64,000 nt of DNA from Closterium sp. NIES-65 (lineage: Eukaryota; Streptophyta; Zygnematophyceae; Desmidiales; Closteriaceae), in assembly GCA_948144175.1 (NCBI GenBank), contig CANXME010002051.1, forward strand, positions 124,001 to 188,000. The letters run 5' to 3'. Every line of letters starts with the position of its first letter. Position 1 is the first letter of the stretch. The notes beneath the pieces are model-generated. The model saw nothing but the letters and a program-made list of their open reading frames with translations. It had not been told where the DNA came from and ran no database searches. Shown here piece by piece: positions 1-64,000 of the stretch. Position numbers and translations under genes: made by a program.

Positions 1-490
1 CCCGTCACGCCGCGGGTGATAGAGTGGTGCTGTGGTGCCTAATGCCCGTGGCCCTAAGAATCTCATCAAATGCTCCCTTGAATTCCATTCCCTGATCCGT
101 CAGCACTTCTTCACATGCCCCCCCGGTTGGGTAATCACCATATCTTCGAACGCCTCTGCTATCGCTTCTGCTGTCTTGTGCACCAATGGCTCCGCTTCTG
201 CCCACTTGGTGGCGTGTTCCACCATCAGCAGAATGTACCTTCTCCCCTTTGTAGAGACTAACAGCTCCCCTACTATGTCTAGCGACCACATGTAGCCTAA
301 ACAGAATATGGGTAGCGGCTGTAGTTCTACCTTCTCGTGTTCCATCACCGCCATTTTCCTGCAGCACGTCTCGCAGCGCCACCCCTAGTATTTGACTTGC
401 TTCCTCATCCCTGCCCACCACCATCTTGTCTGCACCAAAATCTGCACCCGCAATGATCCATAGTGTCCCAGCTTCTCATGTAGTTCGCGG
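1..490 (-). pseudogene. Gypsy integrase core, broken
   Basis: The minus strand encodes a retroviral-type integrase core (rve family), the enzyme that inserts the cDNA into the genome. Visible pieces are WSLDIVGELLVSTKGRRY with the first catalytic Asp, followed by KWAEAEPL, then VLTDQGMEFKG with the second Asp in the typical TDQG context. The third catalytic Glu would lie beyond position 1. The pieces sit in two frames (about 354-100 and about 424-5), so at least one frameshift is present. A copy of about 205 bases of the upstream part (291-495) recurs at 639-843 as part of a tandem duplication. Confidence 0.75.
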
Positions 491-495
491 ATGAT

Positions 496-638
496 TGTCA
501 GAATGTTATTATTGTCTAGCTTGCAGTGGGGTACTCTATAGCGAGTACAACCCAATTAGGGTTTCCTATATGTATGCCAACTGCTGCTAGTGCAATTCCT
601 CCTTTCTTCATTCTTGTTTCCGACTGCTAGTTCTGACA
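496..638 (+). repeat. LTR of small element, first (extra) copy
   Basis: A 143-bp LTR with TGTCAGAA...TTCTGACA inverted ends, preceded by the target duplication ATGAT. It is not followed by a primer site but by a repeated piece of the Gypsy host (639-843). It is therefore the extra copy created by the 348-bp tandem duplication 291-638 / 639-986. Confidence 0.85.
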
Positions 639-843
639 TGTAGCCTAAACAGACTATGGGTAGCGGCTGTAGTTCTACCTTCTCGTGTTCCATCACCGCC
701 ATATTCCTGCAGCACGTCTCGCAGCGCCACCCCTAGTATTTGATTTGCTTCCTCATCCCTGCCCACCACCATCTTGTCTGCACCAAAAGCTGCACCCGCA
801 ATGATCCATAGTGTCCCAGCTTCTCATGTAGTTCGCGGATGAT
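639..843 (-). repeat. Duplicated Gypsy segment between two LTR copies
   Basis: This stretch repeats 291-495 almost base for base (part of the Gypsy integrase region). Together with the LTR that follows each copy it forms a direct tandem duplication of a 348-bp unit. The unit borders share the short sequence ACATG (288-292 and 984-988), which suggests a microhomology-mediated duplication after the LTR element had inserted. Confidence 0.85.
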
Positions 844-986
844 TGTCAGAATGTTATTATTGTCTAGCCTGCAGTGTGGTACTCTATGGCGAGTACAATC
901 CAATTAGGGTTTCCTATATGTATGCCAACTGCTGCTAGTGCAATTCCTCCTTTCTTCATTCTTGTTTCCGACTGCTAGTTCTGACA
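844..986 (+). repeat. 5' LTR of small element
   Basis: A 143-bp LTR directly followed by the primer binding site at 987, so this is the functional 5' LTR position. It differs from the other two copies by only a few bases. Confidence 0.85.
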
Positions 987-2145
987 TGGTATCAGAGCAG
1001 GTCGACCCTCCTGGGTCCATCCTGTGGGTGGGCCCCACCCGATGCTTCCGCTGCTCTACTGCTGTCACGCGCCCCGGGCGCGCGACACTTTCTTCCTACC
1101 GCGCACTCGGAGCACGCGGCGTTTTTCATCCCGCCGTGCGCTCGGGGCGTGCGGCGGTTTTCTACCCGCCATGCACCCCGAGGCGCGCGGCGGTTTCCTA
1201 ATGCGCGCGGCGGTTTCCTGCTGCGCGCGGCGGTTTCGCGTTTCGTCGACCCGCGCGTCCGTCCCCGTCAACCTGCGCGCAGCTCCCCGTCGCCCTTCGC
1301 GGCGGCCTCGTCGACCCGCCCGCGGCTCCCCGTCGCCCTTCGGGGCGGCCCCGTCGACCCGCGCGTGGCTCCCCGTCGCCCTTCGCGGCGGCCCCGTCGA
1401 CCCGCGCACGGCTTCCCGTCGCCCTTCGCGGCGGCCCCGTTGACCCGCGCGCCGCCCTCAGGGACCCGTGCGCCCGTCCCTGTCAACCCACGCGTCACCC
1501 TGCGGCCCCCCCCTCCCCGCACACCTGAGTTTGCTTACCGCACACCCGAGTTCGCTTCCCACACACTTGTGCATGATTCGCGCACACCTGAGCTCGCTTA
1601 CCGCACACTCAGGGTATGGGGGTGACGGGTATGGGGGTGGCGGGTGTGTGAGCCGTCCCCTGCTCCTCCTCCTCCGTCTCCCACTGCTGCAGCTGCCACT
1701 GAGGGGGGTGGGTGTGTGGGAGCCGAAGGAGTGGTGCTAGGGGGGTGACGTGGGAGTGGAGCTAGGGGTACAGCAAGGGGTGTGTGAATGGGGGGTGGGA
1801 CAGTTGGGGGAGGTTGAGCGGAGTCTGCCGTCTTGTCGTCTGCAGCACCTGTAGTCCGGGGCGCAGTCCTGGTAGCCCAGAGAGCCTGCTGTGCCTGTTG
1901 CCCGTGGGTCCGTTGCTTCTGCCGCCCAGAGTTAGCCGCAGAGCCAGTTACTCCCTGTAGTCCAAGGCGCTGTCCCGGTAGCCACTGTGCCAGCCGCTCC
2001 TGTTGCCCGTGTGTATGCAGCTTCAGCCGTTGTCTCCCATCTCCTCTCCTCTCATAGTCCAGCCTCCTCCTCCTCACGTGCCCGTTGTGAATGCCTCTAG
2101 CTTTGCTTTCTCTGCTGATTATACCCCATTTTGACTATGGGGGTG
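987..2145 (+). other. Non-coding interior of the small LTR element
   Basis: It begins with the primer site TGGTATCAGAGC and ends with the purine tract before the 3' LTR. The first 500 bases are strongly GC-rich and made of degenerate tandem units: GCGCGCGGCGGTTTC-type repeats around 1190-1240, and a roughly 36-bp unit containing GTCGCCCTTCGCGGCGGCC around 1285-1440. Open frames across it are only by-products of the base composition. No gag, protease, integrase or RT similarity is visible. Confidence 0.7.
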
Positions 2146-2288
2146 TGTCAGAATGTTATTATTGTCTAGCCTGTAGTGGGGTACTCTATAGTGAGTACAA
2201 CCCAATTAGGGTTTCCTATATGTATGCCAACTGCTGCTAGTGCAATTCCTCCTTTCTTCATTCTTGTTTCTGACTGCTAGTTCTGACA
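2146..2288 (+). repeat. 3' LTR of small element
   Basis: A 143-bp LTR preceded by a purine-rich tract and followed by the target duplication ATGAT at 2289-2293, after which Gypsy sequence resumes. Confidence 0.85.
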
Positions 2289-2379
2289 ATGATCCCCTCC
2301 CGCTCTCCTAGGGTCGGCACGTGCTTCCACCTTTCTCCTGTTAGCAGCTGGACCTACCCCTTGTACCAGCGTTAATGCT

Positions 2380-2935
2380 CTCCTCGAACACGCACCCTTG
2401 TCGAGGCTGGCCCTTTTTTCCCTGTAGCCCCTTGAATCCAAGCCAGCGCCTCTCTGTCTTTCCAGATATCTGCCGGCCCTCCCTTCTTCTCACCCCACTT
2501 TCTCTCTTGATCTGCCCCTTTCGCCATTGCTATCAAGCAGACGAAAGGCCGCACCTCTGGTAGATTGCGCGACAGTCCGTCCACATGCTGCATCATCTTA
2601 CGTGGCTGGTGCTTAATCTCGAAGTCATGCTCCTACAGCTTCATGGCCCATCTAAGGTTGCATCCTGTCAGGTTTGGAGTCTGCATTAGCCACAAGAGGT
2701 GTGGGTGATCTGTCACCAACGTAAACATTCTGCCGTGCAGGTACACGCAGAAACGTTTCATTGCCCACACCGCCAATCCTTCCCCTTCATAAGAGGAGTA
2801 GTTGGCTTCCGCAGCGTTGCAGCTTTAGCAGGCGAAAGCCACCACCTTTTTTGTCTCCCCTTTCATCTGCGCTAGGACTGCCCCCATGCCTGCAGTGCTC
2901 CAGTCAGTGTAAAGGATGAATGGCTGGTCCTCTCA
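2380..2935 (-). pseudogene. Gypsy RNase H domain, broken
   Basis: The minus strand reads PFILYTDWSTAGMGAVL (first catalytic Asp), then AEANYSSYEGEGLAVWA (catalytic Glu), FCVYLHGRMFTLVTDH (third Asp) and further on QHVDGLSRN. This is the RNase H of Ty3/Gypsy elements, which removes the RNA strand of the RNA:DNA hybrid. Stops interrupt it, for example just after the AFAC segment near 2826 and again near 2640. It follows directly on the RT domain. Confidence 0.75.
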
Positions 2936-3790
2936 CAGGAGATGATATGAAGCAGTTGCCTGCCTGCTAAAATTGGGCACTAACTTTCGGCAGTACATCA
3001 AGAAGCCCAGCAGTGCTCTTAAGGTGCTCTTATCCTTGGGCACTTCCACCTGGTCTAGCACCTCCACCTTAGTACGCTGAATCCCAATCTTCCCCCTTTC
3101 CACCTCAAACCCCAGATACTCCACTCTCCACTGCCCAAACTTGCACTAACCTGGGTGACATGTCAGCCCTGCTTCCTATATCGCCTTCAAGGCCGCCTCA
3201 ACGTCCTTCACATGTGACTTGTTGTCCGTGCTAAGAACTATCACATCACCTATGTAGCTTGCCGCATTCGGAACGTCTCGAAGCACATGGTCCATCACTC
3301 GCTAGAACTCTGCTGAGGTTGACTTTAAATCGAATGGCATTGTATGCCACTCGTATTGCCCGTCCGGCCCGTGGAAAGAGGTATTTCTCTTATCAGCTTC
3401 GGCTATAGGTATCTGATTGAATCCTTGCCGCAGGTTGAATATGGAGAACACCATCGCCTCTGCGAGCTTGTCAAAGATCTCATTTGATGTTCGTGTCTGG
3501 TACCGCTTCATTATCGTCCCCACACATCCGCTTCGACAGCACCTTCCCTGTCAGGTCTGTGTGAGCCTCCACTTCTGTTTCTGCTGCATATTTCGAGTTC
3601 CAATTTTGTATGAACCCCGCCTCCATCAGCTCCTGACACTTCTCCGTACAGATCTTGATCTCATCCGGTGTCATCCTCCGGCGGCGCTAGTAGATTGGTA
3701 TCTCTGTGGTAAGGTCGATGGCCACTTCCTCCACCTTCCATTTTCCTACTTCCTTCAGTGTGTACGCAAAAGCTGCCCTATACAGTGCTA
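2930..3790 (-). pseudogene. Gypsy reverse transcriptase, broken
   Basis: Minus-strand pieces match Ty3/Gypsy RT in order: MTPDEIKICTEKCQELMEAG and the RRMCGD segment (3674-3480), IFDKLAEAMVFSIFNLRQGF with GPDGQYEWHTMPF (3470-3310), then SYIGDVIVL, which stands at the catalytic YxDD position with one Asp changed to Gly. The connection segment EYLGFEVERGKIGI...LRALLGF follows (3124-2990). Frames change several times and stops are frequent. With the YxDD box altered, this copy could not polymerise even if the frame were intact. Confidence 0.8.
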
Positions 3791-4269
3791 ACTCTCCTCA
3801 GAGAGCCTTCTCCTACTTCCCACTTCTTTCTTCCTGCTTCCAGCTCCCACAGTTCTTCCCTTTTCCCTTCTCTGGCTTGCCGTGACTCTTTTTCTAGCCC
3901 TAGCTCCACCTGCCTTGCGAGCTTACCCCCAGACCCTTCTCCTTCCTTCTGTTCTGCCGCCTTGCTTCATTCCTCCTTTGTTGTGGCCGTGAGGCAGAAC
4001 TCCGACAGCCGGGGAAGTACACCAAATTCCTTCTTATACATTTCCCTCCACCTCTGCTGCTCTATCGCTAGTTCAACCAGGCCAAGGTCCTCCCTTTTCC
4101 ACTACTTATTCCTCCCTTATCCCTAGCAGCCATATCTCCGTATAATCTGCGTACAGCTGAGGCACCACTTCTTCCTCTTCCCACGGATACAACCACCTTT
4201 TCTTAATCGATTACCCCAGCTTGTGTTGCACTTGTTCATTATCTTCTAGCTCTCCTAGCATTGCCCGTG
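3791..4269 (-). other. Gypsy spacer between methyltransferase and RT
   Basis: The minus strand carries degraded coding sequence leading into RT. ALYRAAFAYTLKEVGKW and EEVAIDLTTEIPIY can be read at about 3790-3700, the usual lead-in to this RT type. Further upstream it is rich in Glu, Lys and Arg with no recognised domain. Confidence 0.5.
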
Positions 4270-5345
4270 CTAATGCTTCCTTGTCTGCTGCTTAACTGTT
4301 TGGGGCCTCATTTCCATCGCCTTATCTCGCTTCCTCTCCCACCGTGCCTGTGAGTGATACATCCGAATTGTTGCCACTAGCCAGTGCATCATGTTCAAGT
4401 CCATTGCTCTCTCCAGGGCTCTCTTCCTATCCTTCTCGGCCACCTTCGGGTGAGCTGTTGCGTCTTCCATGAAGCCCATCGCCAACTCTCGCTCCAACGC
4501 CATGGGCTCTTCCCACTCCAAACCAGGCCTTGTCACTCCCTCGTGCACTTTAAACGCTTCTGCTCCTTCGAATAACACCAGGGTTGGCCACGCCTGTCGC
4601 GGTTTTTCCACTTCATTGTACGGAAACTGTGTGGAACGATCCGGTTGTCTTCCTGATCCTGGTACTCTTCCAAGTTTCAGTATGTCTTCCACCAGCAGCG
4701 GCACAGGTCGCTCCATCAATGAAAGCCGGTATTGCGGAGCCGCGTCGCTAACTCCGTTGGTCCACTACCTCCTGACGCGGTGGGTTCTGCTTCCAGCTTG
4801 CGCCGCGTCTGCTGCTACACCTAGGCCCAGCACATCTGTCACCTCTTTATATGAAATCTGCACCTGCTCCCTCACAGCTCCCTCCATGTCTACATTCTCA
4901 ACGATATACAGCACCTCCCCTTGCACCCTTTTATCACTTTCAATACCTTTACCATCTCCTAAAACAACCTGCTCTTTTCGTCCTAGATACCTCTATCTAC
5001 TCCCACCCGCGAATAGCCCTGACACTCCCAACCCGAAATGAACACATCAATCTTTCCCCATCGTCTTATCACGGCCTCGTCCACATGCGGGATGCCAGTC
5101 ACTTGACTCATGGTGATTTTCTCCAGGGGCCCCTCAGTGAACTGGTGCGGGTACCTTTTCTGCAGTTGCTCAGCATGACAGCATGCCATCTTCACCGACT
5201 CCTCATCCTTCTCCACCATGATCCAAATATCTACCGATGCACCTGCCTTCAATAGCACCGTCAGCCCTGTACGGATTTTCCCAAATGGCTCCAACATGAC
5301 GGTAGGCCCCAGATGACTTTTCGTGTTGGTGCATAAGGCCTTCAT
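4270..5345 (-). pseudogene. Retrotransposon-borne DNA (cytosine-5) methyltransferase, broken
   Basis: The minus strand keeps most signature motifs of C5 methyltransferases, enzymes that move a methyl group from S-adenosylmethionine to cytosine. Motif I region: EPFGKIRTGLTVLLKAG, then IMVEKDEESV. Motif IV: IDVFISGWECQGYSRVG, with the catalytic Cys kept but the preceding Pro changed to Glu. Motif VI: YIVENVDMEG, with the intact ENV triad. Motif VIII: THRVRR. The C-terminal part (4719-4270) has PVPLLVEDIL, then ERELAMGF (motif IX-like) and ALERAMDLNMMHWLVA (motif X-like). TAG stops lie near 4983, 4965 and 4767, with a frameshift near 4925. The FGGIGTG-like motif I and the GWPCQG-like motif IV look closer to the DNMT3/DRM branch than to bacterial enzymes; this is my judgement by eye. 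Its place between protease and RT shows it was part of the element's polyprotein. Confidence 0.8.
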
Positions 5346-5346
5346 A

Positions 5347-6060
5347 TCAAGTTTTGCTTCTCCCTCCGTTGACGGTTACCTCGGCATCCTCGCGATCCGC
5401 TGCCAGCTCGGCACTCCCGATTCTTCTCGCGGCTCTGCCTCCGTGCGCTAGTATGCCTCCGTTGGCTCCCTCCACACGAATCTGACTAGTAGCGTTATGA
5501 TCGGACCCCTCTTTTCCCACTACTGCACTTGGTATTGCACCTTCTCTTCCCACCTGCAGATGGTAGAGCTGACAGCAAACAAGAATTCCACACCAATCAA
5601 CAAATCAAACTCTTCCGATTCTAATACGCCACAAAACACCCATAATGCACACTCTTCAAGTGTCCCTGAGTTCATCATGGACGCCATCGGCTGCCTGGTT
5701 TTTGGCATCCACTTTGCCTCGCCTCCTTCCGCCGTCATCAGTGGGTACCCTTTTGCGATCAGACATTGCCTCGCCTCCTTCCGCCGTCATCAGTAGGTAC
5801 CCTTCTGCGATCAGACGTCCCGACCTCCGCAATTGCAGTTTCTCAGCCAATTGCTTCCCGATTAAGATGTGCGCTATGCCCATGTCCACAGTTGCACGTT
5901 GTGCCACTAATCTCCCCACGATGATTGCTTCGGGCTCAATCGTTAACACCGTGGATTGACACACCATCCACTCCTGCGGGTGCCTAAACGCGGCGCCTTC
6001 TTCATCATCTTCTTCGCTCACCTGCCTCCGAGGCCCGTCTTTGTAGAATTCCACTACTAT
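5347..6060 (-). pseudogene. Gypsy aspartic protease region, broken
   Basis: Read on the minus strand, QAAIVVEFYKDGPRRQ opens the similarity, followed by IIVGRLVAQRATVDMGIAHI. Here DMG stands at the catalytic DTG/DSG position of retroviral-type aspartic proteases, so the active site is changed. About 100 residues later FDLLIGVEFLF corresponds to the conserved ILG-type motif near the protease C-terminus. A short internal duplication (about 5730-5760 / 5783-5810, GCGATCAGAC context) and frameshifts break the frame. The protease would have cut the element's polyprotein. Positions 5553-5347 form a linker leading to the methyltransferase. Confidence 0.6.
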
Positions 6061-6067
6061 AGCAGCT

Positions 6068-6305
6068 TGATAGAGCTTGAAAGCACGATTCCAACGCACC
6101 AAAGATCGCAGGAAACGCTCCGTTATAGTCAGAGTTACACACAAACATAGCACTGATATATACTTAGTTGATTTCTCGTTTGTGCTCTCTAATTTTATAC
6201 CAAGACGCAATACAAAACAAAGCACACAAGAAAGTGTCGACCCGGGTCGCACGTTGAATTTTGTCGACGCGAAATTCCGAGCCTCGAATTTTGCCGGGCG
6301 AATTC
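6068..6305 (-). repeat. Probable outer part of the 3' LTR of Copia element D
   Basis: This AT-richer, non-coding stretch abuts element A. Its neighbour across A (13863-14155) carries the same degenerate GAATTCCG/GTCGAC-rich units, and the two join through the AATTC target site. It is therefore probably the remainder of the LTR of D. The outer border near 6068 (TGATAGAGC) is a guess; no second copy is in the window to confirm it. Confidence 0.35.
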
Positions 6306-6437
6306 TGAGAAAGTTAGAACGAGAATGAAATGACTATGAACGAAGTGAGTACAAATAGCAAAACCTAGTTGGGTTGTACCCCCTATGGGATACCCCACTA
6401 TAGCCTACACAAATAAGCAAGCTATAATGTTCTGACA
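6306..6437 (-). repeat. 3' LTR of Copia A
   Basis: 132 bp, minus-strand start TGTCAGAACATTATAGC and end TTCTCA. It agrees with the 5' LTR at 13731-13862 at nearly every base. Confidence 0.92.
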
Positions 6438-6649
6438 CACCCCCATAGGCAAAGTGGGGGAGAACAAGGGGTCACAAGACCAGTCAAGCAAAGCAAAGCA
6501 AAGCTCAGGGTGGATCACAAAGTCACCACACATTCCGAGCACAAGTTCAAGGGCCACAAGGCCAGTTCACATGCAAGATCATATATAGAGATATACAAGA
6601 GTCAAGCAAGCAAGAACAAGAATATATATAGGTCAAGGTACAAGTAAGG
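6438..6649 (-). other. 3' untranslated region and polypurine tract of Copia A
   Basis: Non-coding stretch between the pol stop and the 3' LTR. On the minus strand it ends CCACTTTGCCTATGGGGGTG, the polypurine tract that primes plus-strand DNA. The same tract precedes the 3' LTRs of F, G and I. Confidence 0.8.
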
Positions 6650-9600
6650 TCAAGAAGTGAGCAAGTGAGGCAAGACAGGCACAAGACCCAGCTGCGAGCA
6701 GCAACGCTGATGATCACAAGGCGCAAGTGCCTTAGTGAAGACATCAGCAGTGTTGGCCTCAGAGGCCACGTACGCAAGTCGCAACTGTCCACGCTGCTGT
6801 AGCTCACAAGCAAGAAAGTAGCGGAGAGCAATGTGCTTTGTCCTGTGCTCCATTCGCTGCTCTCGACACAAGGCCAGCATGGCCTTGTTGTCTACATACA
6901 GGACTGGAGGAGAACGAGGCGGCTCTCCAAGGTCGGTCAGCAGGTAGGTGAGCCAGCGAAGCTCCAGAGCAGCCATAGCCCCGGCGTAGATCTCAGCCTC
7001 ACAGCTGGAGCCGAGAACAGAAGACGAGCGGGTAGCCCGCCACGAAACGGAGCCGGAACCAAGACTGAAGGTGTAACCCTGTAACGACCGCTGCGTGGCC
7101 TGGTCGTCAGTCCAAGAAGTGTCCGTGTGCCCAGTGAGGACCACTGGACTGCGCCCTCCAAGCACTAGCCCCATGCCCGACGTACTGCACAAGTAGCGCA
7201 ACACCCTCTTTGCTGCAGCCATGTGCTCTGGTCGGTGTCTCCCAGGAGCAACATAGCGTGCGAGAATGCTAAGAGGGTATGCAAGGTCAGGTCGTGTGCA
7301 GGTCATCAGGTACATGAGGCAGCCAACAAGCTCTGCATACGGACCACTCGACTCTACGGACTCATCCGAAGGCAGAGCTGAGAGCGAGTGGTGAGTAGGC
7401 AGAGGAGTGGCCTGAGGCGAGGAGTACGTGAAGCCGAAGCGCTGAAGGACCTGCTGCACCATGTGTGACTGAGTCAGGGTAATGGTGCGGCGTGCTCTGT
7501 CCCGGGTGATCTGCAAGCCAAGGTAGCTGCGCAGTTCACCCAGGTCAGTGCACGTGTGTCTCTTCTGCAGCTCGGACTTCACGTAGGCGAGTCCAGCAGT
7601 GTCAGCAGTGGCAAAGACCAAGTCATCGACGTACACGAGGATGTAAAACGGCGGCAGAGAGGTGTCGGTGCGCAGAAACAGCGACGGGTCGGCAGTAGAA
7701 GGAGCAAACCCAAGTGCCGCCAGCGTAGTCCTCAGTGTGTCGTGCCACTCACGTGGCGCCTAGCGGAGACCGTAGACTGGACGCCGGAGACTCCACTGGG
7801 TACCAAGAGGGAAAGACCCATTAAAGCCAGGTGGGCGACGCAGCCAGATCTCCTCGTGCAGGCTGCCCTGCAAGAAAGCAGTGCTGAAGTCGAGAGAGTG
7901 GAGCTCGTAGTCACGGTGAGCAGCAACGTGCAGCAGTACCCGAAGAGTGGTCATCTTCGGGGTGGGGGAGAAGGTCTGAAAGTAGTCAACTCCCTGCCGC
8001 TGACTGAAGCCACGAGCCACATAACGCGCCTTGAAGACAGGCGGAGAACCCGGCGGCCGCTTCACCCTGAAGATCCACATGCCACTGACTATGTTCGCCC
8101 TAGGAGGGGGAACAGCGTCAACGTAGGTGCCTGTGGACTTCCAGGAAGCCATCTCTGCATCCATAGCTGCCTGCCACTGAGAGGAGTAGGGACCCTCTAT
8201 CGCCTCCGCGTAAGAGCGCGGAGTCGGGATGTCTAGTGCATCCGGGTCTCCCTCAGGGGCGAGCAGTACAGACGCGAGATGAGGTGAAGCGGCGGCCAGA
8301 CACTGGAACTCCTCCTGTCTGTCCTCAAGGACGTCCGTGCTAAGGGCACACTCACCCCCGACGGACGGAGGACAGGCAGACTCAGACTCAGCGACAAGAC
8401 TAGCAGCGTAGTCTAGACGACAGCGCGCAGCGAAGTCGACAAGCTCAGTGACAAGGGCAGACGCAGCAGAAGACTCGGAAGAAGGGTCAGTGACAGCAGT
8501 AGCAAGGAGACGCGTGACAGTAGGACTGGCAGCACGAAGAGAGTCCGACTCCGGGTCGGCAAGAGCAGGAAGAGAGGAAGCAGGAGGAGAAGGCAAAGGG
8601 GCACGCAGAGGAGCAGTGGACGGACGCAGAGACATCCGGTGCGTGCCAGGGACAGGAGGAGGACGCTGACGCGAACCGCGACCATTAGTGCGTGCTGTAC
8701 GAACAGGCGACGTAGGACGAGACGCAGGCTCACGACGCTCAGTAAGACCTCCAGTCGGACCACCGTAGGGAGAAGGAGCAGGCAAAGGGGAGGCAGGCTG
8801 TAGCTGTGACTCTGACTGGACAGGCTGTGGACCCTCTAAGGGAGGAGGAGGAGGACCAGGAGAAGGTGAAAGACCAAGGACCTGCTGCAGGAGGGGAACG
8901 AAGTACGGTCTGGGCCGTGAGGCGACGCCAGAAACAGCAGGGACAGCACCAGTACCCCCAGCAGGAGTACCCTCTCCAGCAGCACCTCCAACAGCACCTC
9001 CAGTAGCTCCAGAACCCCCAGTAGCACCAGAACCTCCAGCAGCACCAGAAGCACTGCCAGCCGGACCGCCAGCAGTAGTCCCAGCGCCAACACGTTCAGC
9101 AGCACCAGCTCCAGTAGAACCCGCAGGCCCAGCAGCTCTAGTACTCCCAGCACGAGCACCTCCGGGACACGCGGCAGCAGCACCCTCAGCAGCCGAAGAA
9201 CCTCCAGTACCAGCAGCACGCCTCCAGCGCCGGGCAAACCACTCACGCAGCTCCTGCGGGGAGAGTGGCTCTCGGCGAGATGAAGCACCCGGAGAACCTC
9301 CAGGCGACCAACTCGCAGGCAAAGCACCTCCAGGCGTAGCACCTCCAGGCTCAGCACCCCCAGGCTCAGCTCCCCCAGGCCCAGCACCCCCAGGCTCAGC
9401 ACCCCCAGGCTCAGCACCCCTAGACTCAGCACCCCCAGGCTCAGCACCCCCAGACTCAGCACCCCCAGGCTCAGCACCCCCAGACTCAGCTTCCCCAGGC
9501 TCAGCACCCACAGCAGCACCAGAGTCACTAGTGACCTCGACAGGCTCGACCGCGTCTACGTGGGACACACCTGAAGGGGCAGGACCCTGCGGGGGAAGGG

Positions 9601-12600
9601 GGGCTACCGGGGGGGGACCTGGTACCAAGAAGAGCGGGGGCGGGGGGGAGGGACGGAGTGCGGTAGGGGAAGAGGCGGTAGTAGGGTACCGACTCATCGA
9701 ACGTGACGTCCTGGGAGGACAGAACATGGCGAGAGGTGGGGTGGTAGAACTGCCACCCAGGGGCGTCGGGGGGGAACCCCAGGAAGACGCAGGGAGCAGC
9801 GCGAGGGGACAGCTTGTCCGCAGACAAGTCGTGGACAAACGCCCGAGATCCCCAGACCCGGAACGCCTACGCATCGCCAACCTTCCCCGTCCACAGGAGG
9901 GCTGGGGAGGTCTCCGGCCTGGAGACCCTGGGGTGAAGGTTGATCTGATGCGCCGCGTACCTGACCGCAAACGGCCACAGAAAATGGGGGGCAGCCGCAT
10001 GCATCATAGACGTACGAGCGACGTCCATGACCATGCCAATGCGGCGCTCTGCAATCCCATTTTGCTGCGATGAGTCCGGAAGCGTGAAGGTCTGACGGAT
10101 GCCTCGCGCACGACAGTAGGCACGCAAAAGGCCAGAGGAGAACTCTCCGCCTCTGTCCGAGTGCAGACGCAACACAGGAAAGTCCGAGCCTAAGCTCTGC
10201 CTGAGCTGGAGACGAGCTGCGCGGATCCAGTCGATCAGCACCTCAGTGACATCACCCTTGCTGCGCAAGGGGAAGACTGTGGTGTAACGCGAGTAGTCGT
10301 CAACCACCAACAGGAAGTAGCGCTCGTGATCGAGTCCACGGACGCGGGCAGGGCCCCACACGTCCATGTGAAGCATCTGCAACGGAGCCTCTGTCGGAGG
10401 AAACTGGGAGGAGTGAGGGGCAGCACGCTGGCGCCCCTCGACACAGGGGACACAGGCAGGGCCAGGGCCCTGAGGAAGGGGAGGGAGGGACCGGGGGAGA
10501 CCACACACAAGAAGACGGGAGGCCATGCCTCTGAGCCGAAGCAGAGAGGGGTGACCCAGGCGGTGGTGCCAGAGGAGAGTCTCGTGAGACAGGAGACGAC
10601 ACGAACAGGGGGCAGACTCAGGACCAGACCTGGACGCTGCAGCAAACACCTGACCTGACGAAGGGACCCTACCAGACTCAGAAACGGGAGGAGAAGCAGT
10701 GGTCAGTGTGTACAGGCTCGACCCTGGCTGACGTGTAAACGTAGCCAGGTGACGACCTGTGCTAGCCTCTGTGCAGTGCGTCACTCGCTGACGAGCAGGG
10801 GTGAACTGGTGGACTCCCACATCCTGTAGGTCAGCACCACTCACCAAGTTCGTAGAGAACGAGGGGAGGTAGAGACCAGACAGGGTGCCAGAGGGAGCCG
10901 CCGGACACGGGAGGACTGTGGAGAAGCGAGACAGGACAGGACCCCCAGAGGGGTCAGCCAGGGACACCGCAACAGGCCGACTAAGTGGCGTGAGCGTGGT
11001 GCGGTCCCGAAAGAAGGAGCGAGATGCTCCAGAGTCAAGGGTGAAGGTGTGGGAGGCCGAAGCCGACGCAGTACCTGAGAGCGCAGACTCACTAGCACCT
11101 GAGAGAGCAGCCTCACCAGTACCTGAGAGCACAGACGCACTGGCACCTAGAGCAGAAGCCTTGCTGGCACCTAGAGCAGCAGTACCAATGCCCGGGTCGG
11201 GCGGGAAACACCGGTAACAGTCACCCTCATCACTAACAGTCACAGCATATATGGCAGCAAGGATAGCATCAAAGTCAAGATCAAAAACAGCTACACCAGC
11301 CCTAGACAGCTCTCCCCAGCGGGGGATCTCAGAGGCCTCCGGAAACTGCTGGCGCCAAGCGTCTGTCAGGCGGCTAAAGCAGCGGCGGGCGGTGTGGGCG
11401 CCCCCACACTGCTCACCCGCGCGGTCGCCGGTACGAAGGACGTAGGCGCAGGGACCAAACGCCCCACCACGCTGACGCTACGAGTACCACTCACGGAGCT
11501 GCTGAGGGGCGGGGACGTCGCGAGAGCGCTGCTGCTGCTGCTGCTGCTGGTGCTGGCGCTGACCACCCCCAGTGCTGCTCCGCTGGGACGAGCCACTCCG
11601 ACCACCTCCACCACCGCCACCCTCGCCTCCGCCGCCACCGCCGCCACCGCCACCCTCGCCCCCGCCGCTCCCACCGCCACCTCCGCCACCACCTCCGCCG
11701 CCGCCTCCGCCTCCACTGCCGCCACTAGTACCTCCACTCCCGCCACCACCCCCACCGCCACCCCCACTCCCCCCGCCGCCCCCACCACCCCCGCCACCGC
11801 CCCCGCTAGCTCCACCCGCTCCCTTGGCCCCCTTGCCCTTGCCAGAGCGGCGCCTGCCGCTGGGGGCAGACGCCGCACCGACCGACTCTAAACCAACGAG
11901 GTCGGCCACAGCAGCAGAGGCGACAGAGGGTAACAGGGGGGAAGTAGAACACCCCTCAAAGATGGGGGTGCGAGGGTCACCACGAGAGGCCCCTACAGCG
12001 ACTATGCTCTTCTCGGCCGCTAGCAGGGGCTTCTTGAGGAGGTCGACAGTGAGGGTGGTGGGACAGACAGAGAGGAACTGGTCCCTAACTACACGAAGGG
12101 ACTCAGGGAGACGGGTGACGAGAAAGTAGAGGGTGATGTACATGGGAGGGGGGTTTGCGGCGCAGAAGTCAGCAGGAAGCGCAGCGCGGTAGCGACTGTC
12201 ACTAGCGCGGAGGTGGGTAAAGAGGTCAGCGACTGTGGGAAAGGCAGCAAGGTCAGGGAAGAGGTACTGTAGCATGAGGCGGCTCGGTGTAGCAGAGGAA
12301 GGGGAGGAGTAGCGCGCAACTACAGCGTCGTACAAGGCCTGAGCGGTCTTGCACTGACTAAAGTGTGCACGCTCGGAGGAAGGGAGGTGGCGACGCACAG
12401 CAAGACGTGCAGCAGCATCGCGTGAGGCCCGCTTGGAGCGCACAGTGGGGTCAGCATCAGCAGGAGGGGCAGGGACAGCGCCAAAGACAAAGTCAAAGAG
12501 AGAAACTTCATCTACCGTATCGCAAAGCAAGTACAGCTGCAGGTCGTCGACCCAGACCGCAAAGTCAATGGCGCGACCCTCAGCGTCGAAAGCCAGGACA

Positions 12601-12614
12601 CTAGGGGTTGCCAT
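6650..12614 (-). pseudogene. Gag-Pol of Copia A, interrupted
   Basis: The ATG at 12614 starts MATPSVLAFDAEGR, the Gag start shared by the family. Gag is followed by a poly-Gly/Ser tract (11840-11560) and a zinc-knuckle-like region with EQCGGAHTARRC. Next come protease with LDSGASRSFF, integrase with HHRLGHPS, MDVWGP, LHSDRGGEF and QQNGIAERR (the HHCC-type entry, then the D, D and E residues), a roughly 250-residue Gly/Ala/Glu/Pro repeat linker (9530-9280), RT with ARYVARGFSQRQG and YVDDLVFA, and RNase H with EAEIYAG and YVDNKAML. TAG stops lie at 11478, 9867 and 7760, and a frameshift in a C-rich run lies near 9640. Otherwise the frame is continuous, so inactivation was recent. Confidence 0.92.
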
Positions 12615-13730
12615 GATAGCAGCTGACAGTCTCACCGGACAGGAAGGGTCGAGTCGCTCAGCAGCACAGCAACACAGCAGTACAGCAACTCCGCCGGCCC
12701 AGGAGCAGTAGCAGCCCCACAGGAGCAGGAGCTTGGCACCTCAGACGGCTCGGGCGGCTCGGGCGGCTCGGGCGGTTCGGGCGGCTTGGGCGGCTCGGGT
12801 GGCTCGGGCACGCGGCGGCACGGGCGGCTCGGGCGGCTCTGCTGCTCGGGCGGCTCGTGCGGCTCGGGTGACGCTGGGGCTCACGGGCGGCGCGGGCGTC
12901 GTGGCGGGCGGCTCACGGGCGGCTCGCGGGCGGCTCACGGGCGGCTGCACGGGCGGCTGGGGCGGCTCACGGGCGGCTGGGGCGGCTCACGGGCGGCTCG
13001 TCGGGCTGCTGCACGGGCGGCTGCACTGGCGGTTGCACGGGCGGTTGCACGGGCGGTGCACGGGCGGCTCACGGGCGGCTGCACGGGGGGCGCGTCGGGC
13101 GGCAGCACGGGCGGGTGCACGGGCGGCAGCACGGGCGGCTGCACGAGCGGTTCACGGGCGGCTGCACGGGCGACTGTACGGGCGGCTGCACGGGCGGCGC
13201 GTCGGGCTGCTAAGGGCGACGCACGGGCGGCCCACGGGCGGCTAGCGGGCGTCGGGCGGTGCGCAGGCGACGGGCGGCTAGCGGGCGCCGGGCGGCTAGC
13301 GGGCGTCGGGCGGCTAGCAGGCGTCGGGCGGCTAGCGGGCGTCGGGCGGCTGGCGCGTCGGGCGGCTAGCGCACGGGCGGCTTTGGGTGGTGCACGGGCG
13401 GCTCTGGGTGGCTCACGGGCGGCTCTGGGCAGCGCGCGGGCGCTAGGGCGCTAGGGCGGGCAGCGGGTCGCGAGGGCGCTAGGGCGCTAGGGCGGGCAGC
13501 GCGCGGGCGCTAGGGCGCTAGGGCGCGAGGGCGGGCAGCGGGGCGCGGGCGCTAAGGCGGCGCTCGGGCTGCTAGGGCGGGCGGCGCGCTAAGGCGGCGC
13601 TCGGGCCGTTAGGGCAGATCGAAAAAAAAGTAAGAGCAAGGGCCCGGAGCGCGCTCCGGGCAGAAAAAAAAAAGGGTTCGATGTGGTGGGCCCTAAGCAC
13701 AGTTCCCACGGGGGAACCTGCTCGATACCA
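12615..13730 (-). other. Leader of Copia A with GC-rich tandem repeats and primer site
   Basis: The leader starts next to the 5' LTR with the primer site TGGTATCGAGCAGG on the minus strand. On the plus strand, 12730-13600 is a dense array of short degenerate units built on CGGGCGGCTGCAC and GGGCGTCGGGCGGCTAGC. No coding function is evident. Each Copia copy in this window has a different array in the same place. Confidence 0.75.
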
Positions 13731-13862
13731 TGAGAAAGTTAGAACGAGAATGAAATGACTATGATCGAAGTGAGTACAAATAGGAAACCCTAGTTGGGTT
13801 GTACCCCCTATGGGATACCCCACTATAGCCTACACAAATAAGCAAGCTATAATGTTCTGACA
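13731..13862 (-). repeat. 5' LTR of Copia A
   Basis: 132 bp, next to the primer site on its inner side and followed on the outside by the target duplication AATTC at 13863-13867. Confidence 0.92.
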
Positions 13863-14155
13863 AATTCTATTGACTGGAATTCCGTAGACGAGAATTTCCG
13901 CGACCAGAATTCCGTCGACCACCGACTGTAAATTCCATGCGATTGACTTCGATACTTCACTGTCAAGTTTCAAACCGAACGTGACCCGAGACAGATTTCG
14001 CCAAACTGTCCCCAATCTGTCCCCAATACCAGGTCCAGCACCTTAGCAGAAACTGTCCTGAATCTGTCCTGAGACATTTTCAGGACGAATTGAAGTCACG
14101 AGTTCGAATCCCAGCGCCGACATTTTGTTGTTCATGGCAGCATTTCCTTCTAACA
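13863..14155 (-). repeat. 3' LTR (start) of Copia element D
   Basis: On the minus strand the LTR starts TGTTAGAAGG at 14155, directly after the purine tract GGGGGTG that follows the RNase H end of D. It continues to 13863, where Copia A interrupts it. It holds degenerate GAATTCCGTCGAC-like units (13865-13925) and, at 14100-14113, GAGTTCGAATCCC, which resembles a tRNA T-arm/B-box. It contains no coding sequence. Confidence 0.6.
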
Positions 14156-14337
14156 CACCCCCTTGCTGTCAGGAGCATGGTGGTCCAGCCCGGTTGTTGC
14201 ACAGCATCGGTTGAAGGCAACCTTCTCGAGCTGCTTGGTGAAGACGCCCGCGGGCTGCACCGTCGTAGGGATGTGCTGCAGCTCCAACTTCTTCATGGGC
14301 ACCATGTACTGCAGCCACGTGTGGCGACGGTCCACAT
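14156..14337 (-). pseudogene. RNase H C-terminus of Copia D
   Basis: The minus strand reads VDRRHTWLQYMVPMKKLEL, then QPAGVFTKQLEKVAF, the end of the Copia RNase H, in which ADIFTKxL is the usual form. It is separated from the rest of the domain (16440-16740) by element J. Confidence 0.75.
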
Positions 14338-15210
14338 TGTTATGTGATGCTATCACTTGCACACATCTGTTTGCCTCCCATCACATGTTCGTGCGTTGCA
14401 TGCGTGGTGTGAGCGTGTGCAAGAATTTGTGTTTTATGTGGTTTGGTTTCTCTGTGTGTGTTTGTGAATGCTATTTGGCTTGAGCAGATATCTGAAGTGA
14501 CTCCTCTGCTCAAGAGCTTTCCGACGAACCAAGTATCACTTCAATCGGAGCACGAACAAGAAAGTTACGAATGTTAGAAGTTCGTATGTTTTTTATATTT
14601 GGTTGTGGTGACTATGGGAAGTTGTGGTGTTGACTCCATAAGGGGTATATACTTTTTGGGGGTTGGAAAATTCGTCAATATCACTGTAGATGCTACCAAG
14701 TAATTGGGAGAAGCCAAACCAGGCTGGCAAGTGTGGCCAACTTGGGCGAGGTGGATTATGGAGGTTGGGATAGTGACAAAAGAAAAAGTGGGGTTGCTAT
14801 AGGGAGGGGATTTGATGTGCTTATGGGGTTTCCTTGGTTGGGGACTCCTTGGGGACCTTCTCTCTCGTCCTCCTCTTCCCTCTTACCTAGTTTCTAGCTT
14901 CTCCAACTTTCTTGTGTGAATTTGTGAGACTCTTGTGATTGAGTTAAGATTCTATGACAGCATACCCCCCCCCCCGTGTGCGCCGAAATTGAAAAGTCAA
15001 GATATCCTTCACCTCTTGGTAGGATTCAACTTGGGAATTGTAGCTACGCTCTAGAGCTACAACATATCAAAAATTGGTGAAGTTTGGACAGTGCGTTTTT
15101 TGTCAACAGGGTTTCTTGTGAACGCGACGATTCTGTCCAGAAATTGAGACCAGCGATTTTGTGATATTTCGGCTCCTAATCTTCGTAGACTCCGTCTTTA
15201 GTCTCTAACA
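14338..15210 (+). repeat. 5' LTR of element J
   Basis: 873 bp, beginning TGTTATGTGATGC and ending AGTCTCTAACA. The last 590 bases recur at 15845-16434. It contains a C run near 14965 and no open frame of note. Confidence 0.85.
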
Positions 15211-15447
15211 AGTGGTATCAGAGCTAATTGAGGACGTTGTGAAGAGTCTACTGAATTGTGAAGACCCTACTAGACCCACCATGGCCTGTGGGCGTGCCTA
15301 AGTTGAAATCTGGAGGTTGCATGTGACTTCCGCTAAGGGGAAACTCTGCCGAAATTTCGTTGGCACTGACACTTGTGAAAATATTGTGGGACTTCGGTGT
15401 GGACAGCAAAGGGGGGAGCTGAAACCTGTGATTGGGAGCAGAGAAGA

Positions 15448-15859
15448 TGAGTCAAGAGAGTGGAGAAGCAGCTGAGAAGAGGAATGAGTCGCCACCATCC
15501 AAGATAGAACCATTGGATGGCTCCAAGGAATGGAGTGGGCGGATGAGGAGTGCCTTCAAACGGTACAAGCTACTGAAGTTGGCTATGGGGGAAGAGAAGA
15601 TGCCAGAGGAAGGAGACGCCCGCAATCGGTGGACTGAGAAGAGCGCGGTGCTGTACGACCTAATCCTTCAATCCGTCAACAACGACATGTTCCAGCACAT
15701 CAAGGATTTGGTGGAGCTCGATGATTCGGGACCAAAGGCGTGGAAGCTGCTGCGCGACGTGATACAACCCAACACGCTGCCCATCGACGTGATTGTGTTG
15801 GAGAAGGAGCTGGCTGCCCTCTCCATGCGACCGGGTAATGATGTGAAGTTGTGGGGTTG
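15448..15859 (+). pseudogene. Gag N-terminal fragment of element J
   Basis: The ATG at 15448 opens MSQESGEAAEKRNESPPSKI. The part with EPLDGSKEWSGRMRSAFKRY, DLILQSVNNDMFQHIKDL and AWKLLRDVIQ resembles the UBN2/Retrotran-gag domain of plant Copia elements. The predicted amphipathic helices would pack the genomic RNA. After about 135 residues (at RPGNDVK) the frame enters the deletion joint with the 3' LTR and stops. The zinc knuckle and all of Pol are missing, so the product could at most be a short Gag fragment. Confidence 0.75.
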
Positions 15860-16434
15860 ACTCCATAAGGGGTATAGACTTTTTGGGGGTTGGGAAATTC
15901 GTCAACATCAATGTAGATGCTGCCAAGTAGTTGGGAGAAGCCAAGCCAGGTTGGCAAGTGTGGCCAACTTGGGTGAGGTGGATTATGGAGGTTGTGAAAG
16001 TGACAAAAGTAAAAGTGGGGTTGCTATCGGGAGGGGATTTGATGTGCTTATGGGGTTTCCTTGGTTGAGGACTCCTTGGGGACCTTCCCTCTTGTCCTCC
16101 TCTTCCCTCCTACCTGGTTTCTAGCTACTCTAACTTACTTGTGTGAACTTGTGAGACTCTTGTGATTGAGTTAAGATTCTATGACAACATACCCCCCCCC
16201 TGTGCGCCGAAATTGATAAGTCAAGATATACTTCACCTCTTGATACGATTTAACTTGAGAATTCTAGCTACGCTTTAGAGCTACAACATATCCAAAATTG
16301 GTGAAGTTTTGACAGTGCGTTTATTGTTGATGGAGTTTCTTGTGAACGCGACGATTGTGTCCTGAAACTGAGACCAACGATTATGTGATATTTCGGGTCC
16401 TAATCTTCGTAAACTCCGTCCTTAGTCTCTAACA
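15845..16434 (+). repeat. Truncated 3' LTR of element J
   Basis: Matches 14618-15210 of the 5' LTR with scattered substitutions and small indels, and ends CTCTAACA before the target duplication CACAT. Confidence 0.85.
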
Positions 16435-16439
16435 CACAT

Positions 16440-17734
16440 GCTTCATGCGCCCCTACAGCCCGCCCGCCTGGCTGAGCTGCACCGCTGACATGTTGTCGAC
16501 GTACAGGGTGGTGGGAACACCTTTCTTTAGAAGTTGAAACTCCCACAGCAGGAACCTTAGCTTGAGCGCCTCCTTTTCCCGCTTCCACTGCAGCCACAAT
16601 CTCGCTCTTGGTGGAGGAAAGTTTGGTCGCACCCTGCAGCTTCTTAGCTTGCTAGGAAATGGCTTCTCCGCCAAGCTTAAAGAAATATCCTCCTGTGAAC
16701 GACTGGTTCTCCTTGTTGCCCGCATCATCCGCATCCGCATACCCCATGAGAGTCAAACTCTCTGGTCCTCCCTTGAACAGCAGCCCCATGTCCGGTGAGG
16801 CAGCCCATTAGGAGAGTGTGCGGAAGACCTCATGCCAATGCGCATCCGACCTGGTGTGCACCTGTTGCAAGGCGGCTGCACGCAAAAGAGAGGTCAGGAT
16901 GGGTTGAGATGGCTGCAAACTGCACCATGCGGAGAATTGACAAGTACCCGGTCATGGTACGGTTGACAAACTGCCCGACATCCTGCTTGGCAAAGCTGGC
17001 AGAGGAGAGAAGAGTGAGCGGCTGATTCTGCGGTGGCGCCCCCTTAAAGAACCGCTATTGCACCCTCGCCACGTACACATTCTGGTGCAGGAGGAGTGTC
17101 CTGTCGGGGCGCTCGAGGTAGCGCACAATCTGCTGCCCCAGGTAGCGCTCTAATGGCTCCACCTTACGGAGCTGAAATGCCTTGGTCAGCAGCTCCTTTA
17201 TGGTCCTGCAGCAGTTGCTCGTCTTCACTTGCCGCTAGCAAGTCATCCACGTAGATTAGCAGCCACATGTGCATTCCGCTCGCCCCATCCTTGTAGTATA
17301 GGGCCTGGTCCACAAGGAACTTCTTGAACCCCTCCACACGGAGCACCTTGCTCAACTCTTTGTACCACAGAAGGGGACTTTGCTTTAGCCCGTAAAGGCT
17401 CTTCTGCAGGAGGCACACCTTACTGCTCCCATCGATGAAGTAGGGCGGCTGTTGCATGTAGATCTCGTGGTCGATGGTGCTGTGAAGAAACACTTTCTTC
17501 ACATCAAGTTGCAGCAAATCCAGATCCATAGCTGCTGCGATTGAGAGGAGCGTGCGAATGGTGGTGGTGTTGCTGCCAACAAGAGCGTAGGTGTCGTCAT
17601 AGTCGATGCCGAAGTGCTGGCTCAATCCCTTTGCTACGAGCCTGGCCTTGTACTTCTCCATAGTACCGTCAGGTCGTAGCTTCTTCTTCAGCAGCCATTT
17701 GACGCCGACAGTTTTGCGACCTTCGGGTAGGTCA
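16440..17734 (-). pseudogene. Reverse transcriptase and RNase H of Copia D, broken
   Basis: The minus strand from 17661 encodes Copia RT (RVT_2): YKARLVAKGLSQHFGIDYDD, LLQLDVKKVFLHSTIDHEIY, LYGLKQSPLLWYKEL and LLIYVDDLLAAS, with the intact YVDD box. The frame is lost near 17190. RNase H pieces at 16600-16470 include LYVDNMSAVQLSQAGGL, followed by a stop and MKHV. RT copies the RNA into DNA. At 17734 sequence of element E begins. Confidence 0.8.
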
Positions 17735-17981
17735 GGAGGGAGTGCAGGTCATCAGGTACACGAGGCAGCCCACTAGCTCTAGGGTACGGGCCACTCGGCT
17801 CTACGGACTCGTCCGAAGGTGGAGCTGAGAGCGAGTGATTGGTAGCCAGAGGAGTGGACTATGGCGAGGACCAAATGAAGCCAAAACGCTGAAGGACCTG
17901 CTGCACCATGTGTGACTGAGTCAGTGTGATGGTGCGCCCTGCTCTGTCCCGGGTGATCTGCAAGCCAAGGTAGCTGCACAG

Positions 17982-18120
17982 TGTCAGAGGTCCACTGGTG
18001 ATCCCCGATTGATCGTAGGGAAGGGTTACAGGCACGTTGGCCTGAGGGATTATGGGCGCACTTACCCGCTACGCAAACAAGCTCTTTTATCCCAATGGTC
18101 TAGTGGTTGGGATTCTGACA
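17982..18120 (+). repeat. Left LTR of TRIM
   Basis: 139 bp, starts TGTCAGAGG, ends GATTCTGACA. Near its end ATCCCAA and TTGGGAT form a 7-bp inverted repeat around the A-box-like site. Confidence 0.92.
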
Positions 18121-18153
18121 TGGTATCAGAGCGAAGGTCTCGGGTTCGAATCC
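18096..18153 (+). promoter_or_regulatory. Possible internal Pol III promoter (A and B boxes) in the TRIM
   Basis: TGGTCTAGTGG fits the tRNA A-box consensus TRGYNNANNNG, and GGTTCGAATCC matches the B-box consensus GGTTCGANTCC exactly. The spacing is within the tRNA range. Between them TCTGA-CATGGTA-TCAGA forms a 5-bp stem with a 7-base loop, like an anticodon arm, made from the LTR end and the primer site. No acceptor stem is visible, so this is not a working tRNA gene. Function is inferred only. Confidence 0.45.
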
Positions 18154-18189
18154 CAGTGTGTGCACTTCGGGCATCTCAGTGCGGGGGGG

Positions 18190-18327
18190 TGTCAGAGGTC
18201 CACTGGTGATCTCCGATTGATCTTAGGGAAGGGTTACAGGCACGTTGGCCTGGGGGTTATGGGCGCACTTACCCGCTACGCAAACAAGCCCTTTTATCCC
18301 AATGGTCTAGTGGTTGGGATTCTGACC
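18190..18327 (+). repeat. Right LTR of TRIM
   Basis: 138 bp, nearly identical to the left LTR; its last base is C instead of A. It is followed by the target duplication CACAG. Confidence 0.92.
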
Positions 18328-19030
18328 CACAGCTCACCCAGGTCCGTGCACGTATGTCTCTTCTGAGCTCCGACTTCACAAGGGCGATAGCCTCAGTGTC
18401 AGCAGTGGCAAAGACCAATTCTTCGACGTACACAAGGATGTCGAACGGCGGCAACTAAGTGTCGGTGCGTAAAAACAGCGACGGGTCAGTAGTGGAAGGG
18501 GCAAACCCAAGAGCCGCAAGTGTCGTCCTTAGTGTATTGTGCCATGCACGAGGCGCCTGATGGAGACCGTAGACTGGCCGACGGAGGCTCCACTGGGTAC
18601 CAGGAGGGAATGACCCAGTGAAGCTAGGTGGGCGGCGCAGCCAGATCTCTTCGTGCAAATTGCCCTATAAGAACGATGTGCTGAAGTTTAGAGAACGAAG
18701 CTCGTAGTCTCCCTGAGCGGCGATGTGCAGCAGTACCCAAAGAGTGGTCATCTTCGGGGTGGGGGAGAAGGTCTGGAAGAAGTTAACTCCCTATCGCTGA
18801 CTGAAGCCTCGTGCAACGTAACGAGCCTTGAAGACAGGCGGAGTACCCGACGGCCGCTTTACCCTGAAAATCCACATGTCCATCGACTACGTTCGCCCCA
18901 GGAGGGGGAAATGCGTCGACATAAGTGCCTGTAGACTTCCAAGATGCCATCTCTACGTCCATAGATGTCTGCCACTGAGAGGAGTACTCACCCGCGATCG
19001 CCTCAGAACAGCATGAACTAGGTCAGACTC

Positions 19031-20640
19031 ATGGTCCTGAACGTCAGGCAGAGAAGACGCAGGAGGAGACGGCAGGGGAACACGCTGTGGAGGAAGGACG
19101 AAGTGCCATAGCGTGCGTGCCAGGGACAGGAGGCGGACGCTCACGAGGAACACGACTACCAGTTTGATGCGCGCAAACAAGCGAGACAGGACGAGACGCA
19201 GGCTCACGGCGCTTTGTAAGCGAGTTTAGTCTGCTCAGTGTAAGGAGAAGGGGCAGGTAGTGGAGAGTCGGGCCGTAACGGGAGACTAGTAGAAGACGGG
19301 AGGCTAAGAACCTGGCAAAGCGCGGAGTCAGGCTATGGCAGAGACGACGATGACGGCGGAGCAAAGAACAGTCGCGGCTGTGCAGTACCACTAGCACTAG
19401 TACCACCAGCACCAGCACCTCCAGTACGAGTACCAGCAGCTCCAGCGCCTCCACCATCTCCTGAACCTCTAGTTCCAGCGCCTTTACCTCCAACGCCTCC
19501 AGCTCTAGTACCTCCAGCTCCAGCGCCTCCAGCTCCAAAGCCCGCAGCACCACAAGCTCCGGCAGCTCCAGCACCTCCATGACGAGCACCAGTAGCTCCA
19601 GCGCCTCCAGCTGCTCTAGAACCTCCATCTCAAGGGCCTTCAGCAATAGCACCCCCAAAACTGGCACCTCTAGATCCAGGGTCTCCAACTCCAAGGTCAA
19701 CAGCACTAGCTCCAGGGCAACCAGCTCCAGTTCCCCCAGCAACAGCACCCCCAGAACCGGCACCTCCAGCTCTAGGGTCCCCAGCTCCAGCGCCTCCAGC
19801 TCCAGTGCCTCCAGCTCCGGCACCTCCAGCAGCAGTGCCTCCAGCTAGAGCAGCGCGACTCCGAAGGAGGGTGCGCGAACCAAGCCACTCGCGCAGCTGC
19901 TGCGGCGAGAGAGGTGACCGCTGCGACGCGGCACCAGGAGGACCTCTAGTAGACTCAGCACCCCTAGGCTCAGCACCCGTACCCCCGGGGCCAGCACCTC
20001 GAGGGCCAGCACCTCCACCTCCAAGGTCTCGAACTCCAATGCGCGGTCTCCAGCTACAGTGCCTCTAGTACCACGGACCCCGACAACTCGAGTACCTCCA
20101 GGACGAGCACCTCCAGGACTCTTAGTGCCAGCACTACTAGCACCTCCAGCTCCAGCAGCACCACCCGTCCTGGCAGCTCCAGTACCTCCAGTACGAGCAC
20201 CTCCAGAACCAGAAACACCAACACTCCCAGCGCCTCCACGACAAAGCAGCTCCAGCAGCTCCAACCGCAGCACCTCGAGCTGCAGTACCTCCAGCAGCAG
20301 GACCTCCACCTCCAGCAAGAGGGTATGCCACGCAAGCCAATTCTCGTAGCTGCTGTGGTGAGAGAGGCCCCCATCGTGAAAAGAGACCCCCAGACTCAGC
20401 ACCCCTAGAACCGACACCCTCCGGCTCAGCACCCCCAGGCTCGGCACTCGCAGGCTCAGCACCCCCAGGCTCCGCACCCCCCAGCACCTCACGCATAGGC
20501 TCAGCACCCCCAGACGCAGTTCCTCGAGCAGCACCACCCGTAGCAGCACCTGAATCGCTAGTGACCTCTACAAGCTCAACCAAGGGGAGTGGGTCTACCT
20601 CAGACACACCTGAAAGAGCAGGACCCTAATGGGGGAGGGG
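19031..20640 (-). pseudogene. Repeat-rich linker between integrase and RT of Copia E
   Basis: The minus strand encodes long Gly/Ala/Glu/Pro/Ser-rich segments written in 12-15-bp units (plus-strand CAGCTCCAGCACCTC and CTCAGCACCCCCAGG types). They are split over several frames, so indels are common. The array at 19400-19860 is expanded compared with the other Copia copies. Short unique islands (RREPASRPVSLV near 19200, LSPQQLREL near 20350) show it is homologous to the linkers of A, F and I. Confidence 0.7.
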
Positions 20641-21399
20641 GTCTACCGGAGGGGGACCTGGAGCGAGGAAAAGCGGCAGGGGAGGGAGGGGGGCAGTGTA
20701 GTAGGGGAAGAGACGGTAGAAAGGAACCGACTCGTCAAAGGTGACGTCATGAGAGGGGAAGACACGACGTGAGGTGGGGTGGTAAAACTGCCAGCCACGC
20801 GCATCAGGGGCAAAGTCAAGGAAGACACAGGGAATGGTGCGGGAGGAGAGCTTGTCCGTGGACGTATCGCGGACAAGGGCACAAGCACCCCAGACTCGGA
20901 AACGCGACGCATCGCCAACCTCTCCCGTCCAACGCAGTGTGGGCGAGGTCTTTGGCAAAGAGACACGGGGCCAGAGGTTGAGATATTGCGTGGCGTACCG
21001 AACCGCAAACGGCCACAGAAAATAGGGAGCCGCCACATGGATCAAGGAGGTACGCCCGATCTCCACGACCAAGCCAATGCGGCGCTCAGCAAACCCATTT
21101 TGCCGTGGTGAGCCCAGAAGCGTGAACGACTGCTCGATGCCCTCCCCCTGACAGAAGACCTGCAAGAGGTTGGAGGTGAACTCACCACCTCTGTCAGAGT
21201 GCAGACGCAGGACAGGAAGGTCCTGGCGGAACCTCCGGCGGAGCTGAAGACAGATTGCTCGGATCCAAGGGAACAGGACAGCAGGGACCTCACCCTTGGT
21301 GCGCAAGGGGAAGACTGTGGTGTAACGCGAGTAGTCGTCGACAACCAGCAGAAAGTACTGCTCACCGCCCTGTCCACGAACGCGGTCTGGGCCCCACAC
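20626..21399 (-). pseudogene. Integrase of Copia E
   Basis: One open minus-strand frame of 257 codons: DVWGPDRVRG (first Asp), YFLLVVDDYSRYTTVFPLR, LPVLRLHSDRGGEF (second Asp) and SPRQNGFAERRIGL (catalytic Glu), then GWQFYHPTSRR, the family's C-terminal integrase motif. All three acidic residues are kept. A TAG (about 21400-21402, just before DVWGP) separates it from the protease frame upstream. Confidence 0.82.
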
Positions 21400-21402
21400 G
21401 TC

Positions 21403-22602
21403 CTAGTGGAGGGTCTGGAGAGGAGCCTCTGTCAGGGGAAACGAGGAGGAGTGAGGAGCGGCGCGCTGCCGCCCCTCGACACAAGTAAGGCAGGGCGGCA
21501 CAGGGGAGGCAGGGAGGGGAGGGAGAGACCTGGGAAGACCAAATACTAGGAGGCGACGATGCATGCCACGGAGACGTGGCAAGGAGAGGTGACCCAGGCG
21601 GTGGTGAAAGAGAAGAGTCTGGTGTGACAGGGAGCGACACGAACAAGGGGAGGCTACCTGACCTGACGTAGACACCTGACCAGTAGCAGCTACCTGAGGG
21701 GACGCATTAGTCAGTGTGTAAAGACTCGACCCTGGCCGACGGGTGAACGTGGCCAGGTGACGGCTAGTCCGCGAGCACGTACAGATCGCCACACGCTGTC
21801 CTCCAGTGGTAAAGGTATCAACCCATGCATCCTGGAGGACTGCGTTGCTCACTAGGTTCATAGAGAACAAGGAGATGTGAAGACCTGACAGTGAGCGAGA
21901 CGGAACTGACAGGGCACGGAGGCACAGTGGTGGACCGTGCAAGAAGTGGGCCTCCGAGGGGTCAGCCAGAGACACTGCAGCAGGTGCAGGGCGTGGCGTG
22001 AGTGCGGTACTGTCGCGAAAGAAAGAGCGGGAAGCACCTGAGTCAAGCGTGAAGGTATGCAAGGCCTCAGCAGGCGTAGTACCTGAGAGAGCAGACTCGC
22101 TAGCACGTAAGGCAGCAGCCTCTGTAGCACCTAGAGCAGCAACCTCTATACCGGGGTCGTACTGCACACACCGGTAACAGTCACCCTCAGCACCACCAGG
22201 GAAAGCATACATAGCAGTAAAGATGGCGTCATAGTCTAAAGCAAGGACATCAACGCCCGACCTAAGCAGCTCAAGCCAGTGGGGGATCTCAGCCTCATCG
22301 CCAAACTCTGCGTGCCAGGCATCACTCAAATAGGCGAAGCGGCGGGACTGTGTGTGACCAGGTGTCCCACAGGTCTGACCAGCTCGACGACCTGTGCGAA
22401 TGACGTACGGGTAGTGACCAGGACTCGGAGACGTCCCACGCTGGTAAAGCCATTCATGAAGCTGTTTGGACGTAAGGGTCAGACGCCGCCGTAGCTGCAT
22501 GTGGCCGCCGCCAGAAACTCCGCACCAAACAGCGTCACACTGACTGCTACTACGGCCAGCCACCACTCCCACTGCAACCACCACCGCCGTCACCACTCCC
22601 AT
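21403..22602 (-). pseudogene. Gag C-terminus, protease and HHCC part of Copia E
   Basis: The open minus-strand frame contains LTLTSKQLHEWLYQR, a zinc-knuckle-like GQTCGTPGHTQSRRF, the family spacer EGDCYRCVQYDPGI, protease TFTLDSGASRSFFRD with an intact DSG, and the integrase-entry motif HHRLGHLSLPRLRG with LTCVEGRQRAAPH (HHCC type). The Gag core found in A, F and G is absent upstream of 22602, so an internal deletion joins leader to the Gly-rich segment. Confidence 0.8.
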
Positions 22603-23150
22603 CGCTACTACAAAGTGAAGTCATGGCGGGCAAGCTAGGAGGAGCGCGAACCTCTTGGGCACTACAGAGTGAAGGCAGTAGCACGAGGAGTAGCAGCAGT
22701 AAGAGCAGCCGAGCGGCTCGATGAAGCTAGGTTGCGTCACCTCCAGCACTCCTAGCAGCACTTCCACCAGCAGCAGTAGTAGCACGAGCAGTAGGGCGGA
22801 TCGGGTCGGGTAGGGCGGCTCGGCTCGGCCTGGGCAGCGTGAGCAGTAGGGGGCGCGCTGTGCAAGGCAGCAGGGTGCGACGCGTGTGCTGCAGCAGGGC
22901 GCGACGCGTGTGCTGCAGCTGAGTGCGACGCACGGAGCAGTAGCGCGCGACTCGCGGGCTGCCGTAGGGCACGATGCGTGGGGCAGCAGCGCGCGACGCG
23001 CGGGCTGCCATAGGGCGCGATGCGTAGGGTAGCAGCACGGGCGTATGGCAGGGCGCTGGCGCAGGGCAGGGCGCCGGCGCAGGGTGCTGGCGTAGGGCAG
23101 GGCGCCGGCGCAGGGCAGGGCGCTGGCGCAGGGAAGGGCGCCGGCGCTTT
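22603..23150 (-). other. Leader of Copia E, GC-rich repeats
   Basis: Between Gag remnants and the LINE border the plus strand carries short repeats: AGGGCGCGACGCGTGTGCTGC around 22860-23000, and CAGGGCAGGGCGCCGGCG around 23045-23145. No domain is recognisable. No LTR or primer site follows, so the 5' end of E is lost at the LINE. Confidence 0.6.
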
Positions 23151-24197
23151 TCGTTTTCCTTTTTCTAACGATTTGCGTGTTCTCTCCCCTACACCTCATT
23201 TCGTCCCCTTCCAAGCTAAACTTCGACCCCCTCTTAGCCCCCTACTCATCACTCTCAATCGCTGATTTTCTCTCTGCTCAACGTCCCCCACCTCTCGTTT
23301 TCAACACCCCAGGACAACTTTCCCGCCAGGTAAGTTTTCCCGATCCTGCAGAAGCTTCGTTTGCTCTCCGTAAATCCCTGCACAAACCCTCACGTTATCC
23401 TGCCAACGCACCTCTGCCACGCCATCCGGTCCTCCACGCTAACCCCCCCCCTTCTCCTCTCGTTTTCCCTTCTCCCAGGTCCCTCACCTGTGCAAGTCCG
23501 AAGCCCGCGCCAACTGACCGCCCTTCCCCAACCACCCCCCTCCTACTTACAACAATCACGAAGACCGGCCTCGTCAGCCCTCACTTCAAGCTGCTGACTA
23601 AACTTCACCCGGTTTTTCCTCCTTATCAGGCGGAATTTTTTCGTTCCCACGGACCGCCATCTCCGGTTCCTCGACTCTCCCTCCTCTCTGTACCGTGCCA
23701 CCCTCGTGGCGCCTCCGATTTCAGATCCTTTCCCACATCATGCCAGTTTGGCGCTGCCACCCTACGATTCTCTCCCTGGACCACCTCCGGCTGTGCCATT
23801 AACATGGCTTGGAAGCTCGTTTCCCGCTCGCATGCGTCTGGACCCTCGTAAGGTCCCGGGTCTCGGGAAGCCGACTAGGCTCCCAGCCCACTTTCATGGC
23901 CTTAACTCCCTCGCCACGGCTCCGTAATTACCGTAACGTCTCTGTCCCCCCTGCTATCCCCGTTCATCCCTTTCCTGCCCGCTCTCCGCACACCCCCCCA
24001 TCCACGATGCCTCCTAGGCTCCTTGTGCCCACAGGCCCATAGGCCGTCAGGAACTCATGCTGGTCGCCACCCCCCCTGCCCCTTCCTCCCCTCTCGTGGC
24101 CTTGCTCTCCCGCTCTATATATAACAGTCCCTCTTCTCTTTCTTGCATTCACTTCACAACTTATACCCCCCCACGCCTCTCCTTCTCATCTTGCATT
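23150..24197 (+). other. LINE 5' untranslated region
   Basis: C/T-rich stretch with open frames caused by composition only. It may contain the LINE promoter, but no motif could be named. A TATATATA occurs at 24116-24123, about 75 bases before the ORF1 start. Confidence 0.4.
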
Positions 24198-26890
24198 ATG
24201 GCAGAGCAAATTTACAATTCCGATCAGACCATGTCCGCTGCCGAAGAGGAGGCCCTCGTCGCATCCGGAGAAGATCTCCTGGTGGACGATCTGCCCGAAG
24301 GCCTGATCGATCACCTTGCTGACTCCGCTGAGCTCCCCGTCGCCAAAAAACCGTGCTTTGACGCCGGCGCCAGCCACTCCCCCTCCCCCCCCCTCCACCA
24401 ACGTCACCACCTCTCCCAAATCGGCCCAAAGCGTATCAGGCGCGCTCACCCGCACCCCCTACTGCTGCCGCTTCTAGCGCGCCACCGAGTGGCCCGTCGC
24501 CCTCGCTGACAGCCATCGCAAGCGCCCCCAACATCCCGGCAGGCCACGCTGCTGCCTACAGCATCCGTCGCCTCGGGCTCAAACCCATCCCTTGGGCTGC
24601 CCACCCATCGCCTCGCCCTTCCCGGGTACCCCCCCCCCCCCCCCCCCCCCCAACCTTCGCCGCGCGCGTCTGATCGTCGTTTCCCCCCTGCTGCTTCCTC
24701 AGCGCCGCCGCGTGGTCATGTCCCTCCTCCTCCCTGAAGCCGAGCTGGAAGCGCACCGCACCGCGATTTTTGCCGGCATCAATGCAACACTGTGCGGTTT
24801 CATGTTCGAAGCTGGCACCATCCCACCTTTCGAGCAGACCGTAGGTGACCCCCTCCGCGTCTACGGCCGCCTGCAGTTTTCATGGCCGTCGCAGGCGGAC
24901 GCAACTGCCTTCCGCAGGATGTTCCCCTTCTCTCTCAAACTCCCCAACTCCCGCCCCGTTCTGCTGAAGGAGTTTGTGGACAGAATCGAGGAGTTTACTG
25001 CAGCTAAGGTTGCAGGCACTCCCACCCTCTCTATCCGTAACGTACCCTATGGAGTACGCACCAGAGGATATCCGTGCCTTCCTCCTGGAGTCCACTGAGC
25101 CGGACGGTGCGCACTGGCTCGCCGATTTGACCAACTTCCACCGCGCCTTTGACCCCTACGAGGGTACCTACTTCACTCATCTCGCTGGGCTCCCAGTCGC
25201 CACCTCCGACGACCCGCATTTCGACCTTATTCCATCCGAAATCCTGCTGGAGGTCAACAAACCTCCCATGTTGCTGAATTTCTCCTGCCACGTGTGCGTG
25301 CTATGCTCCAACAACCACCGCGCGTTCGCGACCCGCCGCCGCCAACGCCTCACGAACCAGAACACTATTTCAATCGCGCAACTGCAGCAGGCAAATGGTA
25401 CGCAAAACACCTTTTCGGCTTTTGTTGCCAACTTCCCTCGTTCTTGCTGTCACCCCTCACTTCCAGTTTGCTCCCCTCTTCCCCTTGTACGTTCCCCCTT
25501 TGCTCTCCAACCTGCCTTCTCCCCCCCCCGCGACTCACCTTTTCCCTGCCCATCAACAAACCTGCTCCCCCCCCTCCCCCGTGCTCACCTTCCAATGTCC
25601 CTATGTCCTTTCACGCCCCCCTCCCCCACTGCCCTTCCTCTCCTGCTCCCCACGGTCGCCCAGGCCCTGGCCACTCCCCTAACCAACCTGTTTGTGCCCC
25701 CTCCCCACGTTACCCCCCACCTCACCACCCATCCAGAGACCACTGCCCCCCCTCTCTGGACCTCCTCTCCTGCCAACCCCCTCTCCCATTTGCTTTTTCT
25801 CTACCCACACCCCCCCGCCGCCCAGCTCTCCCCCACCCACCCGCTCACCCCGCACCGCCACCCCCTCTCTTCCCTCCTCAACCCAAGCAGGTTTCTCTCC
25901 CCCCCGAACCACCCCCCTCCAGCCACTTCTCAAATCCTCCCCACCCCCTGTGACATTCCCCCCTCAAGCCACCTCCTGGTCGGGCCTCCGCCCACCCATA
26001 ATCTCACTCCATACCACCAACCCCCCCCTGCCCCCTCCGCTCCCCTGCAATCAACCCCCCACCCTCGCACGCACCTCCCCCTCCCATTCCCCCCACTCCC
26101 CCCATGACACCCCCTCCCCCACCTCCCTCGCGGTCGGACCTCCATTCCCCCACGAGCCCAACCCACTACCGCACTTTTCCCCCTGCTTCCTCCCCCCCCC
26201 CGCAGGCAACCCTCCCTGTCGGAACCCGCCCTCCCTGCTCCCAGCAAACAATCCCCCCTTTCGCACCCTATTTGTCCCGTCTCCCTCCTTTTCCCCTCTC
26301 CGGCACTTCTAGCCCTACTCCCTCTCCCCCCCTCTTCCTACCCCCCAACCCGCCTCCCTCCCCTCCCCTCAGTCACACTTCTCACTACCCTCTCAAGGAT
26401 CAGGCCGCCACCCTCCTCATTTCTGGGCTGCACCGCCCTCCCAGAGACTCCCCCCCTCTGTCAACAGCCCCCTCCCCCCATTCTCTTCCACACCGCACCC
26501 AAACAGATCACAATCAACCCCCTCGACCTCCTCACTCCCTCTGGCTGGACTCTCGCCCAACCCCGTCCCCTCCCGATGCCCCTCCCCCCTCTCTGTACCT
26601 CCCTTCCCTCGCAGCCACAACTCCTTCACGGAGTTTCCCTCCTCAAACCTCCCCCTTGCCTCTCCCCCCTGCCCCTCACCCGACCCCCCCCCTGCTCCCC
26701 TACACCTGGATACTTGCCCTCCCCCGTGCCCTCCCCGCGCCCCTCTTCTCCCCCTGAATGCTCCCTCTCTCGCAGGCAATATTTTGGGGAACCTGCGCCG
26801 ACCGCTTTCCGCAACGACCCCGGCCTCATCTTCATCGGGCTGTACGAGCAAGTCAAAACCTGGACGTGCACCCTCTGCGATTTCACCTGA
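24198..26890 (+). pseudogene. LINE ORF1 (RNA-binding/structural protein), frameshifted
   Basis: The ATG at 24198 opens MAEQIYNSDQTMSAAEEEAL. After a Pro-rich stretch and a 20-base-plus C run near 24630 the frame is shifted. LRVYGRLQFSWPSQADATAF and LSIRNVPYG, then PEDIRAFLLESTEPDGAHWL, EGTYFTHLAGLP and a Cys-rich CHVCVLCSNNHRAF follow (24850-25325). These resemble the DUF4283/zinc-finger ORF1 proteins of plant L1-like elements. A very long Pro/Ser/Thr-rich tail runs to about 26880. ORF1 proteins coat the LINE RNA. Multiple frames are needed, so it is broken. Confidence 0.6.
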
Positions 26891-27578
26891 GGTGCTGCCC
26901 TCGACAGTGCCATGGACCACATTCAGTCCGACCAGCACTCCACCGGCGTGCATGCTACTGCCCATCGCCCGGCAGCCAAGGAAGCTTTCAGCCCTTGGCA
27001 CGCTCTCACCATGCAGCAGAAGCCTCAGATTGCTGCCTTTCTTCGTGGCTGATCTTAACGCTAGTGCATGTCCGTCTTGACAGAGGCCGCTGGCCAGCAC
27101 CTCCTCGTTTGCCCCTCTTATCTGGCCTCCAAGTAGTGTATGCACCTCTGTCATTTCTGGCCTTTTCGCGTTTGATTGTACTCGCCGCTGCTATAATTCT
27201 GCTCGTATCATCTTTGGCCTCCTTTCCACATTACACACCTAAACAAATAGATGAGCTTGCAACTCACAAATCTCTGCCCGATACAACATACGCCCTTTCC
27301 TACGTAATAACTACTTGTTTTAACCTTTTCACCTTACTTTACACAAGCCTATACACCAATAGTTCGCTTATAACCAACTTTGTTTTTCCTTGGATACGCG
27401 GCTCTGGCCAGTCTTTGGAATCCTATATACTACCTGGCTGGCAGCAGCACAACAACCATATGATTCCAATTGTTTACCTCCCTCTCAATGCCTTCAGTCA
27501 ATCCCTTAACAACCCACCATCATGCTTTAGCCCGTGGATCCGCGCACCCTCCTGCGCGGTGGGCCTGCACTTAGCACA
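26891..27578 (+). other. LINE inter-ORF region
   Basis: No recognisable protein domain. AT content rises after 27170. The next confident coding start is ORF2 at 27579. Confidence 0.35.
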
Positions 27579-28571
27579 ATGCTAACCCCCCTAAGGGTAC
27601 GCAGCCTGAACATCAATGGTATCAATACACCGGTTAAACGTAATGCTCTAAAACGCTGGCTTTCCAAGTCTCCCCCGCACACTGACATTCTCATTTTGGT
27701 GGACACACGCCTCTAAAAAAACCTATCTCGGCTATCCCTCCAACTCCGGCCACACTTCTCGGTTCACGCCCCCACCCTATACGCAAAGAATTCAAAAGGC
27801 CAATAAGTTCCACAACCTGGCGGCGTCTCCATCCTATCTTTCAATTGAGGAATTTCCCTCACCTCCCCGTCCCCCTCCGCCGATGGGCACCTCCTATCTG
27901 TACACATTAACTTCCTGCATGATCAACTGCGCCTCATTGCTATCTACGTGCCGAGACCGGCCACTGACCGTCAGATCTGGTGGAGGTCCATCCTGACCCC
28001 TGCACTGGAACAACCCTCCGCAGCCGCTGCTACGATCCTCGCTGGTGACTTTAATTTGGTAGTCTCCCCCTTAGACCGCAACCGCTCGTTGCTTGGCCAT
28101 GAACTTAGCGAGGCCACTCTAGTGTCAAACCTTCTGTCGACGCATGCACTCTGTGACTTGTACCGCTCATTCCACCCTGTTAACCCCGTGTTTTCCTACT
28201 TTGGCCGCCAGGTCAGCACCGGTTCAGCCCTCCCACCCGCCTCTAGATTAGACCGAATCTACCTCTCCAGTCCATTCCTTCCACGGACCTTTGAAACCTC
28301 CTACCTCTGGACCCCCGAAGACGTTTCTGATCACTCCTTTGCCCCCCTCTGCACCCTCATCTTCGACAACCCGGCCATCGCTCCGCGGCCATGGCGCCTC
28401 AGCTCTTCCCTCCTACCCCGGCCCCAAGTCGCCACCATAATCGAATCCCACCTCTCCTCCCTGCCGTCACGCCCTTCCGCCGAATCATGGGATTCCTAGA
28501 AACTGGCCCTCACCCTCAGTCTCAAACGTTTCTCGAACGAAGAGCGCAAACGAGTTTCCGGCACTACCGAG
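27579..28571 (+). pseudogene. LINE ORF2, endonuclease part
   Basis: The ATG at 27579 starts MLTPLRVRSLNINGINTPVK; SLNINGI is the typical start of the APE-type endonuclease with its metal-binding Asn. It continues with DILILVDTRL, then LRLIAIYVPRP, ILAGDFNLVVSPLDRN (catalytic GDFN), SRLDRIYLS and EDVSDHSFAPL (catalytic SDH). The enzyme nicks target DNA so that reverse transcription can start there. Stops occur near 27714 and 27846 with small indels between. The C-terminal part continues at 47534. Confidence 0.85.
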
Positions 28572-28688
28572 TGTCAAATTATAATGTTGTGTAGGCTCTA
28601 GTGGGGTAGCCTATATGGGGTACACAATTCTAAGGTTGCATACTTGTATCACTTTCATTCCTTAGTCATTCATTCTCGTTTCTTCTCA
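28572..28688 (+). repeat. 5' LTR of Copia F (117-bp type)
   Basis: Starts TGTCAAATTATAATG, ends GTTTCTTCTCA. It differs from the minus-strand LTR at 47535-47651 by about two bases, but from the 3' LTR of F at many. Confidence 0.93.
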
Positions 28689-30009
28689 TGGTATCGAGCA
28701 GGTTCCCTCGTGGGAACTGTTCCTAGGGCCCACCAAGTCGAATTTTTTTTTTTCCTGCCCGGAGCGCACTTCGCTTAGGCCCGAGTCGCGCCTCGTGTGC
28801 CCTCTCTACCGTCGCGCCCGACCTAGGCCTCCTTCGGCCCCGTCGCGTTGCCCCTAGCAGCCTCCCTCGCGCCGCCCTTACTTGGCACGTCGCCGCCCTT
28901 CGCGGCCTGACGCCGCCCTACTCGGCCCGTCGCCACCCTCATCGGCCCGTCGCCGCCTTTGCGCCGCCCGTAACGGCACGCCGCTGACCTCTGCGGCCCC
29001 TCGCGCCGCCCTCACCCGCAGCCCTGCCACCTACCTGCGGGCGCGCCACCCTACCAACGGCCCCGCCGCCCATACCTGCGGCCCCGCCGCCCTTACCTGC
29101 GGCCCCGCCGCCCTTACCTGCGGCCCCGCCGCCCTTACCTACGGCCCCGCCGCCCTTACCGCGGCCCCGCCTCCCTTTGCTGCGGCCCCGCTACCTTGCT
29201 GCGGCCCCGCCGCCCTTCGCTGCGGCCCCGCCACCTCACTGCGGCCCCGCCGCCCTTCACTGCGGCCCCGCTGCCCTTACCTGCGGCCCCGTCGCCTGCT
29301 GCTGCGGCCCCGCCACCTTACCTGCGGCCCCGCCACCTTACCTGCGGCCCCGCCGCCCTTCGCTGCGGCCCCGCCACCTTACCTGCAGCCCCGCCACCTT
29401 ACTTGCGGCCTCACCGCCCTTCGCTGCGGTCCCGCCACCTTACCTGCGGCCCCGCCACCTTACCTGCGGCCCCGCCGCCCTTCGCTGCTGCCCCGCCACC
29501 TTACCTGCGGCCCCGCCACCTTACCTGCGGCCCCGCCGCCCTTCGCTGCGGCCCTGCCACCTTACCTACCACCCCGCCACCTTACCTGCGGCCCCGCCGC
29601 CCTTCGCTGCGGCCCCACCACCTTACCTGCGGCCCCGCCACCTTACCTGCGGCCTCGCCGCCCTTACCTGCGGCCCCGTCGCCTGCTGCAGCGCCGCCCG
29701 CCAACCGAGCTGCCCAAACCGCCATACCCAGCCGAGCAGCCGACAGCCGCGCCGCCCTGCAGCCGAACCGCCGAGCAGCCCAGCCGCCCAGCAGCCGAGC
29801 TGCAGAGCCACCCAGCCGCCGAGCCGCCCAGAAGCCGAGCCGCCCAGCAGCCGAGCCGCCCAGCAGCCGAGCCGCCCAGCAGCCGAGCCGCCCAGCAGCC
29901 GAGCCGCCCGCACCGCCGAGTCGCTCGAGCCGCCCTCTCCGGTAAGAGCAGCGCCTCTTTCTCCGCACTGCCCTTACCCTACTGTTTGCGCTGCTAGTCT
30001 ACTTCTGTC
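28689..30009 (+). other. Leader of Copia F with 21-bp tandem array and primer site
   Basis: The primer site TGGTATCGAGCAGG lies at 28689-28702. From about 29040 to 29680 a unit of about 21 bp, containing CTTACCTGCGGCCCCGCCGC, is repeated some 25-30 times. A GAGCCGCCCAGCAGCC array follows (29770-29930). Open frames through it are repeats read as protein, not genes. Confidence 0.8.
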
Positions 30010-33000
30010 ATGGCTACCCCTAGTGTCCTCGCTTTTGACGCTGAGGGTAGGGCCATTGACTTTGACGTCGGGATAGATGACGTGCAGCTTTTCTTACAGT
30101 GCGATAGGGCAGACGGCCTCTCTCTTTGACCTCACCTCTGGTGCCTCTCCTGCCCCTGCTGCTGATGCTGACGCCACTGTTCGCTCACAGTGGGCCACGC
30201 GCGATGCTGCTGCACGTCTTGCTGTGCGTCGCCACCTTCCTACCTCTGAGCGTGCGCACTTTAGCCAGTACAAGAGTGCTCAGACCTTGTACGACGCTGT
30301 AGTTGCACGCTACTCCTCCCCTGCCAAAGCTGCACTGAGCCGACTCATGCTACCGTACCTCTTCCCTGACCTTGCTGCCTTTCCCACAGTCGCTGACCTC
30401 ATTACGCACCTCCGCACTAGTGACACTCGCTACCGCGCTGCGCTCCCTGCTGACTTCTGCGCCGAGAACCCCCCCCCCATGTACATCACTCTCTACTTCA
30501 TAGTCACTCGTCTCCCTGACTCCCTTCGTGTAGTCAGGGACCACTTCCTCTCAGTCTGTCCCACCACTCTCACTGTAGACCTCCTCGAGAAGTCCCTCCT
30601 AGCGGCAGAGAAGAGCAGAGTCGCTGTAGGGGCCTCTCGTGGTGACCCTCGCACCCCCATCTTTGAGGGGTGTTCTCCTTCCCCCCTATTGCCCTCTATC
30701 GCCTCTTCCGCTGCGGCCGACCTCGTTGGTCTGGAGTCGGTTGGTGCGGCGTCTACCCCTAGTGGGAAGCGTCGCTCTGGCAAGGGCAAGGGGGGCAGGG
30801 GCGCTGGAGGAGCTAGCGGGGGCGGTGGAGGCGGCGGTGGAGGCAGTGGAGGGGGTCGGGGTGGGAGTGGGAGTGGTGGCGGGGGTGGAGGTGTCGGCGG
30901 CGGCAGTGGAGGCGGAGGCGGCGGCAGCGGTGGCGGTGGGAGCGGAGGTGGTGGAGGTGGCGGAGGTGGAGGAGGCGGTGGCGGAGGAGGAGGAGGAGGA
31001 GGTCATGGCTCTTCACAGAGGAGTGGCTCCGGTGGTGGTCAGCGCCAGCAGCAGCAGCGCAGTCGGGAGACCCTGTCCCCTCAGCAGCTCCGTGAGTGGT
31101 ACTCTGCACGCCAGCGGGGTGGGGGTACTGGTTCGTGCACCTACGTCCTGCGCACCGGCGACCGTGCAAGTGAGCAGTGTGGGGGTGCGCACCCCACCCA
31201 GCGCTGCTTTCGCCGACTGACGGACGCTTGGCGTTACCAGTTCCCTGAGGCCATTGAGATCCCTCACTGGGGCGAGCTGTCTAGGGCAGGGGTAGCTATC
31301 TTTGACCTTGACTTAGATGCTATTCTTGCTGCTATGTATACTGTGTCTATTAGTGAGGAGGGTGACTGTTACCGGTGTTTCCCGCCCGACCCGGGCATTG
31401 CGACTACTGCTCTAGGTGCTGGTGAGGCTGCTGCTCTTGGTGCTAGCGAGGCTGCTGCTCTAGGTGCTTGTGCGTCTGCTTCCTCCAGGACTGGTGCGTC
31501 TGCTTCCTCCGGTGCTAGTGGGTCTGCGTCGGCTTCGGCCTCCCACACCTTCACACTTGACTCGGGGGCTTCTCGCTCCTTCTTTCGAGACCGCACCACA
31601 CTCACGCCGCTTGGTCGGCCAGTTACAGTCTCCCTAGCAGACCCCTCTGGGGGTCCTATCCTTGCTCACTTCTCCACTGTCCTCCCGTGTCCGGCGGCCC
31701 CCTCTGGCACCCTGTCTGGTCTTTACATCTCCTCGTTCTCTACGAACTTGGTGAGTGGTGCTGACCTACAGGATGCAGAGGTTCACCAGTTCACTCCTGC
31801 AAGTCAGCGGGTGACCCACTTCATGGACGCTCGGACAGGCCGACACCTGGCCACGTTTACACGTCGGCCGGGGTCGAGCCTGTACACACTGACCACTGCG
31901 TCTCCTCCAGTCCCTGCGTCTGGTCAGGTAGCTGCGTCGGGTCAGGTGTTTGCTGCAGCGTCCAGGTCTGGTCCTGAGTCTGCCCCCTGTTCGTGTCGTC
32001 TCCTGTCTCACGAGACTCTCCTCTGGCACCACCGCCTTGGTCAGCCCTCCCTGCCTCGTCTCCGAAGCATGGCCTCCCGTGTCCTTGTCTCTGGTCTTCC
32101 CCGGTCCCTCCCTCCCCTTCCTCCAGGGCCTGGCCCTACCTGCGTCCCCTGTGTCGAGGGGCGGCAGCGGGCTACCCCTCACTCCTCCGAGTTTCCTCCG
32201 ACAGAGGCCCCGCTGCAGACGCTTGACATGGACGTGTGGGGCCCAGCCCGCGTCCGTGGACAGGGTCACAAGCGCTACTTCCTGCTGGTAGTTGACGACT
32301 ACTCGCGTTACACCACAGTCTTCCCCTTGCGCAGCAAGGGTGATGTCACTGAGGTGTTGATCGACTGGATCCGCACAGCTCGTCTCCAGCTCAGGCAGAG
32401 CTTCGGCTTGGACTTTCCTGTTCTGCGTCTGCACTCTGACAGAGGTGGAGAGTTCTCCTCTGGCCTTCTGCGAGCCTACTGTCGTGCACGAGGCATCCAC
32501 CAGATCTTCACGCTTTCGGACTCTCCACAGCAAAATGGGATTGCTAAGCGCCGCATTGGCATGGTCATGGACGTCGCCCGTACGTCCATGATGCATGCGG
32601 CTGCCCCCCATTTTCTGTGGCCGTTTGCGGTTCGGTACGCGGCGCATCAGATCAACCTTCAGCCTAGGGTCTCCATGCCGGAGACATCCCCAGCTTTGTT
32701 GTGGACGGGGAAGGTTGGCGATGCGTCTGCGTTCCGTGTCTGGTGATCTCGGGCGTTTGTCCGCGACTTGTCTGCGGACAAGCTGTCCCCTCGTGCTGCT
32801 CCTTGCGTCTTCCTGGGTTTCCCCCCTGACACACCAGGGTGGCAGTTCTACCACCCCACCTCTCGCCGTGTTCTGTCCTCCCAGGACGTCACGTTCGACG
32901 AGTCGGTCCCCTACTACCGTCTCTTCCCCTACCGCACTCCGTCCCTCCCCCCGCCACCGCTCTTCCTTGTGCCAGGCTCCCCCCCGGTAGACCCCCTCCC

Positions 33001-35998
33001 CCCTCAGGGTCCTGCCCCTTCAGGTGTGTCCAAGGTAGACGCTGTTGAGCCTGTCGAGGTCGTTGGTGACTCTGGTGCTGCTGAGGGTGCTGAGCCTCGG
33101 GGTGCTGACTCTGGGGGTGCTGAGTGTTTGGGTGCTACGCTTGGGGGTGCTGAGCCTGAGGGTACTACGACTAGGGGTGCAAATCCTGGGGGTGCTGAGT
33201 CAGGGGGTGCTGAGCCTGGGGGTGCTACGCATGGGGGTGCTGAGCTTGGGGGTGCTGAGCCTGAGGGTGCTGAGCCTGGGGGTACTACGCCTGGAGGTGC
33301 TGAGCGTGGGGGTGCGGAGCCTGAGGGAGCTGGGCCTGCTGGTGCTGTGCCTGGCGGTTCTCCAGTTGCTTCTTCTCGCCGGGAGCCACTCTCTCCACAA
33401 AAGCTGCATGAGTGGTTTGCCCGGCGCTGGAGGCGAGCTGCTGGAGCTGGAGGTGTTGCGGGTACTGGAGGTTCTGTTGCTGCTGAGGGAGCTGGTGCCA
33501 CGGGTCCCGGAGGTGCTCGTACTAGGAGTACTGGAGCTGCTGGACCTGCGGCTACTTCTGGAGCTGGAGCTGCTACGGGTGTTGGCGCGGAGGATGCTAC
33601 TGTCGGTCGTGGAGGCGGTCCTGCTGGGGGTACTACTGGTGCTACTGGAGGTACTGGAGCTGGAGCTGCTACTGGTGCTGGTGCTGCCACTGGGGGTGCT
33701 GGTGCTGTCCCTGCTGTGTCTAGAGTCGCCGCGCGGCCTCGGCCGTACTTCGTTCCGCTCCTTCAGCAGGTTCTTGGTCTCCTGTCTTCTACTGGTCCTC
33801 CTCCTCCCTTAGAGTGTCCACAGCCTGTCACGTCACAGTTACAGTTACAGCCGGCCTCCCCACTGCCTGCTCTGTCTCCCTACACTGGTCCTACTAGAGG
33901 TCTTGCTGAGCGTCGTGAGCCTGCGTCTCGCCCTGCGTTTCCTTTCCGTGCTGCTCACACTAGTGTGCGCGGTTCGCTTCAGCGTCCTCCTCCTGTCCCT
34001 GGCACGCACCGGATGTCTTTGTGTCCGTCCACTGCTCCTCTGCGTGCCCCTTTGCCTTCTCCTCCTGAGTCCTCTCTTCCTGCTCTTGCCGACCCGTAGT
34101 CGGACTCTCTTCGTGCTGCCAGTCCTACTGTCACGCGTCTCCTTGCTACTATTGTCACTGACCCTTCCTTTGAGTCTGCTGCTGTGTCTGCCCTAGTTGC
34201 TGAGCTCGTCGACTTTGCTGCTCGCTGTCGCCTAGACTACGCCGCCAGTCTTGTTGCTGAGTCTGAGTCTGTCTGTCCTCCGTCCATCAGGGGTGAGTGT
34301 GCCTTTGGCACGGACGTCCTTGAGGACAGGCAGGAGGAGTTCCAGTGCTTGGCCGCTGCTTCACCTCATCTCGTGTCCATAATGCTTACCCCTGAGGGAG
34401 ACCCGGATGCACTTGACATCCCGACTCCGCGCTCTTACGCGGAGGCGATAGAGGGTCCCTACTCCTCTCAGTGGCAGGTAGCTATGGACGCAGAGATGGC
34501 TTCCTGGAAGTCCACAGGCACCTACGTTGACGCTGTTCCCCCTCCTGGGGCGAACATCGTCAGTGGCATGTGGATTTTCAGGGTGAAGCGACAGCCGCGT
34601 TCTCCACCTGTCTTCAAGGCGCGTTACGTGGCTCGTGGCTTCAGTCAGTGGCAAGGAGTTGACTACTTTCAGACCTTCTCTCCCACCCCGAAGATGACCA
34701 CTCTTCGGGTACTGCTGCACATAGCTGCTCACCGCGACTACGAGCTACACTCTCTTGACTTCAGCACTGCTTTCTTGCAGGGCAGCCTGCACGAGGAGAT
34801 CTGGCTGCGTCGCCCACCTGGTTTCACTGGGTCTTTTCGTCTTGGCACCCAGTGGAGCCTCCGGCGGCCAGTCTACGGTCTCCGCCAGGCACCGCGTGAG
34901 TGGCACGACACACTGAGGACTACGCTTGCGGCTCTTGGGTTTGCTCCCTCTCTTGCCGACCCGTCGCTGTTTCTGCGCACCGACACTTCTTTGCCGCTGT
35001 TCTAGATCCTCGTGTACGTCGACGACTTGGTCGTTGCCACAGCTGACACTGCTGGACTCGCCTACGTGAAGTCCGAGCTGCAGAAGAGACACACGTGCAC
35101 TGACCTGGGTGAACTGTGCAGCTACCTTGGCTTGCAGATCACCCGGGACAGAGCACGCCGCACCATTACCCTTTCTCAGTCACACATGGTGCAGCAGGTC
35201 CTTCAGCGCTTCGGCTTCACGTACTCCTCGCCTCAGGCCACTCCTCTGCCTACTCGCCACTCTCTCTCAGCTCTGCCTTCGGATGAGTCCATAGAGTCGA
35301 GTGGCCCGTACCCAGAGCTTGTTGGCTGCCTCATGTACCTGATGACCTGCACACGACCTGACCTTGCATACCCTCTTAGCATTCTCGCATGCTATGTTGC
35401 TCCTGGAAGACACAGACCGGAGCACATGGCTGCAGCGAAGAGGGTGTTGCGCTACTTGTGCAGTACGTCGGGCATGGGGCTTGCGCTTGGAGGGCAGAGT
35501 CCAGTGGTCCTCACTGGGCACGCAGACGCTTCTTGGGCTGACGACCAGGCTACGCAGCGGTCGTCACAGGTTTACACCTTCAGCCTTGGCTCCGGCTCTG
35601 TTTTGTGGCGGTCTACCCGCTCGTGTTCTGTTCTCACCTCGAGCTGTGAGGCTGTGATCTACGCGGGGGCCATGGCTGCACAGGAGCTACGCTGGCTCAC
35701 CTACCTACTGACTGACCTAGGAGAGCCGCCTCGTTCTCCTCTAGTTCTGTACGTAGACAACAAGGCCATGCTGGCCTTTTGTCGGGAGCACAGACTAGAG
35801 CACAGAACGAAGCACATTGCTCTTCGCTACTTCCTGGCTCGTGAGCTGCAGCAGCGTTGTCAGCTCCGCCTCACCTATGTGGCCTCTGAGGCCAACACTG
35901 CTGATATCTTTACCAAGGCCCTTCCGCTTTGTGACCATCAGCGCTTCTGTAATCAGCTGGGCCTTGTGCCTACCTTGCCTCACTTGCTCACCTCTTGA
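30010..35998 (+). pseudogene. Gag-Pol of Copia F, interrupted
   Basis: The ATG at 30010 starts MATPSVLAFDAEGR. A 2-base loss in a CT repeat near 30118 shifts the frame; from there one frame runs to 35998, broken by TGA at 32744, TAG at 34097 and TAG at 35003. Order: Gag core, poly-Gly/Ser tract (30800-31010), zinc-knuckle-like EQCGGAHPTQRC, protease TLDSGASRSFF, HHRLGQPSLPRLR, integrase MDVWGP / LHSDRGGEF / QQNGIAKRRIG, pentapeptide-repeat linker (33060-33360), RT ARYVARGFSQWQG and YVDDLVVA, RNase H EAVIYAG and YVDNKAML. The three integrase acids and the YVDD box are all kept; the stops alone inactivate it. Confidence 0.93.
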
Positions 35999-36210
35999 CC
36001 TTGCTTGTACTGTTACATATATATATCCCTGCTCTATTTTGTCTAACCTTCTTTATATATATGTACTCCTGAATGTGAACTGGCCTTGTGGCCTTGAACT
36101 TGTGCTCGGAATGTGTGGTGACTTTGTGATCCACCCTGAGCTTGCTTTACTTTGCTTTGCTTGACTTGTCTTGTGACCCCTTGTTCTCCCCCACTTTGCC
36201 TATGGGGGTG
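35999..36210 (+). other. 3' untranslated region and polypurine tract of Copia F
   Basis: Non-coding, with TATATATAT runs near 36017 and 36055, ending TTTGCCTATGGGGGTG, the plus-strand primer tract before the 3' LTR. Confidence 0.75.
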
Positions 36211-36338
36211 TGTCAGAACATTATAGTTCATGCATATTGTGTAGGCTATAGTGGGGTAGCCCATAAGGGGTACAACCCAATTAGGGTTAGTACTTGTACC
36301 CAATTCATTCATAGTTCATTCATTCTCGTTTCTTCTCA
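36211..36338 (+). repeat. 3' LTR of Copia F (128-bp type)
   Basis: Starts TGTCAGAACATTATAG, ends TTCTTCTCA. It differs by about one base from the minus-strand LTR at 54940-55067. It is followed by GGAAG (36339-36343). Confidence 0.93.
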
Positions 36339-36343
36339 GGAAG

Positions 36344-37987
36344 CGTAGTACTATAGCGAGCATTGTGATCAGCCAGTGCTACTTGGACCAACGTAGGAAG
36401 CGGGGTAAGTGTTGTGTGGTCGCGGAAGAAACAATGTGAAGCTCTGGAGTCCATAGTGAAAGACAGCGAACGTCCTCTGGAGTAGCTCCTAGATTAATGT
36501 CTACACAAGTATCTACACTAGCAACAGGCCCCTCAGTAAGACTAGCACCAAAGCTACCAACAGTCGAGTAAACAGAGTCAAAACACTAGAGTCAACAACA
36601 TCATACATAGCATGAGGAGTTCCTAAGAGATCAACCAAGTGAGAAGCTGACATGCCCTACAAGGCGAGGGCGTACGTTTGAACAAGAATAAATCCAGTTA
36701 GGGGCAGGGCCATCAACGTCGTAGGCCAACCGAACCGTGTCAGTAAGCTGAGCAAAGCACTGACCCCGTGGGTGGTTGCGACCACAAGGCTGGCCGCGGC
36801 AGGCACCTGTCGGAACATGATAGGTGCAGGGAGGGTGGACGACACCGCGTTGCAGCTGACGTTGTCCTAACCCCTGCCCCGAAACCTGCTGCTGCCGCTG
36901 TTGCTGCTGTGGCTGCAGCAAGGGGAGGGGCTGCTGCTCCTTCTGCTGCTATCGCTGAGTCAGGTACCACGCCGCTGCTCCACCCCCTGCGGCTGGCAGA
37001 CCAGTAGGTGGCTGACAAACCCAGGCGTCACCTCCACCAGCTGCAGCAGGGGAGTCACCGGCCACTGCACAAGGCGCTCCTCCAACCCCTACACTCCTGC
37101 CGCCGCCGCTCGCCACGTCACCCCCATCGCCTCCGCCGCCTCCGCCCGCACCCTGACTGCCCCTCCTGCCACTCCTATCCCGAGACCGCAAAGAAGTCGT
37201 AATAGCAGCTGCGGTGACTTTAGTAGCGGCAGTGGTGAGGGAGGCAGTAAAGGTGGGCAGCTGAGGGACAGTGCACTCGTGAAACAGTGGAGAGGGCACA
37301 TCGGCAGAGGCAGAAGCTACTGAGCAGAGGTTGCTCTCTACGTCCTTGAGGGCCGACTCAAGGACCTCGATAGTGGGCTCGTTAGGGTGCTTCAGAAGAA
37401 GAGCGTCACAAACCGAGGCAAGGTGGTAAGGGAGGCTAGTGGCGATGAAAGATAGTAATCGCCACGGGGGGGGGGGGGGGGGGGGGGGGGGGGATCAGTG
37501 CAAGCAGCGCGGTTGCTAGAATCGAGCGAGCACAGATGAGTGATCAAAACAGCACCGCGCGCTCAAACGAGGCGAGGTCAGGAAACAGGAACGGAAGGAA
37601 CAGGCGACCAAGAGAGACAGTGGTAGGAGTAGCGTGGCGGGCCTTGATCGCAGTCTGGAAATCACTAGCCGTGCGAACCTGAGTGAAGTGGGTCTCCTCA
37701 GACTCAGGGAGGAGGCTGCTGAGGGCGATGCAGGCCGCAGCGTCACGCGACTTCCACACGGTCACGTCAGCACGCTCGCATGCATAACCGTCACTGTCTG
37801 CAGGTGTGGGGTCAGCTACTAAGGGCGCAGGGTCAGCAGGCACAGGAAGGTCACCGGAAGCGTGCGGCCACACAGTCTCGTGTGCCTGAACCTGGATTTC
37901 TAGGAGGCGGCGCCCACGCAAAAGCCAAACCAAGAACTCGAGCGGCCTACCCTCAGCATCAAAGCGCAGAACCCTAGGTGTCGTCAT
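36344..37987 (-). pseudogene. Gag and protease start of Copia H, broken
   Basis: The ATG at 37987 (minus) opens MTTPRVLRFDAEGRPLEFLV, parallel to MATPSVLAFDAEGR of the other copies. The Gag core continues with GRLFLPFLFPDL. At 37493-37466 a 28-base C run (minus strand) replaces the short Pro-Pro-Pro site of the other Gags and throws the frame. Gag resumes with SLPYHLASVCDALLLKH, a Gly-rich tract (37160-37070), a zinc-knuckle-like CRGQPCGRNHPRGQC (36795) and protease FTMDSRASHCFFRD (36465), where the catalytic DSG has become DSR. Several stops and shifts. Confidence 0.75.
37466..37493 (+). repeat. 28-base G homopolymer
   Basis: An uninterrupted run of 28 G on the plus strand, inside the gag of element H. 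It lies at the position where other copies have about 8-10 C on the coding strand (Asn-Pro-Pro-Pro-Met). Confidence 0.9.
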
Positions 37988-38700
37988 AACGGAAGCGTAG
38001 AGGTGGATACTGCTGCTGCCGAGACCCTAAACGCCTAGAGGGTCCGAGCAGGGCGCGACAGGCTGAGCGGAAGGCGCGACGCGACGGGACAGCAGGGCGC
38101 AACGCGACGGGACAGCAGGGTGCGACGCGACGCGACTCGACGGGACAGTAGGGCGTGACGCGACGGGCTGGGGGCGAATCGATGGGAGGGGGGGGACGAG
38201 ACGCGACGGGCAGGGGACGGAACTATGGACAGGGGACGAGATGACGGGCAGGGGACGGGACGACGGGCAGGGGACGGGACGGGCAGCGCGACGCGACGGG
38301 CAGGGGACGCGACGGGCAGAGGACGCGACGGGCAGAGGACGCGACGGGCAGGGGACGCGACGCGACGGGCAGGGGACGCGACGCGACGGGCAGGGGACAG
38401 AACGACGAGTAGGGAGGCGCGTCGAGTAGGTGACGGGCGGGTGACGGGCGCGACGCGACGGGCAGGGGACGCGACGCGTCGGCTAGGGGACGGGCGCGAC
38501 GGGCACTTCGAGCGCTACGAGCGCTTCGTGATGGAACGGGCAAGCGCTAATGGCGCTACAGGAGGCACGGGCATTTCTTGACAGAACGGGCAAGCGCTAA
38601 GGGCGCGACAGGATGGAACGAACGGCCACGACGGGCACTACAGGACGAAACAGACACAGCGGGAACGGTAGACTATGTGCAACGGGCGCGAAAGGCAGGG
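37988..38700 (-). other. Leader of Copia H, GC-rich tandem repeats
   Basis: The plus strand carries a dense array of GACGGGCAGGGGACGCGAC units (38220-38490) and related CGACGCGACGGGACAGCAGGG units (38070-38170). No protein domain is present. It occupies the same place (before gag) as the arrays of A, E, F and G but has a different sequence. Confidence 0.65.
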
Positions 38701-39684
38701 CTGATTTTATCAGGGTAATTACCCTGATTTCAGGGTGATTCCAGGCTTTCCACTTTGTGGAGACTGAAATTTTAGAGTTATTGAATTTTCAGCCCTGATC
38801 CAATCAGAGTAATAGTTTAGCTATCCTTGATTTTGAGTACATTGTAACAGACTAGGCTGTTAGTGGACCCTGACTTAACAGAGTATCGACTCTGTGGACC
38901 CTGACTTATCGAGAGGAAGTTTCTCAGAAGTTTTCTTCCGATGACCCCGCCTTGGATTGATCGCAGTGATCCCCCCATATGTGCATAATCCCCCCCCTTT
39001 CCGCTTTATCGAGAAGAAGTTTCTTCGAAACTTCGTTCTGATACACCTACCATTGAGATCGCGCGAATCTGCAATGTCAGATATACTTTGCTGGGATTGG
39101 TCGAAATAGGCTCTGACAGCGGAAATTTTTGACTCGAACAGGTGTGACTCGCCCGTTCGGTCGTTACACTCGCTCCAGAAGGAACGCCTCTGAGGGTGAC
39201 TAACTACAGTCGCAGCGTGTCTGATGCATGCCATCTGAAGGAGATCCGATTGGGCATGGTAAGACAGGGAAACGTTACACTCGCACACCATATAGGTCAA
39301 TCACACCCGCCCTGCACAAATCAGTCGAGTGTACAGCCAGCGGGAAACACAGCGCGCAGACTTTATGGATGGTGGGGATTTTCTCCCCGGTAACAAAGCG
39401 TGCGTTACTTCTCTGATGTTCAGTTCTTGACCCTGAACAATCAGAGTTAACTACTTTACAACCCTGAGCAATCAGGGTACTGCTTTTCTCGAAAATGTGC
39501 ACCCATAATAGAGGGGGAAAATTTTCCCCGGAATAAGGGAGGCTTAAAATGAAACGTCAGCCCTGGCGAGAGGCACTAGCGGGATCTCAAAGGATCCTAA
39601 TCTAGGTGATACCATCTCAAGAATGAAAGTGTTGGTTTGACTAACCCTAACAGTTGTACCCCTTATAACACACATCACTAAGAC
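38701..39684. other. Unassigned AT-richer region with palindromes
   Basis: No gene recognised. A perfect 20-bp palindrome, ATCAGGGTAATTACCCTGAT, lies at 38709-38728. Related ATCAGGGT/AATCAGAGT words recur up to about 39480. A roughly 40-bp segment starting TTATCGAGAGGAAGTTTCTC (38905) is repeated in diverged form at 39007. It may include the lost 5' LTR of H. Confidence 0.35.
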
Positions 39685-39686
39685 TA

Positions 39687-40284
39687 CCGTATTCTCCCGG
39701 ACATAACACCCGGGGGTATTATGATAACCACAGGGAAAAAAGGGGGGGGGGTCCTCTCAACGGAAAATCCTATATAATACCCGGGTGGTTATATATGGTA
39801 TATTTTAATGCAAGAGGATTCTCAAATTAGACAGTTTGGGTGTTTCAATGGTCGTTTTAACATCACAGTTTGAGGCGAGAATGTGAGTTTTGGCAAGAAT
39901 GTGAGTTTCACCTTTCGGGCCACTTGCAGCGGAAGATTCGCCAGCGTGGCAACTTCCTAGAATGTGGGATGGGGGAAATGTCCACTTGCAGCGAAAGATT
40001 CGCCAGGGTGGCGACAGTGAGATTGTGGGAGGGGGAAATGTTGGCGGATTCTAAGTGCAAGTACGCGCGAAATTTCATTTAGGAAGCAATTCTCGCGATA
40101 TTCCCCTATAAGGAATCAGACTCGATAACAACTATAATAGGAATCCGTAAGAAAAGGGGGGTGTTATAGAAAATCATCCAAAAAGGGGGGTATAGTAGAA
40201 ACGAGGTCGCCCATAGCACCCACCCCGCACAAGCTACCCGGGGGTGTACTATCATGGGGGGGTGTTTTGTCCGGGAGATTACGG
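39687..40284. mobile_element. MITE-like element with terminal inverted repeats
   Basis: Terminal inverted repeats of about 25 bp: CCGTATTCTCCCGGACATAA at 39687 and its near-exact reverse complement (CCGTAATCTCCCGGACAAAA) ending at 40284. TA dinucleotides flank both sides (39685-39686, 40285-40286), as expected for a Tc1/mariner-type target duplication. The 598-bp interior is non-coding, with G runs and several further inverted words (ACCCGGGGGT type). It would need a transposase from elsewhere. Confidence 0.75.
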
Positions 40285-40286
40285 TA

Positions 40287-40687
40287 CAACATTTGACAGG
40301 GTTTATACAGTGGCATGAGAAAATTATGTTTATCATAGAGTTCCCATTTATAAGATCTATAAGACTAAGACATCTTTAGTTCCTGTTATAAGATAAAGCA
40401 ACCATTTTTTTCAACAATATTAAATAGGACACATACATCTGATTTCCAGGCGATGACGGTAGTAAAATAGAGTTGATGCATGTAAATTCGCTCGTAACTT
40501 CGCATCCCTTCACTTCCCTAGTGCCTCATCTTGTGATGATTTGCGGTGCCCACTGAGCTTTGAATAGACAAAAGACCATAATTTATGGCATCACAGTAGT
40601 TCACTGCCACCATACAAGTCGGGCTTCATTGTTTTGCGTTGTGCATAAGGCGTCAACTCATATACTAATGAGAGGAACGAATACAAA
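40287..40687. other. Intergenic stretch beyond the reticulon stop
   Basis: AT-rich, no domain. It lies downstream of the reticulon gene (minus strand), so it probably holds that gene's 3' untranslated end. No clear polyadenylation signal was assigned. Confidence 0.3.
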
Positions 40688-42280
40688 TTACATTGTAGTG
40701 CGGGCGTTGACAAGACCAGCAACGGAGGATGCAAGGGAACGTAGGAGGGAGACCGTGAAGCCGCTGATAACACCTGCCACAGAGGGAAACACGACGAGTA
40801 CAGAAACAGAGCAAACGCAGCACAAACAGGGAAAATTAGCGACATCGCGGTGAGTGGAACAAGGAGCAAAGGGATGGCTGAGAGTTCAGGGTTTAAGGTT
40901 TAGGGACCACTTTGCAGAGGTGAGGAATATGGGTGGGAGGGAGGAGAAGATGGGATTCGTATCATGGGGTAGGGAGGGGGGAGCAAGGATGGCGTTGGGA
41001 AGGTAAAATACAGAGAGAATAATCAGGGAAGAGGCAGAGTGAGAAGAGTGATGTGCAGAGGGGAGGGGAAAGAGGCTGACAGAAGAAGATGATGGTGGCG
41101 AGGGAGGCGATGCGACCGACAGCTGCTGTGACGTAGAGGAAGAGCAGCACCTGGCATGGCAGGGAAGAAGAGAAACAGCTGAGGGGGTCACACACACACC
41201 CTTGACTGGCCTGACCAAGGATGGTCCACACGGAAACGTGCATGCATGAGCCGGGCCCATGGATAAGCCATCAGCAAAGGACAATGTTGATGCGCAGAGG
41301 TAGAGTCGACTTCTGAGCCGCGGTGTTGACTCTCAGCTTCCACTGCAAGCTATTCTTGAACGAACTCGCGAAGGAGCATGAGTTGTGGTGCTGCGAGTGA
41401 CTCACTGCCCAGTGGCCACTCCATGGCACCCCAGCAACCACCTTGACGAAGAGGCGCACGTCGGAGCCACTGGCCGCCACTCGCAGCACGCCCTCCGCTG
41501 CCCCCAGCACGTTGGCCCCCGCCGCCACCACCGCCTCCGCTGCCCCCTCCGACACCTGCCAGGGGCGCGCTGTGTGCAGCAGTGGGCTGGGGGACGAGGG
41601 GGGCGGGAATGCAGAGAAGGGAGGAGCAGGAGACTGGGAGGCAAACGGAGTAGGACTAGGGAGGGCAATGGGGGCGAACAAGAGACTTGTCCGGCGGCCC
41701 TGGAACAACAGCCACCCTTCCAGGACTAGTCGCTTTCTGTGGTGGCATCCGCCCCTGGTGCTGCACGCTGAGTGCGAGCGATGGGCCACGGGTGTGGGGT
41801 GGGAGTGCGCACGGGGAGAAGAGCAGTGGAAACAGGAGGCTGGTATAAAGGCATGCTTGGAACCTGGAATAACCAGACAAGAAAGTGGGGACCGGAGGTG
41901 GAGGAGGTGGAGAAGGGATTAGGAAGGAGCCGGGGGGGATAAGAGGGAGGGCGAGTGAGCATGTGGAGGTGATGTTTGAAAAGGTGTCGTGGTTTGGTAA
42001 CGACCTGCTTATGTCCAGGACGAGGGACGGACACGTGCAGAGTGGCAGGTGGAGAAAGGGAGAAGGTCAACTCACGGGAGGTTGAGGGCGCGTGAGAGGA
42101 GGGCGAGCAGGGCGGCGGCGGTGGTGAGGACAAGGAGCACGTCGGCAGTGAGGGCGAGGAGGGGGCGGTGCATGGCGTGGCAGTGCAGATACACCACCCC
42201 CGCCAGCACGCCCCCCACCACCCACACATGTGCCTGCTGCCGCGCGGGCACAGCATACAGCATGGCCGTGGGGTGCAGGC
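40688..42280 (-). CDS. Reticulon-like ER membrane protein gene, partial exon set
   Basis: Minus-strand exons, in coding order: 42280-42076, 41555-41442, 41150-41081 and 40773-40688 (stop TAA). Splice borders are GT/AG; the last three join in phase. The first encodes a long hydrophobic hairpin (VWVVGGVLAGVVYL ... LLALTADVLLVLTTAAALLA). The second encodes VSEGAAEAVVAAGANVLG and VLRVAASGSDVRLFVK, which lines up without gaps with the plant reticulon segment around LRxIASGxDLKxFL. The third reads VLLFLYVTAAVGRIASLATI, the second membrane hairpin, and the last contains GFTVSLLRSL near the FTVP site. Reticulons bend ER membrane into tubules. The first exon ends one phase off the second, so a short exon between 42075 and 41556 is missing from my model. 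The N-terminal exon(s) were not found. It is the only host-like gene recognised here. Confidence 0.7.
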
Positions 42281-43263
42281 CTGCTGCTGTGGTGCGGTGG
42301 GCGGGGCAAATGGGCGGCAGGGTATGCGGGAAGAGGTGTAAAGTGAGATGTGTGACAATATGGAAGGAATAGACAGGTGGGTGGGTGCATGCATGCGCGA
42401 GTTGCACTGAATCAACCATTGGAATTTGGTTTCAAATAGTTACTGTGAAGCACACTCACACCCATGTGAGGCACATACACCTATGCGAGGCACATACCCC
42501 CATGTGAGGCACATACCCCCATGTGAGGCACATACCCCCATGGGAGGCACATACCCCCATGTGAGGCACATACCCCCATGTGAGGCACATACCCCCATGT
42601 GAGGCACATACCCCCATGTGAGGCACATTCCCCCATGTGAGGCACATACCCCCATGCGAGGCACACACCCCCATGTGAGGCACCTGCAGTCTTCATTGAG
42701 CCACTTGCTGAGACAACAGCGAATCCCACCGCTCAGTCTTGCTTGTGCCAAGCTGCATCTGAGGAGGAGCAGAGAGGAGGGACAGGGGCGCGAGAATGGT
42801 GACGGGTGGGACACAAGAGCGCCAGTGGAACTTCATTGCATCAAGAGAGCATTGTAGCAATAACGGAAAGGGCAGCACAGGGAAAGGCAGAACAGGAAAG
42901 GAGTGCAAGGAAGGGCAGAGCAGGGAAGGGCAGAGCAGGGAAGGGCAGAGCAGGGAAGGGCAGAGCAGGGAAGTGAGCAGCGGGAGGGAATGGCAGTGGG
43001 AGGGAAGGTGGAAGCGCGCAGAGTGCAGTGCGTTGGTGCGTGCATTCGATGTTTGAAGGGCACTGGTTGTTGTGCCACACATGCACCGCACCTGGCACAC
43101 GTGCAGCGCACGTGGCGTTGGTGGGACCTTAAGATGCGACGGTGGGGCTCACTGGCCGCACACGCTGGCGAGGCGGGATTGACGAGCGGAGATAACTGCG
43201 GCAGGGACAATGGTGTGGCAGCAGGGACAATGGTGTGGCAGCAGGGTCAATGGTGTGGCAGCA
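42281..43263. other. Upstream part of the reticulon locus with minisatellites
   Basis: Probably an intron and upstream exon region. It holds a 19-bp minisatellite (42464-42683), a 15-bp GGGCAGAGCAGGGAA array (42905-42975) and three copies of a 20-bp GGACAATGGTGTGGCAGCAG unit (about 43205-43264). No further exon could be assigned with confidence. Confidence 0.4.
42464..42683. repeat. 19-bp minisatellite
   Basis: About 11-12 copies of CATACCCCCATGTGAGGCA, with single-base variants such as CATGGGAGG and CATGCGAGG. Apparent proteins in this stretch are the repeat read in all frames. Confidence 0.9.
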
Positions 43264-44379
43264 GGTAGATTCGCTCGGAATAGGGAACGGAAGGGGATAC
43301 AGGGGAAGGGGGGGGGAGGAAAAAGGAAGGGATAAGGGAAGAAAGGGGAGTACACGCGGTTGAGAAGGAGGGGAGGGAGAAGCAGGCATGGGTATGGAAG
43401 GGAAGGTATGGAAAATAAGGAGGAAGGGAGGAATACTATCCCGTCATGTCTCTCCACCCCCTCTCGAGTCCTTACCTTACAGTCCCGTCCCTTCACCCAA
43501 CTGCCCAACTCACCCAACTCCATTCCCATTCCTCCAACATCCTAACCTGCTTCGCTTCCTACCCTCTCGCTTTCTGTTCCCGTTCTCCTCCTTTTCCTCT
43601 CACGCCGTCCCACACTCCCTACCTGGTAGCACTACGCGGATGGCTTCAGCGCCGGCATCCGCCGAGAGTGCGAGGGGAGCGCGTGACGGGGGTGAATGGG
43701 TGCGAGCGGTGGGAGTGAAGGATACGCGACGTATTCGCGGGTGGTTCGAGAGAAGCGGGTCTAGTGGCCTGCTGGTCTCGCTCTGCCTCGCGTCGTCTGA
43801 TCGCGGACCCCCAATGGCGCGCGGGTGAACAACTGTGAAACGCGACGGCACTCGTTTATCGCTACTATACGTGGCAAACCACCCAAGGCGCTGCGGGATG
43901 GGATGACGCGGCTCGTCGTTCTAAAAGCAGATGCGAGGGGTATCGCCTCTAGGGTGGCGCGTGCGATGGACGCGGTGCTCGCGCGGAGGTGATCGCGCGA
44001 TGCTAAGCTGGATATATAATTCATGCATGCCCTGGTCTCTTGTTCCATTTAGGCGAATTGGTGCACAGGCTTTCGGCTTGCTTTCCCAACCCAAGCCTGG
44101 GCCAAGCGTTTTTGTTCACCGTTTGGTTTGGTTGGGGCCAAAGCGTCAGACCTCACCTCTCGGACCGGTCCACAACCACGGAGCCTGTCCAGGTTAAGGT
44201 TATATAAGGTCGTAACCATGCACAGCAAAGCATAGAGAAACTAGAAATATGGTCTACACAACCAGCAGCCCAAAGGCGCACGTAGGAAACACGTTATTTC
44301 TATATCCCACGGATAACCACCAGCACGGCTGGGGAGCTCTCTATGCTGAAAAAAAAGAAAGGATTAGGGGGGGCGGAAG
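43264..44379. other. Island sequence without a recognised gene
   Basis: Purine-rich then pyrimidine-rich sequence. A plus-strand ORF at 43639-43828 (MASAPASAESARGARDGGEW...) has codon-like composition but no recognised domain and could be an exon of an unknown gene. Past 43990 the sequence is AT-richer and non-coding. Confidence 0.3.
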
Positions 44380-47300
44380 GAGTCCCCTAGCAACCAAGAG
44401 GCTCGGAGGTCCGGGTGAATAGAAGGGGTTCCGTCATGGTCCAAAACGAGGAAGCGAAATCGAGTGGCTAGCTTGATACGAGCAGCTGAGCGTCGTTGTT
44501 TTTTTGTTGATTGTTTCTTGCTTCGCCATAGGAGGATTTTGAAAGCGATGAGGAATTGTGCCAGGATGAGCTGGAGGATCTCAAACCGGGAGGAGGGTGA
44601 ATCTTGAAACTTGTGTTCACAGCGCGCGTTCCATATAGCTTTTGCAGATGCTCCAACCAGAAGGCTCTAGGGGGCCACCTGTCCAGCTCTGGAGGCGAGC
44701 GGAAAGAGCAAGAGCTCAAGAGGAGGAGAGCAGTGGAGGTGGCGAGGAGCGACAGAGGAGAGAGCAGAAATCACTGCGGGGGCCACCCCACACTTGTAGA
44801 AGATGTGAGAGATAGTCTCTGTAGGTGCTTCAGTGCAAAGTGAACAGATCCCTCGGTCCATGGCAAAATTGAAATGCGAGCCCGAAGGAAGAGCGCGAAT
44901 GTAGAACTGGTACAAGACGTCGCGCTGGAGACTGGGTTGCTCGCGTAAAAAGTCATGGGAGAAGTCAGGGACGAAAGGAGGAGGAGCTGGGAGGATGTGA
45001 GTCCAACGGGCGGCGTGGTCAAGGGGAAGCTTTGTGTAGAGGCGGCGACGAATCTCGGCTATATTGGGGTATCCGTCCTGTAAGATGTCGAGCCGTGCGC
45101 CGAGCCCTGCACCTGTATAGTAGGGGCCTGCAAACCAGGACCCGACGACATGCACCGCGTAGAGGTCACCTATGTTGAATGTGCCGTCTCCGATTGACGC
45201 GCGGACGATGAGGCGGTTGGGAAGGACACGGTGGAGGGAGGCCGAAAGCGACGACGGAGGGGAAAAAGAGGTGAACTGGAGAGCAAGAGTGGGGGAGGAC
45301 TTTGAGTCGTCTTTGGGGACGAACCACTCCCCGCAGGCTGCCAAGGGGGGAGGGGGGGAGCGAAGGACTGACCACCAGGTTTTGGGGATGGCACGGACGA
45401 GGTCTCTCCAGACTCTACGTCCGGAGGAGGAGTTGGCCACGGGGAATGTTGAGGTGAAGTGTTTAAAGGAGACCACGCCAAGGGAGTGAAAGATAAGTGA
45501 GATCAAGTGACCGACCCGAATCTGCATGGATAGGAGGAAGCGTTCACGCATAAGAATTCCGAATGGCTTCCCATTCGGTTTGAGTATGAATTGGTTGAAG
45601 GCGGTGGGCTCAGCCATAATACACATAGGGACGAGGCGAGGCGGGGAAATAACCGGGGAGATTTCTATCAATGCGTGTAGTTCGGCAAGCGCTCGACTCG
45701 GAGTTACCTCTGGAAGGATGCCTGATTGAAGAATGGTGGGGTGTGCTAAGAGACAGTGTGTGCCAAAAGGGAGGCAGACGGCGGCTCTCGCCACCTCTTC
45801 TGATGGTGAGGCGCCGAAGCGGCGAAATGCACGGTGGCTGGCAAGAGCGCAGATTTGGGTGGAAGGGGCGATCGCCCCGAGACCTCCATGGCGGGTGGAG
45901 TTATACAGGAGACGATCGGGGATGAGGCGGACTGCAAGGCCGTGTTCCTTGAATCGAGAGGAGGAGAGGAAGTTCCCAACCAAAACGTCGAGGCGTTTGA
46001 TAATGTCAGGGGAGGGGGGTTGAAAACGGCCGGGGAAGGAGAGAACGGAGTTTAAGAAAACCGACGCAAGTGATTTGCGGCAGGAAGCAGTGGCACGGAG
46101 GGCGCAAGGAATTTAGTCGTGCGCTGAACGCGAGAGAGTGTCATAGACCAGGTGGTGGCGCCTAGTTGTGCCCGTTCTACATAGATGCCAAGAATACGGT
46201 CTGCCTCTTGAGGAGTGCGAATGGGAATGGGGCCAGCGAGGAGGATGAGTTCTGGTGCAATGTGAAATGGGATAATTGAGCATTTATTCTAGTTGGGGTG
46301 CTCTCCAGAAACGGCGGCGAAAGTTCGGAGATGTATAAGGGTGGTCCCAAGCTCTCTGACGGAAGAGAGGAAGATGGTGACATCGTCAGCATTGCAAGCC
46401 ATCAGACGGCATTGGGTCGTAGAGAGGGGGAACCCTGGGAGGAAGAGGGAGAGTTGAAGGATTTCGATGACACATACAAAAAGGAGGGGGGCCAGAGGGC
46501 AGCCTTGTCGGACCCCCGTTCGAACGGGGAAGGTGGGCCCAGCAAGGTTGTTAACTGAGATGCGGGTGGAGGTATTGGTGTGCATAAGGCGGACCCAGGC
46601 GATGAACTGCTCAAAAAGTCCAAGCGTAGTGAGTGCCCGGAAAAGGAAGGCACGGTCGACCAGATCGTAGGCTTTGCGAAAGTCAACAGTTAAGGCGAGC
46701 AGGGGGGTCTTAGTGATTGTGCTCCAGTCAAGGATGTCGAGTGTATCGTTGATCGTATTGCCTATTTTCCTATTCTTAATAAAAGCAGTCTGGGAGGCGT
46801 GGTTGATCAAAGGAAGCACAAGTTGCAACAGATTGGCAAGACAGAGGGCCAGTACCTTGTAGTCCGAGTTCATGAGAGTGATGAGGCGGAGGTTCTCTGC
46901 GGAGGAAGAGTTGCCCTTTTTGGGAATTAGGACGGTGCGGCCTGAGAGCATTGACGACGGAAGGGCTTCGAAGATGGGGGGTGAGAAAAAAGTGAGAAGA
47001 AAGCGGGAGAGAAACGGGTTTTATGTTGTTGGAACAGTTCACCCGGGATGCCGTCGGGGCCAGGGGTTTTGCCACGGGAGAGTTGCCCTATAGCTTTGTT
47101 AATTTCCAGAAGAGAAAAGGGAGATTGCAGGTGGGAGAGGAGCTGAGGTGGGAGTGAAGAAGGGGGAATGTGTGCCCAGAAGGCAGGGTTTGGCACGCCC
47201 GGGGTTGCCCCACTATAAAGGGATTGAAAAAAACTTGTGCATTCAGCGGTCATGGCATGGAGATCAGAGGTGGTTTATCCGTCAGATACTGTGAGCGAGG

Positions 47301-47534
47301 AGATTAGTGAGTCTTTGATGCGGGAGTTAAGTCCTACCAGCAGGGAGGAGATTCCCATCTCCCGATGACCCTCGACTTTGAGTTTTGCTTTTAGAGCGAG
47401 CTCAGCGATTTTAGAGGTCTCATATCGTATAAGTTGTTGGCGGGCTTTGAGGAGTTGTGCACACTCTTCTTGGTCGAGAGGAGAGAGGGCGGATTGGAGT
47501 TGGAGGCGACTGATGAGCTGTACGAGATGCTCGG
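44380..47534 (-). mobile_element. LINE retrotransposon, 3' half
   Basis: Minus-strand continuation of the LINE whose 5' half ends at 28571. The first bases, CCGAGCATCTCG, repeat the CCGAG at 28567-28571 and continue its frame. It contains the reverse transcriptase and C-terminal region. The 3' end near 44380 is approximate; no clear poly-A tail was seen. Confidence 0.85.
44380..47534 (-). pseudogene. LINE ORF2, reverse transcriptase and C-terminal part
   Basis: The minus strand opens EHLVQLISRLQLQSALSPLD, the linker after the endonuclease. RT motifs follow: GKTPGPDGIPGELFQ, VLIPKKGNSSSAENLRLITL, LTVDFRKAYDLVDRAFLF (motif A), VRTGVRQGCPLAPLLF (motif B) and CNADDVTIFLS (catalytic ADD, with Asn for the usual aromatic). 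The C-terminal part has RDVLYQFYIRALPSGSHFNF and a Cys-containing RGICSLCTEAPTETISHIFY, the zf-RVT type domain. Stops (for example TAA near 47280 and TAG at 44667) and frameshifts break the frame. The enzyme would copy LINE RNA at the nicked target. Confidence 0.85.
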
Positions 47535-47651
47535 TGAGAAGAAACGAGAATGAATGACTAAGGAATGAAAGTGATACAAGTATGCAACCTTAGAATTGTG
47601 TACCCCATATAGGCTACCCCACTACAACCTACACAACATTATAATTTGACA
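47535..47651 (-). repeat. 3' LTR of Copia G (117-bp type)
   Basis: The reverse complement equals the 5' LTR of F apart from about two bases. It is flanked by CTCGG at 47530-47534. Confidence 0.93.
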
Positions 47652-47858
47652 CACCCCCATAGGCAAAGTGGGGGAGAACAAGGGGTCACAAGACCAGTCA
47701 AGCAGAGCAAAGCAAGCTCAGGGTGGATCACAAAGTCACCACACATTTCGAGCACAAGTTCAAGGCCATAAGGCCAGTTCACATGCAGGAGTACATATAT
47801 ATATAGAAGGCTAGACAAGAAAGAGCAGGGGTATATATATGTAACAGTACAAACAAGG
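47652..47858 (-). other. 3' untranslated region and polypurine tract of Copia G
   Basis: Non-coding. On the minus strand it ends with TTTGCCTATGGGGGTG, directly before the LTR. Confidence 0.75.
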
Positions 47859-50800
47859 TCAAGAGGTGAGCAAGTGAGGCAAGACAGGCACAAGACCAAG
47901 CTGAGTGCAGAAGCGCTGATGATCACAAGGCGTAAGTGCCTTGGTGAAGATATCAGCAGTGTTGGCCTCAGAGGCCACGTAAGCAAGACGGAGCTGACCA
48001 CGCTGCTTTAGCTCACGAGCAAGGAAGTAGCGAAGAGCAATGTGCTTCGTTCTGTGCTCCAGTCTCTGCTCTCGACACAAGGCCAGCATGGCCTTGTTGT
48101 CTACGTACAGCACTGGAGGAGAACGAGGCACCTCGCCAAGGTCAGTCAGCAGGTAGGTGAGCCAGCGAAGCTCCTGTGCAGCCATGGCCCCGGCGTAGAT
48201 CTCAGCCTCACAACTGGAGCCGAGAACAGAAGCCGAGCGGATAGCCCACCACGAGACAGAGCCGGAACCAAGGCTGAAGGTGTAACCCTGTGACGACCGC
48301 TGCGTAGCCTGGTCGTCCGCCCAAGAAGCGTCTACGTGCCCAATGAGGACCACTGGACTCCGCCCTCCAAGCACAAGCCCCATGCCCGACGTACTGCACA
48401 AGTAGCGCAACACCCTCTTCTCTGCAGCCATGTGCTCCGGTCTGTGTCTCCCAGGGGCAACATAGCGTGCGAGAATGCTAAGAGGGTATGCAAGGTCAGG
48501 TCATGTGCAGGTCATCAGGTACATGAGGCAGCCAACAAGCTCTGGGTACGGGCCACTCGACTCTACGGACTCATCCGAAGGCAGAGCTGAGAGCGAGTGA
48601 CGAGTAGGCAGAGGAGTGGCCTGAGGCGAGGAGTACGTGAAGCCGAAGCGCTGAAGGACCTGCTGCACCATGTGTGACTGAGTCAGGGTAATGGTGTGCT
48701 GTGCTCTGTCCCGGGTGATCTGCAAGCCAAGGTAGCCGCGCAGTCCACCCAAGTCTCTGCACGTGTGTCTCTTTTGCAACTCGGACTTCACGTGGGCGAG
48801 TCCAGCAGTGTCAGCAAAGACTAAGTCGTCGACGTACACGAGGATGTAGAACGGCGGCAAAGAAGTGTCGGTGCGCAGAAATAGCGACGGGTCAGCAGTA
48901 GAGGGAGCAAACCCAAGAGCCGCAAGCGTAGTCCTCAGTGTGTCGTGCCACTCACGCGGTGCCTTGCAGAGACCGTAGACTGGCCGCCAGAGGCTCCACT
49001 GGGTGCCAGGAGGAAAAGTCTCAGTGAAGCCAGGTGGGCGGTGCAGCCAGATCTCCTCGTGCAGGTTACCCTGCAAGAAAGCAGTGCTGAAGTCAAAAGA
49101 GTGAAGCTCGTAGTCATGCCGAGCGGCTATGTGCAGCAGCACCCGAAGAGTGGTCATCTTCGGGGTGGGAGAGAAGGTCTGAAAGTAGTCAACTCCCTGC
49201 CGCTGGCTGAAGCCACGAGCCACGTACCGCGCCTTGAAGACAGGCGGAGAACCCGGCGGCCGCTTCACCCTGAAAATCCACATGCCACTGACGATGTTCG
49301 CCCCAGGTGGGGGGACCTCGTCAACGTAGGTGCCTGTGGACTTCTAGGAAGCCATCTCTGCGTCCATAGCTGCCTGCCACTGAGAGGAATAGGGACCCTC
49401 TATCGCCTCCGCGTAAGAGCGCGGAGTCGGGATGTCAAGTGCATCCGGGTCTCCCTCAGGGGTAAGCAGTACGGACACGAGATGAGGTGAAGTAGTAGCC
49501 AGACACTGGAACTCCTCCTGCCTGTTCTCAAGGACGTCCGTGCCAAGGGCACACTCACCCCAGACGGACGGAGGACAGACAGACTCAGACTCAGCGACAA
49601 GACTAGCAGCGTAGTCTCAACGATAGCGAGCAGCAAAGTCGACAAGCTCAGCAACTAGGGCAGACGCAGTAGTGGACTCAAAAGAAGGGTCAGTGACGAC
49701 AGTAGCAAGGAGACGCGTGACAGTAGGACTGGCAGCACGAAGAGAGTCTGACTCAGGGTTGGCAAGAGCAAGAAGAGAGGACTCAGGAGGAGAAGGCAAA
49801 GGGGCACGCAGAGGAGCAGTGGACGGACGCAGAGACATCCGGTGCGTGCCAGGGACAGGAGGAGGACGCTGACGCGAACCGCGACCACTAGTGCAAGAAG
49901 CACGGACCGCTGACGTAGGGCGAGACGCAGGCTCACGACGCTCAGCAAGACCTCCAGTAGGACCTGTGTAGGGAGACGGAGCAGGCAGTGGGGAGGCCGG
50001 CTGTAACTGTTACTGTGACGGGACAGGCTGTGGACACTCTAAGTGAGGAGGAGGACCAGTAGAAGACGGGAGACCAAGAACCTGCTGAAGAAGCGGAACG
50101 AAGTATGGCTGAGGCCGCTCGGCGACTCCAGAGACAGCAGGGATAGCACCAGCACCCCCAGTGGCAGCACCTGCACCAGTAGCAGCTCCAGCTCCAGTAC
50201 CTCCAGCAGCACCAGTAGTACCCCCAGCAGGACCGCCTCCAGGACCGACAGCAGTAGCCTCCGCGCCAACATCCGCAGTAGCTCCAGCTCCAAAAGTACC
50301 CACAGGTCCAGCAGCTCCAGTATTCCCAGTACGAGCACCTCCGGGACCCATGGCACCAGCTCCCTCAGCAGCAACAGAACCTCCAGTACCCGCAGCACCA
50401 CCAGCTCCAGCAGCTCGCCTCCAGCGCCGGGCAAACCACTCACGCAACTCCTATGGAGAGAGTGGTTCTCGGCGAGAAGAAGCACCCCGAGAACCGCTAG
50501 GCAAAGTACCAGCAGGCCCAGCTCCCTTAGGCTCCGCACCCCCAGGCTCAGCACCTCCAGGCGTAGCACCCCGAGGCTCAGCACCCCCAGGCTCAGCACT
50601 CCCGGACTCAGCACCCCCAGGCTCAGCACCCCCACTCGTAGTACCCTCAGGCTCAGCACCCCCAGGCGTAGCACCCACACGCTCAGCACCCCCAGAGTCA
50701 GCACCCCCAGGCTCAGCACCCTCAGCAGCATCGGAGTCACCAGCGACCTCAACAGGCTCAACAGCGTCTACCTGGGACACACATGAAGGGGCAGGACCCT

Positions 50801-53800
50801 AAGGGGGGAGGGGGTCTACCGGGGGGGGGACCTGGTACAAGGAAGAGCGGTGGCGGGGGGAGGGACGGAGTGCGGTAGGGGAAGAGACGGTAGTAGGGGA
50901 CCAACTCGTCGAACGTGACGACCTGGGAGGACAGAACACGGCGAGAGGTGGGGTGGTAGAACTGCCACCCTGGCGCGTCAGAGGGGAAACCCAGGAAGAC
51001 GCAAGGAGCAGCACGAGGGGACAGCTTGTCCGTAGACAAGTCGCGGACAAACGCCCGAGATCCCCAGACACGGAACACAGACGCGTCGCCAACCTTCCCC
51101 GTCCACAGCAAAGCAGGGGAGGTCTCCGGCATGGAGACCCTGGGCTGAAGGTTGATCTGATGCGCCGCGTACCGAACCGCAAACGGCCACAGAAAATGGG
51201 GGGCAGCCGCATGCATCATGGACGTACGGGCGACGTCCATGACCATGCCAATGTGGCGCTCAGCAATCCCATTTTGCTGTGGAGAGTCCCGAAGCATGAA
51301 GGTCTGGCGGATGCCTCGTGCACGACAGTAGGCTCGCAGAAGGCCAGAGGAGAAATCTCCGCCTCTGTCAGAGTGCAGACGCAGAACAGGAAAGTCCGAG
51401 CCGAAGCTCTGCCTCAGCTGGAGACGAGCTGCGCGGATCCAGTCGATCAACACCTCAGTGACATCACCCTTGCTGCGCAAGGGGAAGACTGTGGTGTAAC
51501 GCGAGTAGTCGTCAACCACCAGCAGGAAGTAGCGCTCGTGACCCTGTCCACGGACGCGGGCTGGGCCGCACACGTCCATGTGAAGCATCTGCAGCGGGGC
51601 CTCTGTCGGAGGAAACTGGGAGGAGTGAGGGGTAGCCCACTGCTGCCCCTCGACACAGGGGACGCAGGTAGGGCCAGGCCCTGGAGGAAGGGGAGGGAGG
51701 GACCGGGGAAGACCAGAGACAAGGACACGGGAGGCCATGCTTCGGAGACGAAGCAGGGAGGGGTGACCAAGGCGGTGGTGCCAGAGGAGAGTCTCGTGAG
51801 ACAGGAGGCGACACGAGCAGGGGGCAGACTCAGGACCAGACCTGGACGCTGCAGCTAACACTTGACCCGACGCAGCTACCTGACCAGACGCAGGGACTGG
51901 AGGAGACGCAGTGGTCAGTGTGTACAGGCTCGATCCCGGCCGACGTGTAAACGTGGCCAGGTGTCGGCCTGTCCGAGCGTCTGTGCAGTGGGTCACCCGC
52001 TGACTCGCAGGAGTGAACTGGTGAACCCCTGCATCCTGTAGGTCAGCACCACTCACCAAGTTCTTAGAGAACGAGGGGAGGTAAAGACCAGACAGGGTGC
52101 CAGAGGGGGCCGCCGGACACGGGAGGACAGTGGAGAAGTGAGCAAGGACAAGACCCCCGGAGGGGTCTGCCAGGGAGACTGCAACTGGCCGACCAAGCGG
52201 CGTGAGTGTGGTGCGGTCTCGAAAGAAGGAGCGAGAAGCCCTCACGTCAAGTGTGAAGGTGTGGGAGGCCGAAGCCGACGCAGTACCTGAGAGCGCAGAC
52301 TCACCAGTACCGGAGGAAGCAGACGCACTAGCACCTAGAGCAGCAACCTCGCTAGCACCAAGAGCAGCAGCCTCACCAACACCTAGAGCAGCAGTTGCAA
52401 TAACCGGGTCGGGCGGGAAACACCGGTAACAGTCACCCTCCTCACTAATAGACACAGTATACATAGCAGCAAGAATAGCATCAAAGTCAAGGTCAAAGAT
52501 AGCTACCCCTGCCCTAGACAGCTCGCCCCAGCAAGGGATCTTAGTGGCCTCAGGGAACTGGTGACGCCAAGCGTCCGTCAGGCGGCCAAAGCAGCGCTGG
52601 GTGGGGTGCGCACCCCCACACTGCTCACCCGCACGGTCGCCGGTGCGCAGGACGTAGGTGCACGAACCAGTACCCCCACCCCGCTGGCGTGGAGAGTACC
52701 ACTCACGGAGCTGCTGAGGGGACAGGGTCTCCCGACTGTGCTGCTGCTGCTTGCGCTGACCACTACCGGAGCCACTCCTCTGCGAAGAGCCACGACCTCC
52801 TACTCCTCCTCCTTCGCCACCGCCTCGTCCACCTCCGCCACCTCCACCACCTCCGCTCCCACCGCCACCGCCGCCGCCGCCTCCGCCGCCGCCGCCTCCG
52901 CCTCCACTGCCGCCGCCGACACCTCCACCCCCGCCACCACTCCCACCACCACCCCCACCCCCTCCACTGCCTCCACCGCCGCCTCCACCGCTCCCGCTAG
53001 CTCCTCCAGCGCCCCTGCCCCCCTTGCCCTTGCCAAAGCGACGCTTCCCACTAGGGGTAGACGCCGCACCGACCGACTCCAGACCAACGAGGTCGGCCGC
53101 AGCAGCAGAGGCAATAGAGGGCAAGAGAGGGGAGGGGGAACACCCCTCAAAGATGGGGGTGCGCGGGTCACCATGAGAGGCCCCTACAGCGACTATGCTC
53201 TTCTCCACTGCTAGGAGGGCCTTCTCGAGGAGGTCAACAGTGAGAGTGGTGGGACAGACTGAGAGAAAGTGGTCCCTGACTACGCGAAGGGAGTCAGGGA
53301 GGCGGGTGACTATGTAGTAGAGAGTGATGTACATGGGGTGGGGTTCTTGGCGTAGAACTCAGCAGGAACTGCAGCGCGGTAGCGAGTGTCACTAGTGCGG
53401 AGGTGCGTAATGAAGTCAGCAACTGTGGGAAAGGCAGCAAGGTCAGGGAAGAGGTACGGTAGCATGAGGCGGCTCAGTGCAGCAGTGGCAGGGGAGGATT
53501 AGCGTGCAACTACAGCATCGTACAAGGTCTGAGCACTCTTGTACTGGCTAAAGTGCGCACGCTCAGAGGTAGGCAGGTGGCGACGCACAGCAAGACGTGC
53601 AGCAGCATTGCGCGTGGCCCACTGTGAGCGGACAGTGGCGTTTGAATCAGCAGCAGGGGCAGGAGAGGCACCAGAGGTGAGGTCAAAGAGAGAGAGACCG
53701 TCCGCCCTATCGCACTGTAAGAAAAGCTGCAGGTCATCTATCCAGATGTCAAAGTCAATGGCCCGACCCTTAGCGTCGAAAGCGAGGACACTAGGGGTAG

Positions 53801-53804
53801 CCAT
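47859..53804 (-). pseudogene. Gag-Pol of Copia G, heavily interrupted
   Basis: The ATG at 53804 starts MATPSVLAFDAKGR. Damage in order: TAA at 53499 (SS after VVAR), a 1-base loss in the Pro-Pro-Pro C run near 53340, a 1-base gain in a C run near 50830, TAG near 50451, TAA near 50010, TGA near 49617, TAG near 49345 and TGA (from CGA) at 48501. Domains otherwise follow A and F: poly-Gly tract (53000-52800), protease, integrase with LHSDRGGDF and NGIAERHIG, linker, RT with ILVYVDDLVF, RNase H with EAEIYAG and YVDNKAML. The protease site is TLDVRAS instead of TLDSGAS, so the catalytic motif is lost too. Confidence 0.92.
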
Positions 53805-54939
53805 GACAGCAGTAGACTAGCAGTGCGAACAGTAGGGTGAGGGCAGTGCAGTGACAGAGGCGCTGCTCTTACCAGACAGGGCGGCTCGGGCGGCTCGGGT
53901 GCAGAGCGACTCGGCGGCTCGGCAGCTGGGCGGTAGGCGGCTCGGCAGCTGGGCGTCTCGGCGGCTCGGCTGCTGGGCGGCTCGGCGGCTCCGCTGCTGG
54001 GCGGCTCGGCGGCTCGGCTGCTGGGCGGCTCGGTGGCTCGGCTGCAGGGCGGCTCGGCGGCTCGCCTGTTGGGCGGCTCGGCGGCTGGGCGGCTCGGCGG
54101 CTGGGCGGCGCAGCGGCTCGGCTGCTGGACGGCTCGGTGGCTGGGCGGCTCGGCGGCTCTGCTGCTGGGCGGCTCGACGGGGCCGCAAAGGAGGCGGTGG
54201 AAGGGCCGCTGAGAGGGCGGCGTCCGGGGCCGCTGAAAGGAGGCGGCTGGGCCGCCGAGAGGAGGCGGCGGTGCTGCGGAGAGGAGGCGGCGGGGCCGCG
54301 GAGAGGAGGCTGCGGGGCCGCCGAGAGGAGGCGGCGGGGCCGCTTAAAGGAGGCGGCGGGGCCGCTGAAAGGGCGGCGACGAGGCCGCTGCAGGGGGGAG
54401 TGGCGGGGCCGCTGAAAGGAGACGGCGGGGCGGCTGAAAGGAGACGGCGGGGCCGCTGAAAGGAGACGGCGGGGCCGCTGAGAAGGGCGGCGACGGGCCG
54501 CTGAAGAGGGCGGCGGCAGAGCCGCAGGGAGGGCGGCGTCAGGGCCGTGCAAGGGCGGTGACGGGGCCGCTGGTGAAAGGGCGGCGAGGGGCCGCAGGGG
54601 GAGAGCGGCGACGGGCCGCGAAGGGCGGCGGATCGGGGGCCGCAAGAGCGGCAGATCGGGGCCGCAAGAGGCCGCTAGGCGGCCGTGAGGGCGGCTTGGG
54701 CGGTGCGACGCGGCTGTTTGGGCGGCGCGACGCGACCGCCAGGGCAGCGCAACGAGGCCGCTAGGGGCTGCTAAGGGCGACGCGGCGGGGCCGTGAGGGG
54801 CCTAGTGAGGGCGCGACGGTAAGGAAGGCACACGAGGCGCGACTCGGGCCTAAGCGGAGCGCGCTCCGGGCAGGATTTTTTTTTTTTCGTAGTGGTGGGC
54901 CCTAGGAATCTTTCCCGTTAGGGAACCTGCTCGATACCA
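53805..54939 (-). other. Leader of Copia G with tandem repeats and primer site
   Basis: The primer site TGGTATCGAGCAGG on the minus strand lies next to the 5' LTR. The plus strand holds a GGCGGCTCGGCGGCTCGGCTGCTG array (53880-54170), then GGGGCCGCTGAAAGGAGGCGGC units (54200-54560). No gene. Confidence 0.8.
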
Positions 54940-55067
54940 TGAGAAGAAACGAGAATGAATGAACTATGAATGAATTGGGTACAAGTACTAACCCTAATTG
55001 GGCTGTACCCCTTATGGGCTACCCCACTATAGCCTACACAATATGCATGAACTATAATGTTCTGACA
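54940..55067 (-). repeat. 5' LTR of Copia G (128-bp type)
   Basis: The reverse complement equals the 3' LTR of F with about one difference. It is followed by CTTCC (55068-55072). Confidence 0.93.
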
Positions 55068-55072
55068 CTTCC

Positions 55073-57443
55073 ATGCCCGGCTGTTCCCTCCGGTTCTCTA
55101 ACTGGCTTCCATGTCCCCTCGTTCTCAAGGAACTTGGTGGGCGTGAGGCCGCTCGTGAGTCAGCACGTAGGTGTGCAGATTGAGCCTTCTAGCGAGATTG
55201 CGGTTTGTGTCGACGGGGACACGTATGCACCTCTCGCCACCTTTACCACTAAGCCGGGCTCTGGTCTCTACACACTTCACACTGGCCCCTGAAGGCAGCA
55301 GCAGTAGTGACAGCAGCAGCATCAGCAGCGGCAGTAGCGGCAGCAGCGGCAGCAGCAGCAGCAGCAGCAGCGGCAGTAGCAGCACCACCAGCAGCTACTG
55401 CCCCCGACCCCTGTCACTGCCCCCCGTCAGGTTCCTGCATCTCACCAGGTTGCCGCGTCTCCCGAGGTAGCTGTGTCTGGTCCGGTTCCAGTGTCTGGTC
55501 CAGTTGCTGCGTCGTCCTCCTGCCGGCCGCTTGCCCACCCCACTGTTTTGTGGCACCACCGGATGGGGCACCCGTCCATTTCTCGCCTGCGTGCTATGTC
55601 TAGTCAGTGTCTTATCTTGGGCCTCCCACGAGTCTTCCCGTTGTTGTCGCCTTCTCTTGCGCCTCCCTGTGGTCCGTGCATCGAGGGTCGGCTGCGCGCC
55701 ACCCCTCACCCCTCCTCGATTTGTCCGGCCATCGAGCCCTTTGAGACTCTCTACTTGGACGTCTTGGGCCCTGCCTCGTGCCCTGGCCATGAGCAAGAAA
55801 GTTTCTTTCTCGTGGTCGTTGACAACTACTCCCACTACACCACAGTGTTCCCCCTGGCAAAGAAGTCCGACGTGACTTCTACGCTGATCCGGTGGTTGCT
55901 TACCACTGCGGACACTCGTGGTCGTCGTGTCAGCTGTCTTCACTCTGACCGCAGGGGGTGAGTTTTGCTCTGGCGTTCTCACTGGATTCTGTCGCGAGCA
56001 GGGCATCCATCAGTCTTGGACACTTCCAGAGTCCCCACAGCAGAATGGGGATGCTGAGCGCCGCATAGGCTTGGTCATGGAGATCGCCCGCACCTCCATG
56101 ACTCATGCCCATGCCCCCCATTTTCTGTGGCCCTATTTGGTTCGGTACGCCGCTCACTAGCTGAACCTCTGGCCAAGTGTCTCTCGGCCAGATGTTTCAC
56201 TGACCAGTCTTTGGACCGGGTTTCTTGGTGCTGCGTCTCGTTTCGTGTCTGGGGTTGCTTGGCACTTGTTCGCGACACCTCCGTGGAGTAGATCTCGCCT
56301 TTGCGCTGTTCCCCGCGTTTTCCTTGGTTTCCCTGAGGACTCCTCTGACTACACCTTTTACCACCCTCTCCTTCACCTGTTCTTTGACTCTCGTGACGTC
56401 CATTTTGACGAGTGTGTCCCCTACTATGTCAGGTACCCCTGTCGAGGTCTCCCGGTTCCTCCTCCCCCTCTCTTCCTGACTTCCGCTCCCCCTCCTGCTC
56501 CCTCGGTACAGCCTTCCCCCCTTGGTCCCGCCCCGTCAGGTGTGTCCCACGCTACCCCTCCCCCCTCGGTAGCCCCTCAGGTGCAGCCTCCTTCCCCGCA
56601 GTCCTCCTCCCAGCCTACATTAGACCCTGTGGGAGCCGATTTTCGTGGCGAGGACCCTGGAGGTGCTAGCTTAAGAGGTGCTAGAGTTGGACCAGGGAGC
56701 ATACCTGTGCGAGGTCCTGGTTCTGGGGGTGCTGGAGTTGGAGCTGATCATGTGACTGGAGGAGACTCTAGTCTTCGGGGAGCTGGTGTTAGTGGAGATG
56801 TCACTGGAGCTGTTTCCGTGACACTTGGTCTCCCCTCTCCCTCTCCTCCCTCCTCCCCCTCTCCTCCTGTCTTTGGTTCTCCGCTTCCTCCTCTTGACCC
56901 CTCCCCAGCTGTTTTCCCTCCTCTTCTGGCCCCCGTTGTCCCCTCCTCTTTCTCACACTTGGCCTTTGCGTCGCTCTCCTCGTGCTCGACCCTCATCCCC
57001 TGTTCCCTTCACTGACCTTCGTACTGCCCTGTTTCGTTCTGTTCCGCCTCGTTCGTCTCCTTCTGTACTTCCTTCTCCTCCCAAGTCTGCTCTCATTGCT
57101 TCCCTCTCTACTCCTGCCACAGACTACTACTGCACGTACCGCCGTGTTCTCTCCCGTGTTCTCGCCTCTCTTGCTACCGATCCACGTGCTTCTTTCTCCT
57201 CCGTCTCCGCTCTTACTGCCGTAGTAACTGAGTTGGCCTCTACTCGCCACCTTGACTATGTCACCAGTCTTGTGGCTGCTCCTCCTACCAGTCCTCTGGC
57301 CGTCGGGGGTGAGTCTGCCCTTAGCTATGACGCCCTAGAGAACAGGCAGTTTAAGCTGGAGTTTCTTGCAGCCGCTTCCCCTCATCTATGTGCCATGCTG
57401 CTCGCCCTTGAGGGAGACCCTAACGCCCTTGACATACCGACTC
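55073..57443 (+). pseudogene. Protease end, integrase and linker of Copia H, broken
   Basis: PCPAVPSGSLTGFHVPSFSR and ATFTTKPGSGLYTLHTG follow the protease. A GCA/GCAGCAG-type repeat (55295-55390) replaces a spacer. Then WHHRMGHPSISRLRAM and GPCIEGRLRATPH (HHCC), LYLDVLGPAS (first Asp), SCLHSDR with a 1-base shift before GGEF (second Asp), SPQQNGDAERRIGL (Glu), FYHPLLHLFFDSRDVHFDE, and a Pro/Gly-rich linker to DYYCTYRRVLSRVLASLATD and LDYVTSLVAAPPTS. Stops: near 55288, 56158 and others. Confidence 0.82.
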
Positions 57444-58537
57444 TGTGGAAATAACTGCTGCAACGGGAGCTAGGCTGCGGGCTAGGCACGGATGCTCGTG
57501 TGATATCTGCGTTCCTTAGTCGTTTGCTTGCTTGCACATTCACGGGGAGATTTTGCAAGAGTTTCACTAGCAAGGATTGACAACAATGGTTGCAACAACA
57601 TTGGCATCACAGACTACATCAGAGCTAGCTAGGCTCCTGGTCGACCTCCAGCGCAGCATGGTCGACCGCGCTCCAGCGCAGCAGCGCTCGCATTGCTCCA
57701 GCATTGCTGAGTAGCGGTTCGCCAACGTTGCAAGTCCACGGTGTGCCAACGCTGCAGCAAGTCGGCTGCACAGCATTGCACCCGCAGGACAACGGTGCAC
57801 CTGCTTCGCAGATGCGTGCACCTGGTTGGTGTGCCACTCCTCATCACGTGCACAGCGCAGACGCCTGACAGACTCCACGCCAGCGTCTGCACCCACCAGC
57901 CATGTCAACCTCGGGATACCACCCACGAGGTCGGCCTCGCAGACTCCACCCCGGCAACATTCGCGCACGTCGCGCGGGTATCCCGGTCGACCGGGAAACC
58001 ACGCCTTGTCGACCAGCGCAATCCATAGCCGGCCACCAATGCCCGGCGTCCCCAGTCCGGCGTTCAGGCACCCAGGACGCCGTCCGAACCCCCAGGTCGG
58101 CGTCCAGACGCCCAGGACGCTGTGCTGACCTCCAGAGCGGCGTCCGGCCTCCCAGGATGCCGACCAGACGCCCAGGTCGGCGTCAGGGCCCCCAGGACGC
58201 CGTGCAGACGGCGGCGTCCCAGGCTCCTTGGACGCCGTGCAAACGCTTAGGTCGGCGTCTGGCCTTCCAGGACGCCGTGCAGGCGCCCAGGTAGTCGTGC
58301 CGACACCCAGCTCGGCGTACAGCTTCCCAAGACGCCGTCCAAGCGTCCAGGACGCCAACCAGGCGTCGAGGACGACGTCCTCCTGCTCGGCGCCCTCCAG
58401 CTAGGCGCCCTCCAGCTCGGCGCCTTTGCAGTGGCCCCTGTGCCCACTGCTCCAGGTCGGCTGTAACCCTCGCACATCCGACCACGAGTTCGGCTCCGCC
58501 CAAGCGAGGACGGGGCCAAACAACACTCCCGTTGACA
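57444..58537 (+). mobile_element. 1,094-bp insertion in element H
   Basis: Starts TGTGGAAATAAC, ends CCGTTGACA, and is flanked by GACTC on both sides (57439-57443, 58538-58542). TG...CA ends plus a 5-bp duplication point to an LTR-type integration: a solo LTR or a non-autonomous element. CAACGGGAG near the start (57461) is the reverse complement of CTCCCGTTG at the end. Inside, an ATG at 57586 opens MVATTLASQTTSELARLLVD, which ends after about 40 codons. Positions 58040-58400 are a degenerate array of CCCAGGACGCCGTCCAGACG units. No second LTR was found. Confidence 0.65.
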
Positions 58538-58542
58538 GACTC

Positions 58543-59290
58543 CTAGCACTTACGCCGAGGCAGTGTCACGGCCTTGGGCCTCTCAGTGGAGAGCTGCCAT
58601 GGACTCAAAGATGGCCTCCTACAGATCCACAGGCACCTACGTTGACGAGGTTCCCCCCCCTGGGGCGAACGTAGTCGATGGCATGTGGATCTTCAGGGTG
58701 AAGCGGCCACCGGGATCTCCTCTGGTCTTCAAGGCGTGCTATGTGGCCAGAGGTTTCAGTTAGCGAGAAGGAGTTGACTTCTTTCAGACCTTTGCGTCTA
58801 CCCCGAAGATGACCACTCTTCGGGTGTTACTGCACGTAGCAGTACACCGAGACTACGAGTTACACTCTCTTGACTTCTCCACTGATTTCCTTTAGGGTAG
58901 CCTACAAGAGGAGGTCTGGTTGCGTCGTCCCTCTGCCTTCACTTGCACTTTCCCTCCTGGGACCCAGTAGAGGCTTAGGCGACCAGTCTATGGTCTCCGT
59001 TAGGCTCCTTGTGAGTGGCACGACACCCTTTCGCTCTACCCTTTCTGATTTTGTTTCTAGCCTTCTTCTGCTAACCTGTCGCTGTTCGTTCGTCGTGGCT
59101 CCACACCGTTCTTTGTACTGGTCTACATCGACGACCTGTTTTTTGCCACTGCTGACAGGGTTAATTTGGCTGACATGAAGCCCGAACTGCAGAAGAGACA
59201 CACTTGCATTGACCTTGGTGAGCTGAGCCACTACCTTGGCCTGCAGATCACCAGGGATAGAGCCGCTCGCACCATTACACTCTCACAGTC
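58543..59290 (+). pseudogene. Reverse transcriptase of Copia H, broken
   Basis: The plus strand reads WASQWRAAMDSKMASYRSTG, ANVVDGMWIFRVKRPPGSP, FKACYVARGFS followed by a TAG, TPKMTTLRVLLHVAVHRDYE, and, in other frames, VLVYIDDLFFATAD (YIDD box) and YLGLQITRDRAARTITLSQS. TAG stops replace CAG or TGG at several sites. It ends abruptly at 59290. Confidence 0.8.
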
Positions 59291-59817
59291 AAACGAACGC
59301 CTTCACTATATGTTATTATAGTTATAGCACCAAACCAGGTCACGTGTACCGAACTCAAGCCTATTCGGTTTCCACCGAATTGATTGCTACTAAGTTCGGG
59401 AAGGTTCTGTTCGGGACGCTTCGCGGCCCTAAGAACATTCGCGTAACACCTGGGTAACTGGCCTTGTGTCGAGCCAATATATAGCCTCGTGTTGTACCCA
59501 GGTGAATCATTCAATTCAAACTCTCTTTTCTGAGTTTGATCCTAGATCCTCACACTTGGGAATCAGAGCTTGTTTAGAGGCGAAGTTTTTCGACCGTTAA
59601 ACACCAGCTATTAAATCCGCGGGGGCGACGAAGGAAATTGCCGATTTCGGGTACGTAAACCAGTTCCGCGCTAACGTCCCCCTCGAACCGGTTTTCGAAC
59701 ACTCCTCATGTCCAGTGGCGGAAAAGTTGGAATTTCGACCGTCTGATCGATTCGAATCTCAACGGTCCAGATAATTTCGCCCAAAAACGTTGGAATTTGG
59801 AGCGTCGGATCGAATTG
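59291..59817. other. Unassigned AT-richer stretch next to element I
   Basis: No coding similarity. TTGGGAATCAGAGCTTG at 59558 resembles a diverged primer binding site, so 59291-59557 may be an LTR of yet another element that truncated H. Positions 59720-59817 hold GAATTT/CGATCGAATT-type words like those in the LTR of D. Confidence 0.3.
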
Positions 59818-59947
59818 TGAGAATAAGCGAACAGGAATGAATGAACTAGCAGTGAAATGAGTACAAGTAGGAAACCCTAGAATTGTGTACCCCCTATAGG
59901 CTAACCCACTGTAGCCTACACAAGCAGAACATATATAATGTTTGACA
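59818..59947 (-). repeat. 3' LTR of Copia I
   Basis: 130 bp with TGTCAAAC...TTCTCA ends on the minus strand. It resembles the LTRs of A, F and G but is not identical to any of them. Confidence 0.85.
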
Positions 59948-60153
59948 CACCCCCATAGGCAAAGTGGGGGAGAACAAGGGGTCACAAGACCAGTCAAGCA
60001 AAGCAAAGCAAGCTCAGGGTGGATCACAAAGTCACCACACAGTCCGAGCACAAGAGCAGGGCCAGAGGCCAGTTCACATGCAGGAGTACAGACATATATA
60101 TAAAACTAGACAAGCAAGAGCAGGTATATATATATGTCACAGTACAAGTGAAG

Positions 60154-63100
60154 TCAAGAGGAGAGCAAGTGAGGCAAGACAGGCACAAGACCCAGCTGGG
60201 TGCAAAAGCGCTGATGGTCACAAGGCGCGAGTGCCTTGGTGAACACATCAGCAGTGTTGGCCTCAGAGGCCACGTACGCAAGTCGCATCTGACCACGCTG
60301 CTGCAGCTCACGAGCAAGGAAGTAGCGGAGAGAAATGTGCTTCGTTCTGTGCTCCAAGCGCTGCTCTCGACACAAGGCCAGCATGGCCTTGTTGTCTACG
60401 TACAGCACTGGAGGAGAACGAGGTGGCTCTCCAAGGTCAGTCAGCAGGTAGGTGAGCCAGCGAAGCTCCTGTGCAGCCATGGCCCCGGCGTAGATCTCAG
60501 CCTCACAACTGGAGCCGAGAACCGAAGACGAGCGAGTAGACCGCCACGAGACAGAGCCGGAACCAAGGCTGAAGGTGTAACCCTGTGACGACCGCTGCGT
60601 AGCCTGGTCGTCAGCCCAAGAAGCGTCCGCGTGGCCGGTAAGGACCACTGGACTCCGCCCTCCAAGCACTAGCCCCATGCCCGACGTACTGCACAGGTAG
60701 CGCAATACCCTCTTCGCTGCAGCCATGTGCTCTGGTCTGTGTCTCCCAGGAGCAACATAGCGTGCAAGAATGCTCAGAGGGTATGCAAGGTCAGGTCGTG
60801 TGCAGGTCATCAGGTACATGAGGCAGCCAACAAGCTCTGCATACGGACCACTCGACTCTACGGACTCATCCGAAGGCAGAGGTGAGAGTGAGTGGCGAGT
60901 AGGCAGAGGAGTGGCCTGAGGCGAGGAATACGTGAAGCCAAAGCGCTGAAGGACCTGCTGCACCATGTGTGACTGAGTCAAGGTAATGGTGTGGCGTGCT
61001 CTGTCCCGAATGATCTGCAAGCCAAGGTAGCTGCGCAGTTCACCCAGGTCTGTGCACGTGTGTCTCTTCAGTAGTTCGGACTTCACGTAGGCGAGTCCAG
61101 CAGTGTCCGCTGTGGCAAAGACCAAGTCGTCGACGTACACGAGGATGTAGAACGGCGGCAGTGAAGTGTCGGTGCGCAGAAACAGCGACGGGTCAGCAGT
61201 AGAAGGAGCAAACCCAAGAGCCGCAAGCGTAGTCCTCAGTGTGTCGTGCCACTCACGCGGTGCCTGGCGGAGACCGTAGACTGGCCGTCGGAGGCTCCAC
61301 TGGGTGCCAGGAGGGAAAGTCCCAGTGAAGCCACGTGGACGGCGCAGCCAGATCTCCTCGTGCAGGCTACCCTGCAGGAACGCAGTGCTGAAGTCGAGAG
61401 AGTGAAGCTCGTAGTCGCGCTGAGCGGCTATGTGCAGCAGCACCCGAAGAGTGGTCATCTTCGGGGTGGGAGAGAAGGTCTGAAAGTAGTCAACTCCCTG
61501 CCACTGACTGAAGCCACGAGCAACGTACCGTGCCTTGAAGACAGGTGGAGAGCCCGGCGGCCGCTTCACCCTGAAGATCCACATACCAATGACGATGTTC
61601 GCCCCAGGAGGGGGAACCGCGTCAACGTAGGTGCCTGTGGACTTCCAGGAAGCCATCTCTGCATCCATAGCTGCCTGCCACTGAGAGGAGTAGGGACCCT
61701 CTACGGCCTCCGCGTAAGAACGCGGAGTCGGGATGTCTAGTGCATCCGGGTCTCCCTCAGGGGCAAGCAGTATAGACGCGAGATGAGGTGAAGCAGCCGC
61801 TAGACACTGTAACTCCTCCTGCCTGTCCTCTAGGACGTCCGTGCCAAGAGCACACTCACCCCCGACGGACGGAGGACAGACAGACGCAGACTCAGCAATA
61901 AGACTAACAGCGTAGTCGAGACGACAGCGAGCAGCAAAGTCAACGAGCTCAGCGACTAGAGCAGACGCAGCAGTGGACTCAAAAGAGGGGTCAGTGACGA
62001 CAGTAGCAAGCAGACGCGTGACAGTAGGACTGGCAGCGCGTAGAGAGTCCGACTCAGGGTTGGCAAGCGCAGGAAGAGAGGACTCAGGAGGAGAAGGCAA
62101 AGGGGCACGCAGAGGAGCAGTGGACGGACGCAGAGACATCCGGTGCGTGCCAGGGACAGGAGGAGGACGCTGACGCGAGCCGCGACCACTAGCGCGAGCA
62201 GCACGAACCGGCGACGCGGGACGAGACGCAGGCTCACGACGCTCAGCAAGACCTCCAGTAGGACCAGTGTAAGGAGAGGGAGCAGGCAGAGGAGAGGAAG
62301 GCTCCAACAGTGACTGCGACTGGACAGGCTGTGGACACTCTACCAAAGGAGAAAGACCAAGAACCTGCTGTAGGAGCGGAACGAAGTACGGCCGAGGCCG
62401 CGCGGCAGCTCCAGACTCAGCAGGGACAGCACCAGCACCCTCAGCGACAGCACCAGCGCCACCAACACCTCCAGCGGCAGGACCTCCAGCAGCACCAGCA
62501 GCAGAACCACCGCCAGGACAGACAGCAGTAGTCTCAGCACCAACACCCTCAGCAGCTCCAGCTCCAGTAGGACCCGCAGGCCCAGCAGCTCCGGGACCGG
62601 CAGCACCAGCACCCTCGACGGTCGACGAAGCTCCAGCTCCAGCAGCACTCCTCCAGCGGCGAGCAAACCACTCGCGCAGCTCCTGTGGAGAGAGGGGCTC
62701 CCGGCGAGACGCAGCAGCAGGAGAAACCCCAGGCTCAGCAGCTCCAGACTCAGCACCCCCAGGCACAGCAGCTCCAGACGTAGCACCCCTAGGCTCAGCA
62801 GCTCCAGACTCAGCACCTCCAGGCTCAGCAGCTCCAGACTCAGCACCCCCAGACTCAGTAGCTCCAGCTCCAGTAGGACTCGCAGGCCCAGCAGCTCCGG
62901 GACCGGCAGCACCCTCAGCAGGCGAAGAAGCTCCAGCTCCAGCAGCACGCCTCCAGCGGCGAGCAAACCACTCGCGCAGCTCCTGTGGAGAGAGCGGCTC
63001 CCGCCGAGACGGAAGAACCGGAGAGCCCCCAGGTCCAGCAGGCGCAGGCTCCGCACCTCCAGGCCCAGCACCCCCAGGCTCAGCAGCTCCTGACGTAGCA

Positions 63101-63999
63101 CCCTCCGGCTCAGCACCCCCCGGCTCAGCACCCCCAGACTCAGCACCCCCCGGCCTCGCACCCCCAGGCTCAGCACCCCCAGGCTCAGCACCCGCAGCAG
63201 GACCAGACTCAGCAGCAACATCGACTGGCTCGACCGTGTCTACCTGGGACACACCTGAAGGGGCAGGAACCTGAGGGGGGAGGGGGTCTACCGGGGGGGG
63301 AACTGGTACCAGGAAGTCCGGTGGGGGGGGGAGGGAAGGAGTACGGTAGGGGAAGAGGCGGTAGAAGGGGACTGACTCGTCGAACGTGACGTCCTGGGAG
63401 GACAGAACACGACGAGAGGAGGGGTGGTAGAACTGCCACCCTGGAGCGTCAGGGGGGAAGCCAAGGAAGACACAGGGAGCAGCACGGGGGGACAGCTTGT
63501 CCGCAGACAAGTCGCGGACAAACGCCCGAGATCCCCAGACACGGAACGCAGACGCATCGCCGACCTTCCCCGTCCACAGTAACACTGGGGACATCGCGGG
63601 CCGAGAGACCCTGGGGTGAAGGTTGAGCTGATGCGCCGCGTACCGAACCGCAAACGGCCACAGAAAATGGGGGGCAGCCGCATGCATCATGGACGTACGA
63701 GCGACATCCATGACCATGCCAATGCGGCGCTCAGCAATCCCATTTTGCTGTGGAGAGTCCGGAAGCGTAAAGGTCTGGCGGATCCCCTGTGCACGACAGT
63801 AGTCTCGCAGAAGGCGAGAGGAGAACTCCCCACCTCGGTCAGAGTGCAGACGCAGAACAGGAAAGTCCGAGCCGAAGCTCCTCCTGAGCTGGAGACGAGC
63901 CTCGCGGATCCAGTCGATCAGCACCTCAGTGACAGCACCCTTGCTGCGCAAGGGGAAGACTGAGGTGTAACGCGAGTAGTCGTCAACCACCAACAGGAA
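60154..63999 (-). CDS. Pol of Copia I, open frame, 5' end outside the window
   Basis: More than 1,280 codons without a stop, in contrast to A, E, F, G and H. It enters the window inside integrase (VVDDYSRYTSVFPLRSKG), with LRLHSDRGGEF and SPQQNGIAERRIG holding the second and third catalytic acids and GWQFYHPSSRRVL at the end of integrase. A 400-residue Gly/Ala/Glu/Pro linker follows, containing two copies of SRREPLSPQELREWFARRWR and many GGAEPGGAESG-type pentapeptides. RT has KARYVARGFSQWQGVDYFQT, LHSLDFSTAFLQG and YILVYVDDLVFATAD (YVDD). RNase H has LTGHADASWADDQATQ, SCEAEIYAG and LYVDNKAMLALCREQ, and the frame ends with a NTADVFTKAL-type tail. The products would copy the element's RNA and integrate the DNA. 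Gag and protease lie beyond 64000. It is a possible source of activity for the broken copies. Confidence 0.92.
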   Translation of the reverse strand, partial: FLLVVDDYSRYTSVFPLRSKGAVTEVLIDWIREARLQLRRSFGSDFPVLRLHSDRGGEFSSRLLRDYCRAQGIRQTFTLPDSPQQNGIAERRIGMVMDVARTSMMHAAAPHFLWPFAVRYAAHQLNLHPRVSRPAMSPVLLWTGKVGDASAFRVWGSRAFVRDLSADKLSPRAAPCVFLGFPPDAPGWQFYHPSSRRVLSSQDVTFDESVPFYRLFPYRTPSLPPPPDFLVPVPPPVDPLPPQVPAPSGVSQVDTVEPVDVAAESGPAAGAEPGGAEPGGARPGGAESGGAEPGGAEPEGATSGAAEPGGAGPGGAEPAPAGPGGSPVLPSRREPLSPQELREWFARRWRRAAGAGASSPAEGAAGPGAAGPASPTGAGATESGGAESGAAEPGGAESGAAEPRGATSGAAVPGGAESGAAEPGVSPAAASRREPLSPQELREWFARRWRSAAGAGASSTVEGAGAAGPGAAGPAGPTGAGAAEGVGAETTAVCPGGGSAAGAAGGPAAGGVGGAGAVAEGAGAVPAESGAAARPRPYFVPLLQQVLGLSPLVECPQPVQSQSLLEPSSPLPAPSPYTGPTGGLAERREPASRPASPVRAARASGRGSRQRPPPVPGTHRMSLRPSTAPLRAPLPSPPESSLPALANPESDSLRAASPTVTRLLATVVTDPSFESTAASALVAELVDFAARCRLDYAVSLIAESASVCPPSVGGECALGTDVLEDRQEELQCLAAASPHLASILLAPEGDPDALDIPTPRSYAEAVEGPYSSQWQAAMDAEMASWKSTGTYVDAVPPPGANIVIGMWIFRVKRPPGSPPVFKARYVARGFSQWQGVDYFQTFSPTPKMTTLRVLLHIAAQRDYELHSLDFSTAFLQGSLHEEIWLRRPRGFTGTFPPGTQWSLRRPVYGLRQAPREWHDTLRTTLAALGFAPSTADPSLFLRTDTSLPPFYILVYVDDLVFATADTAGLAYVKSELLKRHTCTDLGELRSYLGLQIIRDRARHTITLTQSHMVQQVLQRFGFTYSSPQATPLPTRHSLSPLPSDESVESSGPYAELVGCLMYLMTCTRPDLAYPLSILARYVAPGRHRPEHMAAAKRVLRYLCSTSGMGLVLGGRSPVVLTGHADASWADDQATQRSSQGYTFSLGSGSVSWRSTRSSSVLGSSCEAEIYAGAMAAQELRWLTYLLTDLGEPPRSPPVLYVDNKAMLALCREQRLEHRTKHISLRYFLARELQQRGQMRLAYVASEANTADVFTKALAPCDHQRFCTQLGLVPVLPHLLSS

Positions 64000-64000
64000 G

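Follow-up and report, generated by a model that had tools for sequence, protein, structure and literature searches.

Inversion 2z3 of Drosophila buzzatii was generated by the transposable element Galileo (Delprat et al., 2009; PMC2775673). That study describes oppositely oriented Galileo copies at the breakpoints, swapped target duplications, two chimeric copies, terminal repeats that are alike between the copies and unlike within each of them, and informative sites that place the crossover, all of which is also found at the Closterium locus described here. Galileo, however, belongs to the DNA transposons, has inverted repeats, and makes 7-bp target duplications, whereas our locus involves a Copia LTR retrotransposon with 5-bp duplications (PMC2775673). 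Unlike in 2z3 as presented there, both insertions lie inside other retroelements and thus supply independent evidence from reading frames; moreover, that study compared un-inverted chromosomes, whereas here the continuity comes from homologous LINE and Copia copies (PMC2775673). Yeast structural variants resemble our case in that LTR retrotransposon (Ty/LTR) families are enriched at rearrangement junctions and ectopic recombination between dispersed repeats is invoked, but those data are population-scale statistics and not a single event resolved by target duplications (PMC10412453).

The kind of rearrangement is therefore already known, and Galileo provides a close published precedent for both its mechanism and its diagnostics. 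In rearrangements mediated by HERVs, unlike LTRs together with unlike target duplications in one provirus mark recombination between elements, and the same logic applies here, although HERVs are mammalian endogenous retroviruses and our elements are algal Copia copies of which both reciprocal products are present. In the literature searched, which left most subscription papers outside, no such inversion was reported for Closterium, and no LTR-element paper met all terms of our strictest query. The locus is a very clean and unusually complete record of a known kind of rearrangement.

The window, that is, the whole analyzed stretch of 64,000 nucleotides from Closterium sp. NIES-65 (contig C1753), contains two homologous Copia copies in opposite orientation, one at each breakpoint: F on the plus strand (28572-36338) and G on the minus strand (47535-55067). 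In F, the domains follow the Copia order, with Pfam rve and gag_pre-integrs in 30077-32743 and RVT_2 in 34184-35005; among the 120 protein matches listed, the closest Copia proteins all come from Closterium. When F was compared with the reverse complement of G in 200-column windows, identity was mostly 89-97% across the coding part, dropping to about 51-80% in the 5' leader, and the longest exact run common to both was 111 bp.

The LTRs of both elements start with TG, end with CA, and are flanked by 5-bp target duplications. LTR comparison assigned the F 5' LTR (28572-28688, plus strand) and the G 3' LTR (47535-47651, minus strand) to a 117-bp type I, and the F 3' LTR (36211-36338, plus strand) and the G 5' LTR (54940-55067, minus strand) to a 128-bp type II. 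After reverse complementation of the G copies, the type I LTRs were identical at 115 of 117 positions (two differences) and the type II LTRs at 127 of 128 (one difference), while the two LTRs within one element, be it F or G, shared only 77-78% identity over 105 ungapped bases. This crosswise pairing had been reported in a first-pass annotation of the sequence, which took it as evidence of an inversion, and the pairing itself was reproduced exactly. As evidence, it holds for the match of type and fails for the identification of mates, since unrelated LTRs of the same type differ at a median of 3 positions (112 pairs per type; ranges 0-7 and 0-6), so that 2 of 117 and 1 of 128 indicate a match of type and not of insertion. 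The F 5' LTR even has one difference to some other copies versus two to the G 3' LTR. As unrelated same-type LTRs are equally close, we dropped LTR identity as proof that two LTRs are mates; judged from these alignments, the crosswise identity reads as a subfamily match, which alone would not identify mates. It is the flanks and the chimerism of the elements on which the proof of the inversion rests.

To see how far unlike ends occur in other copies, we searched the entire genome (874 Mb, 2400 contigs) with each of the four ends of F and G in turn. The end types I and II represent two subfamilies with many copies each. Among the matches listed, which were read by eye, at least 20 pairs of like ends were present (same strand, one contig, less than 16 kb apart), and the only pairs of unlike ends were those of F and G, on C1753 in the window and on a second contig, C1072. 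Type I and type II Copia elements differ in LTRs, leader, and 3' part and are nearly alike in the middle (fetched elements L021-L036 and L042-L061).

The base-by-base switch between the two LTR-type variants that the first-pass annotation had proposed to look for was found once in F and, reciprocally, once in G. We used 274 diagnostic columns, at which at least 80% of the type I copies and at least 80% of the type II copies carry different bases. F has the type I base at 204 of the 212 left sites and the type II base at 54 of the 62 right sites, so that its left is type I and its right type II; G has type II at 206 of 212 left sites and type I at 61 of 62 right sites, and is thus the reciprocal chimera with a type II 5' side and a type I 3' side. 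Allowing a switch improved the likelihood score of F by about 484 and that of G by about 496, compared to a gain of at most 1.0 in each of 13 like-ended controls. The counterparts of F and G on C1072 showed the same reciprocal pattern at the diagnostic sites.

The target duplications are swapped in the same manner. The 5-bp flanks within one element are unlike and are identical only crosswise between F and G, as had been claimed: CCGAG at 28567-28571 (plus strand), a copy of the duplication of the LINE insertion, has its partner at 47530-47534, where its reverse complement CTCGG is read (minus strand), and GGAAG at 36339-36343 (plus strand), from the insertion into the element Copia H, has its partner at 55068-55072 in the form of the reverse complement CTTCC (plus strand). 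Except for these target duplications, the junctions contain no deletion or duplication. As controls, 16 elements (8 type I and 8 type II) were fetched that had been picked for like ends at both sides and are thus not a random sample; 12 of the 16 had an identical 5-bp target duplication. The remaining four form two same-site pairs: in one pair, 4 of the 5 bases agree, and in the other the duplications agree once the element end is shifted by one base.

Both insertions interrupt an older retroelement, the halves of which now lie on opposite sides of the inversion. The upstream part of a LINE ORF2, with the endonuclease domain at 27849-28496, runs on the plus strand from 27849 up to the junction at 28571, and the downstream part, with the reverse transcriptase domain at 46292-47020, lies on the minus strand at 44364-47529. 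The upstream part of Copia H (36339-38026, minus strand) is inside the inverted segment, and its downstream part (55068-57454, plus strand) is outside; the far ends of both parts are approximate. Un-inverting the segment restores both reading frames, which confirms this claim of the first-pass annotation: in the LINE, GTTE, which ends at 28571, is followed by HLVQ, read on the minus strand from 47529, and in Copia H, STTL, which ends at 36339 on the minus strand, is followed by PCPAVPSG from 55068.

For the LINE, the two flanks were rejoined with a single CCGAG to give a 480-bp query. Of 28 genome matches, 13 crossed the joint (11 at 81-91% identity and 2 at 76%), 4 were the split halves on C1753 and C1072, and 11 were short and did not reach the joint; split matches thus came only from the window locus and its sister copy on C1072. 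The Copia H flanks, which were searched separately, abut in at least two copies (C299 and C160) with an overlap of exactly 5 bp that corresponds to the target duplication, and they are contiguous with 15 extra bp in at least six further copies (C1154, C697, C2100, C1255, C1642, and C1780). As the LINE and Copia H are continuous elsewhere, both junctions go back to insertions into unbroken sequence, and it is the present order that is derived.

These findings are best explained by a crossover between inverted type I and type II Copia copies, to which we assign a probability of roughly 0.93. A type I element would have inserted into the LINE, and a type II element of the same Copia family would have inserted in opposite orientation into the older Copia H, some distance away. 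A single reciprocal crossover between the two, within the coding stretch common to both subfamilies (30.24-33.69 kb), would then have flipped 16.5-23.3 kb, made up of the intervening DNA and half of each element. The outcome would be two chimeric elements with unlike LTRs and swapped target duplications, and LINE and Copia H halves parted to opposite sides of the inversion. We infer that the exchange was homologous recombination of the ectopic, or non-allelic, type; the reciprocal chimeras, the swapped duplications, the continuity of the host elements elsewhere, and the second contig all support an inversion by recombination between inverted Copia copies, as had been suggested in the first-pass annotation. 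That annotation described the flipped segment as 36339-47534 plus parts of both elements. The inversion stands, and the crossover is placed no more closely than within 30.24-33.69 kb.

The crossover bracket covers 30239-33690 in F, which corresponds to G from 53573 down to about 50161. There are no fixed differences between type I and type II from 30.24 to 33.69 kb (F coordinates), and because the subfamilies share that stretch, the crossover can only be bracketed to it, which in turn sets the size range of the inverted tract. The comparison rested on 13 copies of each type, with three same-site twins left out; for refinement of the bracket, 20 extra 2-kb pieces were taken, of which 7 failed to align and another (302 bases) hardly aligned at all. 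Fitted separately, F switched best at 30239 and G at about 33690; a common point scored 104 lower in the corrected score. A first likelihood change-point analysis, in which the common point was 218 lower, was discarded since it was biased by group size at invariant sites, and splitting the type I references into two sets of three was rejected because of a worse bias (F at about 29988 and G at about 35719). Exclusive alleles within the bracket point both ways: in F, the type II allele is present at 32125 and 32699 and the type I allele at 31951, 32446, 33125, and 33364; in G, the type II allele is present at 32125, 33382, and 33501 and the type I allele at 33344, 33347, 33385, 33549, and 33807.

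The better fit of separate switch points is what would be expected if the inversion were real and had arisen by copying during break repair, that is, by break-induced replication or by a two-step process with a conversion tract. Between 30239 and about 33690, F and G are both nearer to type II than to pooled type I. In this stretch, however, 5 of the 13 type I copies match type II as closely (mean 0.947-0.954) as type II copies match one another, and a sixth is nearly as II-like (0.940). As about half of the 13 type I copies carry a II-like body, the Copia subfamilies are mosaics, and on these comparisons the mismatch in the middle fits a type I parent that may itself have had a II-like body. 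At 94.7% identity in the bracket, F and G give no support to a long recent conversion tract, which would have left them nearly identical there; the C1753 and C1072 versions of the queried LTR-side and mid pieces are 98-100% alike. Together with junctions that are clean beyond the target duplications, this makes copying during break repair an improbable route, and we retain the single crossover as the more probable one.

A misassembly would yield exactly the observed structure if the assembler had crossed between un-recombined inverted copies and thereby flipped the intervening segment, for F and G are long related repeats. The longest exact run of 111 bp is, however, short for a long-read assembly, and the separate contig C1072 also argues against such an error. 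It is collinear with window positions 16128-59816 (43.7 kb) at 98.8 and 99.0% identity, and all four junctions have identical bases on C1072 and C1753, so that both copies of the locus in the genome are inverted. As C1072 is about 1% diverged and has insertion differences of its own, the same error would have been needed twice. The worry about misassembly that accompanied the original proposal has thus been checked, and such an error is very unlikely; the inversion appears older than the split of the two copies.

C1753 and C1072 differ by insertions at this locus. A Copia element on the minus strand occupies window positions 59817-64000 (and extends to about 66756 in window numbering) on C1753, and C1072 has the empty site; beyond this window-only insertion, collinearity restarts at 99.1%. 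Conversely, C1072 carries an insert of about 0.5 kb at approximately 1077590-1078096, with inverted ends and a 3-bp overlap, that is without counterpart at window position 40434-40436. Both contigs share one of the LTR differences (type I, position 25), and three others occur on one contig only. Since some differences are shared and others private, the Copia insertions were probably young when the copies split, and the inversion would have occurred after both insertions and before the split; the LTR differences are too few for a date. Much of the genome seems to be present twice, because three fetched element pairs (L021/L022, L027/L028, and L034/L035) share the same flanks on different contigs. 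A genome study of the C. psl. complex describes haploid vegetative cells and, in the larger genomes, many duplicated genes (PMC10407611).

The least probable reading, that F and G are two unrelated mixed elements produced by gene conversion or by template switching in reverse transcription and that the inversion is illusory, can draw on the mosaic subfamilies with their II-like type I bodies and on LTRs that do not by themselves identify mates, but it leaves the swapped target duplications at both elements and the matching breakage of two separate host elements unexplained, and reverse transcription normally gives a new copy two LTRs of the same sequence.

The inverted segment had been said to carry a reticulon gene. 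Low-copy sequence is present inside the segment, at 40962-42431 on the minus strand, and it contains a possible reticulon-like gene; the name is weakly founded, as two exon pieces joined by hand matched Pfam Reticulon with an E value of 0.013 and 15.9 bits, compared to a cut-off of 31.8, and single reading frames gave no match. Window positions 41000-42400 (1.4 kb) have two full-length matches in the genome, on C1753 and C1072, and four others of less than 90 bases. The C1072 match to this piece reached 2514 bits versus 2527 bits for the self-match and was displayed as 100%, clearly above the 98.8-99.0% of the 43 kb around it. A 19-bp tandem array of 12.5 copies (42444-42683) also lies inside the inverted segment.

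The locus provides a base-resolved and doubly attested retrotransposon-mediated inversion in a relative of the land plants, with a polarity, that is, an ancestral order, set by two independent broken elements and not by an outgroup. The combination of mismatched end types, crosswise target duplications, and a broken host element also offers a template for counting such events genome-wide. Extensive duplication and variation in genome size have been reported for Closterium (PMC10407611). It is a speculative and rather doubtful extension that structural change in this large, repeat-rich genome is routinely driven by recombination between Copia copies, a process that may also have made the second, about 1%-diverged copy of the locus. 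If this were true, Copia crossovers would drive the copy-number variation reported for Closterium.
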